64,000 nt of DNA from Sipunculus nudus (Eukaryota > Annelida > Sipuncula > Golfingiida > Sipunculidae). Location of the stretch: positions 28,157,729-28,221,728 of the forward strand of contig CM049314.1 in NCBI GenBank assembly GCA_026874595.1, written 5' to 3'. The notes under the pieces were generated by a model. The model saw only the letters and a program-made list of their open reading frames with translations, searched no databases and was not told where the DNA came from. Positions 1 to 64,000 of this stretch are shown here, piece after piece; the stretch's first letter is position 1; each line of letters starts with the position of its first letter. The position numbers and the translations under genes are program-made.

Positions 1-73
1 CTTTAAATTAAAGCCAGCAAAGTTGTTATCTGTGAAGCTTATATGCTTTATAAGTATGCATTTTTTTCAATAG

Positions 74-170
74 GTAATGCCAGTGTGGACCAGACATTGA
101 TCATGATACTTACATCCACCATGTTCGTCGGAGGCGCCCTAGCCATGTTTCTATGATAATACAATACCTG
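74..170 (+). pseudogene. SLC23-like transporter exon, decayed duplicate
   Basis: Duplicate of the exon at 8289-8384. After a tag/gt acceptor it encodes the tail of a nucleobase/ascorbate transporter (SLC23/NAT family): N-A-S-V-D-Q-T followed by a hydrophobic stretch ending in F-V-G-G-A-L-A-M-F-L. The family's matching segment ends in a 'D-x-T-I-P-G' motif. Here one extra base near 152-156 shifts the frame, so D-S-T-I-P-G is lost and a stop follows. The exon is 97 bases against 96 in the good copy. Its donor is the same non-canonical GC type as in the other copy. The gene's other exons would lie left of the window. I judge it non-functional. Confidence 0.72.
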
Positions 171-960
171 GCAAGAAGACACAATGAATACATGGCACAT
201 CCTTTTAATAATGACACTTTAATAGTAAATTAAGGAACCAAGAAGTAAAAGTGGCATTCGAAAAGGCAAACGCAATATCAGAATTTCAAATATTGCGCAT
301 GCATATGGATTACAAATATAATGCTCCATGTGACGTTATCGTTGTACCCAGTTTTAATTGGAAATCATTTTTGTATACATTTGAAATCTCTAAGATCCAG
401 ATCGCAGAGACATAGTGTCAGGTGGTTCTACACACTTCTAATTTATCTGATAAAAAACTTACGTGTTAGCCAAAGCCCCCTGATAATTAAAACACTCTTC
501 CTCTTTTCTTGAGCATTTTTTGTTAAACATCGCTTGATTCATTAATATCGTTATACATAATTGTTCCCAATCCTATTGTTAACGCCTAATTATATCTGGT
601 GGAAAGGTTTTTGCATCATAGTTGGTTATATTTACTCATACGATCATGTATTTATGGGATTTGACATATGCGCAACCATAAGTTAATTAGGCCAACGCAG
701 TTTTCATTGAGTCTTAACCTTCTATACAACCAAACAGTTCAACGTGTAGATAATAGGCTCTAAACTGAAAAGAGTATATTTCTTCATATTTTGAAGGAAA
801 CAATTTTAGTTACAGAAAATAGATAGCAAATTCTAATAAATACTGCATTGCTGGTTGACCACGTAAAGAATGTTGTGTGAACATGGCCTGCTGGTGTCAA
901 CAACAAAAATTGAATTTTTACAACAGACGTTGATTTCTGAGGAGAAGGTACTACAATAAT
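171..960. other. Duplicated non-coding flank (unit A)
   Basis: No gene seen. The stretch 270-470 matches 9216-9350 plus 9660-9720, and 480-850 matches 12540-12900, at an obvious but imperfect level. This shows that the whole interval between the SLC23 exon and the LRR gene was copied. The B-unit counterpart carries extra blocks that are absent here. Confidence 0.65.
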
Positions 961-967
961 TGGCTTG

Positions 968-2392
968 ATGTTATTCATATTGGTCCTCTTTATGAAGTCC
1001 CCAGGAGATACGTGGTCTTGTATAAAGACTAATCCCTGCATCATGCGCCCAATGAAATCATTGAATACAATCCTTACAGAAGTTCAAATGACCGAGCTAT
1101 CAGCAGCTCCATTCGTCAATCTCGCAGGATGCCACATGAAAGAACTACAAAGTTCCCCGTTTAACGAGCTAAAGAAAACAGCTGTCCTTGTATTATCACA
1201 CAACAATATAACCGTGGTTCGACGGTCACATTAAAAAAAAAAACGTATAAAAAGGACTTTACTTGGACCATAACGGCTTGAGGGAGGTATCCCCTCATTC
1301 ATTCGACATGATGTACGATCTTAAGATAATTGATCTGAGTTACAAAAAGCTGACCCTAAAGGCATGGACGGCCTGTCTAAAGTCCAGAATTTAAATCTCC
1401 GGCATAACCAGCTGAGAAGTATAGGTCCTGCCTGTACGTCCAGTTTGAAATCCCTCCGATCGTAAAATAATTTACCTCGTGATATTGGCAGGAGAATCAA
1501 ATGGCCAGCGGCTCTCAAGTGGTTGGACCTCGAAAACAACATGTTCAGACTACTTCCCGCAATCGTTAATTGTAACTTCACAGTGACCATGCGAGGGAAT
1601 AATTGGTACTGCGGATGCAAATATGAAACGCAGAATTTGCCAAGCAAATTGGTAGTTGACTGGCAATGCACTGATCCGGAAATCTTACGGAAGTTTAAAG
1701 ACTTCGCCAAAGTGGCTTGCAAAGAAACCTCAAACACAAAACGTTTTAGAGAAATAAGAAATTCAAATATGAATAAGGCCCGACTACTTTATTACTTTCA
1801 AATGACAAGTGAGCAACCTGTATGCAAGGCCCCCACAATTGAATCTGAGAATTGAAAACTACAGTGCCATCTGCAAGAGCACATCTAACTCAGCTCCAAG
1901 TCTTGAAGTCACCTTGCATGAAGCTGACGGAAACCTGAAAAGGCAGAAAAAAGCATCAAACTTAACAAACGCCGTTGAGACTGACATGTTTCTGCCCATG
2001 AACGGAGTGTAATTTATGTTGTATGCGTAGCTACAAACCCTGTCACTCTGGAGAACATTATATACTTAACTTCTGAAACTAACGTGCCCCAGACATCAGT
2101 CCCAATAAAATTGGAAAGAACACACGAGCGAATCAGCCTCTTTCCCCATGGAAACCTTCAGTGATGGAACTGGAGCCTACGCCTTTGGTGTTGCATTCCC
2201 GGCATGCTTTATGATGATATGTCTGATGATGAAACCAGGGGAACTACAAAGACAATAATCAGTTCATTTCGGTCTTGTTTTCTGTGCCTTCTTTGCTCCG
2301 GCCGAGGCAAAGGTGCAGAAGATATGCGAGACCTGAATTACATTGAGCCTATGGGTTACGAAAACCCATGGCATATCGGGCATTCTGATTAG
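968..2392 (+). pseudogene. LRR-Ig transmembrane receptor pseudogene, unit A
   Basis: Close relative of 12979-14547, with the same protein readable in pieces across changing frames. The N-terminal part (968-1234) has the W-S-C-I-K-T start of the mature protein and ends in a stop after an A run at 1233-1243. The LRR part (1245-1520) has frameshifts and lost bases. The LRRCT and linker (1523-1855) include the N-N-W-Y-C-G-C motif. The Ig part (1857-2010) follows after another shift. The whole membrane helix is deleted at about 2080-2110. The cytoplasmic tail (2204-2392), with its Y-I-E-P and Y-E-N-P motifs, survives. The ATG used by the sister gene is ATA here; the next in-frame ATG is at 968. 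Clearly dead as a receptor. Confidence 0.85.
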
Positions 2393-3540
2393 AAACTATA
2401 GGGGTTCTTTTCACGTGCCTGATAGATATTTTTCTTTAGATCATAACGTTTCTGCCCACGTTGTTGTAGGTGCTGTGACCCCATCGGATATAAAGGAGGT
2501 GCCTTCAGGCTTGCCTGAAACGATGGGTTCGCATCACCTTGCAATTTTTTTTAATAAGGAAACAGCTCAGGAGGGCCATGCATTAACAAAATAAATATTT
2601 AATTTCATATGTTATTCATTGCGTCAATATGACAGTGTTCTTTTAATATTCACCAGAACGGTAATGGACTCATTGAAATATCGTGTTCTTGCTGCCAACT
2701 CTGATTGGTTGTTGCCATAATTCCAAATGTTTCTTCGCAGACGCGTCGGCAGGATAGTTTTGACCTATAGTCATTTAGGGCAGATTTGCAAGAAATGGCG
2801 ATTATTATAGTGCGTGACCACTACGCTGACATTACAGTTTATTTGATCAGCTACTGATAGCTTTGGCGATTATATTTTAACTACTTGTGTACACATAACG
2901 AAAATTATCTGCGATCTTTTGCGACACCTTGAGGGGTTATTTGAAATACTCGTGTACACAAAACGTAAATATATATTAATAGATAAATGTATATGTGTGA
3001 GGTGTATTGTGCATATTTAACATCACATTTTCCTCGTAATTATTATTGAAAATTATTTTCTTGCTTGTGTGTTCTCTGTCCCTAAAAACATTATGTAAAT
3101 GTTTTGAATAGTTTCACATTTTATTTAGCACACATATTCTATTACCAAAACTAACTCCTTTATTGATTTGATTTCTTATGAAGGTTGGTGGAAGAGGTAA
3201 TTTATGCATTCATGGACCTCCATGCCCCTTATCTAATCTCTTTTCAATTACACATAATTCTTTCACTTCGCGAAACTTAGTACAAAGGTTAGTATTTGTC
3301 AGTTATCTTTAAACGGCCTGAATATTAGTTTCAATTTGCCAAAACAATAATGGACTTTATTTTATGTAAATATTTCTGCGCATTAAGGTAATAATCGTTG
3401 TTTTTCTGTTTCATTGGTTTCATTTAATTATTTCAGGTGAGAAAGGTATGATTTACATGAAGCAGTGATTCATGTTGAAGTGAATCATTCAGATATCTTG
3501 TAGTTCTAGTTAGATGGCTGGTTTTAGGCTTTTGCCTAAG
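2393..3540. other. Duplicated 3' flank of the LRR gene (unit A)
   Basis: No coding signal. It aligns with 14548-15740: the 'agggccatgca', 'attcaccagaa' and 'atgatttacatgaa..cagtgatt' blocks occur in both copies in the same order. The unit-B copy has gained a (TA)n tract and several indels. The match fades near 3540, which I take as the right edge of unit A. Confidence 0.6.
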
Positions 3541-5925
3541 CTGAACATGCACAGTATTTTGATAATATAGACTTCACACGTTCAATATAATTCAACCGAT
3601 TCCTGTGTTGTGTTGTTAGTCATACGACAAGTAAATGAACCCTCCGGCTTCGATCTCATAAAAATGGTTTATATCCTCAGACATACGTGATTTTGTGTAA
3701 ATTCATCATGGTATTAAATAACTGGATTAATCTTCAGAAAAAGCTGCTTTTTATTATTATTACCTTAACCTACCTTGGCCCACCAATATTAGAGCCGTCA
3801 CATTTAGGCTGTTAAGCTTTCAAGTGTATCTAATGGCAAGGAACAATATTTATATATGAATCGTTTTAATTTTATGAACGTCTTTATGTCATCTTACGCA
3901 TAATTTATCCTTTTATTCCCTGCAAAATAAGTTTTCTCTCATTCCATTATCAGTTTATGTATAAAACCTTATGTATGTATATGTGTATTGACACGAAACG
4001 TCCTTATTCATGGTCCCCCAGTTAAAATGATGAAAGGGAGATCATTGTTGATTATCCATGTAAATACAAACCTGTTGTACATTTCTCAGTTGAATAACTC
4101 TCTGTCGGCATGAATTTTATGGAGGCGTTTTACGTTAGCTAGTATGAATGTCGATATAACACTGTTGCAGTTTTCTACGACTAGGTGTTGTGATCGTGAC
4201 TATGGCTGCCCTTTATACGCAATGGAGATTTGGAATGGGACTCTTGAATTCAGAAACGGTTGAAGATATAGCTAAATTGGGTACACGGGAGTCCTTGGTC
4301 TAATTCTGTCCTATGTGCGCCATCTGACGGTAGCAGGTGTATTCTCAATTATCGATTTTCCTATAGGAAATCTCGGAGTCAGGTTGGCAGGGCAGAGCTA
4401 GCATATCGCCGCATTGTGAATGCACTATTATTTTGTTATAAGGTTAAACAATTCTTTTAAACAACTAAGTGACCCTGAGGTCGTCTAGTCATCTGTCATG
4501 CTAAGAGTAACATGGCTTTCAGTGGTAGAGAAGACCTAGTTTGTATGAAACTCACTGACTGTTCAGGTGCAGTAGCTCGCAAAAAAACTGTAGCTAGCTA
4601 TATATCAAATGATAATATCAGATAACGGGCTTATCTTTAACAGTAAGTCTCTTTTCTTGGGGTTTAGTCGGTGTACCTTCCAAAATCCCTGTTGTCTGGT
4701 CAGTGAACCTGATCATAACCGGCAATTCTGCAGGCACATGCTCTTAGAAAGGGGATATTTAAATGTTATAACATTCATGCCCTGTGGTGAGCGTTAAAGA
4801 AAACACGGCTGCAGAATCAGGCCTGGAGCAGGCTTATATTATGCTTACGTACAATCAAATTAAATTATAGGAGATAAATGTTAATATACCAGCTACTGTT
4901 GTAGTACATGCAATAAACGAGAAAGCTAGCATTACTTACATGCGTAGGCGTTAAGTACACGTATGCAGTGCGTATGCATAACGCAGCTTGAGAACGGGCG
5001 CCTGTGATTTATTAAGACTCAGGCCTAGCATTATTTATTCAACAGAATCGGGCCTAGGATATAGAGTTGCAGAAGCAGAGAAATTATCTGCCAGAGGAAT
5101 TCCCTCTCACTGATGTCTAACTTTGGAGTTTCCCCATTCGTTACCATGCATTTGCGTTTTCAATCACTATCATGAGCAATGGAAATGTGCTGCATACGCA
5201 TACGCATATAGACATACATGCAGGAGCTATGTGCATTTATTTAGCTGTATTGTTCAATTTACGGTAAAAGCATTACATTTGCACAAGGCTTTGCGTGCCC
5301 TAAAATATATTTTAAGCACAGAACTATCGCAAATTTTTCTCAGAACGAGGACAACTGCCTAGTATTAATTTTTGAAGGAATAATGTATATCTTTGAAAAG
5401 ACCCTCAAGTCCATAACGTTAATGTAGATTGCTCCAGATAGTTTGAGGAAAGTTTATACTGAGTAAATCCCAATGAGAACATTGTAAGTTTAAATCATTT
5501 GAACTACGTTTTAACCTTTCTCAGAAACACATTAAAGCCATATATTTTTTACGAGTAGGTAAATGTTCAAAATGGTGTTCCTTTTGGATGTGTGAAGATA
5601 GTAACAGTTTTAATCAGACAAAAAATCAAGTAAATTAGCTGGGCTTATAAAAATAACATTAACGTCGGCTTTTAATGGTAAATACTCGGCGAATGGCATC
5701 CATTTTGAAATAAGGGACAGATCTCCGATAAACATGTGGTCGAAAGTGCTTCTCAAGATGTCGCTTAACGCTGTTAATGAAAAAGGAAAAGTGGGAGATA
5801 TAACAAACACGTGTATTCTCAACATATCCAGAGAGTATGATTAAAAACTGTGATTTGTTATGTTATGTGTAATTCCAATTGTTTAATCCTTACATATAAT
5901 AACTGAATATTCCGTCTGTCTGCAG
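3541..5925. other. Unassigned AT-rich stretch
   Basis: No ORF here looks like a known protein, and I could not find upstream SLC23 exons although the gene's earlier transmembrane segments should precede 5926. Small ORFs (for example 5123-5362) lack recognisable motifs. It may be intron or intergenic sequence. Confidence 0.3.
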
Positions 5926-6078
5926 GTGCTATTGGCAATGTTCTGGTGTGGATGTTATGCGCCATACCGACGGCAGGTGGCGCCCTGCAAGCGGGGTTGC
6001 CATGGAAACAAGCTATAAGGACAGACACCATGATACAGGCAGTGAGAGACGCGGCGTGGGTTCTATTCCCTTTTCCCT
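5926..6078 (+). pseudogene. SLC23-like transporter, exon encoding the P-F-P-F-Q-W-G region (5' part)
   Basis: Starts after a tctgcag acceptor and ends before a gtaggt donor. The frame beginning G-A-I-G-N-V-L-V-W-M-L-C gives a membrane helix, then R-T-D, then A-A-W-V-L-F-P-F-P. Joined over the intron to F-Q-W-G this matches the SLC23 pattern 'R-T-D ... P-W-x-x-x-P-Y-P-F-Q-W-G', which lies just before the substrate-binding core of these Na+-coupled ascorbate or nucleobase transporters. It is 153 bases and open. Because later exons of the same gene have broken junctions, I treat the gene as a pseudogene or partial copy rather than a working transporter. Confidence 0.72.
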
Positions 6079-6179
6079 GTAGGTAATCGTACAGATAGAC
6101 AGATACAAATAATCAAATATCAAGTCATATTCAGTTCAAAATGTACAATGGCATTATTTTTCGCCGTTTTTCCTTGCAG

Positions 6180-6324
6180 TTCAATGGGGCAAGCCGTCAT
6201 TTTCCGTGTCTTGGTTTGTCGGGATGTTCTTTGGAGTTCTGGCCTGCACAACCGAAATAATAGGCGACTATTACTCATGCGCAAGGATGTTCGGTGTATT
6301 AAAGCCTCGGTGTTATTAACAGAG
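6180..6324 (+). pseudogene. SLC23-like transporter, core exon with E-I-I-G-D-Y-Y motif
   Basis: After a ccttgcag acceptor the exon reads Q-W-G-K-P-S-F-S-V-S-W-F-V-G and then T-T-E-I-I-G-D-Y-Y-S-C-A-R. This is the highly conserved SLC23/NAT stretch (family form 'S-x-E-S-I-G-D-Y-Y-A-C-A'), which forms part of the substrate site. Close to the 3' end (about 6296-6320) two small indels break the frame and an in-frame TAA appears. With the indels ignored the end would read I-N-R, the usual family sequence, right before a gtaatg donor. The catalytic-type residues are kept but the exon end is damaged. Confidence 0.75.
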
Positions 6325-7025
6325 GTAATGCAATCTGGTGTAGAATTTATGCTGGTTGTCAGTCTTTTTCACTCCGTTTTTATTTTTATGGAGTAAACAT
6401 ATTTCTTTTAAATTTCAAGATAATTTTGTCAACCATTTAATAGTTGCCTCATATTTTCATCAATTGTTCAATTTGGCACCTCATATTGAGAATATAAAGG
6501 ACACTGCATGTGTATATAGCCGCACTGATTTTGTCATGAATGCTGGACCATGTTTTCGAATATTTAAGTCAAATGTATGTCATGAATAAAATAATGTTGA
6601 AAATAGGAAAAATAATTTTAGTAAAATTGAAATATACATTGATAATATTTGGTGCGAGCGAAGGAAAGTACGATATTTTAGTGTAGGTCATAACAGGAGG
6701 GGGTCCGAAAATTTTTAGTGGGTGTCCTTAGTAGGCGGCAGAGGAGGGTCTGTCTGTACACTGTTTGTTTGCCCCCTCACACTTTCTAAGCAAACAGCCC
6801 CATGCTGGCACTCGGTCCTACTACAATAATCTTTGTAAGGCAATAATACATATGATATAGGATAAACAATTCAAGAGGTTTTTAAACTTGTGGAACTCAC
6901 ACAATACATGTCCACCATGTACATATAAACGAAATTTAAAAGGAAAAAGAACAAGTAAATTGGTGTCCGGGTATATTTAAACCTAATTTTAATATTAAAT
7001 ACAAGGTGTATCAGAATTTATTTGG

Positions 7026-7129
7026 GGATTTGGAGAGAAGGATTAGGAAACCTTCTATGTGGAATCTGGGGCACTGGAGTTGGCGTGACTTCGAACACCA
7101 CCAAGATCGGCATTGTCGCTGTGACAATG
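7026..7129 (+). pseudogene. SLC23-like transporter, exon with E-G-L-G-N-L-L-C-G motif
   Basis: Reads I-W-R-E-G-L-G-N-L-L-C-G-I-W-G-T-G and then T-T-K-I-G-I-V. This parallels the family's 'I-F-T-E-G-I-G-x-x-L-A-G-I-F-G-T-G-x-G-x-T-x-x-x-x-x-I-G' with the usual glycines kept. The expected acceptor AG in front of it reads GG (7024-7025), and the exon ends at a gtatcg donor. Loss of the acceptor suggests the exon could not be spliced normally. The boundary is therefore inferred from the protein match. Confidence 0.65.
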
Positions 7130-7429
7130 GTATCGGTTGTGGTTTACTTTGTGCATCATTTGAATAAGAATCTTAGAAATTAATAAATTTTCAAAGTTGT
7201 GAAGATACATGCGGATACTGCCGAAAGGTATCCCATTGTGTTTTTTCACGTTTAGCCCCTTAGCACGTCATAATGCCTCAACTAAGTGCGATCTTAGACG
7301 TAGGCCCCTGAGCCAACGCCTTTATTAATTGGGCGCTAGAGAACAAGTGAATTTTGTTTACTTTGCATCAGCCTACTTTACCACAGTCTCGCAGGGGATA
7401 GTTTAGTCAGGGGCCAGTTCACTGATTCG

Positions 7430-7556
7430 TCGGGAGGCGCCGTGTGGTACAGCTTGCGGCTCTTTGGATGTTGCATTCCGGACTCTTATCAAAGCACGGT
7501 GCGCTGTTTGCCACAGTTCCCAGGCAAGTTATAAGTGGCGCTTACCTTTACATAGT
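7430..7556 (+). pseudogene. SLC23-like transporter, exon with G-A-L-F-A-T-V-P motif
   Basis: The frame gives V-G-R-R-R-V-V-Q-L-A-A-L and then K-H-G-A-L-F-A-T-V-P-x-x-V-I-S-G-A. This matches the family's 'V-G-S-R-R-V-I-Q ... K-F-x-A-L-F-A-S-L-P-x-P-V-x-G-G'. No AG acceptor lies where the frame requires one; in-frame upstream sequence has stops. The perfect gtaagt donor at 7557 leaves phase 0, while the next exon needs phase 1, so one base has been lost at the junction. Good homology, broken gene. Confidence 0.68.
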
Positions 7557-7928
7557 AAGTATGTCAAATTGCTCTTCATCAGGATCTTTATATAATTTTC
7601 TTTTATTACTATGTATCACAGTTTTACATAGATGAATATCAATGTTTTGTAAACGAATATTTAAATTACATTGGACTTGAAGCAACGGCATTTTGGATAT
7701 AAAACAAAACTTTATGACATTTACAACAATTTATAATATTTTATTCATGAACAATTCAGTCATGAATAAAGTTTTGCGTTTGAGGTTTATTTTTTATATC
7801 ATCACTTTTAAAAAAAATTGACAACTTCATACAGCATAACGGGAAAAAAATAAAACCTGAGGTTTTTGGATAACCCTTGTTTGATGCCCTTGTATGATAC
7901 TGAAGTTCCCTTCATATCTGCTTTGCAG

Positions 7929-8072
7929 GTTTTATAATCTCAGCCGGTCTTTCGGAGCTTCATTTTGTCAACTTAAGTCGGACAAGATACATGTGTATAC
8001 AAGGAATATCTCTGGGAGTAGGAATCTCTGTACCGGCGTGGAGCAAAGTTAACCCGAACGCCGTGGTGTTAG
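7929..8072 (+). pseudogene. SLC23-like transporter, membrane exon G-L-S-x-L-x-F
   Basis: A 144-base exon with canonical ctttgcag and gtgaat borders, phase 1 to phase 1. It reads I-I-S-A-G-L-S-E-L-H-F-V-N-L and then R-Y-M-C-I-Q-G-I-S-L-G-V-G-I-S-V-P. The family's equivalent is '[31 protein letters not shown]'. The exon itself is undamaged and its phase fits 8289-8384. Expression cannot be excluded for a transcript starting downstream of the broken exons. Confidence 0.75.
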
Positions 8073-8288
8073 GTGAATCAAGATCTTATCTAGAACTCTA
8101 GTGATATAAGTTGAGACCTTGTCCTATCTCCAAAGAAAGAAAATTTTATATTTTTTTTTGCCTTACGAATACTTCGCTAGTTGCCACAGAAATCCCAATA
8201 TCACAATAAGAACCTTTGCCAATTTAAACCAGTCAGGTTGTCAAATCCTTCAAGATTATATGTTTTCTCGGTATGCATTTTTATCTAG

Positions 8289-8384
8289 GGAATGCAAGTC
8301 TGGATCAGACATTGCTAATGATACTTACGTCCACACTGTTTGTCGGAGGCGCTCTTGCCATGTTTCTGGATAGTACAATACCTG
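8289..8384 (+). pseudogene. SLC23-like transporter, last recognised exon, GC donor
   Basis: A 96-base exon, phase 1 to phase 1, after an atctag acceptor. It reads N-A-S-L-D-Q-T-L, then F-V-G-G-A-L-A-M-F-L-D-S-T-I-P-G, which is the SLC23 C-terminal helix ending in the family's 'D-N-T-I-P-G'. The donor is G|GCAAGT, a good match to GC-AG introns, and the same donor is seen in the unit-A copy at 170. The exon for the cytoplasmic C-terminus was not found downstream. The exon is intact, but it belongs to a gene with damaged upstream exons. Confidence 0.75.
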
Positions 8385-11270
8385 GCAAGTATGAATCAAT
8401 AAACACTTGACACATTCGCTTAACAATGCGGACAATCTCTGGTGTACCCCCGCTTAACGGACCATCTTCGGTTCGACTTATCGTTTTATACTAATTTAAG
8501 AACCCCCCTTCGGCGGTCACCTCGCTCATCAGGACAATGGACACTCCAGCGGAACGTTACAATTACAACCGCTAACGGACACAAAAACGGCTTTCTTGCC
8601 CGGTTGGCGGATGACAACTTTTTTTAACACACTAACTGCAATAATGTGTTGCTTCATATTTAGACAGTTGTCTAGGATAACGAAAAAGAGACATTTGTAC
8701 CCCATTTACCTCAAAGTTTGTAATTTGTTACCAAAACTTGTTGGTACTTTTGGAGTTCCCATTATGCCGAGCTCTAACTGAAGTTAAAGAGTCACTCTGA
8801 TTTTGTACCACATTTTTCTCTCATTGGCGAGGGACCCAGGATAATAATGTATTTCTCAGGAGTAACACATCGTAGACTTTGTTACTTTTTAGATCAAAAG
8901 TGACCATAGACGTTTATTAGTCACCTGTTTTGTGATTAATTTGGCTCTTGATTGCTCACAATGAAGAACTCGTGTATTCCTTGATTTTTTCAGGGGTCTG
9001 TAAGGTTAAATGTTTAAAGAGTTTAATTTTGCCATCACAAACAATGTTAACATAGCAAAGGTTAAAAAGATTTAGTTAGATACAGGAGAAAAACACTTAG
9101 TAAATAGTTGGAAATATTATGTAAATAAGATATAATATATAAAATAATATAACTTTAAGTTGAAAGACGACGACAAACAATAAAAAATAAATAAGGGAGG
9201 CAATGTTATATGAGGTTTCGTCATATATTGCGCATGTTCATGGATTACAATAGAACTATGCTCCACGTAACATTATCTTTGTGTCGAATTTTAATCCGAA
9301 ATTATTTTTACATGCATTCTATAACTTGAAGTTCCAGATCACAAGTCCAAGGGAGATACTTTATAGGGGATAGAAATGATACCATTTACGACTTCCCATG
9401 CGGAATGAGTTGGATACGAAAAATTAATATTTAAAATATTTCCTCCCGTGTTCCCCGACCTACAAGGGATGCTACAGGTGGCACAAGAAGTGATGTCACT
9501 CAGTGAACAGAGGAAAGTGAGGAAACGGAAGTAGAATGTACTTTGCACGTAGTTCTGTAATTGAGCAACTGAATTCTACATGCGCATACTATGCTAACGA
9601 TATACGAGGGAAAGCGGTTTTTAATATACGTTGTGATCATAAACCTTTGGTGAAATAATATATGAATTAGACGTAGTGTCATGTGGTTCTATAAAATTCT
9701 AATTAATCTATTAAGGCGAGGCTATCCGATCAAACCTTGAGCAGGTGCCGAAATACAGATAGCTCATTCACTGGTCAGCTAATATTATCCAGACGACCAG
9801 TGAGATCTCCCTTGAGAATACCTCGAGGTCTTGTCGAACCGTTCGGCCCGTATTGCTTAAGCGACATAATTTCACGGCTCCATTCATCAACGTCAAAGGT
9901 AATTATTCGCCATAAATGGTAGTAACATGAATGAATGGTGTGCTCACCAGACTCGCTTTAGGTATAACTTTCTGCTCACAACATCTTATAGTTCAAGCCT
10001 TTCCGATCTTAAACCTGTCCTTTAGGTTGCAGTTCTAACCTTTCCAATCCCAGTTCAAATATATTTCCTTGAAAACCACGGGTTGCTGTAAACTCTGTTT
10101 CCCATCAATAGTTTATTAATAGGTTTTATTTGCGCATGATGTTTTAAAACTGTGTCCCGCGCCAGTTAGCTAGACCTTACTTTTTTCTTGTTTTTGCTTA
10201 TTGCTATATACCTATATTTTAAAATTAAAAGGTAAAATTAAATTAACTTGGGTCTCATTAAAGTCTTTTGCTCATTTATGCACTGGATACACTATGGATT
10301 TCGTCTCCGATTAAGGGGTAAGGGGAATTAAATTGACCATCACTCCAAAAATTATTGACATTAGATAAAAAAGTACCAAACAAGTCCACTTGGATGATAT
10401 AAAAATATGAAATTATGTCAGTATTGATTTCTACAGGGGTCAAAACGTTATTGGTTCGCCTTGACCACAATCTAGAAATTAGTAACCCATCATTTCATTG
10501 CATGCTGGCAATAGATAAACGATCAAATTATGAGGGAGCCTACTACACTCCCAATTTTGTTTTTTTTTTTTCCGTTTTCCTTTAATGGGCATAAGCAGGA
10601 GCAATATTATGCCTATTCTTTCACACTATCAGTTCAATTATGCTTTATACTAAAGTTTCCCAGCAAAACTATCCCAGCACACAGTCTCAGTACCTCGCTT
10701 CGGCTGTTTGACACCTTGTTATGGCTCTGCGTGTTGGTAAACATAGTCCATGTGTTTATGTTTACCACAACATGGCCGTGTGACCGGAGGTATGATTCTG
10801 ATCCGCAACACGCCGTGTTTCAGCCAGCGAGAACAGTGTGTTTCATTTTTGTGGGCCAAGTCAGTCAGGGCATCTCCTGATTGACTCGTAATGTGTCGCA
10901 CTATGTTTATGTTGACACCTGTGATCGCGCCCGGTCCACTTTTTTTACGCTCGTTCACAGGAAAAAACTATTTTTTTCGTGTTAATTCAACATGCTCTAT
11001 ATGTGATTAGGCCCCTTAAAGTGACCTTTAAATATTTTAAATGTTACGAGAATAAGAATGTAGACAGCCCATGTAAAAGTAAAAATGGCTGCCAATTAAG
11101 CGGTTTATTATCATTAGAATAGTTTTGCCTTTTATAAAGGGTATTCAATAACTGTTATTTTGTTATAATAACATTGCTTTAAGTCAGGGGTGAATTTTGG
11201 AGACCTGAACGAACATAAAAATGGGCATTGTTTGTATCTGCGTTGATGAATTATTGTACGTGCTTCCGGG
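8385..11270. other. Unit-B flank with blocks not present in unit A
   Basis: No gene recognised. About 9216-9350 and 9660-9720 match 270-470 of unit A. By contrast 8440-9215, 9351-9660 and 9725-12540 have no counterpart there and look like later insertions or A-side losses. Part of 8440-8640 is richer in GC and open (61 codons), without a recognisable motif. A short poly-T at 10560-10571 and ORFs near 10530-10960 also show no known domain. Confidence 0.4.
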
Positions 11271-11335
11271 TTGGCGTCTTTAGTGATTCTCCGGTGGCAT
11301 ATCAGGGATTATGAATAAAGTTGGACAGCACAAAG

Positions 11336-11387
<52 letters not shown>

Positions 11388-11707
11388 GTATGTGTTTGTG
11401 AGTGTGAGAGAGGGGGGTTGAAAGGTTGAGAAGCATTTTACATTGTGGACTCTACCTAAGTGAAAATACTAGTTTGATTTGGTGTGTAATGGTAGGGCTG
11501 CAAATGTATCTGTTTTGGCAGATTACAAATTTCGAACAGGGATAGTAGGGGTCAAAATGTTCAATAAGTATATTAACCATTGAATGTGACCTCAACTTGA
11601 AGCCTAATTTTAAGTAATAGAATTTATTCTAAAACGCTCATCCAGTACGGTTTTAAAATTAATTTTATTTAAATCAGCAGGAGAAATGATAAAATGTACA
11701 AATGGAC
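11271..11707 (+). repeat. Recent 437-bp tandem duplication, unit 1
   Basis: Begins 'ttggcgtctttagtgatt' and contains a (TA)n tract at about 11337-11383 followed by a short GT stretch. Immediately followed by a second copy that differs at only a handful of positions plus microsatellite length. Confidence 0.9.
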
Positions 11708-11772
11708 TTGGCGTCTTTAGTGATTCTCCGGTGGCATATCAGGGATTATGAATAAAGTTGGACAGCACGAAG

Positions 11773-11828
<56 letters not shown>

Positions 11829-12151
11829 GTATGTGTTTGTGTGTGTGTGTGAGAGGGGGGTTGAAAGGTTGAGAAGCATTTTACATTGTGGACTCTACCT
11901 AAGTGAAAATACTAGTTTGATTTGGTGTGTAATGGTAGGGCTGCAAATGTATCTGTTTTGGCAGATTACAAATTTCGAACAGGGATAGTAGGGGTCAAAA
12001 TGTTCAATAAGTATATTAACCATTGAATGTGACCTCAACTTGAAGCCTAATTTTAAGTAATAGGAATTATTCTAAAACGCTCATCCAGTACGGTTTTAAA
12101 ATTAATTTTATTAAAATCAGCAGGAGAAATGATAAAATGTACAAATGGACT
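11708..12151 (+). repeat. Recent 437-bp tandem duplication, unit 2
   Basis: Direct head-to-tail copy of the preceding block. Visible differences are the longer (TA)n (about 11773-11824), extra GT repeats, and single-base changes near 12062 and 12113. The near identity points to a young duplication, or an assembly duplication at a microsatellite. Confidence 0.9.
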
Positions 12152-12219
12152 TTGAATTTGTTTCGTTGACTGACTTGTCCGCTAGATTGATTTGCATTAT
12201 CCTTCAGAAAGTGTGTGTA

Positions 12220-12231
12220 GGGGGGGGGGGG
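12220..12231. repeat. Poly-G run
   Basis: A run of about 12 G in an AT-rich context, likely unstable and error-prone in sequencing. Confidence 0.8.
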
Positions 12232-12978
12232 GTACTCACTTTCACCATCTCCCTATGAATATGTTTCTGTTTCTTGAACTGTCCACTAAAATTAGTCCGC
12301 TGAACTATTTGTGGGATAATGGCAGGAAACTCATTTAATGGCAAATCCTAGGATCATAAATAAAGGATAGCGGTTGTTTATTGCTCCTCCAGGCTTGGTA
12401 ATGTTTGGTAATCGCTTCCCCTGGCATTGCATTGTTTGTGAATAATACAACTAAATGTTGCCTGTTCTAGGAATTATGGAGATTATATTTAGTGTCTGCG
12501 TGTTGAAACTTCTCTTTAATTGTATGTGATCAAATAAGCTATTAAACACGCTTTCTCTTAGCTAAAGCCGTTTGTTGTTAAACGTCTTTTGGTTCCCTAA
12601 TAACGTTACAAATAATTGTTCCTAATCGCATTGTTAACGCTAAATTATATCTAGTGGAAATGTTACTGCATTAGATTAGGTTATATTTACTCACACAATC
12701 ATGTTTTTATTGGTTTTAAAATATGCACATTTACACGCTAATTGGGCCCACGCAGTCTTCTGTAGTCTTAACCCTATGTACATCCAAACAGTTCAGTACG
12801 TAGATAATATACTCTAACTGGAAACAATATATTTCTTCACGCTTTTATGGAAAGATTTTAGTTATAGAATCTTTTACAAATACTGCATTGCTGGTTGACA
12901 ATGTAATGAAGATTCTGTGAACATGGACTACTGGTGTTAACAACAACAGACGTTGATTACACAGGATAAGGTGCTACA

Positions 12979-14547
12979 ATGATTCGCCTGGTGTTATTCA
13001 TGTCCGTTCTATTTATGGACGCAGGAGGCACGTGGTCTTGTATAAAGACCGATCCCTGCATCTTATGCCCGATGAAATCATGGAACAGAATCCTTACAGA
13101 AGTTCAAATGACCGGGCTCTCAGCAGCTCCATTGGTTAATCTCGCAGGATGTCACTTGAAAGGTCTACAGAATTTCCCGTTTAACGAGCTGAAGAAAACC
13201 ACTGTCCTTGTACTATGAAACAATGATTTAAACGTAGTTAGACGGTCACATTTCAAAAACCTGCATAAATTAAAAGCACTTTACTTGGATCGTAACAACT
13301 TGAGGGAGATGTCCCCGCATTCATTCGACATGATGTACGAGCTTAATATAATTGATATGAGTTACAACAAGCTGACCATCATCCATCCTAACGGTATGGA
13401 CGGACTGCCTAAAGTCCAGGTTTTAAATCTTCGGCATAACCAGCTGAAAAGTATAGGCCCTGCCTGGATGTCAAGCCTGACCAGTCTGAAATCCCTCTTA
13501 TTATTAGATAATTTACTTCGAGATATAGGAAGGGGAATCAAATGGCCTGCGGCTCTCAAGTGGTTGGACCTCGAAAACAACATGTTCAGACTTCTTCCCA
13601 CAATCGTTAATTGTAACTTCACGGTGACCATGCGTGGGAATAATTTGTACTGTGGATGCAAAGATGTAAGGCAAATTCTGCCAAGCAAATGTGTCATTGA
13701 CTGGCAATGCATGGATCCGGAAAACATGCGGGAGTTTAAAGACTTTGCCAAAGTGGCCTACAAAGAAACTTCAAGCACAGGTCGTCTTAGAGAAATCAGA
13801 AATTCAAATATGAACAAAACCCGGATACTTTATTACTTTCGAATGACCAGTGAGCAACCTGCTTGCCAGGTACCAAAAATAAATCTTAGATCTGAAAACT
13901 ACAATGTTATTTGCAATGGCACATCCAACCCTGCCCCCATTCTTGAAGTCACCTTGCATCAAGGAGACAGGGACCTTAAAAGGCAGAAAAAAGCATCAAC
14001 TTTAACAGACGCCGGTAAGACTGAAATGCTTCTACCCATGAACGGGAGTGATATTTATGTTGTATGCGTAGCAACAAACCCAGTCACTCTGGAGAATATA
14101 ATGTTAAACTTGACGATCGCTTCTGAAACCCACTTGCCTCTGACATCGATACCGATAACATCCTTACCGATAGACGTTGTTTGTGGAGCCACGGCTTCAA
14201 GCATTATCTTATTTTTGCTGATAGTATTTACAAGCTACGCCATCCTACCTAGATTTACCGCATGCACGAAAGAGCGCACGAGCGAATCAGCTTCTTTCCC
14301 CATGGGAACCATCAGTGATGGAACTGGAGCCCACGCATTTGGTGTTGTAGTCCCTGCACCGCTTTATGAAGATATGTCTGATGATGAAAGCAGTGGAACT
14401 ACAAAGACAACAATCAATTCATGTAGGGCCTGTTTTCTATGTGATCTTTGCTCCGGCCGAGGCAAAGACGCAGAAAATATGCGAGACCTGGATTACATTG
14501 AGCCTGTTGGTTACGAAAACCCATTGCATGTCGGGTATTTTAATTAG
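12979..14547 (+). pseudogene. LRR-Ig transmembrane receptor, near-complete with one in-frame TGA (unit B)
   Basis: One uninterrupted reading frame of 522 codons, except for TGA at codon 80 (13216-13218). ATG 12979 opens a signal peptide (codons 1-19, M-I-R-L-V-L-F-M). Then come W-S-C with an N-terminal cysteine cap, about five leucine-rich repeats (codons 75-215), an LRRCT with N-N-L-Y-C-G-C (220-265), one C2-type Ig domain (293-379, cysteines in V-I-C-N and V-V-C-V), a membrane helix (402-425) and a 97-residue cytoplasmic tail. The tail has an acidic Y-E-D-M-S-D-D-E patch and a C-terminal cluster Y-I-E-P, Y-E-N-P, G-Y-F-N. Architecture and absence of introns resemble AMIGO-type LRR-Ig adhesion receptors. 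The TGA falls in the L-x-L-x-x-N core of the first LRR, where unit A has L-S-H-N-N. It is therefore a recent nonsense change, or possibly a sequencing error, not a designed stop. A possible 5'UTR acceptor (ttacacag) lies at 12954-12964 and AATAAA at 14754. Confidence 0.85.
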
Positions 14548-15123
14548 AAACTAATAGGGTTCCTTTCACGTGCCTATTAGTGCAAGTCATAGCTTCTAGT
14601 AATAGATAATTTATTATATTTTCATATTGTCGTTTCTTTTCCATGTTTTTGTGGGTGTTGTGCCACCATCGGATATAAGGGGTGCCTTCAGGCTAGTCTG
14701 GAACTATGGGGGCCCGTCACCTGGCAATGTCCACATATTCAAGAAAATATAAAAATAAATGTGTGAATAAGGGAACAGCTTAAGAGGGCCATGCAATATA
14801 AAACAATATATAATTCATTGTGTCATTCTAACGTCATTTTTTTATCTTAATATTCACCAGAAGGATGACGAACTCATTGAAATATCGCCGTGTTCTTGTT
14901 GCTAATTGTGATAGTTGTGCTCATATTCTCAAATGTTTCTTTGACAGAGCGTCGTCAGGATAATATTGACCTCTAGACATTCGGGACAGAATTGTAAGAA
15001 ATGGAGATTAGTAAAGAGCGTGACAACAATGATGACATTGCAGTTTATTTGCTTTGCTACTGATAGCTTTGGCGATCTTCTGCGCCACCTTGAGTGGCCA
15101 TTGTAACTACCTGTGTACACAAA

Positions 15124-15181
<58 letters not shown>

Positions 15182-15740
15182 TTTCCTTAACTCCACCTTG
15201 AGGGCTATGGTAACTACTTGTGTACACAAAATAAACTTTAATAGATGTGTTTTGCATATTTAATATCACACATATTTTGTATTATTTATGGAAAATTATT
15301 TTCTTATAAGGATGTTCTCCATAACTGATAATATAATATAAACCAAATAAATACATTTTATTAGCCTTCAACATACCAATTAACCAAAACTTATTCCTTT
15401 GTTTATTTGATTATTATATAAAAGATAGTAAAATAGGTAATTATGCATTCGTGGACTTTTATACACTGCTTATATATAATCTCTTTTCAATTACACAGTA
15501 GTTCTTTCATGGTGTGACACACAATACAAAGGATATAATTTATTTACCATTAGTAAAGGCCCGATCGTAAGTTTTGATTTGCCCAGAAAATAATGGATTT
15601 TATTTTATGTACATTTTCCTAAGCATTATTTTAAATAACTGTTGGTTATGATTTACATGAATCAGTGATTAACGTCCCAGGCATGCTAATGAAACAATCA
15701 GACATCATGGAGTTAGTGTTTAGAAGGTTTGCTTTCAGAA
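14548..15740. other. 3' flank of LRR gene in unit B
   Basis: Aligns with 2393-3540 of unit A. Contains AATAAA at 14754-14759, about 205 bases after the LRR stop. Around the (TA)n tract two near copies of 'caccttgag...taactac.tgtgtacacaaa' occur (15089-15123 and 15196-15231). A similar pair is visible in unit A at about 2870-2965. Confidence 0.6.
15127..15179. repeat. (TA)n microsatellite
   Basis: About 26 TA units inserted in the duplicated flank; the unit-A copy lacks a long tract here. Confidence 0.95.
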
Positions 15741-18700
15741 ACTGTATATGTACAATTTTAAAATAAAGATTTGTTTTGCTTAGATGCAGGCCAATGCGGA
15801 ATATGAACGTGATGTTTCACAAATAAAAATTTGAACACGTTTGTCCTTTTGGCCTTGAACTGCGATCTTGGCGGTAAATGGCTCCTTGACCACCGTGTGA
15901 TTCTGAAACCTTGTATCCTGGTTATAATTCCCGGCGCGTTTGACAGAAAAACGTACGAAAAATGCTATCGCGAGTTTCTTTCTTTCTCTATTTTCTTGGG
16001 GGGGGGGGGGGGGCAGGAGGGTCTTGGCCGGTGGACTAATATTATATATCATAAGTGTATAAACGGGTAATAGACCCAGTTTTAAGGTGTGCTGTGCAAA
16101 ATGAAAATAGAAAAAAATGCTTGAAATGGCAGATTTAAGCATGTGTGGAACTGGCATTTGACTCAGTCAAGCCTCACTTGCATGGTCACTAAATGGGACA
16201 AAAACAATCCACATGACTCTCGATCCCTTGTCATTCTTGTCATATGCCAGCATGCGATAATGATGAACCCCCAATTCATGCAGGTAATCTTTTTGCATAA
16301 TGTTGAAAAGACCACAACAAGCGTCGCTGCTCTTTCATTGTACATTTATATGTTCAACAATTCTTGAATCAGGTGTATCACTATCAAGGGAAGCACATGC
16401 ATAAGTTTCTGTTTATATTTCAATACCACGCCACGGATAGTACACCGCAAAATAGTTCAACAGGTGTATCAATAAATAAAATATGTTTGACGGACAAATA
16501 CCTTTGGTTGAAAACATTTGGGATGGATGTTATCGATGCATACTTTATATTTGCTCAATTTATTTTTGTAAATTACCCTTCTAAGGCGAAATGGCTCGAT
16601 TTTGGCGCATAAGTGTGCTGTGCCCATAAATTGTGTACTTGAGACCTATCCTTGACTTTCATAAAATATGTCATGTGTGGAGAATGCTGCAGACCTACAG
16701 AGCTGCGTAGAAAACCATGTTGAAACCTGGTTGAGGCATGCTCTCATAGATAGCATGTCTAACATGGTCAGATGGTATATACGTGTTTGATGTTTTAAAA
16801 TGTAGATTAAGCGATCTAGGTAAAACCACCGGGTCTTTTAAATATCCTCTAAATGATTGTACAGGTCTGAATATACGCAATTACCATATATGATAATGAC
16901 AAATGATGTCGGTTATTATAGATACAATATATGACCGGATATATGGTATATATGGTTATGACAGTTCAAGAAATAATATGTATTTTTAGGAATGCTTAAC
17001 ATGCATATTAATGTATAACGATTTATCGTAGTCTAATAGAAAACTTATATTGCAGTAACCATCCCGAGCCTTAACATTCGGAAAACCTTGCAATCCGACG
17101 GTGTTTTGTAAAAAATAATGAACGGAATCCATGGAAGTTAGCCTTAACAAACCGACAGCTATGGACTCCGACTCCGACATGACATTTCCCGAAACTAACA
17201 AGGATACCGACATATTTTCTGACTTGACAATCCGACCAGTATATTGTCCTTTGATGTCTGTCGTCGGGTTCATGCACACAGCACTCTGATTAATAAGGCG
17301 TGAAATCCATGGATGCCTAGTGTTCTAACCGTACCGTTATTGAGTCAATTTGGCTTACTTATTAAGTCAGTTTGGATTCGTTTGTGGCAGAAATGAACCT
17401 CTTCGTGTGTGGAACACGCAAAGGTGGAGAACAAGACCGGGGAGCTTATCTAGGCACTCAACAGCGGTGACCACGTGACCGGTGAGGAATACCTCGCATT
17501 GGACAACATGGAGCTCACGGAAGCAATGGCAACGGCCGCTGTTATTGTGTCAATGGTCAAAGAAGACGGAGGCGGCAGAGACAGCTAGTCTGAGGGAGAA
17601 ACTCTCAGAGAAGCGCCTGGGGAAGTGGAAACATGGGTACAGCATATGAAGGAGCAGGGCTTCACTGCAGGGGACGTTGATGCCGACCGCGGACTGCTTA
17701 GAAAAGTCCGTGAAAATCAAATTAAAAGAACCAGATAACAGACAGATTTTGCTTGTATTCATGTACATGAACTCAGTAGATCAATCGCCTGTTCATTTAT
17801 TATGTACATTTGGTTAATGTTTGCACAATCCAGTCAAATAAGCAGGAAAGGTTATTATTTGCTTTCCAAGTAAGTTTTTTTTCGGAATACTTGCAGGGTC
17901 AGTCTAGATATTTTAATTAAGTCACTTAATTTCACACATATGTAGGCAGGTAGAAAAATTATTTTATTTTTTTTTTAAACGAAATACATTTTCATTACAA
18001 TAGAGATTGATGTTAGAAAAAAGAAGCGATATAAAGCCCGAAATAGGTATGTAGACTGGTCGAAAACTTCCAGATTTTTTAATAAATGATAAATAATTGC
18101 ATTACAATAGAAATTTGAAAATAATAGCAAATTAATGCGAGAAATATATTTGTATATATCATCATAGAATATTTCCATGCTCAGTCCAGCTAAATATGTT
18201 ACTTAATTTCATTCCTTTGTAGGCAGGTATAGAATTGCCCAAGAAGGGTCAGACAAATCGCTGCAAGTGCTATAAAGTAAAAGTGTTGTGTAATTGACAG
18301 CATAAATTGTAATAATAAATGAGGACAGATTCAATTTAATTCTTATAAAAATAAACCACATGTTCTAACTTCACTGTTTTGATGAGTAATACCATATCTG
18401 TCGGATAAAACCATACAAATGGTATGCTAGTATTCAGCATAACAGTGGCATGAACCGTGAAGATTAATGATGTATAATTCAATTATGTGCTTACTTTTTT
18501 GTTCTGGGTTATATCATATCGGGTAATAACATATATAAAAGATTGATAGAATTCAGAATAGGAATATTCAGGAGTAGTAAATCCATGCATGCAGTCTGAA
18601 TTCAGTCGATAATGGAGAATAAATAAGAATGTTGTCTCTGATTTGATTGGCAGTTTATATGTGAAATTGCTGGCCCTACATGTTTGGAAATATTCCCTAG

Positions 18701-19020
18701 AATTTTTGGTAAAGGCACGAAGTCCCCGAGTGAATCAGTGATTACACGTATTTACTAAAGTTGTTAGTGAATATGTGTATTTCCTGAATTCAGACATTCA
18801 CTTTAAAATTCATGGGAAATGTTGATCATTTAAAACATTTAAGCTCAGTTGTGATATTATTTTTGTGTGAATCGAATTATTATATTCTTATTCGATAATA
18901 TAACATAAAATGATTAACTATCAGTTGTCTGCAAATTTGACAAGTTCGTTAAATCTGTCGGAATAAGTGGTACAAGAGCCAAATGTTGATATTCTTGGTC
19001 ATACAGCCAGAAATTTACGC
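15741..19020. other. Unassigned stretch with a GC-richer coding-like island
   Basis: Mostly AT-rich without recognisable genes; a poly-G run lies at 15998-16012. The part 16986-17750 is richer in GC. On the minus strand 16986-17279 is open for 97 codons. On the plus strand a frame around 17462-17587 reads G-E-E-Y-L-A-L-D-N-M-E-L-T-E-A-M-A-T and is then stopped. I recognise no domain in either. It could be a decayed transposon or an exon. Confidence 0.3.
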
Positions 19021-19022
19021 GT

Positions 19023-19157
<135 letters not shown>

Positions 19158-19852
19158 CCTCTGATGTATTATATTTTTGGAAATAGTAATGAAAAAGCTT
19201 AAGTTAAGGCTGAACATATATTTAACCATATGTGCAGGCATACATGCTATGGTTATGCAATTATTTACATATTAAGTTAGGATAATATAGACCCTGATTT
19301 ACGATAACGAGGGACCAAAAGAAGCATACTTTGTCTCATATGCTCAAAGAAAATTACCATGCTGTATTAATAATCGACGCAATTTTCTTAGAACTTTGGA
19401 TGACTCAGAATATTGGATAATGTTGGAGGTAATTTAATCGTAGGATAGATACTTTTAATACGTCCATGTGTAGATTAGTACTTATCTGCTTTCCGTCAGC
19501 TTTTTGTTAGGGCGAATAAGAGTATAACCATGAGTATAACAACAACCGGCTAAATCCATGGAATGTAAAAGGAAGTATTTCTTCCAGTGAAGTAAAGAAT
19601 TATATGTCATTAACTGTTTATTTATTCTGCAGATCAGCGAGACATTGACATTACATATTTAATTTTTTTGCAGTTTGTATAATAAGTTACATGCTTTCAA
19701 ACTTATCATTTTAAACCTACACCTTTCATTTTGATTTCCAGAAAAATAAACCTATCCTCCCGAGAAAAAAAAAATGAAGAAAATTATCCAATACAATTAA
19801 TTAAAAATCCCACTATTTGACGAATACGTATAGGTATTAAACTGATCTTTAC

Positions 19853-19854
<2 letters not shown>

Positions 19855-19926
<72 letters not shown>
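19855..19926. repeat. (TA)n microsatellite
   Basis: About 36 TA units, roughly 160 bases upstream of the third LRR-Ig remnant. Confidence 0.95.
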
Positions 19927-19928
<2 letters not shown>

Positions 19929-20087
19929 CATCATACAAGGTGTTATTATTAGATTTCAGAAGTTTCGGATGTTTGAACCCATTCATAACAGCCCTCTGTG
20001 ACTTTACAATTATTGAGAAAATTAATTAATATTTTTTTATCCTTTTTATTTTATTTTATTTTGTTGTGCACAACGTTGTCTGTATAG

Positions 20088-20422
20088 CCATGGTTTCTAG
20101 CATTAGCTTATTCTTGCAGATAGTTGCTTTAGGCTATGGCTTCCTTCTTTGATATGTCGCATGCAGGAAAAAACGCACATGTGAATCGGCTTCCCTACCC
20201 ATGGAAACCGATGGTGACGCAATTACAGCCCACGCCTTTGGTGTGGTAGTCCCTGCACCGCTTTTTGAAGATATGACAGATGATAAAAGCAGTGAAACTA
20301 CAAGGAGAATTACAAGATCACATGGGTCTTGTTTCCTTTGTTGTCTAAACGAAATGCTTGACCAGCACTTTTTTGAGCCTAAAGTTTACGAAGGCCCAAG
20401 GCATGTCGGGTATTCTAATTAG
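20088..20422 (+). pseudogene. LRR-Ig receptor remnant: membrane segment and tail only
   Basis: Matches 14190-14547. It starts in the membrane helix ('gccatggtttctagcatta', compare the A-T-A-S-S-I region) with a frame break and a stop. From 20201 it is open as H-A-F-G-V-V-V-P-A-P-L-F-E-D-M-T-D-D, ending G-Y-S-N then TAG. The central tail is shorter, and Y-I-E-P has been replaced by F-F-E-P. The entire extracellular part is missing, with no trace for over 1 kb upstream, so this copy is truncated at its 5' side. Confidence 0.8.
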
Positions 20423-20470
20423 GAAGTATGAAGTTTTCTTCTACATTCCATTTCCCAAGACAGTTCCGAG

Positions 20471-20472
<2 letters not shown>

Positions 20473-20523
<51 letters not shown>
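20473..20523. repeat. (TA)n microsatellite
   Basis: About 25 TA units, 50 bases downstream of the receptor remnant's stop. Confidence 0.95.
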
Positions 20524-20524
<1 letters not shown>

Positions 20525-21360
20525 GTTTAATAAGGGGTTCGATTGCATGTTTATTTTGCTGTTTTCTGTTTACGCTGCTAGTTTTCCCAATCCTTGGCTC
20601 CTCCTTGCAGAACTATATGAAATAAATAGCACTGGAGAGGTGTGGATAGCTGTAGTCAGTAACGCAAAAATACACCCGTAATCGCGCAACTAGGTACAGA
20701 TTATTACGGCCAGTAAAAAGCACCATATTTCACAACAATCCTTCCCCCCGTTCCTGAGAAAAAGTCTTCAAATGAAAGTTTGAACAGTGGGCTGATGCAG
20801 TAGTTACAGATTATAATTGCCCAGACGCTGGAAAGATGGGCATCGGACAGGATGGCATGGTTTAACAACAGCCCATCAGCCAATATAGGCTGAAGGCAGA
20901 CATTACTTGAATTATTTTATGGTTTTATTTATTAACGTACTTCATTATCAACCTAAAATGTAACTCCTGTGCTTATTCGAATATTTCATCACTTTATCAC
21001 ATATTTAAGATAAGCGTCGTTCATATAAAGTCTAATAAGGCTGCATTTCCGCTCAACGGCACTTTGACACGACCTCAATATAGAGATTTACACTTGTCAG
21101 GAATGCAACATTTATCGAGAAAGAAAGTCCTGATATTAATTATGTAAGTTGCTGATAGTTAGATTGTAATTCCAAGAAAACCGAATCAGTCTTTTTTTTG
21201 TAATTCATATATATTTCTTAGTACCGCAGGGGCATAGTATCCCGAGACAATTAATCCCCCTACCCTTTAAGAATAGGCCCCCCATATTCAGGAGGATAAA
21301 CTGACAATTCGCAAGCAACTATGGTTTCTTCCATCTATCAACTTGAGAAACAATATTTTT
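20524..21360. other. Unassigned spacer
   Basis: No gene or repeat family recognised; short ORFs only. Confidence 0.4.
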
Positions 21361-22621
21361 CACCAAATGTGGGGGCTAATACGGTGAATCACTCTTAAAA
21401 AGGGGGGTTAATTTATATTAATGGTACGGTAGGTGGCGCCACCTTGATGGTTGACGAGAAAACTCTCCAAGATGGATGTACATGCTAAAATTGCAGACCA
21501 ACACATTGAACGACTACTTAGATATGAGCAATTTATACCTAAAACAAATGAACGGATGGACGACAGACGAAAAAAATGGCAGATGGCACCACCAGTCCTG
21601 AGCACAAGATAAAGATGTCAAAGATCTATGGACATGCACAGTTTCAGACCAATATGGCACAACACTCCTAAGACAAGAGCATTAATTTATTCCACGAGAA
21701 GACAGTTGGCGCCACCAGTCTGGTTTAAGAGAAGACTTTCGAAGATGGATAGATAAGCCAAATTTAAGAGCAATACCTTGAACCACTCCGGAGATATGAG
21801 CAATTTTCACCCAAAGCACATGAACAGATGGACGCCGCGAGAAAACGATTGCAGATGGCGTCACCAGTCTTGAATAAAAGATGGAGGGGACCAAGTTCTA
21901 CGGATATGCACAATTTCAGGCCAAGAGTGCAAATCACTCCACAGAAAAGGGCATTAATTTATTCCACACAAACGGAAAGGTAGGTGGCGCCACCTGTCTA
22001 GTTTACGAGAAAAAAATTCCAAGACGGATGGACATGCCAAATTTCAGACCAATACCTCTAACCACTCCGGTGATATGAGCAATTTTCACCCAAAACACGT
22101 TTACAGATGGACGTCATGGGAAAACGATTGCAGATGGCACCACCAGTCTTAAGTACAAGATGGCGGAGTCCAAGATCTATGGATATGTATAATTTCAGCC
22201 CAATACGGCACATCACTCCTCAGAAAAGGACATTAACTTATTCTACAACAAGTGGCCCATGGGCCATGACGATCAGCTGAATTCAAGGAATGATGAACAA
22301 TGAGCAAAATGACTGCCAGAGTGCAAACAAGTCATGAATTTTGTGAAGAGTCCTTAGAAATGGGTTTTAGTGGGCTTTTGGACAGATGACAGTGTCAAAA
22401 ATAAAGAAAAAAATTCGTAAAAATTAGAAAAAAATACAGGTGGCGCCACAAGTTTGCAGGAACTGATTGAACATCCCATGATCAATATTCATGCAAAGAA
22501 TCATGGTGATCACTGCAGTAGTTATTTAGATACTTGAGCTTTTGTATCAAATTTTGCATTATTCTGGGGGTACTTTGGAGCCCCATAGCTCGAAGGATAT
22601 GGGTAACAGAGACCTAATTTC

Positions 22622-22855
22622 AGGTTTTCAAGGGGATTGGCTGAGTGGTAAAACGCTTGGCCATCACCGCTGGCGACCCGGGTTCGATCCCCGGCGTGGC
22701 TATGAGAGTGGGTCGTAGTTGCCCGTCAAAGGCCGGTGGTTTTCTCCGGGTACTCCGGTTTCCTCCACCTCTGCAGACTACCGAACGCCATCACCGGAGC
22801 CATGGAGAGTGCCTCGATTAGTTATAATAACCATTTGTACAATCCATGTAAAATA
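22622..22855 (+). mobile_element. tRNA-derived SINE nested in repeat cluster
   Basis: A pol III A box 'tggctgagtgg' (22638-22648) and B box 'ggttcgatcc' (22681-22690) sit in a tRNA-like head of about 70 bases. A central domain follows with 'ttttctccgggtactccggt' and a short A/T-rich tail near 22850. The GC-rich body stands out from the AT-rich surroundings. It interrupts the module-A sequence, which resumes with 'tggacctccctggatatcaa' after the tail. Confidence 0.8.
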
Positions 22856-23130
22856 AATAAGTTTATATTTTTTTAATGGACCTCCCTGGATATCAAGTTT
22901 GAAGATTCCAGGTCCAGTGGTTACGATTTGTGCCCTGTAAACAAATGACAGTTTCATTTCAGGTCTGAAAAAAAGAAAAGAAAAATCGTAAAAGTTGAAA
23001 AAAATTAGGTGGCACCACCAGTCTATAGGAAGTGATGGAATATCCCATGATGAATATTCATGCAAAGAATCATGGTGATCAATGCATTGGATGTTCAGAT
23101 ATTAGAGCTTTTGTATCAAATTTTCCATTA

Positions 23131-23150
23131 TTCTGGGGGGGGGGGGGGGG
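23131..23150. repeat. Poly-G run
   Basis: About 16 G inside a module-A copy; other copies have only 5-6 G at this place, so it expanded after insertion. Confidence 0.8.
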
Positions 23151-24480
23151 TACTTCGGAGCCCCATAGCTAAAAGAATATAGGTAATAGAGACCTAATAC
23201 CAGGTTTCCAAGAAGACTTTTCATGGATCTCTCCGGATGTAAAGTGAGAAGATTCTAGGTCTTGTCATTACAAGATGTGCATCTGTTAACAGAGGACGGC
23301 TAATTTGAGGTCTCAAAAATAGAGAAAAAAATCGTAAAAATCGAAAAAAATACAGGTGGCTCCATCAGTCTGCAGAAACTGATGATCAAAATCCACACAC
23401 AGAATTATGGTGATTAAAGCATTAGTTGTTCAGATAATTGACCTTTTGTATCAAATTTTTCATTATTCTGGGGGGTACTTCGGAGCCCCATAGCTTAAAG
23501 AATTTGTGTAACAGAGACCTAATTCAAGGTTTCCAAGAAGATTTTTCATGGGCCTCTCTGGATATAAAGTTAAAGATTTCCAGGTCCAGTGGTTACTATT
23601 TGTGCCTTGCTAACGGCCGGATGGCCGGACGGACGACGGACAAAGAGTGATCGCTATAACTCAGATGACTTACAGTCTGAGCTAAAAACGGGAACGAAGG
23701 TGCCGCTACCTGTCTGATTTACGAGAAAACTTTCCATGATTGATAGACATGCCAAATTTCAAACCAATACTTTGAACCACTCCGGGGGTACGAGTAATTT
23801 TCACCCAAGGCACATGTACAGATGGGCGCTACGGGAAAACGATTGCAGATGGCGCCACCAGCCTTGAGTATAGGATGGAGGAGTCGAAGTTCTCAGGATG
23901 TGCACAATTTCAGCCCAATTGTCTTAATCCTTCCTTAGAAAAGGGCATTGATTTATTCTACAGAAACGGGTAGATTGGTGGCACCACCTGTCTGGTTTAC
24001 GAGAAAACTTTCCAAGATGTATGGACATGCCAAAGTTGTGATTGCAGATAGCGGAACCAGTCTTGAATACAAGATGGAGGTATCCCGTTTTAGCCCAATT
24101 TGTTTATTAGACTTATAATGCTAGCAGTACTGTCAAGTGGCAATGATGGGGGTATTTAACGGCACGAAAACAGGAAGAGGATAATAGGTGGCGCCACCAT
24201 TTTTCTGTACATGACAACACTATCCAAGATCTTCGGTCAAGTTCATTTTTGGAACAATCCATGAAGGATATATATAAAAATTTGTGTGACACCCCCCCCC
24301 CCCCAAAAAAAAAATGGATCTATTTAAGGTCAAGGTCACTCTGCTGTTAAATGTCTTGACCCAATTTTAAATATGCTTCGTCCTCTCACCCATATTTATT
24401 CATGTATCAAGTTTGGTAAAGATCCATGAACTATTTTTGAGATACTGCCTCCAATATAAATCTCTGCGGCGGCGCGATTG

Positions 24481-25189
24481 TGCTCAAACCATAGTATCCC
24501 GACTTTGTCTGGGTTTACAATAAGTCAGTGTATTCTTAATCACCTAGCCTGTCAGTTGGATGATTTTCACCGCAGTCAAGAGGGTTTTTTCCGGACCTCT
24601 TCGTTGATTAACCCAAGACATGCCACATGTGCCACATGGCTTTTTTAATGCTTTTCATTTAGACTAGGCCTCTACATTTTTTTCCTGAGAAATTTCACAC
24701 ATCAACATTTTTATACTAGATGTTTCTAAGTGACGTCCCATTCAAATTTGAAGACAGGATTATCAATCATCTCAATGGTACAGGGTACATTAATATTACC
24801 TTCTTTCTTGAAAGTTTCTCAAAACATTATCAGAATATACACAGGAATATTTTACCAAAAAAAGTAAGCTCTGTTTAATCTTATTTCCATTTGCCATTCT
24901 CTCATCACAAAAAAAGGGAACGCTTGCGTGTTTGTAGCAGTCGTAGGTAGATTCTGGTCGCCTTGTCCTATTTTAATGATTGCGGAAGATTAAGAGAGTT
25001 CGATGAGTTATGGATCATGCCTTCGTTTAGGATCGTTCCGTATAATGAATATGTTAAATAAGCCATCACTGTTGAAATAAACAAGCTTCTTTATAGCTGA
25101 GGTGTTATGTTGTTGAACATGAATTTCAAATCTATACATAATAATTCCCATAACATTGTCTACGCATGATTATACTAATTATTATTAAT
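24481..25189. other. Unassigned spacer
   Basis: AT-rich, no recognisable gene or repeat. Confidence 0.4.
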
Positions 25190-25335
25190 AATAGATGTTC
25201 ATGAAGCCTTTAATTAAACCCACGCAGTTTTCTGTGATTCTTGTCTTAACTTCTCATGCAGGTCAACCAGTTCAGTATAAAGATGAAGTAAATCTTAATG
25301 GAGAGATAATATTTCTTCACACCTTTGTTAGAGCG
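25190..25335 (+). pseudogene. 5' flank of fourth LRR-Ig copy
   Basis: Matches the sequence upstream of the unit-B gene (about 12725-12850): 'cccacgcagt.ttctgt', 'cagttcagta', 'atatttcttcac'. The match stops near 25335 and picks up again at 28405 inside the receptor coding region, so the intervening 3 kb replaced the 5'UTR, start codon and signal peptide. Confidence 0.65.
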
Positions 25336-28300
25336 ACCTGGTTTATAAAAAATAAGTTGCATATGCTCAATTATGATTTAATTTCTGAAAATCTATGCGA
25401 AAGATCACGAAGATCACATACGTCAGATCGGCTACGGTTGAAACGCTGGACGCCAAGTTGGGAGAGGTTCATTCAAGCTAAATTGATTGGCCTTAATCAT
25501 AGTATATACCTGATCAAGTATGGACGATGAAAGTTTAAAATGATTCAGCGTGTGAGGTTACAATCCCTACATTCTTTCTATCATGAAAGTTCTATGTATT
25601 TTCTGTGTTGCTAAGTCTTGTTGTAAAAGTCTGTTACCTCATGCTGTTTTGCTAGGATCCTCAAAACCTATTTCAAATGTGTACCAACATTTCAAAGTTC
25701 ATATGTCTACAAACCTATTTTCTTCTAATGTTTGATAGTGATCATGTTAATGTATCCTTTCCTCTCTTGTCACTTAATATGAGAAAATATTTCAAACGAA
25801 GATAGGTCTTTAACTGGCTAAGCAAGAAAAATATGAAAAATGGTATAAGTTTTCTCCAAGAGACGCATTCCATAAAATCAAATGAAAATACTTGGGAAAT
25901 CAGTGGAATGGAACTTTTCACACAAAACAAGTCGTAGCTGTGATGTGAGCATTCGTATTGGCAGTAATTTAGAATATTCGGAAAAATATGTGAATATTAA
26001 TCCACAGGGTAGATATATCTTAATACACTGTTCTATACAAGGCTGTTTTTCTGCTGATAAATTCTTACGCTCCTAAACTTCAAAATGGACAAGTACCTTT
26101 CTTCGAAAAATTCCATGAATAAATCTCCCACGTTCTAAATAATGAACAAGTTTACATTGTTTGGGGAGGTGATTTTAATTTTCATTTTAACGATCTTGAC
26201 GCAGATGGAGGAAATCCAAAGTCAAGGGAAAAAATCGTTAATACTATATCGAATATCATGGCCAATATAGATCTTTGTGACATCTTGCGAGTCCGTCATG
26301 TTTCATCAAGAAAATATACATGGCGTACTTTTCATCCATAAAATAAGGGGCGTTGAGATATGTTCTTAATTTCTAACTCCCTACAAGATATGGTGTACTC
26401 TTGCAATATTATCCAAGCTATCGAAACCGATCACTCTGCTATTACTTTAAATCTTCAATCATATCCAAAGGAGCGACAGGGCCCGGCCACTGGTGTTATA
26501 ATTGCTCCTTGATAGAGGATGATTTTTATATTAGCAAGATGAAAAAAATATAATGAAATGAAAATGTGAGATACACAGACGTGATGATCCCCGAGCCAAA
26601 TGGGAATATCTAAAATTTCGCATACGAGTTTTCTATTGAGTACTGTGAAGAAAATGCTAGGGAAAAAAGGGAAATATCAACATGTTAGAGAAAAAAGTAT
26701 CCACTTTAGAATGCAGGTTAAAATAAGCGAATGTTTTTGTTATAGAATAATATATATAAAGCAAAGGACGTGGTAGATTAATATTATAATTCTAAAACAA
26801 AAGGTGCCATAATCCGCTCACGTGTATAGTGGGCCGAGGAAGGTTAGCGGAATACTAGGTATTTTCTTGGATTAGAGCGTCGAAATAAAACAAAATCAAC
26901 TATCCATAAACTCTTGATCGATGACATTGAAGTTCAAATAGAGAAAATAGTTTAAAGCTATAAAAAAGCACTTTACTGATAAATATAAAGAACACATTAG
27001 AATATCTGAGGATATGTGTCATAAATATCTTGATGAGCTCCAGGCACCACAGATTTCATATGAGGAAAAGATGAGATGTAAAGGTAAAAAAACTCAGTGT
27101 CAGGTGAAAAAGGCTCTGGAGAGCGTGAAAGATAATAAATCTCCAGGGAACGATGGGCTCCCAAAGGAATTTTTCTTTTTTTTAATGAGTTAGGAGTTAT
27201 GTTAACTGAATGTCTCAAAGCAAATTTTAGAGCTGGTTCTCTAACTACCATCAGAAGCAAGCCATACTAACATAAATTCCAAACCAGACAAAGACAATAG
27301 ATTACAAAATTCTTAGAGACCTATTGAACACAGACATGAAAGTCTTAAGTAAAATAATGGTTTCACGGTTGATTAAAATACTGCCGTCTGTTATAGAAAA
27401 GGGTCAATATTCTTTTATGAAGGGCCGCTTCATTTGCGAACCAATAAGATTAATTAAGGACGTTTTACAGTACACAAATGATCTGAATATTCCAGGTGTC
27501 ATTCATGGAGCGGATCTTCAAGCAGCATTTAACTCAATTAATCATCAGAAAAATTTGGATTTGGAAAATCATTTATTCGGTGGGTTAAAATTTTGCATAA
27601 AATTCTTGAGAGCTCTGTTATAAATAATGGATTTATAACCAGCTATTTCCCTTTACAAACAGGTAATCAAGGAGACCCCTTGGCACCTTATCTGTTTATT
27701 CTCTGTCTAGAGGTCCTAGCGATAAATATCAGGAATAATAAACAAATGAAAAGGTAGAACTCTTGGGGGAAAAGAATTTAAACTTTGCGCATTCGCTGAT
27801 GATATTACATTTTTTTTAGAATAATAACACTTCACTGATACATTCTCTATCTACATTGAATATATTTAGAATATATCGTCCCTACAATTAAATTTCGAGA
27901 AGTCCGAAATAGCTTGGATTTGAAAATGGAAGAATAGAAAAATATATTTTATAGTTTAAAGTGGATTAATTAAACAACAAGACCTATGAAAATTCTAGGG
28001 ATACTTCAATCATACGAGAACGATATAATTGAGAAAAATTACAGAAATACCATTACAAATTTGAGAGCTGTTTTAAATATATGGTGTTGCAGACATTTAA
28101 CCATCTATGGAAGAATTGAGGTTGTCAGATCCTCAGCTTTGTCAAAAATGCTGTTTGTAACAAATGTTCTCGATCCACCTAAGAATATTGTTGAAGAGAT
28201 TACAAACCTCATTACTAAATTTATTTGGAAAAACAAAAAAATCAAAAGTCAAACATTGCACAATTATTGCATCTTATGAGAAAAGTGGCTTAAAATGCCG

Positions 28301-28404
28301 GATTTTATGAGCTATGTGAAAACACAGAGGGTAATGTGGGTTAAGAGATTATTATCTGATTCTAATAGCAAGCTCCTACAGTTAATTGACTCTAATTAAC
28401 TGGT
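25336..28404 (+). mobile_element. Non-LTR retrotransposon (LINE), decayed, in LRR-Ig copy 4
   Basis: An endonuclease then reverse transcriptase order is readable across frameshifts and stops. The endonuclease has L-Q-E-T-H-S at 25854, G-G-D-F-N-F at about 26166 and a T-D-H-S-A motif at about 26424. The RT has S-P-G-N-D-G-L-P-K-E-F at about 27139, an L-x-A-A-F-N-S-I motif near 27517, Q-G-D-P-L-A-P-Y-L-F near 27669, and the catalytic F-A-D-D at about 27791. A C-terminal F-I-W-K-N-K-K occurs near 28222. This endonuclease-RT style fits the L1/Tx1-like group, named with caution. Little is seen of ORF1. The 3' end (rest of ORF2, UTR, poly-A) is missing at the junction with the LRR sequence, which is unusual because LINEs normally lose the 5' end. 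Confidence 0.85.
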
Positions 28405-29090
28405 ATTGGAGGTCTTGTTTGTGTACGATCCCTATATCTCGTGCCCAGTGAAATCATGGAACACAACCCTTACAGTAATTCAGATGATCTGGCTTGCCGG
28501 TGTCACAATCTTCCCCGTTTCATAAGGTTAAGAAAATCAATATGTTCATATTCTATGTAAACAATATAACTGTGGTGACACGGTTATATTACAAAGGTCT
28601 GTATAAATTGAAAGAACTTTACCCGATCAAAACAGCCTGAGAGAGATATACACTCATTTATTCGGCATGATGTTCAAGCTTGAGATAATTGATTTAAATA
28701 ACAACAGGCTGACCACCATCTACTCTAAACTCTTTGACGGCTTGTCTAAACTTCACTATTTAAAAATCAGTCTTTATAAGCTGAGAAGTAAAGGTCCTGC
28801 CATGGCGTTAAGCCTGATCAGTCTGAAATCCCTCCGATTATCGAAAAATGTCATTCGAAGTATAGGCATAAGAATAAAGTGGCCAGGGGTTCTTAAATTG
28901 TGGGACCTCGAAAACAGTTTATTTAGACTAAAATTGTAATTTCACAGTGATTATGCGTTGGTATAATTTGTACTGTGGATGATGCGAAGGTGCCGAACAA
29001 TAGTGTAGCTGATTTGCAATGCACGGTTAAAGAAATTATGCGGCACTTTAAAAACTTGCTTTATGTTACATCATACTTATAACAAGCAAA
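28405..29090 (+). pseudogene. Fourth LRR-Ig receptor copy, extracellular LRR part
   Basis: Picks up at the mature N-terminus (C-P-V-K-S-W-N at about 28440, the same as in unit B). It continues with stops and frame changes through the LRRs. The longest open piece (28667-28939) has E-I-I-D-L-N-N-N-R-L-T-T-I-Y, L-K-S-L-R-L-S and W-D-L-E-N-S. A remnant of the LRRCT 'L-Y-C-G' follows at about 28967. No Ig, membrane or tail part is found. Dead copy. Confidence 0.82.
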
Positions 29091-31060
29091 AATGGGTATA
29101 CCTTAAGAGTAATGTATACGTGTTACGTTAATCAATGAGATACTCGCGTTCTGAGACCAGTAGTGTTTTTCCCAGTAATTTCAAGTAAGGTCACTATGAC
29201 GTCTTCCAAAAAGCTATTTATTTGCAAACCCTCTGTGTTTGTACTCAGTCTTGTAGTCAGGAATCGTGTCATACTCGCTGTGTGGTATTTATCATAGTCT
29301 ATGAAATGATTTGAAACTATGTCGGTGTTTCTATAGGTTGACCTTATTGCATTGTTTGAATTAATGCAATTCAGTTTGACAGAAATTGTTGCAAAATACG
29401 TTCACCGGTTTTGAAAAGGAGAATAGCAATCATGTGATAAATTCCATGTGTAATTCAAACAAAAGAAATCTATAAATATTTCACTTTTAATCGTGTATGA
29501 ATAACAACAGACCACATTTTTATCATAATAACAGCTCATGTACTCTGTTCTGATGTTTCTTTATTGGAAATTATCTGGCAAAGTGACATAACACAGTCCA
29601 AATTTAACCATTTGATTCTTTTTCAGCTTTAAAAACATAACTGGAGAGTTCATGATAAGAAATTAAGTTGAGGATATTAACAGATAAGCTATTCAATGGG
29701 GCAATAGATTAAACAGTTTGAACACAGTCATTAATATCTACATTTATTACGTGAAAACTCTAAAGTGCTTTAACTAGGAAAACATGTTTGCCCCGAAGTG
29801 ATTTCTCTCAATATTTCTTCCAGATCACAAAACATTTCAGAAGAACGGATCATGTCGAGCAGATAATGGGACTTCACACACTTGGTTTTAGAATGGGTGT
29901 CAACCATTTCCATGATTTATCCCCGGCAACTTAAACTTTATAATAGTGTCGAGTATAGGATCGAGGTGCCTAGTGAACTGAATATTCCTTAGTCTTAAGG
30001 AGAAGGATATATCAAACGTTCAATTCAAAAAAGTTATGTGGCCCCGCTCGCCTGCTCCTTCTAAAAACTGAATGTCCGAACAAATATAAATTCGATGTGG
30101 TCCGTCTACTGAATATCACTTCAGGTACAGATTCATTGTGCTCCACCATTGCGATAATGTCCAAGTTCCCTCTTCTTTATGTACCGGTGAAAACCTTTGG
30201 TTAAATTTGAAGGAAAAAAATCACAATATTCATAGTAGAGTGACACAGGATGACAGAGTGTTTATGTAAGCAATCCGTAGTGTATCTTATATGATGACAT
30301 ATCCAATGAAAAAGTTCCAATGTTACATTCCTACTTTACAACACATGTACTTTACACTTTTTATCTCCTACGTCTTTTGCATTCAGAATGTGGTAAGATG
30401 AATTTCATAGGGAACATTAACAGTAAGAAAGAACCCCCGACTTTTTTTTCTCTTAACAGTGATGAGTGAACAGGTGCATTTATGCATCTCGGAAGATTTC
30501 AGGTAATTGAGTTGACAATCTTGGTTTTCATTAAGACTATTTTGATTTTGTGTTTAACTGTCCTCCATCTAGGTTTTCCAGAGATCCTTGTTGGACTGTT
30601 GGACGATAAACGACTCACAATTGAAAAAAACGCATCTTCTTTAAAACAAGGCTTTTATAAGCGGACACATCCAAACGCAATTTCTGTCATTTGCTTTGAG
30701 TAATCATTTGCTACAATCTAGCAAATCGGTTCACGTTTTACGCATTAAAAGTAGTAAAGCTCTATCTGCTACAGCACAAACTCAACGCATGCGGAAGTAA
30801 TGACATATTTATGTATACTTACAAAGTATTTACACCTCAGAAGTCAACTGAAAATTCCCCTGCTGTCCTGGAGAAGGCTTTTTACTATAGATATACCTGA
30901 AATAAAAAATTATAGTTTGACTATCAAGCTTATTTAAAGTGTAAAAGTAAAGTGATATTGCTTAAAATATTCTGCGTTATCCATTTGAAGACACTCCTGG
31001 ATGGCATTCTTTTATAAAAATGAATTTTGAAAGGTGGATGCATTGACCAAATGTTACATT
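29091..31060. other. Unassigned stretch
   Basis: No recognised gene. Two weak open pieces are worth noting. On the minus strand about 29765-29910 there is a 48-codon frame beginning M-E-M-V-D-T-H-S. On the plus strand 30572-30703 a frame after a ccatctag acceptor reads F-P-E-I-L-V-G-L-L-D-D-K-R. Neither has an identifiable domain. Confidence 0.25.
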
Positions 31061-31085
31061 AAACAATGGACCACTGGGTCACGGT

Positions 31086-34000
31086 GCTCAGCTGAAAATG
31101 ATAAGAGCATATTTTTTTTTTATAAAAACCAAACATATTGTAAAACGGCAACATTGTGATTTTTTTGCATATCGTTATTTGATAAATCTACACAATACAA
31201 TTCTCAAAATTGGAGTTATCTGTTTACCTCCTTTGGGTACATGAAAGCCTCTCATGATTATATATTATTAGAAATACTAGTATCCAGAATAAGAGAATGT
31301 AATATGCGTGTAACTTAAAAACAAGCTTGAAGCCAATCTGTCCACCTAAACTGGAGTTATTATCCGATAACTCATTTGTGCCTAGATGGGTCCTGTGATC
31401 TTGACCTTTGAGTTAATGGCCCTAGAATTAAACAAAATCTTCTCCTATAGGCAGTTAGCTACATAAAGTATAGGAGGAAATGTTTAGCTAAAAATGCATC
31501 CACAGTCTTTATAAAGAAGTGTGTCATGCCAAACTGACCTTATAACTCATGACCCAAAAATTAAAGGGTTCTTACTTAAGTGGTAAGCTAAATATTAGTG
31601 AAAGTTTATATCTTTATGCCAATCAAACCAGGCGTTATTATTTTGAAACAAATACGTGGAAAGATGGCTCCTGTGACCTTGCCCTTTGACCTTGTTGCCA
31701 CAAAATCCGCAAGTTTCTTCCACTATTGTCAGGTGAACAAAATCGATCCACCGTCCTTTTAACCTAGTGGGTCTTTGACATTTGCCTTTGACCTCCAACA
31801 CAAAATCAACAGGGTTCTTACTCTAATGGTGGGCCATATATAAGCAAAGTTTGAAAACAATATTTCGATCCAAACTGCACTTATCATCTAGAAACAAATA
31901 AAGAGATAGATGACCCCTCTGACCTGAAACTTGGACGTCATGGCCCCAAATAAAAAGATCTCTTACTCTATTAGTGGGCCATATATAAATCAAGTTAAAT
32001 ATATATATATGTTAATAAAAACTGGAGTTATCATTCGGAAACTAATATGTGACAGATGCCTACTGCGACCTTGACGTTTGATCTTGTGACCCCAAAATGA
32101 GGCAGCTTCATCTCCTATATGTAGGCCTATTATATGATATAGTTGGAATGTTTTGGATGAAAAGTTTGGCTATAAACGTATCCACAAACTCTCTATAAAC
32201 GCGGGTCGTGTGACCTTGACCTTTTGCGCATGACCTAAAAGTCAACTTGCGTTCTTGTTTTCAGGTGGGCCATATATTTTTTTAATATTGAAATCGATAT
32301 GTCAATCCAAACTGGAGTTCTCATCTGGAAACAAATATGACAGACATACAGACAGCGTGATTATTAGGGCATTCGCTTATTTAAGCGGGACTCATATGAC
32401 ACACAAGGTTTCAGGACAATAGATTAAAACCATAGTTGTAATTCTGATAGTATGAATATAATTTGGCAGTTTTCCCTAAAAAAAAGGGAAAAATCGTAAA
32501 AAAAATACACGTGGCGGCATCAGTCTTCAGGAAGTGAAGACACCTGTCATAATCAATCAACATAAAAGGTTTAGGGACACTTGATGAGAAAACAGTCCAG
32601 AAACTGACATAATTGCTGTCTGTTATTTAATGGTCACCAAAACAGAAACAATGGTTAACTAGTGGCCGATGGGCCCTGACGCTCAGCTGAGTTCAATGAA
32701 TGTTGAACGATGAGCAAAATGACTGCCAGAGTGCAAAACATCATGAATTTTATGAAGAGTCCTTAGAAACTGGTTTCAGTAGGCTTTTCGACAGATGACC
32801 ACTTCATTTGAAGGTGTCATAGAAAGGAGAAAAAATTGGTAAAAATTTGAAAAAAAACACAGGTAGTACAACCATTTTGCAGGAACTGATGAAACACTCC
32901 ATAATCAAAATATATCAAAAGAATCATGGCTATCAAGGCATTAGTAATTAAGATGATGGAGCTTTTGTATCAATTTTTTATAATTCTTTGGTGTAATTAC
33001 GAACTCTATCGCTCGAAGGATATGGGTAACAGATACCTTATTCCAGGTTTCCATGGAGATTTTGTATTAATCTCCCTGGATGTTAAATTAGAAGATCCTA
33101 GGTTCAGCGGTTAGTGCTGTGTTAATAGATGACAACCTCATTTGAAGGTCTCATATAGAAATAGAGAAAATATGCCTAAAAAAATGAAAAAATTCAAGTG
33201 GCACCACCAGTGTACAGTAACTGATGAAACACTCCATGATCAATATGCATGGCCATCAGAGAAGTCCAAAATCTATGGATATGCACAATTTTAGGCCAAT
33301 ACAGCAAATAACTCCTGAGAAAAGGGCATTTATTTATTCTACAAAGACGGAAAGGTAGTTGGCACCACCTCTCTGGTTTATGAGAAAACTCCAAGATGGA
33401 TGGATATGCCAACTTTCAGACCAATACCTTAAAGCACTCCGGATTTATAGGCAATTTTCACAAAAAGCACATGAACGGTTGGACACCCTGGGAAACGACT
33501 GCAGACGGCGTCACCAATCTTGTTTATGAGATGTAGGTGTCAAGGATCTATAAACATGCACAATTTCAAACCAATACATTGAAGAACCGCCCAGACGAAC
33601 AGATGGCAAATGCATAGTTGAATACTATGTAAAAGTTTTGTAGGTGGCTCCACCAGTCGAAATTATGAGATGGAGGGATGCAAAATCGATGGACATGCAA
33701 ACTTTCAGATATGTTGATTGAGCCACTCTTGAGATATCTGCTATTATAAAAAAAAACACCCAGATTTGTACTGCACAGAAAGGATTGTACGTGGTGCCAT
33801 CTGCTTACATACAGATAAGGCAACAAGTCTGCAGAAACTAATGAAGCTCCAAGATCAGTATGTATGCGAAGAAAGTTAAAGATATATTCATATACTTGAG
33901 CTTTTGTATCATATTTTTAATACATCGGTGGGGGGGGGGTAATTACGAGCCCCATAGATCGGAGGATATGGGTAACAGAGACCTAATTTCAGATTTCCTT

Positions 34001-34497
34001 GAAGACTTTTAATGGACCTCCCTAGAGGAAGGTCAGGTTTCTTCAAGTATGAAGTTTCTAGGTCCAGCAGTTCGGATTTGTGCCCTGTTACAAGATGAAG
34101 TCCGGACGGCAAGACGGACGGACGACGGACAAAGAGTGATCGCTATAGTTCAGATAACTTTCAGTCAGCTGAGCTAAAAATGCAAGAGCCGTCACCAGTT
34201 TTTGGGAAATGACAACCCTAGTCATGGTCAATACTCCAGGCAAGATTCAGGGCAATCCATGCATTAATAATTAAGATAAAGGCGGTTTTATATCAATTTT
34301 TAATCATTTTAGGGGGTACCTACAAGTCCTGTAGCTTGGAGGATATAGGTCACTGTGACTATTGACCTCAATGAATATTGATTACAGGTTTCTAAGTCCA
34401 GCGGTGTCCAAACATGCCAGTCTATCAGACAGACAGACGGACGGACGACGGACGCTGACCGAATATTATAGCTCAGTTGACTTATGGTCAGCTGAGT
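31086..34497 (+). repeat. Composite repeat: module B then module A
   Basis: Opens with GCTCAGCTGA (31086-31095). About 1.3 kb follows of module B, made of repeated 'cctgtgaccttgacctttgacctcatgacccc' style phrases alternating with 'gggccatatataaatcaagtttgaaa'. Then module A follows (from about 32460, 'gtggcgccaccagt'-like phrases and 'acggacgacggac'). An inner GCTCAGCTGA start sits at 32681, and TCAGCTGAGC or TCAGCTGAGT ends sit at 34165 and 34488. No coding capacity; looks like nested copies of a non-autonomous element. Confidence 0.75.
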
Positions 34498-34650
34498 TTA
34501 AAAATTGAATATGTTATACATTATGTCAAGTGTCTTTCACTTGTAAATCATGGTATCGCATGTTCATTAGATTATTTCTAAATTGTCATATTGAAGTTAA
34601 GAGATAAAATCTTTCAATCTATATTCGTATACGTATAATCAACATTGTAC

Positions 34651-34744
34651 CTTGTTAAAGATATAGCAATCAGGATACAGCTTAACCCACACATTCCAAG
34701 CACCGAAAAAAGTATTTGTTTCATCCATGAGGCTTCGAAATCAC
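34651..34744 (-). CDS. C-type-lectin-like receptor, transmembrane exon
   Basis: Minus-strand exon between a ttttcctctag acceptor and a gtacaatg donor, entered in phase 1. It reads D-F-E-A-S-W-M-K-Q-I-L-F-S-V-L-G-M-C-G and continues to an L-I-A-I-S-L-T-R end. This is one hydrophobic helix of about 22 residues with a basic residue at its inner end, as in a type I membrane protein. Its phase fits the upstream exon at 35083-35151. It leaves in phase 2; no following exon was found to the left, where repeats begin. Confidence 0.55.
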
Positions 34745-35082
34745 CTAGAGGAAAATGACTCATTTTCTATAATATACAAATTAATATTTCAGCTGTTAAT
34801 ATATATGTATTATATTTTACTGGTATATGTGCCTTATATCAGATGATGAAGTCACGTTGTAAGAGTTTATTCCGTTCATACATACAGGCGTGTATGTGCA
34901 TGTTGTATTTGTTAGGAGAAGTTATGATTATGTAACCGTTGTTAGAGCCAAACTTAAACGAGGTACCAAAAGGAAGGCTATCAGACTTAATATTTAGCTT
35001 CCATACGAAAAGGGGCTTCAGTGCACATGGAAGGGTGTAGGTCGTCGTGCTGGCATTCAAATGAGTGAAAAAGATCCCTTAC

Positions 35083-35151
35083 CCTCTGTGTCATTTGAAC
35101 TCAGCTCCTCATGAGTACAATTATGTGGATTAATTCCATGTGGAGAAAGAT
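35083..35151 (-). CDS. C-type-lectin-like receptor, stalk exon 2
   Basis: A 69-base minus-strand exon, phase 1 to phase 1. The acceptor is 'taccaaaag' and the donor 'gtaaggg'. It reads D-L-S-P-H-G-I-N-P-H-N-C-T-H-E-E-L-S and then N-D-T-E-G. It is hydrophilic, with an N-C-T glycosylation sequon and another at S-N-D-T, as expected for an extracellular stalk. No domain match. Confidence 0.5.
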
Positions 35152-35648
35152 CTTTTGGTAAAAAGAAATATGAGCAAAAACTGCATTATGATTATATCAA
35201 TAGGTACAGGCGTCTGTCACTGTCGTTGTACTTAAATTGCAGCTTCTTGAGCACACACACAAACTGCGATATAACTTCATATCTTTGACAGTGAATCAAT
35301 ATTGAAACGAAGAAGGAGTGGACTATTTCAGTAGTTTAATAACAGGCACTAGCTTGTTGATTTTAATATGATACTTATGCCTTTAATGTGGAGAAAATAC
35401 ATCAATGTGTATCTATGTCAGGCTGTTTAACAATATTGGTTTCCAAGTAAATTTAATTAGCTCAACACCCAAGCCTCTCTGGTACATAAAATGATTATAT
35501 TTCTCTATTTAATAATTATTGCATACTGTGAGTTTATATTCCCACTCCGCTTAGAGGTTGGTGTGTACAAGGACAGGGTTTTACAAATATAAACAATAAT
35601 TAGCAATGTTCAAAATCTAGCCAACGCATATATAAAAATGTACCTTAC

Positions 35649-35729
35649 CACTTCTGGTTTGTGAAAAAAATTCTCCTTGTGAACAATTTGGTTTATCAGT
35701 TCCTGGGACGTACTGGTGTGTAGACATAC
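35649..35729 (-). CDS. C-type-lectin-like receptor, stalk exon 1
   Basis: An 81-base minus-strand exon after a pyrimidine-rich acceptor ending 'ccgatag', with donor 'gtaagg', phase 1 to phase 1. It reads M-S-T-H-Q-Y-V-P-G-T-D-K-P-N-C-S and then Q-G-E-F-F-S-Q-T-R-S. It contains an N-C-S sequon. Three consecutive small exons with strong signals and the same phase support a real gene, although the sequence has no recognised domain. Confidence 0.5.
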
Positions 35730-36167
35730 CTATCGGTATGATAAAAAACAGCATGAATATTATATTACAAATTTTAAATGACAGGAGTTGGCAGAAATGT
35801 CTATATACGGGGTTGACACTGATAATCACATTCTAAGAAAGTGCGGGAAATGATTTGCAAAAAAGTCCCTGGATGTATGAATGATTTTTGTGTAACCTAA
35901 AAGTAATTAACCTTGTGTGACGAATAGCGTGTTACAAAGAGGTCGGACACTTAATAGGGAGACAGTATTCCTGGATACGTTTCACACAAATTATGTCTTT
36001 AACCAACATTACTCCCAAGCAATGTGTATGATCCTTATGTAAAGAGTAAAATATACGATACGAACCAAAACTTAGGTTTTATTTCAGCTTCCATTAGCTT
36101 AGGTATGAAGAAGTAACATTTTGCATACAAATAGGCTCCGGTCTTAGCGTCATTCACTTTTTATTCT

Positions 36168-36457
36168 TTATTTCACTCGCCGATCACACGTAGAAACAAT
36201 CTTTACAAAAAGAAACTCCCCTTCTATTCCTGTCTCTCTTATCACGGAAGAGTCTACCCAGAAGTTTTTACAGATAAGTCCCAAAGGCCCATATGCACCC
36301 GAAAGGCTGACACTTGTCGCGAGCGTAAATTCATGTTCCTCACAAGATTCTTTTGCCTGAATAAATGTTAAATCCTCACAGAAGAATAGGAAACAGAACT
36401 GTCTGACCTGTATACAAATAAATCTATACCATCCAAGCGACTTGCATGTGTCACAGC
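36168..36457 (-). CDS. C-type lectin-like domain, N-terminal half exon
   Basis: Minus-strand exon from a strong acceptor 'gatcttttccag' (phase 1) to either a gtaaag donor (exon 36207-36457) or an in-frame TAA at 36168-36170 next to AATAAA. It reads G-C-D-T-C-K-S-L-G-W-Y-R-F, then A-K-E-S-C-E-E-H-E-F-T-L-A-T, then G-P-L and N-F-W-V-D-S-S. The spacing of C, W-x-x-F, A-x-x-x-C-x-x-x-x-x-x-L-A-T and F-W-V-D is that of the first half of a C-type lectin fold. It would join in frame to the signal-peptide exon (43126-43171) or to the exon at 36929-37072. The second half of the domain does not follow it. Confidence 0.6.
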
Positions 36458-36928
36458 CTGGAAAAGATCAAGCTTTGTCATATAAAATAGGGAGCAATAC
36501 AATTTTACATTAGTTAATCCTTATCGGCGGAAAAGTAAATTGGACTGTGTTAAATAGTTAGCAGATGTAAATAAACATCATCTAGTGTTTGTTATCCTTT
36601 TGTTTAGCCTGACTACTATTAAATTTGTGATCAGTATTACTGATGTGATCCATGTGACCAGCTTTTCCTTGCTTTGCATTAGGGGTGAAATCATTCGTAA
36701 AGAGAAATTATATGATGAAATTATATTGTGAAACTATATCCTGTATCAAACATGTAAGCCTAAATATTTATATCTATTATAATTATTTCCGTTATTTATA
36801 TGGAAGAGGAAAATAAAAAATCACGGAAGATAATGAGGTTTAATAGGTATTCCACGTTTTCAGAGGAGGGGAGAGTTTCTAAAATTATAGACAAGTCCTG
36901 TTTAATATACAATTTAGCTTCAACTTAC

Positions 36929-37072
36929 CTGTGTGTTGGCAAACGTATCCATGTGTGTGCTCATTGCAATGATCCTTTCTGAATTTCATGGTAGACTTTA
37001 CCAAAACTGTGCATTCTTGATCAATGTTTCCGGCGTTTGACACCCGAATTGTTTTGTCTGTTAGAGTAAAGG
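36929..37072 (-). CDS. C-type lectin-like domain, C-terminal half exon
   Basis: A 144-base minus-strand exon, phase 1 to phase 1, with acceptor 'ttattatag' and a strong gtaagt donor. It reads F-T-L-T-D-K-T-I-R-V and then N-I-D-Q-E-C-T-V-L-V, K-F-R-K-D-H-C, and G-Y-V-C-Q. The pattern C-x-x-L ... D-x-x-C ... Y-V-C-Q is the classic end of a C-type lectin domain with its two last disulphide cysteines. No W-N-D or E-P-N type calcium motif is visible, so sugar binding is not supported. It lies upstream, in transcription order, of the N-terminal half at 36168-36457. Confidence 0.6.
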
Positions 37073-40000
37073 CTATAATAATATATATTTTTGAACATAA
37101 AATTAATACATATATACATGTATATACAAATGTCTTTTGACAAATGTGGGTTGCAATTATTGCAATAGCATCATTTAATTAACGGCAATGTAGTACTCAT
37201 TTCTAATACTGACATGAAGTAGATGGCTCAGTTTTATCATTTGTGATGTCAAATGGCTCGAGTGTTATAACGAAGTAGCATATTTATGATTTAGCACATA
37301 ATATGGGGTAATGGATATTGTTTTATATCTGTGGCAGAGTCAAGGACAATGTGCAGTATCTGGTGGTTCTTTATTTGTTTCAGGACAGAGTATTTAGGGC
37401 AATCAGTTAAGGAAGTTCTTGTATCAGTAAGGTTAGATTTATCCCGAAACAATTAAGGAGGTTTCCCATAAGTGCGTAGTCCATACCGGTAGTCTGCGTG
37501 CGCAGTTCTTATGCGCGGTCCGTTCCCGCAAAGTTTCTGTTCCATTTATTCGTACGAGTATTCCGCACTCCGTGTGGACAGGTACTCGATCCCTAACGAT
37601 TTTCATTTTGAAAGTCATATATTTTAATTTTTATATAGCCAGTTAAGGTCAGTTTAAAGTAACTTTAATTAAATTATTAATTTCTTTAATGAACTCTTTA
37701 CCATTTTATGATACTTAACCCATTTAGAACGTACTTTGAGCTCGAGAAAAATAGGACAATGCAATAAATGAAAATCCAAAATGTTAATTTAGTTCCTGGA
37801 AGATTAATATCTGAAATGCCATTTCTGCCAGTTAAATACAGAGAACGTGTATACCACAAGGCTTGGAGGGAAAACTCCATGCTGAATTCTGAACATTGAT
37901 AAGGTAATTGGTATGCAAAGTGCGTAAACCTCACGCTCGTTAGCGTGCTTATCTGGACTATAAGGAAAGATAAATAAAAACAACCTATTTAAAACTCCAC
38001 AACAGACAACGGATACGGACTACGCACTGTTGGGAAACTAACTTAACTGATGATCAGCCCAGCAGAAAGTCATTGTCAAAGTAAAATGTGCAAAACCATT
38101 ATGTTTGTTAATATAAAACCGTGCATTATATTCTTTAAAAAAAGAGCAGAAACTGTTAATTATTTACAGAAAATTTTACTGTCATTCGCTGTAATATTGG
38201 CTCAATCGTAACAAGTCGAGGTGTGCAATGCTATATATTATAGATAGACCACACACACACACAAGCTCGATTCCATGTAACAAGAACCCTTTCAGCAGTG
38301 GAATTTAAGTCGTCAGATGTGCATATACTGTGGTGGTGCAGGAGCCCTCTAATGTTCTGTTCCCGCGGTACCCAAAGTCATATGTATTCCATCCGAATCG
38401 TGTATGTTCCGTATTGTTTTAGCAGTAACAATTACCAGTTTTCAACTTGGAATATGACAAAGCGCACCTATAATGTTCTATTTTAAACATTTGTTATATT
38501 TAATGCTTGGTTTTAAGGGCTTGGTTTCAGATATGACTCAGGATGATGTAATATCGTAGCTGTGCATGCGAAGGGGGAACAGTTATTCGTTTTTGTTCTC
38601 ATAGAAATATATAACACGTGATGGTAACCTCCCCTTGTCACGCTAGTATTGAGGATCGAATGAGGGATTTTTGCAGTAATGACACAAAACTTTAAACGTT
38701 AAAATTCTTTCAGTCAATCCTTGTGTAAAGAATCGCAATTTTTTTGTAAAAAAGTGTTTTTGTTTTATACTCGAGTTCACATTTTATAAGGGTGTGGTAC
38801 ATTACCCTCAGATTAGTCGCCAGTGTCGTTTCGGCGGAGGTACCTGGTCCTAATAGAGAGTCAGCGTGTTTCGATGTGTAATTAAGATAGTTTGTAGCGA
38901 TAACTGTGCGGCAAAGACAGAAGAATACTCATTTTCTCGATTGTAAGCTATGCTCGACCGAAACAGAGTCGGGGCGAAAGAAGCAGTAAAGTACAGAGGC
39001 CTAGGGCTTACAGAAGCTTGCTAATCTGTAAGTTTCTGAATGAAACATTTACCACATTCAATTTGCTATGACTGTACGTCCAACGTGTGCCAAATGCTGA
39101 TCGTACAGAGACTTGAACTAAAGGCAGAACAAGTACCCCCGTCATCATCGATACCCACGAGCAACGACTTATGGATCGTAACCTCCAAACCCTTTCGTTT
39201 GGATCTGATGTACAGACAATGTTTGAATTTCCTGACAGTCAACTTATGTAAAATTAGAGAGTCTATTGTAAAACATTAATTGTTTGTGGACATTCAGTGG
39301 TGGGGAACCTTTTCAGTAACACTTACGAGTCAGGTGTTGTATTTATATTTGGTCTGTCTAGGGTTGTTCTTGTTTTGCTTTTGTTTGGCTGCAATATAAA
39401 AAGTATGTTCTTCTTCGGCTGCTACGCTGAAAATCGCGGGAAACATGTTCAGATTTAAAATGTGACCTAAGTATCTCCAACTACTCTGCATGGTCATGCG
39501 TGTTAGAATATTTGTTTCACCAATCAAAATATTCATGCATATAGGTCTGAAAAATGTTGTTACGCTTGTTCTGAAATTGTATTTGCAAGCGGTGATCAAC
39601 GTAAGAGTTCCGGATAGCTTTGTACATGTGTGCGATTCAATTGCTATTCTTGTGACATCATCGTCTGAGTCAATTTTGTATGTCTAGAGGGAAAAATATG
39701 GCCATGGCAGAAACGCTTTACACCAAACTTCCTATAATTTAAATTGAGCTTATAGATGTTTAGCATTCCATTGACAAAGATGAGGATTATCCGAAACCCT
39801 TATTTTTTCATTGCCATTCAATAAATCCTAGGGATTTATACTTGCATTGTACTTTTAGTGGGCCACTATTTCAGCCATTGTCTGAGGCAAGCATTATCAG
39901 CTATGACTTTTTGTAGCTGTTCTTTTCATTAACAAATTTATTCGGAATGCTCAAAAAAAAATTTTAATCGGTAACTTCTATTAGTTTTCCCTGTTTCTAT

Positions 40001-40260
40001 AAAATGTCCAATGGAAAACATTCAGTCAATAAAGCTAAGATAGGAGACTGTGCCCCTTTAATAGATGTTTGTCTGCATTTGGTAATATTTGAAAAACAAC
40101 TTAAGTTTTGAAAAGATCATGCAATGCATATTCCCTAGCTCTAAATAATGGTAACTTTGGAATAGTAATCCGAATGGAGACAATATTTGCGTATGAGTAG
40201 TGAAAACATTTCTTTTTTTAAATATATGCGGGCCCCTGCATATTATAAACACATTGATAT
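37073..40260. other. Unassigned; introns of the lectin-like gene or intergenic
   Basis: I searched the minus strand here for the missing first half of the upstream lectin domain and did not find it. Plus-strand 39040-39279 is open for 79 codons and cysteine-containing at its start (C-Y-D-C-T-S-N-V-C) without a recognisable family. Plus 38298-38486 and the minus strand at 38297-38480 also have open pieces of unclear meaning. Confidence 0.3.
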
Positions 40261-40289
40261 AAACAAAACTAGAACCTGTAGGTCACGGC

Positions 40290-41537
40290 GCTCAGCTGAA
40301 ACTGATTATGAGCATATTTTTATCCTTAGGAACCCATCGGTTTTGATGCTTAGCTAAATTTGTTTATAAGGATAATTTTCAAGTAATTCTTCATAATGAT
40401 GGTCCTCTGGCCTTAACCAATGACCTTGTGTCCTTGAACTTGCAGCATTTAGATTATTGCAACAATTAAAAAAAAAATGGTTGGCCCAGTGACCTTGACC
40501 TCTCACCAGGTAACCTCAGAATCTACAGATTTCCTCCAGTTTTGGCAATTCAGCCAAATATGAAACATGGAAAGTTTGGGACGAAAAGTTTTATTTACAC
40601 TTCATCCACAACCTTTTGAAAGTTGTTGTTCCTGTGACCTTCCCCTTTGATCTGTGGACCCTGAAAATTAAGATGTTTCATATTTAAGTGGTGGGTAAAT
40701 AAATAAATCAGGTTTGAAGCCAATCTGTGCATTCAAACCAGAATTTCTCATCCATAAACTTATTTGTGAATGGATTGGCCCTGTGACCTTGACCTATCAC
40801 CTAATGACCCACAACATCGTAAAAAAGTTCCCCTTTCGGCAAGTGAGCAACATTTTGAAGATTGAAGGTTTGTGATGAAAGGTTTGGCTTGAAATGCATA
40901 CAATTGCATTTCGTCTAAAAAAAAATGGGCCATGAACCCAGGTTCTTTATTTAGTGGTGGGCCATAGGTAAGTCAAGTTTGAAATCAATATGTCAATCAA
41001 ATCTGCAGTTATCATCTATAAACAAATTTGTGTGGATTGACGGATGGACAGACAGATAGAGAGATGGACGAACAGACAGACAGACAGGGTGATTTCTATA
41101 GGGCATCAACTTGTGATCAATAAACACACCAGGTTTGGGACACTAGATGGAATCACAGCTGAGAAACTGATATGATTGTTGTCATTTTATAGTAAAGAAA
41201 ATTGAAAAATATTCGCAATGATAAGAAAATACAGGTGGTGCCTGCACTTTTATGGAGCTGACAAAACTGGTCATGGTCAATATTCAAGGCAAGATTCATC
41301 CATGCATTTATTATCAAGATAATCGAGGTTTTGTATCATATGTTTGATTATTCTGGGGGGTACCTACAAGCCCCGTAGCTCGAAGGATATAGGGCACAGT
41401 GACCTAATTTCAGGTTCCAAGAAGATTTTTTTATATATTCCCTAGATATTTAGTAATAGGCTTCAAGAGTCAGCCGTTATGATTTGTTCCATGGTAACGG
41501 ACGGCCGGACGGACGACGGACTTTCAATCAGCTGAGC
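40290..41537 (+). repeat. Composite repeat with perfect 10-bp terminal inverted motif
   Basis: Bounded by GCTCAGCTGA (40290-40299) and its exact reverse complement TCAGCTGAGC (41528-41537), 1248 bp apart. The first 800 bp is module B ('tgaccttgacctatcacc' phrases, 'gacagacagacagacagggtgatt'). The last 400 bp is module A ('acaggtggtgcc', 'ggacggacgacgga'). This is the cleanest single copy in the window. No coding capacity and no obvious target duplication at the ends. Confidence 0.75.
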
Positions 41538-42610
41538 TAAAAGCCCAAATATGGAAATGTGGCAATAGTTAGTCTCCCATAATTATATATTTGTAATAAT
41601 AATAAAAATAGAGACTGATTATGTGACTTTTACCTCTTGACCCCAAATCAAAAGGGCCATATTTTGTCGTTTTACCTTGAGATTTGACCTCATGACACGA
41701 AAATCAATCAGGTTGAGCTTATATTTGCAGGCATCTATATAAGCTAGATGGAAGGTTTTTAGATGAAAAGTTTGACTTCTAATGCATCCATAATCTTTCT
41801 AAATAAGTGGGTCCTGTGTCCTTGACCTTAGACCTCATTACCAAAAAAGCGACAGAGTTCTAGCTATAGCGGTTGGCCAAATGTAATTCAAGTTTAAAAT
41901 TGATATGTTAATCCAAACTGGAGTTATCATCAGGAAACATATTTGAAGGAGACACAAAAACAGATGGACAGACGGACGGATGGACAAAGTACTTACTAAA
42001 TGGCATCCACTTATTCAAGCGGGGCCCCTTATAATACACAAGATTTCAGGACACTAGATGAAACCACAGGTGCAATCTGATAGTTTAAATATAATTTAGC
42101 AGTCTCAAAATAAAGGGAAAAAATCATGAAAATAGAAATAATACAGTTGGCGTCACTAGTCTTTAGGAAATGAAAAAACACAGCAGGTTTCGTGACATTA
42201 GATGAAACCACAGTCGCAAAATTGACATAATTGCTGTCATTTTACGGTAAAAAAAACAGAAAAAAATAGTAAAAATTTGAAAAATTATAAGTGGCGACAC
42301 CAGTTATTAGGAACTGACAAACCTTGTCATGGTCCATTTCAAGGCTAGTTAGAGGGCAATCCATGCATTAATTATCAAGATACGTTTTAAATTTCAAATT
42401 ATTATGGGGGTACTTGCAACCCCCCATGTCTTGGAGGACATAGGTCACAATGACCTAATTTCAGGTTTCCAAGGAGATTTTTTAATAACCCCCCCCATGG
42501 TATATAGTTACAGGTGTCTATGTCCATCGATGTAATAATAGACAGACAGACGGACGGATCACGGAAAATGACCGATCACTATATCTCATTTGACTTACAG
42601 TCAGCTGAGC
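41538..42610 (+). repeat. Second composite repeat copy, 5' truncated
   Basis: Starts within module B without the opening motif, continues with module A (about 42050 on, 'gtggcgacaccagt') and ends in TCAGCTGAGC (42601-42610). Placed head-to-tail after the copy at 40290-41537. Confidence 0.7.
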
Positions 42611-42986
42611 CAACAAGCATCCTGGTGTGCAGTGATATCCAAGTTTTCTAGCTTATTTTTATAAAGGTTAGGTAATTGATTATGCCTCTTTTCTTCAGAT
42701 GAGCACTTGGTCGAAACAACTTGTGTGTCAAACAAACCAACCAGTACTTCAGAATATCAAGGTTAAAGTCGCAAGTTTTGGATCTCTTAAAGATTTTTGT
42801 AGTAATAATTTGGTAGGGGTTGGAGGCGAGCATGGACTCCTCATAATAAACACACCAGGACACTGACACGATTTCTGTCGTTTTAAGCTCTCTTAGAATT
42901 TGATTAATACAATCATGATCAATGAGCTATGCGAAAATAAACGTATTTCAAATCTTAATTATTGAGATACTGAATATTGTGTGTGC

Positions 42987-42990
<4 letters not shown>

Positions 42991-43026
<36 letters not shown>
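42991..43026. repeat. (TA)n microsatellite
   Basis: About 17 TA units after a short GT stretch, in a presumed intron of the lectin-like gene. Confidence 0.9.
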
Positions 43027-43033
<7 letters not shown>

Positions 43034-43125
43034 AAGTAGCGGACGACTGGACAAAGGGGGATCGCTATAGCCCAGCATGACTAAAAGTCAACTCGGATTA
43101 CTTTAAAGCAAATATGCTCACATAC

Positions 43126-43171
43126 CTTCTGTTAAAAACAGGAATAAAAAGAATATCAGGAAACAACCCAT
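43126..43171 (-). CDS. Signal-peptide first exon, probable start of the lectin-like gene
   Basis: Minus-strand ATG at 43169-43171 opens M-G-C-F-L-I-F-F-L-F-L-F-L-T-E and then a gtatgtg donor in phase 1. A short, strongly hydrophobic leader ending in phase 1 is the usual first exon of secreted or membrane lectins. Its phase matches the lectin half-domain exon at 36457 (giving ...T-E-G-C-D-T-C) and that at 37072. Linking over 6 kb of repeat-filled intron is inference. Confidence 0.5.
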
Positions 43172-44060
43172 GTTCTCAGATTCTGAAAAATAATAAATAT
43201 ATCGATTGTACCAGAATTAAATTGATCAAAAGGCAGGAAGATGAGACATGATGCTGGAATTCAAATCGCTGAAAAGACCTTTCAAAAGGGACCTTACTTA
43301 GATTCTTGTCGGCTGAAAATTACATCAGCGTTTGTAACCAGAGGCTGACATTACAAAATAAAAAAAAGAGCTAAATCGAGTGGATTTGATTTGGTAAATG
43401 CAGGTAACGCAGTTACAGTTTGAGGTACTCAAAGTTAAGAGATTAAGAGAAAAACGTGAAAATGAAAACGACAACCAGATAAGGAGAAACAAGCCCAATT
43501 TTTTGTACCCTGCAGACAGATATGCCATCACACTCATTTTGTTATCCCAAAAGCGTGAATACTGCTTCGGCAAACAGATGTTGACTCGACTTCAAAGAAA
43601 CATAGCTATACATGAACCAAGATCCAAGGTAGTTGGGTTATGCGTCATCACCTATTGCATGCTTCATGTTTCTAGTGTAAATAAGAGGAAGTCGTTACAA
43701 GCATCCTGCACTTCTAATCTGATTTCATTCCACCACGATCATACACAGCTACACAATTATTAGAGCCCCAATGCAAAATGTTGAAAGTAAACTGTGATTG
43801 TATAATATCAAAGTGCCTGATATGTTTTATATATATTTTATATATATCTATATATGTGTGCGTGTGTGTGTGTGTCGGGACAGATCCCTTGATGAAACTT
43901 TACATAAAATAAACTCCCTTTCTAGGAGCTCCGGGACCCTGATAGGCCATAAATTCCTCAGTGTAACAGTTAAACCGTCTATATCCAAATCCTGGATCCA
44001 CCAATCTACATGTTTCATCCTTCATACACATTTCCAAAATTGACCATCCTGAATGCATTT
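43172..44060. other. Unassigned, with a 121-codon plus-strand ORF
   Basis: ORF 43398-43763 begins M-Q-V-T-Q-L-Q-F-E-V-L-K and has a basic K-R-L-R-E-K-R-E-N-E segment. There is no recognisable domain and no supporting splice signals. A GT/TA-rich patch lies at 43830-43875. Probably chance. Confidence 0.25.
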
Positions 44061-44064
44061 GCAA

Positions 44065-44274
44065 TCCACAATATAAAAGTAATGATACTTTGATTGATTA
44101 AACAGTAAAGAACACACACACATATATATATATACATTTGTTATTTGTTTTATATAATCAATCAGGTACACTGCTCCAGGTACAATAAAGTAGCAGGAAT
44201 CTGCAATGTTACAAAATATCGGTAAAAAATATTTATCCAAAACATTATGCAGGTTGTTACAATGTACATTTATT

Positions 44275-44315
<41 letters not shown>

Positions 44316-44370
44316 CCAGAATATAAAAATAAATGATACTTTGAAGGATAAAACAGTAATGAACATATAT

Positions 44371-44417
<47 letters not shown>

Positions 44418-44625
44418 TTTGTTTATTGTTTATATAATCAATCCGGTACACTGCTCCATATTCAATAAAGTTACAAGAATCTGCAATGTTACAAAAATAT
44501 CTGTTAAAATATTAATAAAAAAATCTGAAAAAATATTTATCCAAAACATTATGCAGGTTGTTACAATGTACATTTATTATACATATATACTACTATATAT
44601 ATATATATATATATATACTAGTATA
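44065..44625 (+). repeat. Tandem repeat, about 250-290 bp unit, two copies
   Basis: Copy 1 (44065-44316) and copy 2 (44317-44625) share 'atataaaa.taatgatacttt', 'ataatcaatc.ggtacactgctcca', 'gaatctgcaatgttacaaa' and 'atttatccaaaacattatg'. Each carries (TA)n tracts (44277-44308, 44375-44412, 44595-44618), so copies and microsatellites appear to have grown together. Confidence 0.8.
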
Positions 44626-45352
44626 CTGCGGGCAGCTTTTGTTCACGAGAGGCTCCACATTACGATATTCCCGAACGGGAAATTATGGGAAAAAGAAACC
44701 TTTAACTGGAGGCAATAACCTCATTCACGACATCTATAAACAGTTGATACTTGTTACATTACATGGCAAATTTAAATGTTAATAAATAATACTAACATAT
44801 CTTTAATTTATCTGTTAGGCTAAGAATGATATTACAAATAATATGAAAAATTAACATCACCTCTCTCTAATGAACTAGAATTTCCACTTGTTTGATGTTT
44901 CCTGGGTTCTTAAATTCTAAAATTTGCAAACATATTAAATAACTCTGCTTTGAACAGTTAACGTTAATACAACAATCAACAATTGAATCAAAAGGTACAC
45001 TAAAGGGTTAAAAAGGGGATGTAAACACGAGTTACATAGAAAATAAAAAAAAAGATTGAACGGAGGCAACCAACCAGATGTGGTGAATTGGGTTAAATCT
45101 GCAGTCATAATGAGAGGTGAACAACATATGACATTCAGGGGTACACCAGGGATAGAACTGTACCCTGATACCATTCATCTGAATCCCTGACGCTGAACAG
45201 GTGGTGTACTAATTTCACCATATGCAGGGCTCTGCTCTCATTTGTTTGCTTTAGGTGTATCCATAAATTATTTTAAAAAGAAAAGTGGGTTAAGATTTGT
45301 CATGAATTCCTGTCATTTTAGATTGTTTCTTTCACCACTTAGTCTATCTTTG
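44626..45352. other. Unassigned spacer
   Basis: No supported feature. Minus-strand 44935-45174 is open for 79 codons and hydrophobic, with no recognised motif. Confidence 0.3.
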
Positions 45353-45364
45353 TATATATATAAT

Positions 45365-45418
<54 letters not shown>
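45353..45418. repeat. (TA)n microsatellite
   Basis: About 30 TA units following an 'aattaaa' interruption. Confidence 0.95.
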
Positions 45419-45421
<3 letters not shown>

Positions 45422-47082
45422 TTTTATTGATGGCACTTGATTTAAAACATTCCTTCTGAATGATAGCGGGGCTTTTAGAGTCGGTTCTGTATGCCCTCTG
45501 ATGTCTGCCACAATCCTCAAATTATAATGCCTTAGTTTCCAGCTCACTGTCGTTTATATGCATTGCTCTCTTTCATTTTGCATTTTTTTGGCTCTCCTGT
45601 AGTTTGGCATGCTTAAATTTTGCATTTATTCTGTGAACAAAAGTTTCACTTATTTAGCTTAAACAATACCTGCTGTCTTGAGAATTCCTCTCGGTAGTTT
45701 AGGAATTTATCTTCAGGAGTTTATCTACTTCCGCAGCTAAAATTGAACCATTTGATGTAAAACGCAACAACTGATCAAAATTACTATACATAACCTAAAA
45801 TAACTTATGTCTTGCAACAATACCGGATAGCTCCATTTACTGATCACGTGGATCCATATATTTCCCTCAGGCAGGTGATCGAGAAACTGATTTAAAATCA
45901 TTTGTAACGAAAGCTAACAACAGAATGTTCAAAATCAGCAGTGTGTTAGAATCAGTGGCAGTTGCTGCGTGTAAAGATGTAAAACCCGAATTTATCTTGT
46001 CTGGTACGTTCTTTGATGCTGTCATGTTTCCCTTGACCATTTTTCCTAATGCAGATTTTAAAAGGCGCTTATTTTCAATTAAATATTTGATGGCTTGAGT
46101 GAGTTGGTTGGAGGTATTTAATTTTATAATTTGCAAGTTGTTTCCTTGCAAAAAGTGTATTATACAAGCATTTGAAAATAAAACATTAAATAAGTTACCC
46201 CTAAATGAACTTAAAAAGGACCATGGCACCCTAACTTCTCATCTTGTCAGACGTAAAAGAGTAAAGGTGCACCCTTCACTTTTTTTAGAAGATAAGTATC
46301 ATTTACGGTGCTCTTTGTTTGAATTATAAAGACTTTATTGATAGTTTCCAGGGAGGGGGGGGGGAATTCTTTAGTTTCAAAGGCTATATGAACTGCACTG
46401 TGGAAACCACACAAAAATGCACATTTTCTCTGTATAACGTCTGTCAGCTTCACACTGCTAATCATAATTAACAAAAAGGGAATGGGTTTCTTTACTGGAT
46501 GTTTCTAACAAATAACTAATTCAGTTTCATTTGCAGCTGTGTTACTCATAGTATTTCTTACTTTATTCAGATTATTCAGTGCAATTAGCAAAGTCTGATA
46601 AAATATGTTTACACCTTGCTAATGTCTCTTTTGCCGACATAGTAGGAAGATATCTCAATCCGAGAACAGAGTATGTGCAAGATCCATCAGAAGTGCTATG
46701 TGCAATATATTTGTTACAATTTTTACAGATCCCATCAATATATGTATACCTGTATTACCTTTGCTTGACATCACTTCACTCATCTGTTTAGGCCTAGCAA
46801 TAACCGTTGTATATTTATATTAGAAATAGTAGATTTTAACTTATTTATGTTTATATATGTTTATTACTGACATGATTTTATAAAAAGGTGTACACATTTT
46901 TTAAACTCTGAGGAAAACGTTTTTGTTTCCTCTTCGATATTTTTTTCTATAATATTTGTGTTATTTTTGTCTACATTTTTAGACAATAATTCTTGAGAAT
47001 CTTGGTAGAGGGCCATATCTTGCTCTGCACTAGTTTTCCTAATAAAATCTCTTTTAGTCGATACAATATAAGATTCCGCCAC
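45419..47082 (-). other. Decayed coding-like block, unknown, minus strand
   Basis: Read right to left. A start-like piece (47082-46864) gives M-A-E-S-Y-I-V-S-T-K-R-D and a charged region. A helical piece (46229-45867) has I-K-Y-L-I-E-N-K-R-L-L-K-S. A piece at 45760-45440 is readable across stops, with A-K-L-Q-E-S-Q-K-N-A-K, E-L-E-T-K-A-L and D-C-G-R-H-Q-R-A. The composition looks like protein rather than random AT-rich sequence, but I cannot place the family. A degenerate mobile-element ORF or a host pseudogene are both possible. Confidence 0.3.
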
Positions 47083-47446
47083 AACCGATTCTTCTGGTTA
47101 TCACAATTTTGCGTTTAATAGTCTTTCCTTGCACGAGTCTGCTTTACCTGTTCATATTATACGATGACGGATTCGTTTGCCTTAAGTGTACCTCTTTTGC
47201 ATCTCAATGAAATTTTATTAAATACACATTCAGAGTCACGACCACATTTGCAACCGACTATTAAAAAACAGGCACAGTATAAACTCTCTGACACACTTTA
47301 CAAACCAACCACTATCTGACTGACTATAAACCAAAAAATATAGTACAGTATACTGTCTGTTTTATAATATTATTTAAAAAAAACATAATTCTTAATGTCT
47401 AAACTGTAGTGATGTCTAGAGTGATTAGGCGATTTCATTTACGAGC

Positions 47447-47448
<2 letters not shown>

Positions 47449-47502
<54 letters not shown>
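47449..47502. repeat. (TA)n microsatellite
   Basis: About 27 TA units, 80 bases left of the BEL/Pao element. Confidence 0.95.
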
Positions 47503-47504
<2 letters not shown>

Positions 47505-47578
47505 CGTGCAGAATACACTATAAATATTGTCTTAAACTGAGCGCTATTACACCAGAAACGCATTTTCGAGGAAATTCT

Positions 47579-47583
47579 GAAAG
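47579..47583. repeat. Target site duplication of BEL/Pao element (left)
   Basis: GAAAG immediately before the left LTR; the same five bases follow the right LTR at 54515-54519. Five bases is usual for BEL/Pao. Confidence 0.8.
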
Positions 47584-48708
47584 TGTAGCGACATCTCTCA
47601 TACAATCATCAAGATAAAGGCACATTTGATTGTGATCTTTAAAGTAGTCACTCACGTAAAACTGAAAATATATGGTGTAGGTCGCCCGCTGTTTATATTA
47701 TAATATTGTACTATTGCTGTGAATAAAGCAAACCATATAAGAATTCTCAATTTGTTCAAAAGGCATTACTACATGTATGTGGGTACTGTTATTTTACTTG
47801 AATACATGAGGTTATTCTAATAGCTCTCGGAATAAATACACAAACACCATAGTGTTCTATTACTGAAGATCTAATGCGAGTTAAACTCATCTAGATATAT
47901 AAAACAATGTATGAGTTAAGTGGGAAAATATAAGAATATACAAAACTGGCATCATGATACATTTCAAGTCTGTAATCACTTTAAATGCACTCAAACTTGT
48001 TATAACAAAATCCTTGGTAAAAGTACATGAAAAAGCATGCAGGGCCATCTGGTGACTACAATGTATACAAAAACGAGTCTAACTCTGGCGCATCAGAGCA
48101 CATGCAGTTCCATCTCGTAACCGAAATGTACATGAAAAGCAAGCCTATCTCAAACGTAAAACCACCCCGCCTGGCAGTACACAATTTAAACGTTTTATTA
48201 CATATCACGCAATTACTAATACAAACAGACATACATCCCGTGCATACTAAAGAAACGTTAATAAGCGCTCTTTCATCAACTCTAGTTAGGCTTCTGTGGC
48301 TCTGGGGTAGAGCACAGGACTCAAAGCTGGGAGATCGTCGGTTCGAATCTCAGCCGAGACGGTGAGGTTTTTCACGGTCGGCCACCACCTAGGTGAGCGC
48401 TCTGCAGGCTTAATGGGAAGGCTGTGCCCCACAGCCGTCGATATAGGACGTTAAACATCGATATACATCTTTTCTAAATTTAACATACCTCCTTGCCGGC
48501 ACGTTCTAATAGCCAATTCGTCTATAACGCGGTTGTCGGCTGTCTTTAAGCTGCTTCTTCAAATCGCACTCAAATGAGATACAATAAAAATGGCTACCAA
48601 TGACCCCAGCAAACCTCACCAACGAGGTCAAAGGTCACGGTTTATACCATTAAGACTCCAAATAAATAAAACTACGTTAAACAGCTGTTCTACCGACCGC
48701 AGCTATAA
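47584..48708 (-). repeat. BEL/Pao 3' LTR
   Basis: Left end of the element in window coordinates, 3' LTR in element sense. Shares long colinear stretches with 53434-54514: 'cgacatctctcatacaatca', 'gtgaataaagcaaacca', 'gcgcatcagagcacatgcag', 'gatataggacgttaaacatc'. Contains a tRNA-derived SINE body (48290-48437) that the other LTR lacks. Confidence 0.92.
48290..48470 (+). mobile_element. tRNA-derived SINE inside the 3' LTR
   Basis: A tRNA-like head has an A-box-like 'gtggctctggggtagag' (48296-48312) and a B box 'ggttcgaatct' (48340-48350). A GC-rich body follows ('gtcggccaccacctaggtga', 'ggctgtgccccacagccg'). The following 'gatataggacgttaaacatc' is shared with the other LTR, where the head and body are replaced by 76 unrelated bases. 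Confidence 0.75.
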
Positions 48709-48727
48709 CCCCCCCCCCCCCCTTCAA
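48709..48727 (-). other. BEL/Pao polypurine tract
   Basis: On the minus strand a GAA followed by about 13 G and T directly abuts the 3' LTR, the expected primer site for plus-strand DNA synthesis. The run length is probably inflated by slippage. Confidence 0.75.
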
Positions 48728-48974
48728 TGGATTACATAAATTTAACCATTTCAGAATACATCTCTAACAACACTGATATCTAAGAGAGCATTATATCCTG
48801 AACTTAAACAGATTTATCTACTGGCGTACATCATCACTCATTACAATGTTGCGATACAAAACGATGCATTATAGCAAAGTCTCTCAACGAGGTCTCAAGC
48901 AGAGTCCGCTTGCACCTAAGGTGCCAAGAGTAAAATCAATTTGTGTATCGGTCTCCCATAAATAAACTACTTAG

Positions 48975-50230
48975 TGCGCAGTCTCACAGTACGTACAAGT
49001 CCGTCGCTTCCTGGAAAGGTTTCAACGACCCTGGCAGGAGGCCAATGAAGTCTTGACACTGTATCATCAACAACAAGAACTATGTCACCCTTCTTTAGGT
49101 TAGGGTAACCCTTTGTCCATTTACGGCGTTCATGAAGGGTAGGCAAGAATTCTTTCCTTCATCGGTTCCAGATTTCGTTGGCTATAAACCGAACGCGTCT
49201 CCAAAGTCGTCGACAATATAGATATCAATGTAAGAATCTGACAAGGTCCAATGAACTTGGTGCATCTAGCGATGACATGTCAATATAGGTTTGGGGACGA
49301 CTATTTACAATGGTTTCGTCCTCAGTAAGAAGTATTCGAAATAGCTCGTAATGCGCAGCCAAAAGGGCAGACAGAACGCTCCTCACTGATCGGATCACGC
49401 GTTCCATACGCCTCCCTTGTGGTTTGAATGTGGTGCATTCATCCGAAAAGTAATCCAATCACAATGGTCTTTCAAAAGTTCCTGTCTCACTTTATCTTCA
49501 TCCATCTCAGATAATGCTGCAACCAACTCTCCTCTAGCGCCGGCGAAATTCGTGCCTTGGTCAGATCTGAGTTGACGCACAGGGCCACGGCCACAAGTAA
49601 ACCTTCTATAAGCGTTCAGAAAGGAGTTCAAAGAGTTGGCAGTTTCTATATGCACTGCTCTAGAATTCACACACGTAACCAATGCTCCATACTTTTTCAC
49701 TTCGCTTCGCCCCTGTCTAACATAGAACGGTCCAATATAGTCTACCCTACTGTAGGTGACTTGGGCTGTCGGTTCTGTTCTGTCCTCTGGCAAGTCGGCC
49801 ATTTTTTGCGCTTGAAGCATTCCTCTCAATTTGCGTCAGATGACACATTTGTTCAAGCAAGATGTTACTGCTGCTCGGGCAGCAATAATCCAATATCCGG
49901 AGGCTCTACTTTCATTCAGGGTCATCTCTCTACAGGAATGTCCGACTCTCTTATGATGATGTTAACCTACGAGTTACGTAAGATGGCCGTTTTTCGGCAG
50001 AATCACGGGACGCTTGACATGTCGAGGAAGATCAGCACGTCTTATCCTCCCGCCGACACGGATTGCTCCCTGCTCATCAAGGAAAGAGTCAAGTGTACGC
50101 AAACGACTGTTTCTTGTCAACGGACCCAGTATGCAATCTTAAGCTTTGTGAGATTTCAGCTGTACCTGCTAAACCACATATCCTCACAGATGCTAGCTCT
50201 TTGGGGGACACATCGGCCTGTATCATCTTG
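48975..50230 (-). pseudogene. BEL/Pao integrase with DUF5641-like C-terminus
   Basis: Catalytic core at 49829-49395 with V-D-Y-I-G-P-F-Y-V and R-S-D-Q-G-T-N-F, carrying the first two acidic residues of the D-D-E triad. S-N-H-K-G-G-V-W follows just before the expected Glu. The frame then shifts at about 49400-49440 and continues E-R-V-I-R-S-V-R (49225 side). The end (about 49100-48980) reads G-D-I-V-L-V-V-D-D-T and then W-P-P-A-R-V-V, typical of the DUF5641 tail of BEL/Pao integrases. The N-terminal zinc-binding part (49830-50230) is broken by stops. Inactive. Confidence 0.85.
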
Positions 50231-50288
50231 ATTGAAATCTCCTCGGCCTGTTAGAGCTCCTGCACATTTACTGGTACATAATTATCCT

Positions 50289-51180
50289 TCATTCCCCCGT
50301 TTGGGCAGCTGATACTCCTGACCTCGGAGGTATCTTTACTTTCCCTTTCACAAGTCCTTGTTTGAATCTGAGAAATACAGCAATAGCCCTTTCACTAAAA
50401 ACAGCTTGAGAAATGTCAATGTTTTGCAAGCCTGTTTGTCTCGATCTCTGCAGTGGTGACCAGCACCGTCTTTCTAAACTCCGGGTTATCTTGTTCAAGT
50501 ACTGGAGGCTCATCAGGTTGTGAAGTGAGTCTGCAAATCTTAGAAAATCGGGTCCCTTCCACCAGATGGAGCTGTTGATCAAATAATTTGCACTTGTCCC
50601 GCGCGAAGCAATGTCAGCTGGATTGCAATCAGTTGTCACGTGTCTCCATTGATCTGGAGATATGTTATCCCAAATCTGCTGGACGCGGTTGGCCACGTAG
50701 GTATGGAACCTAATAGCCTCGTTGTATATGAACCCCAGAACGGCTGTACTGTCGGTCCAATATACCTCCTTAATGTCCTCATACTGAAGTGCTCTACGCA
50801 GGAATACGCCTATTTTCAAAGACATCGAGGTAGCTGCAAGCTCCAATCTTGTAACTGTTATGGGTTTTGAGGGGGACACCCTCGCCTTTCCCATGACGAG
50901 GGCAGTATTCATCTTTTCGTTCACATCTATTATTCTCAAATAACTACACTGGCCTATCCCACGAGACTTGCATCAGAAAAGAGGTGTAGTTCGATCCTTG
51001 AGACTGAACCTAGTTCCCTTCCTTTATAACATCTTTGGACTTCCAAACTTGACAGTTGAGATAACTCATCTCTCCATCTTTCTCATTGTTGTCTCACGTG
51101 ATCTGGGTCGTCCCAATCGGCTCCTTTTCTTCAGACATTCTGGATGATCCGTTTTGCAACTAGGATGAACGGAGATACGA
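50289..51180 (-). pseudogene. BEL/Pao RNase H region
   Basis: The open part 50939-50289 reads L-V-M-G-K-A-R-V-S-P, T-R-L-E-L-A-A, W-T-D-S-T-A-V-L-G and then D-N-P/C-N-P-A-D-I-A-S-R-G. These are the Pao RNase H blocks with the 'E-L', 'D-S' and 'P-A-D-x-x-S-R-G' motifs. The segment linking it to RT (50940-51180) is frameshifted. Confidence 0.85.
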
Positions 51181-51183
51181 GTC

Positions 51184-52332
51184 CTAACGGGTCAAAGATT
51201 GAGCAGACGGTGGAAAGTATACCCCTCCTTGTTTGTCCTTCAAGGTGACTCTACAGTTGAATGCATCGGACTCAACGCACCACTGAACACCCAAAGCTCT
51301 CTCTATTTGTAGTTTCTTATATGATAGGTCCAGCTCCTGAAGGTTCTCTGCACGGATATCCACGGGAATAGCTTGCACAACTTCTTTGTTGTTGGAGATA
51401 AACATGTGAAGTTTAACCCCCCCCCCCCCCCCCCTCTGACATAAGCCCTTGCTGTTATTGATCAGATCGATTGCTTTCTTTACACTTGCTACCGAGGTTA
51501 ATCCATCGCCCACATAAAAGTTACCTCTAACGAATTCTGCCGATTCTTTCCCGAATTCATTTTCATACAGGTCTGCTGTCACCTTAAGAGCTGAATAAGC
51601 GCAACCAGGAAAAGACGTAGCGTAGAACATGTGCACTGTCATACGATATTCAGTTGGTTCCTTTGTAAAATCTTCATCCTTCCACCAAAGAATTTGGAGA
51701 TAATCCCTATCTCTCTCTGGAACTCAGACTTGGTGGAACATTCCTTCAATATCACATGTGATTGCAATAACCTCCTTTCTGAAACGGCACAAAACCCCAG
51801 TGACGTTATTTGTTAGATCCTGCTCTTGTAGTAGATGTTTGTTAAGGACCTCCCCTCTATTGACGGCACTGCGGTCGAAGACAACTTGCAGTTTACCAGG
51901 TTTACATGAGTGGTATACCCCATAGTGTGGCAAATACCATGTGCGCCCGTGCTTTTCTTCGTTTGCTAATCTAGGGGCCTCCTCTGCATATCGCTTGACG
52001 AGCATTTCTCTCATGACGTTAGAGTAGTCGCACCATAGTTTGGCATTGCTCATGAGCTTGTTACGTAATCTCTTTAGGCGACCTTGTGTCATAGGCTTGT
52101 TGTCCGGTAGTGTAACAGAGTTCGTCTTGAAGGGAAGAGGTACCTCAAAATACCCATCCTGACACTGGTTGATTCCCTCCTTTACCTGAGACAGGAATCG
52201 TCTATCCTCAACTGAGACCTTATCTGGTGAGTCGGACCTATTCTCAGTAATGTCAATTTCATAGAGCTTTCCTACTTTATCCAAACTGATTTCCTTTGCT
52301 TGGGTCTTTAGGGCAAAATTGCATCGTCGCAT
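51184..52332 (-). pseudogene. BEL/Pao reverse transcriptase, active site Y-V-G-D
   Basis: The N-terminal half (52332-51724) has D-G-Y-F-E-V-P-L-P, W-Y-L-P-H-Y-G-V, V-V-F-D-R-S-A and D-I-E-G-M-F-H-Q-V. The C-terminal half (51642-51184) has A-T-S-F-P-G-C-A-Y-S-A-L and G-N-F-Y-V-G-D-G-L. BEL/Pao normally has Y-V-D-D, so the first catalytic Asp is Gly. The halves are in different frames (break about 51640-51730), and a 15-16 C run at 51417-51433 interrupts the coding after G-L-C-Q-R. The enzyme would be inactive. Confidence 0.9.
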
Positions 52333-52924
52333 TTCAGTTTTAATGTACCTGCAAGATGAGGAATACGTGTTGTAGTACTCCTTTCAGTGAATCCAATTAC
52401 TCCCCATCCAAGATCTGTCCTGATGGCAAAAGTATCATCATCATTGCCTGGTACTATTTCACAGGGCTTCAAAGCTCGTGGGCAATTCATGTCAATTAGT
52501 AGGCCTATTTCGACGTCCTCTTGAAGTGGATAAAGCTTGTTTACAATATCTACCTTTTCCTCTATCAAACTTTCGAACGATTTGACCTGCAGCTGATCTT
52601 GCAAGAGGTCACTTCTGAAAACGTCTGGTTCTATTTTTTGCAAAATATCCTGTTTATAGGTTATCAGTTCGGCCAATCTTGTAAGCTCACTCCGAGGTGT
52701 CAATTCTGTCTTTGGACTCTTTTCTGGATAAATTATTTCACCAGACATATCACTGATTCTTTTAATAAATGAACTGCTTTGAGTTCTGCTCTTCCTTGCT
52801 CCTCTTGGAGCCGAAGGATACTTGTACGTGATACTCTAGAACTTGTTCTTGATGTCCTTGACCTAGCTCCTCTGCTAACCTGCGAGGCACTATCTGGCCG
52901 CTGAAACAACTTCAGCTGCGGCAT
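52308..52924 (-). pseudogene. BEL/Pao gag/protease remnant
   Basis: The open piece 52748-52308 ends with I-G-L-L-I-D-M-N-C-P-R-A-L and then R-T-D-L-G-W-G-V-I-G, the protease-RT linker of Pao proteins (peptidase A17 region). The preceding piece (52924-52733) is R/S-rich, then R-A-E-L-K-A, like a gag N-terminus. Protease catalytic D-T/S-G and gag zinc knuckles are missing, and only about 600 bases separate this from the 5' LTR. An internal deletion removed most of gag and the protease active site. Confidence 0.7.
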
Positions 52925-53433
52925 TCGGCAATGAGTATGATTCTACTGTTTCTTTAACATCAGTAACTTCTGTTTTCGTTTGAGAATATCGACTCTTGAC
53001 AATCCCTCTTTTTATCTGTTAAGCAATTAAGGTATGCCTGCATCTCCTTTATAAAGTCCTAATAGAGGAGTCCTAATGACCAGCACGTCCTTGCAAGATA
53101 TTCTCATTCTCCTGCTATTTCATGAAGGCTTCAGCATTCTGGATTTATTTGTCAAGTTTCTCCCACATTTTATCACTATTCCTTTGCCTTCTATCGGCTA
53201 CAGGACATGCAGCCTTCTCCGTCATTCTTACAGATCTCCCACTTTCAGTGTGAAGCTCATCCCCTGGTGTATTTCTGTCACACACATCTGAAGTATTTAA
53301 CACGGACATCTTTCATTTAACAGTAAGGATGGATGTCTTTAGAATCGCGCTTGAAGAATGAAACCTTTCAGGGAAGACAGTTGACAACAAGTTGTTGAAT
53401 AGGCGTCCACTCGTGATGATAGAGGAGTTTTCC
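52925..53433 (-). other. BEL/Pao 5' leader
   Basis: Between the 5' LTR and the first gag-like piece. No convincing tRNA primer-binding site beside the LTR; on the minus strand the sequence after the LTR begins GGAAAACTCC. No long ORF. Confidence 0.5.
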
Positions 53434-54514
53434 TGTAGCGACAACTCTCATACAATCATCAAGATGAAGGCACATTTGATTGTAGTCTTTAAAAGTAGTC
53501 ACTCACGTAAAACTGAAATACACACAAATGAATGGTCTTAGTCGCCTGCTGTAAATATCATAATATTTAACTTTTGCTGTGAATAAAGCAAACCATGTCA
53601 GATTTCAGTTTGTACAATAAACATTACTAAATTTATGTGGGTACTGTTATTTTACTTGAATACATGTGGTTATAAAGTTATTCTTACAGCTCTGGGTATA
53701 AATAATGAAACACCAAGGTGTTTTATTACTGAAGTTCTCATGCGAGTTAAACTCATCTAGATATATAAAACAATATATTGAGTTAAGTGAAAATATAAGA
53801 ATAAACAAATCTGGCATCATGCTACATTTCAAGTCTGTAATCACTAAAAAAAGCACTCAAACCTGTTATAACAAAATCCTTGGTATTAGTATATCAGGCC
53901 GCATGCCGGGCCATCTGGTGACTTAATTGTCAACAAGAGCGAGTCTAACTCTGGCGCATCAGAGCACATGCAGTGCCATTTCGTGACCAAAATGTACATG
54001 AAAAGCAGGTCTATCTCAAAAGTTAAACCATCCCTCCAGGCAGTACACAATTTAAACAAGCGAACGTATCATTACATAAAGTGCAAATACTATAAAAAAA
54101 ACAGACATACATCCCGTGTATACTAAAGAAACGTTAATAAGCGCTCTTTCATTAACTCTAGTTAGACTCCGTCAAATCTGACTTCACATCAAAGTTTCGA
54201 GGCAGCAAAAAAGGTAACAAAGTTTAAAAGATACCTTCAGCATCGATATAGGACGTTAAACATCGATATACATCTATTCTAAGTTCAACATACCTCCTTG
54301 CCTGCACGTTCTAATAGCCAATTCGTCTGTAACGCGGTTGTCGGCTATCTTCAAGCTACTTCTGCAAAGCGCGCTCATATGCGATACAATTAATATTTTT
54401 ACAAATGAACCCAGCAAACGTCATCACCAACGTGTCTACGGTCACGGTTTATACCATTAAGACTCCAAATAAATAAAACTACGTTGAACAGCTATTCTAC
54501 CGACTGCAGCTATA
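53434..54514 (-). repeat. BEL/Pao 5' LTR
   Basis: Right end in the window, 5' LTR in element sense, 1081 bp. Same ends as 47584-48708 (TGTAGC, GCTATA) and followed by the GAAAG target duplication. 54166-54241 differs from the other LTR, where a SINE lies. Confidence 0.92.
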
Positions 54515-54519
54515 GAAAG
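54515..54519. repeat. Target site duplication of BEL/Pao element (right)
   Basis: GAAAG, identical to 47579-47583. Confidence 0.8.
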
Positions 54520-55141
54520 AAATATTCATATTAATCAATTTTGATATGATCCGGGAACGATTTAAACCAACAACACTTTAGGTTAACATATGTGCGCTTC
54601 CAGGCTTTTATTACTTGGCAGGTTATCGTCTACTAGTTGTGCACAAATGCATTTCATAAGGATCAGGAATTAAACCTACAAATTATAACATGTTCGTGTA
54701 ACAACATGTTTGGCAGTTTGAATATCACATGAATCAAAAACTTTTTGTTTTAATTAATTATTTTTAAAACACTTTTCTTTAATTTGGCTAAATTTGAGGG
54801 GGAAATATTTTTGTTTAATTTTTTATACATACCTGACGCTATTTCCGCCATGTACTAAGTAGATTTCCGGTAACCACAATCCACAATGATACTTTTAATT
54901 CCAACACCAGATGTTGTTTATTGGTGAAAGTCAACGCCAATTTTACCCCGCTTTAGCCATGCTGTCCAAAATCCAAGACACCCGACTACTTGAATGCGAA
55001 AGTATCAGGCTAAACTTTATTGAAGGCTATCTGCATATTTTATCACTCAATTCTCATCAATATTTACTAATTATTTTTGCATCCGGCAATTAACATTAGG
55101 AAGAATAGGAATTCTAATATGGGTCCTATTTTGATATATAT

Positions 55142-55206
<65 letters not shown>

Positions 55207-55567
55207 ATATAATATAATAGAATTGACATCAATTTGACATCTGAAAACTCGCAGAGATTTGATGTGAAATTGCGGTATGTCATATTTGCCCATTTTCTCC
55301 TTGATACAATTTGTTACTAAGGTGCCTGTTTTGAACAGGGTATACATGTCATGTAAATGTAATTGCATATTTATACAAACAAGCATAATTTATTCAATTA
55401 AATTAACATATACAGGTCCTTGCGAAACAGAACTGTCGAACACAAGTAAGTGCACTAAAGTCAAAAACGGTATATATTACAGCTCCTTTTATTAGTTGAG
55501 CAATTTAAACCCCATGTTTTTTTACAATCTTTTCATATATATTTATATATATAAATACTTATAAACA

Positions 55568-55604
<37 letters not shown>

Positions 55605-55688
55605 ATACATATAATGGACATAGAAATTGTTACTCGCTTATTATCCAATCAGGATATCCTATCAACACGTATTACATGAATAAGGAAG
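54520..55688. other. Spacer upstream of intact receptor gene
   Basis: AT-rich with no gene. Contains (TA)n tracts at 55133-55216 and 55543-55602. Confidence 0.6.
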
Positions 55689-55696
55689 TTATAAAA
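55689..55696 (+). promoter_or_regulatory. Possible TATA box of the intact LRR-Ig gene
   Basis: TTATAAAA about 95 bases before the ATG at 55791. Position is plausible for a short 5'UTR, but the region is AT-rich and the match could be chance. Confidence 0.3.
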
Positions 55697-55790
55697 CCAC
55701 ATGATGTCCGCTACAACATGAAGTATAATAGGGCGGTAAACACAACTCTGATAGTATTCGTCGGTTGAAATTAGTAGTAGCATATATATC

Positions 55791-57179
55791 ATGAAACTTC
55801 TCAGCGCAAAATCGGCTGTCGCCTGTTGGCTGGTAATCGTGACTCATACGTGTTTAGCCATGAGTCCAAATTGTGATTATCAAGAAAGCTGTATTCTTTC
55901 TTCTATCATGAATCGGGATGGAAAACTTAATATTTCATCGCGAATTATTTTATCCTACCTGAAGGGGTTAAATTTTTCTTGTTGTGAGATATCATATGTG
56001 GCTCCACATAGTTTTGAAAATATGTCGAACATCGAGTATCTCATAATGTCAAACAATAATATGACGGTCATAGAACATGATGTATTTTGCGGTCTCTCTG
56101 AGGTGAAGGAGCTGTATCTGGATTGTAATAAGATACAAAGAATTCATTCTGCCGCATTTAAAAGAATGAATCTACTTCAAATTCTGGACCTTCACCATAA
56201 CAGCCTAATGGACATGCAAGAAGGAATTTTTCAAGACCTGCCTCATCTCGACTATTTAGATCTGAGATTTAATGGTCTTACAAGTGTACACATGGATCAT
56301 TTTTCCCAAGTGTTAGGCTTAAAAGTGCTTCGACTGTCACATAACAGAATACATAAGATAGGATTTGTCGATGCAATGCCTGTCTCACTTGAGTGGCTGG
56401 ATTTAACATCGAACAAGATTCGGATGTTACCAAACTTTCCTTCGCGTAAGTGTACGATAACTTTAATGGATAATGAGATTTATTGTGGATGTAAACTTGA
56501 AAACGCCATACTCCCGCCATTGGACACGTGTAAGGTACAATTCCAATGTTCTTCCCCAGCAAGCTTAAAAAATCTGTCCCCTAGTGTTAATATATCATAC
56601 AGTACGAGAGGCATAAAGCAAGCTATAGTCATATCCAATTCTACCATAATGGATAAAAACCTTCAGGTTTTTCTGGAACAATTGAATGCCACGACAATTT
56701 GCAGAATTACTCATCCACATATTGAATTCAATGAAAGTCACATTAATTGTTATGGCTTCTCCAACCCGGCTCCAACTATAGAATTGTACAGAGATGGGGT
56801 ATTGATATGGTCTCAGAAACCGAATGTGGATAACGCGGGAGTAACCTATTTGTCGCGAGAGGGAAGCAATATAAAATATGGTTATACATGCATTGCAAGA
56901 AATGATGTGACCATGGAGGAAGTGGAGGTGATGCTAACAAAGTTTAATGGATCGAGAAACCGCACCGCACAGACGATTGAAACTGCTGACAAAATTCCTG
57001 ATTCGGCATTTTGCCTAGAAGGTTTGGTTCTTCTTCCCCTCAGCCTGGCTGTTCTACTCATCTGTGTTGCCACCTTTTCATTATACATGGGACAGTTGCT
57101 TTATGAGGGAAAGTTTTCAAGAATTACCAAAACCATTGAAACAGAGGATACTGATTATGTTGCAGTAAGCTTACAGTAA
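55791..57179 (+). CDS. LRR-Ig single-pass transmembrane receptor (AMIGO-like), intact
   Basis: Intronless 462-residue ORF, the only undamaged member of the family here. Signal peptide 1-23 (M-K-L-L-S-A-K-S-A-V, cleavage after L-A-M region). N-terminal cysteine cap with C-D-Y-Q-E-S-C. Seven leucine-rich repeats of about 24 residues (57-216; L-x-x-L-x-L-x-x-N-x-I cores such as L-D-L-H-H-N-S-L). LRRCT starting D-N-E-I-Y-C-G-C (217-270). One Ig C2 domain with cysteines about 320 and 367 (I-N-C-Y and Y-T-C-I-A-R-N). Many N-glycosylation sequons. Membrane helix 411-433 (L-V-L-L-P-L-S-L-A-V-L-L). The tail is only about 25 residues, ending T-D-Y-V-A-V-S-L-Q. LRR plus one Ig plus TM in one coding exon is the AMIGO plan; family members act as cell-surface adhesion or recognition molecules. 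The ligand is unknown. The tail is unrelated to the 97-residue tail of the 12979 gene. Confidence 0.9.
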   Translation: MKLLSAKSAVACWLVIVTHTCLAMSPNCDYQESCILSSIMNRDGKLNISSRIILSYLKGLNFSCCEISYVAPHSFENMSNIEYLIMSNNNMTVIEHDVFCGLSEVKELYLDCNKIQRIHSAAFKRMNLLQILDLHHNSLMDMQEGIFQDLPHLDYLDLRFNGLTSVHMDHFSQVLGLKVLRLSHNRIHKIGFVDAMPVSLEWLDLTSNKIRMLPNFPSRKCTITLMDNEIYCGCKLENAILPPLDTCKVQFQCSSPASLKNLSPSVNISYSTRGIKQAIVISNSTIMDKNLQVFLEQLNATTICRITHPHIEFNESHINCYGFSNPAPTIELYRDGVLIWSQKPNVDNAGVTYLSREGSNIKYGYTCIARNDVTMEEVEVMLTKFNGSRNRTAQTIETADKIPDSAFCLEGLVLLPLSLAVLLICVATFSLYMGQLLYEGKFSRITKTIETEDTDYVAVSLQ

Positions 57180-59440
57180 CAATATGTGGATACATGAGAT
57201 ACGTTGATGTCGAATGTAATAGACATTTTATGATATTTCTTGCATATTTCAATGACAATTAAGCAAATTTCAATGGAGTGATTTCAATATTGACAGAAGT
57301 TGTAAGGATAAACAAATGAATTTAAATATATAAGAAGTATTTGTGAACATTTATGCAGGATTTGTCTGTCAAGAAAACTAATATGTATATAATTGTACAT
57401 AATTCAATTTTATTCTATGCTCTAATATATTCTAGTGTTATTGCGAATGTATGAATGTTAGGGTGGAGAAATTGTGTATAAAGATAGGCCTTTGAAAGGT
57501 AACACATGTACTAACTGCAATGTAAGAAAAAATGCATTACATGATACATGATCAACTGAAAAGAATTGACACAAGGGTTGGTTATATATGGTGTCACCAC
57601 TGAAGCCGTTAAATGCTTTATGTGATAATTGAAATCATTATAATTCAATGTTATTCCTTTTTGAATGTGAAAGTATTTCGAATATGTCGCGTGTTTGCTG
57701 TATATAAACACTTAAACTTCAGAGGCCAATGAAACAGAGATACGTAGTTTTTCAGGATGATGTTTTTTCAAAACTCAAAATAACAAACATTATGTGAATT
57801 TAAGTATATAACAATAATAGAGAATGAAGGAATGTTCCATGTAAACAGATCATAAAACCTTCATTAGAATATGAACAGACCATTACGTTTCCTTATTTTA
57901 CACCTTTATTATTAGTACAGCTGGTTATCTAAATCCCCGGTTTCTGTGTGTGCGATATCAGAGTACAGGTCCTGTTGTTTTAACCTAACCTAACCACTAC
58001 TCCTTACATGTGTTTTCCCTTTGACTTGTACTCACGTACTGTTAAAGTACAGGCCAATGTTATCTTTAGTTTTAACTCAGTGTGTTGAATGATACTTTCC
58101 TGAAATAAATAGGTACGATTGTTTAATACCTACCTAATGAGCACACTTATAACAAATAAAAAAGGACGCTGTTACGAAGACATTTGTTCAGGGAAATGTA
58201 CTGGGTTGATCCTGCATTCGAACCCATGCCAGACGTTCCAACCGATTCGCTAGAAATGCAAGCTTTACAAGCGAAACAGTTAGGTCCGACCCAGTGACAA
58301 TATCAGTATAGAGTATTTTATTGATTTTACTCTACATATGAGTCACTGTCATGAAGTTACTTTTATGTTTGATTATGAAAGCCTGCCAGAGCTGTTTGTA
58401 CAGCTTAAGTCCAATGTTTCCTCTACGACAGATCAGCTTGCTAAATGTAATGTTTTATCCCTCTGAGTAATACCTAGGATTGAACTTACCCATGGTATAT
58501 TTATGCAACCAAACCTATTGAGAAACTGTTCAGAAATAGTAGAAACAAACGCAATTTCCTTTTGACTTTTCCACGATGACAGGAATATATAACAAAACTG
58601 TGGCTTAATATTTCATGGAATCACATAAATTTGCATTTTACTTATTTCAAGAATACAGACATGTAAAATATGACACTTGCAGTTTGCCCATATAAGCAAA
58701 CTACGACTGAAATAAGTTATAACCTCGTATGTTTATTCGACATGAGTGTTATCGGCCTTGCCAGTTAGAAATAAGTGCCGCAAATAATGATTATACACCT
58801 TTTAATTCTAGTTTTAAGCCACAGCATAGAGTGAACAGAATGCCTATCAAAGTTCGATCATTAACGTTAAGTTAACCTTCAGGGGTCTAACGAAATAACC
58901 TGATGCTGTCGTTAAAATTTGCCTACACTGTCTGACAAACCGATGGATATGTTAACTTGGACAAAAGAGACTGCCAGAAGAAGACCTAAAAGTAGCCAGA
59001 CGCTCCTCCGTTGTAACTAAAGTGCAAGGATTACACAGAGCTCACACATTTCACCGCTAACGTCATAAAGGTTGTGCATGTAGGAAATATGAATATTTAT
59101 CATTACTACATGTGAAGCCGAATTTATTACAGAATTATTGCTAAGAAAAATTTTTAACTAATTAATTTTCTGATGTACACACAACGAAACTAGAAGACTG
59201 AGAGTCGAGAAAGGGCCCCGTGAAAGGCCCATAGACTTCCAATGTTGATTGTGATGCTTTCAAAAATATAATAAAGGACCTGATTACATCCCCTGATAGA
59301 GGGAACTGACTCAATATAGCTTTTAAACAATAGGACAAAGATGTAAGGCGTGAATATGAGATATTCATGTATGAATGTACTGTAGTGGAACTGCCCAAGC
59401 AACAGAGGCATATAACAACTGACATATCAAACTGCAAGCC
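57180..59440. other. Unassigned 3' region
   Basis: Downstream of the receptor stop. No close AATAAA is evident (one at about 58105). The remainder has no recognisable gene. Minus-strand ORFs at 59162-59437 overlap and look like chance. Confidence 0.4.
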
Positions 59441-59449
59441 TGGTATGCA

Positions 59450-60560
59450 AACAAATCAATAGGATGGTACTGTGACCTTGCCCTTGCCAAATTCAATATT
59501 GTTCTTCCCCAGTAATTAGGTAACTAAAGATGAAAGACTTTGGATGAAACTCTACAAAGCATCCAGAATCTTTTTAATGATGCGTGTCCCGTGACCTTCA
59601 CCTGTGACCTTGTGATCCAAAAATCAAAAGGAGTCTTACGTTAGTGCTGCCTCATTAAGAAAACAACCCAATCTGTCAAGCAAAACTGGAGTTTTCATCC
59701 ATAAACTAATTTGTGAATGGGTGAGCCTATGACCCTTAATTGAACGGTTATTTTTCTCCCATTTGTGGAAGAAAGAAGGTATGTGGTAACCCAAAAATTA
59801 ATAGGCGTTTTACTTTAATGATGGACCATCTATAAATCAAGTTCAAAATCCAAATGTCCCTTCAATTTCGAGTTTTCTTGCAGAAACACATTGGACAGAT
59901 GGCCGATGTGACCTTTGTCTTCGATCTTGAGCTCCCAAAACTATAGAGATCTTCCCCTATTGCCAGGTGAACCATATGTGCAAGATGGAAGGTCTAAAAT
60001 GAAGATTTTGGCTTTAAATGCATCAACATAGTCTTTAAGGATGTGGGTCCTGTGATCTTATACAATAACCTTTTGAAAAAATCTGAGAACTTACTATCAT
60101 TGAACTTAAAGCATTTAGATTATCGTAACAATTTTTTTTAAGTTGGTCTAGTGCCCTTGACCTGTGACCAGGTAAACTCAAAATCCAAATCAACTTTTGG
60201 CAGATAACCATGTGTGTAGGATGTTAAGTTTGAAATGAAAAGTTTGATTTACTGTGCTTCCACAATCCTTTTAAAGATGTGGCTCCTGTGATCTCCTCCC
60301 TTTTACCTTAGGACCCAAATAATCAAAATGTTTCTCACTTAAGTGATGGGTCATACATGGAAAAAAGTTTGAAGCAATTAACCAAATCAAACTAACGTTA
60401 TCATCTGGAAACTAATTTGTGGACAGAGAGATCCTATGACCTTGACCTTTGACCTTGTGACCCATATTCATTTATATTCTTCCTTACTGGCAGGTCAGCT
60501 ATATATGCAAGGTGAAAGGTTTGGGATGAAAAGCTTGGCTTAAAGTATAACCATTATCTT
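59450..60560 (+). repeat. Module B repeat block
   Basis: At least six diverged copies of the 'cctgtgaccttgacctttgaccttgtgaccc' phrase separated by 'atgtgtgcaagatg.aaggttt.ggatgaaaagtttg' phrases. Same family as 31086-32400 and 40290-41100. No module A follows here. Confidence 0.75.
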
Positions 60561-61385
60561 TAGTTGGCAGATTGACCTGTGATGCCCTAACAGTTTTATT
60601 AACAGGCATTATTAACAGTCCTTGTGATACATTACATATTGACATTATCGGAAAACCCCGTATTTCCCTCAATTATAACTTCCGGATCGAGTGACCCACA
60701 GCCCCGACTAAAACTGTGAGCTGAACAATTAAGCTGCATTTGGCTTTACAATTCATCACCATTAAAATAATACGCCACTGTGGACTCGAGTTAACTATTT
60801 TAGAATAGAGCCTTTAACGAACCCTACTTTAAAATAGACTACTTTTATTTTTCCCAAATTGTATTCATACCTAGAGATAAAAATCTAAGTATTACAATTA
60901 ACAGAAAGAGACAGGTGAGAACAACTTACCGGCCTTCAACCGCAACCTCTCGATGGCCCGATTTGCGGCTTCTGTCCTGCTGGCCACAAGAATTGAGCCC
61001 CTCTATACTGGACTCCACTGAAAGCTACTGACTATACATGAGTTGCATGAATTAAAAAAACTTTACAATAAGCAAAGTGTTTGGTAGTCCTATGAATATT
61101 CATTAGCTTCGACACGCTAGCTAAGTCATTTACTCAGGCGTGTCCCTTCACCTCAGAACTAGTGACCAATGAACCTACTGACCCGAGCGCTCGATCATGG
61201 TATACCGAATTACAAAGAGCGCTCGTTCAACCGGAACATTAAAAACTAGCTAGTGAAGGCACCCATGTGTGATCGACATTTTTTGTTGGGAAATTATTGA
61301 CGCGTCACCAACTGATATATTTTATCTAATTAAGCAGCCTCAAAAAGAGAGTTTAAAATGCGGTAAAATCTCAGCGGGTCCCGAC
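60561..61385. other. Spacer with a possible minus-strand exon
   Basis: No assigned gene apart from the candidate exon at 60930-61002. 'gagcgctcg' occurs twice in opposite orientation near 61186 and 61219 (a small inverted repeat). Confidence 0.4.
60930..61002 (-). CDS. Candidate 73-base exon, unknown protein
   Basis: Minus strand, acceptor 'ccagtatag', strong donor gtaagttg, phase 0 to 1. It reads R-G-S-I-L-V-A-S-R-T-E-A-A-N-R-A-I-E-R-L-R and then L-K-A-G. Amphipathic, Arg/Ala-rich and likely helical. It stands out from the surrounding AT-rich sequence but is short. No linked exon was found in the window. It could be a chance open stretch with a good donor. Confidence 0.25.
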
Positions 61386-62886
61386 GTTCAGCTGAAATTG
61401 TCTATAAGGATAAGTTTATAAGATTTCGTCAAAATGTCGATCCTTTGAATTATTGGAAGCCAATCTGTCTTCCAAAACTAGAGTTATCATCCGTTAGCTT
61501 ATTTATGAATTGATGGGCCCTGTGACCTTACCTTTGAATCAACCAGAATCTTTCTCTTTTGGTAGGTAGCCACATGTGGAAGATGGAAGGCTTTGGATAA
61601 AAAAGTTTGTTTTAAAATGCATACACAATATTTTAAAGAAGTGGGTTCTGTGACCTTGGGCTTAGAACTCTAAACCTTAATATTAAAAGTGGTGTTACTT
61701 AAGTGGTAGGCTATATATAAGTCAAGTTTGAAACCAATATGTGAATCCTTATTGGAGTTATCATCTGGAAACAAAAATGTGGACAAATGACCCCTGTGAC
61801 CTGGATCTTTGACCTCATGACCCCAGAATAAAAAGGGTTCTTTCATTTTGGTGGGCCATTAGTAAGTCAAGTTTGAAACTAATATGTAAATCCTAACTGG
61901 GATTATTATTCAAAAACAAATATGTTGACAGATGGCTTCTGTTCCCCTGAACTTTGACATTGTGGCCCATAAAAAATCAGGTTCTTCCCCTATTGACATG
62001 TAGGTTATGTGTGCAAGAGAGAAGGTATGGGATGAAAAGTTTGATTTAAAATGCATCCAAATGATTTCTAAATAAGTGGGTGCTGTGACCTTGAACTTAA
62101 CCTCATAATGAAAAAAAAATCCATTAAATTCTTGTAGAAGAGGTAGGTCGTATATAATTTAAGTTTGAAATCGACATGTCAAAGAAAATGAAGTTATCAT
62201 CAGGAAACAAGTTTGACGGACATACAGAAAGACGAACAGACGGACTGACAGACTAAATGATATAGGGCATCGGCATATTCAAGCGGGGCCCTAATAAACA
62301 CGCAAGTTTTCTATACACTATATGAAGTTACAGTTGCAAATCTGATAGTAACAATATAATTTGGCAGTTTCAAATAAAAAAATCATAAAAAATGAAAAAA
62401 TGCAGGTGGCGCTACCAGTGTTCAGAAACTGAAGAAACCAGTAATAATAAAAAACTCAAGGATTCGGGAGACTTGTTGAAACCGCTGTTGAGATAATGAC
62501 ATAATTTCTGTTGTTCTACGGTTTCAAAATCAGAAAAAAAAATATTAAAAATATAGAAAAAATGCAGATGGCGCCACCAGTTTTTGGAAACTGACAACCA
62601 TAGTCTTGTACAAATTCAATCAATATTCATAGCAGATCATGTGTATATTATCAAAATACTGGAGGTTTTGTATTTTTTTTTTTTTATTATTCTGCGGGTA
62701 CTTTCAAGCCCAATTGCTCGAAATGATATGTCACAGTGACCTAATTTCAGTTTTAAAAGGGATTATTTATTGACCTCCAAAAATTTTAGTTACATGTTTC
62801 AAGGGTCAGGGGTTATAATTTGTGCCCTGTTAACAGACGCCATACGCCCTATTCCATCACCTCAGTTGAATTTCAGTCATCTGAGA
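61386..62886 (+). repeat. Composite repeat: module B then module A
   Basis: Starts GTTCAGCTGA (61386-61395). Module B runs to about 62285 ('gtgacctggatctttgacctcatgacccc', ending 'gaacagacggactgacagac'). Module A follows ('caggtggcgctaccagtgtt' at 62403, 'agatggcgccaccagt' at about 62566). It ends near TCATCTGAGA (62877-62886). Same order as at 31 and 40 kb. Confidence 0.72.
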
Positions 62887-64000
62887 TTAAAAATGAATCA
62901 AAACCTAACAAAAAATTATTATCTTTCAAATAAGCCAAATAGGGCTTTTGGAACCAATTCCTTATTTTGAGTCAAACGTGAAATTGTTTTTCTTTAACAA
63001 ACTGACCATTGGTGAGGTTTACAGGTATGTTAGTTTTCGGTAGAATATCTTTTAATCCTTAAAAATGCTAACATTGTATACTCGTAACAGGAGCACAATA
63101 TAAAATATGAAAGGATGATAAAATAAAATAAATATACTTAAAAATATAGTGTTTTCCTGTTGAAATGATGAAGCCATGTTTATACTTAACATGCCCCTTT
63201 AAAAGTATTTACAGAGGCAAAGGTTTCGAGCAAAGAAGTCCGGGAAATATTTTTTTTAACATAAAAACATGAAAATGTTAACCACAATGTTTGAATTTTT
63301 ATTGAGAAAATGATGCATTTTTTATGGTAATTATATAATTTTGATAGTATAGATCATATATATTTTCTTTTTCTGTCCCTGAGCATGGCTAAATGGTTCA
63401 AAGCAATTATTATGGTAGGCCTAAGTCACCATTTCGAATGACAAGCACGGCAGAGAGACAGTCTAAGTCCGAGTTCATGCCTGATAGGGTAGCATCTCTC
63501 ATCTTAATATTATTCCAGAACGTGTTTCAAATGCATATTAGACCGGATGGATTGTATATAAAATTTTTAACATGGTAAATAGCTATTTCTGATGATGAAT
63601 GTACCGATGAAATTCACGTTCAATTTCATGAATAATTCCAACATTTTTGAAATTTAAAATTTTCAAATATACACGATCTTAAGCAACTAGTCAATCAACT
63701 GTCAGTACTTTGTCTTGTCTTTCAAGTATGATTTTTAAGCTTGCCTTTATCATGAAGCGTTTAATAGCATGAACGCAGTAAATTTACAGGTGATGTGAAA
63801 TATAAAAAATTTATAATGGTCATTAGGCTCGATAATGCCATCCCCGAACTTCTCTGCCAGGTGTTTAACACATGGATTAGCCATCGTGTGATGAGCGTAA
63901 AGTTTGCACTGACACACACAGAGCAAAAGATCCTTGATGGCTAAGGTTGTTGATTAGTTTCGTTAATGCCCGAAGTAAACACCTACATTACTGTCAAATA
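62887..64000. other. Unassigned right edge
   Basis: AT-rich, with only short ORFs (for example 63393-63578) and no recognisable domain, repeat or RNA gene. Confidence 0.4.

Follow-up and report, generated by a model that had tools for sequence, protein, structure and literature searches.

Vertebrate SALM/LRFN, AMIGO, NGL/LRRC4 and LINGO are LRR-Ig adhesion molecules with an LRR arc, a C-terminal cap, one Ig-like domain and one transmembrane (TM) segment. LRRIG proteins of scallop and amphioxus have been named in immune surveys. An LRR_Ig/FN3 class of extracellular-LRR receptors is described in PMC2235866, LRR-IG appears in the abbreviation list of an Aplysia paper (PMC9334734), and the coding regions of LRRN1, FLRT and LRRTM are given in PMC2225406 as lying wholly or nearly so on one exon. 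For the oyster, 57 of 83 TLRs are reported to stand in tandem arrays, with nine pseudogenes (PMC4346834).

Here, a stretch of 64,000 nucleotides from Sipunculus nudus (the window) was analysed, in which five homologous loci, referred to as A to E, hold whole or broken genes for related, predicted LRR-Ig proteins. The predicted product resembles the vertebrate molecules in its LRR arc and TM segment, probably in a C-terminal cap and a putative Ig-like domain, and in the first fold matches, but differ in that the genes form a local tandem cluster with pseudogenes and that LRRNT and LRRCT domains were not reported by Pfam; moreover, the sequence matches among the rows listed lie in the LRR part, whereas the C-terminal halves have none. 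The intronless copies recall the single-exon coding of LRRN1, FLRT and LRRTM, and the LRR-IG/LRRIG proteins of Aplysia, scallop and amphioxus share the common arrangement of LRR plus Ig, being likened by architecture alone. Tandem arrays and pseudogenes are found as in the oyster TLRs, but here Pfam matched no TIR domain at E ≤ 0.1, either in E or in the frame of B read from 13219, and positive selection was not seen in the one pair tested. We regard these loci as probably a tandem cluster of predicted LRR-Ig TM receptor genes, likely lineage-restricted, with ordinary birth-and-death turnover, in which E is intact, B carries one stop and A, C and D are decayed.

Make-up of the cluster

A family profile built from pieces of all five loci matched 14 segments within them, among 2164 six-frame segments of at least 20 residues, and the next two matches outside these loci had E values of 0.28 and 0.62. 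All five lie on the plus strand and, as the initial annotation had claimed, their coding parts have no introns. The same annotation described four members broken in different ways and one intact, which is borne out by the distinct lesions of A, B, C and D and by the open frame of E. The modes of decay differ: A has indels and no longer a TM segment, B has a single stop, C is without its 5' part, and D combines a reverse-transcriptase-bearing stretch of 3 kb with loss of the 3' part.

The description of the five as members of a single family with one shared architecture had to be narrowed, although their homology stands. Only A, B and E show the full order of parts from LRR to TM and tail, and A has lost its TM segment, whereas C retains TM and tail only and D the LRR part only. 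As C and D do not overlap, they are either two copies or pieces of one, and the five homologous places therefore represent four or five copies. In addition, the broken copies A to D form one subfamily, with 67–79% nucleotide identity where they overlap, whereas E is a remote paralogue with 28–30% protein identity to B and without a nucleotide match to A to D when the gene and its near flanks were compared.

Elsewhere in the window, Pfam searches with X at stops gave nothing at E ≤ 0.01 in 34500–47500 or in 57180–64000 (four of six frames each), and only an SLC23 permease in 2600–12400 (all six frames). A single match below cut-off (DUF4259, 12.2 bits) was obtained in 15600–20080 (three plus-strand frames, E ≤ 1), and Rfam at gathering scores and a tRNA scan were empty.

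Duplication of A and B and decay of copies A to D

Copies A and B were born by tandem duplication of genomic DNA, as their homology runs through both flanks (about 0.5 kb of the near 5' flank and more than 1 kb of the 3' flank) and extends to the last exon of a neighbouring transporter gene of the SLC23 type. The duplication block on the A side (6..3574, plus strand) matches that on the B side (8221..15772, plus strand) in order, with gaps, the latter having about 3.8 kb extra that separate the receptor from the SLC23 exon. The second half of the transporter is represented by exons lying in order at 6179..8398 on the plus strand (6179–6313, 7016–7135, 7429–7572, 7913–8074 and 8291–8398); several of these SLC23A1-like exons are weak singly, and the frame holding four of them gave an E value of 1.1e-13. 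A broken second copy of the terminal exon, with one extra base and then stops, lies upstream of copy A (64..213, plus strand). A retroposition origin of the intronless A and B was rejected in view of the flank homology and the shared SLC23 exon; D likewise keeps a 5' flank.

Copy B (12979..14547, plus strand) is a 522-codon frame comprising LRR, LRRCT-like and Ig-like parts, TM and tail, and its sole in-frame stop is a TGA at 13216–13218, the remainder of the frame being open. In contrast to this single lesion, copy A (956..2392, plus strand) is an LRR-Ig pseudogene with nine disabling lesions when aligned to B, a list that depends on the alignment: three in-frame stops (1232, 1248 and 1463) along with six indels that shift the frame, among them a 104-bp deletion at 2113 that takes out the TM segment. 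The first codon of the B frame is ATA in A (956), but it was left out of the lesion count because an in-frame ATG follows at 968. The split of one lesion in B to nine in A is uneven (one-sided binomial p = 0.011 for 1/10), suggesting that B may have been functional for longer than A and that its TGA may be recent, polymorphic or an assembly error. In each of A, B and C, an AATAAA lies about 200 bp downstream of the stop codon.

Copy C (20072..20422, plus strand) shows a TGA at 20150 and a 24-bp in-frame deletion. Copy D (28411..29057, plus strand), from which Ig, TM and tail are absent, has one in-frame stop, the TGA at 28980, and five deletions, all of them frame-shifting, over the part that can be aligned. 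The 5' flank of D was located at 25046..25401 (plus strand), where it matches the 5' flanks of A (473–853) and B (12521–12921) with a best E value of 1.6e-12. Between this flank and the body of D lies a stretch of about 3 kb (25402..28410, plus strand) with reverse-transcriptase pieces: RVT_1 was matched at 27276–27620, directly upstream of D, with 33.6 bits (cut-off 29.6), and a second piece at 27542–27754 fell below cut-off. From the reverse-transcriptase match, we take this insert to be a LINE. As the 5' flank lies beyond these pieces, the insertion claimed earlier is supported in its place and the D locus extends further than first drawn. A clean LINE insertion is not supported in detail, since the first codons of D, corresponding to about 12922–13028 of B, could not be located and no exact 9-base target duplication turned up in a scan near both ends of the stretch.

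The intact copy E and its predicted product

Copy E (55791..57179, plus strand) is an intact frame of 462 codons with a predicted N-terminal helix, seven LRRs, LRRCT-like and Ig-like parts, TM at about 411–432 and a short tail; the chance probability of such an open frame is about 1e-14, as calculated from base composition. A TATAAAA, which may be a core promoter, is located about 100 bp upstream of the start codon (55690..55696, plus strand); no match to it was detected in the 270–280 bp upstream of A and B, and no AATAAA or ATTAAA was found behind E (57180–57800). Outside the LRRs, E and B are similar both in the LRRCT part (z = 16.7) and in the Ig part (z = 13.5), according to 1000 shuffles, which like the binomial and bootstrap figures of this work assume independent sites. 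When the two segments were also scored against 18 database hits, the best value reached by either was surpassed at least 1.7-fold by the E/B scores, although these hits are a weak control, as they were collected with the whole of E and mostly have no Ig domain. Judged by its sequence, E is best taken as an old paralogue and not as the live twin of A to D.

The tails differ as well, that of E being short with a TxYxxV-like end, whereas B and C share a conserved AHAFGVVVPAP-EDM block in a tail of about 100 residues (as measured in B). As no convincing alignment was obtained between the tails of E and of A to C, E and the A to D subfamily are likely to have done different jobs. The C-terminal end of E, TDYVAVSLQ, fits the tyrosine motif TxYxxV, although short motifs of this kind arise by chance.

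Extracellular-type LRRs were recognised by Pfam in both proteins (LRR_8, 116.5 bits in E and 81.5 in B), with seven LxxLxLxxN-like repeats spaced by 23–24 residues in E, and residues 61–210 of the E model reached a block pLDDT of 82–97. Ig_2 in E scored 19.3 bits, under the Pfam cut-off of 27, and an Ig domain in B was not reported by Pfam; the Ig call is based on the similarity between E and B together with strands 307–384 of the E model, a part of low confidence (block pLDDT 45–76). One TM segment near the C terminus is indicated by hydropathy peaks of 2.58 in E (window at 411) and 2.41 in B (at 400), and the E model has helices at 419–438 and, as a candidate signal peptide at the N terminus, at 4–19, both of low confidence. 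NCBIfam gave LRR cross-matches only, far under cut-off. The E model was made from an alignment (A2) that combined 7 of the 18 database hits with three pieces from the window; it has a mean pLDDT of 62.1, is weak outside the LRRs and replaced an earlier one from five window pieces (A1, mean pLDDT 46.2).

When this model was used in Foldseek, the best 8 of the 50 rows listed were all LRR-Ig chains (SALM5, SALM2, AMIGO-1, NGL1, LINGO-1 and NGL-3), with query TM-scores of just 0.29–0.38 and rmsd of 8.9–16.6. With VIA-align, the LRR part dominated the 50 rows listed, and the absence of AMIGO, NGL and LINGO among the matches listed excludes nothing. As modelled, the fold would suit neuronal adhesion molecules just as well. 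A protein search with the whole of E gave 18 matches at E ≤ 0.001 among 3990 candidates, with query coverage of at most 50%. For residues 215–462 of E there was no match at E ≤ 10 among 1694 candidates in a word-based search covering 5.8 billion proteins, nor for residues 110–442 of B (counted from 13219) among 1346 candidates of the word-based search, which requires shared five-residue words and may miss remote relatives. A scan of viral contigs with E as query gave no match.

The intact protein would sit in the cell membrane, where the LRR arc and the Ig domain would bind a protein partner as in SALM, AMIGO, NGL and LINGO, and the tail would signal or anchor. It is a predicted cell-surface receptor, with a putative role in immunity, adhesion or otherwise.

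Purifying selection on the A/B pair and the nature of the turnover

The A/B pair overall evolved under purifying selection, with a dN/dS of 0.39 (0.29–0.51) over 468 codons, compared to 0.83, 0.69 and 0.90 for noncoding flanks read as codons (lowest lower bound 0.56). By part, the values were 0.46 for the N-terminal part and first LRRs, 0.31 (0.19–0.53) for the later LRR and LRRCT part, 0.29 for the Ig part and 0.67 (0.32–1.51) for TM and tail. Differences were also biased by codon position (62/473, 61/477 and 97/478; p = 0.0004). In branch tests, a synonymous excess was significant on the B branch alone (p = 0.008) but not on the A branch alone (p = 0.096). Polarised sites comprised 33 nonsynonymous changes in A and 30 in B, and 17 and 21 synonymous ones, respectively, with 23 sites unresolved. 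Given the similar nonsynonymous counts, substitutions fail to show that B was the more constrained copy, and the lesion count alone does so. Diversifying selection on the ligand-binding part left no sign in this single pair, averaged over sites.

The birth-and-death turnover that the initial annotation proposed can be seen within the window, where duplicates and pseudogenes lie side by side and where tandem duplication, independent lesions, losses of parts and an insertion were found. The likeness to immune or recognition receptors that it attached to this turnover is not borne out: the dN/dS check it suggested, carried out on A/B as the best testable pair, yielded a purifying value, the opposite of what diversifying selection would give, and the predicted fold is as much of the neuronal adhesion type.

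A conceivable though doubtful alternative is that E has remained stable and conserved as a single-copy gene for adhesion or guidance, with A to D being the dead remnants of a separate local subfamily and without any large or ongoing expansion. Such a gene would fit the low identity of E to B, its lack of nucleotide similarity to A to D, its tail that cannot be aligned convincingly, the purifying rather than diversifying selection on A/B, and the neuronal adhesion molecules at the top of the Foldseek rows listed. However, the relationship between E and B is specific outside the LRRs, both lie on the same strand within one 57-kb stretch, and a C-terminal half without a relative in the word-based search is odd for a conserved gene.

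Membership of the cluster in a large and fast-evolving repertoire of immune receptors in this species appears unlikely. Tandem duplication with pseudogenes, as reported for the oyster TLRs (PMC4346834), the absence of database matches (E ≤ 10) for the C-terminal halves of both E and B and the TxYxxV-like end of E would agree with such a repertoire, but the low dN/dS of the later LRR and LRRCT part speaks against it, as does the lack of a Pfam report of a signalling domain such as TIR. We consider it equally improbable that B is a working gene whose lone TGA results from an assembly error, is polymorphic or is read through, for the TGA is present in the sequence as given, even if one lesion per 522 codons against nine in A and the synonymous excess on the B branch argue in favour. 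It is quite improbable, finally, that a lineage-specific intronless LRR-Ig family with related ectodomains on unrelated tails forms an invertebrate paired-receptor system with tandem turnover, comparable in logic to the paired activating/inhibitory receptors of vertebrates.

If the genome held many loci whose ectodomains are related but whose tails differ, they would constitute a new animal receptor repertoire, likely in an animal without antibodies. As the evidence stands, the tandem LRR-Ig cluster is a clean local record of a receptor subfamily that was copied as DNA, kept awhile and lost piecemeal, and the gene-family turnover seen here is likely ordinary in kind.

Receptor copies and their relationships

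Homology united five places within the 64-kb window, all on the + strand. Copy E (55791-57179) stays open throughout its 462 codons, and copy B (12979-14547) has 522 codons and is open save for a TGA at 13216-13218. Alignment of copy A (956-2392) to B shows three in-frame stops along with six indels that shift the frame; among these indels is a 104-bp deletion that removed the transmembrane (TM) segment. Copy C (20072-20422) consists of the TM segment and tail only, and copy D (28411-29057) of the LRR part only; the 5' flank of D is kept too (25046-25401), separated from its body by ~3 kb holding reverse-transcriptase pieces. The copies are broken differently and one is intact, as the initial annotation had proposed. 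The five members claimed there stand as places of homology, but C and D did not overlap when placed on B, so that the broken copies are three or four. The order of parts attributed to all five is visible in E and B, and in A apart from the lost TM segment, but not in C and D. E and B have in common the LRRs, an Ig-like segment and a C-terminal cap (LRRCT-like) that shows the pattern YCGCK...LP...C...QC.

E and B are only 28-30% identical, and no nucleotide similarity was found between E and A-D, which form one subfamily with 67-79% nucleotide identity across overlaps. Outside the LRRs, the E/B similarity far exceeds that of shuffled sequence (z 16.7 and 13.5) and scores above either copy against any of 18 database hits, a weak yardstick, as these were gathered with whole E and most are without an Ig domain. 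The tails of E and B gave no convincing alignment. A tail block shared by B (14329-14403) and C (20228-20302), picked after the alignment was seen, has 21 of 25 residues identical and a dN of 0.07 vs. 0.28 over the whole B/C overlap; it was not seen in E. No relatives of the receptor C-terminal halves were found with one word-based search tool. The C-terminal end of E, TDYVAVSLQ (57150-57176), matches TxYxxV, a tyrosine motif of immune receptors, perhaps by chance.

A TATAAAA lies ~100 bp 5' of E, and AATAAA is found ~200 bp beyond the stops in A, B and C; neither AATAAA nor ATTAAA is present in the 620 bp scanned downstream of E. The stretch 47584-54514 (- strand) is taken up by an LTR-type element, probably Pao-class, with flanking direct repeats (47584-48707 and 53434-54514, 84-89% identical), split open frames, a Peptidase_A17 match (43.8 bits, 50289-50972) and an integrase match under the cut-off. 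A dispersed repeat family was detected at 21374-24037, 31329-34496, 40431-42609 and 60097-62839, with no opposite-strand pair at an E-value of 1e-15; it contains a 279-bp unit repeated three times (21428-22252).

Duplication, constraint and decay of A and B

The A/B homology extends into the surroundings, 6-3574 matching 8221-15772 in the same order with gaps, and starts on the left with the last exon of an SLC23-type transporter. Exons of the second half of this transporter lie in order between A and B (6179-8398) and correspond to an SLC23A1 chain over its residues 309-521; taken singly, several are weak (E-value 1.1e-13 for the frame with four exons, 0.097 for the fifth; Pfam, 33.4 bits vs. 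a cut-off of 27). A broken second copy of the last exon lies near the left edge of the window (64-213). The first half was not found between A and these exons at the sensitivity used. In the simplest reading, a block running from inside the SLC23 gene to beyond the receptor gene was duplicated in tandem; where exactly it was joined is inferred. Within the additional sequence that separates the SLC23 exons from B, a 443-bp unit occurs twice, head to tail (11271-12152, the two copies 97% identical).

Over 468 codons, A/B dN/dS was 0.39 (0.29-0.51; dS 0.34, dN 0.133), with 0.46 (0.27-0.81) for the N-terminal portion that includes the first LRRs, 0.31 (0.19-0.53) for the later LRR and LRRCT part, 0.29 (0.17-0.49) for the Ig part and 0.67 (0.32-1.51) for TM plus tail. 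Noncoding flanks treated as codons gave 0.83, 0.69 and 0.90 (dN-like values 0.27-0.29). Differences by codon position (62/473, 61/477 and 97/478) were enriched at third positions (p 0.0004). When changes were polarised with D or C, leaving 23 unresolved, nonsynonymous changes numbered 33 on the A branch and 30 on the B branch, and synonymous ones 17 and 21, respectively; tested against neutrality, this gave p 0.096 for A and p 0.008 for B. By dN/dS, third-position excess and branch counts, the pair was thus constrained for much of the time after A and B separated. With nine lesions vs. one in B, A would be the older corpse, the lesion count alone distinguishing them in this. No sign of diversifying selection was detected in the LRR or Ig part of the A/B pair.

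Putative role of the intact copy

From its sequence and predicted fold, E would be a membrane receptor or adhesion protein, binding a partner via the LRR arc and Ig domain; such a protein is compatible with both immunity and neural adhesion. Tandem turnover, comparable to that of the oyster TLRs (PMC4346834), leans towards an immune role; purifying selection and predicted-fold neighbours lean towards adhesion. The turnover of this gene family is real and its traces are well preserved, and the receptor is of a kind that is already known.
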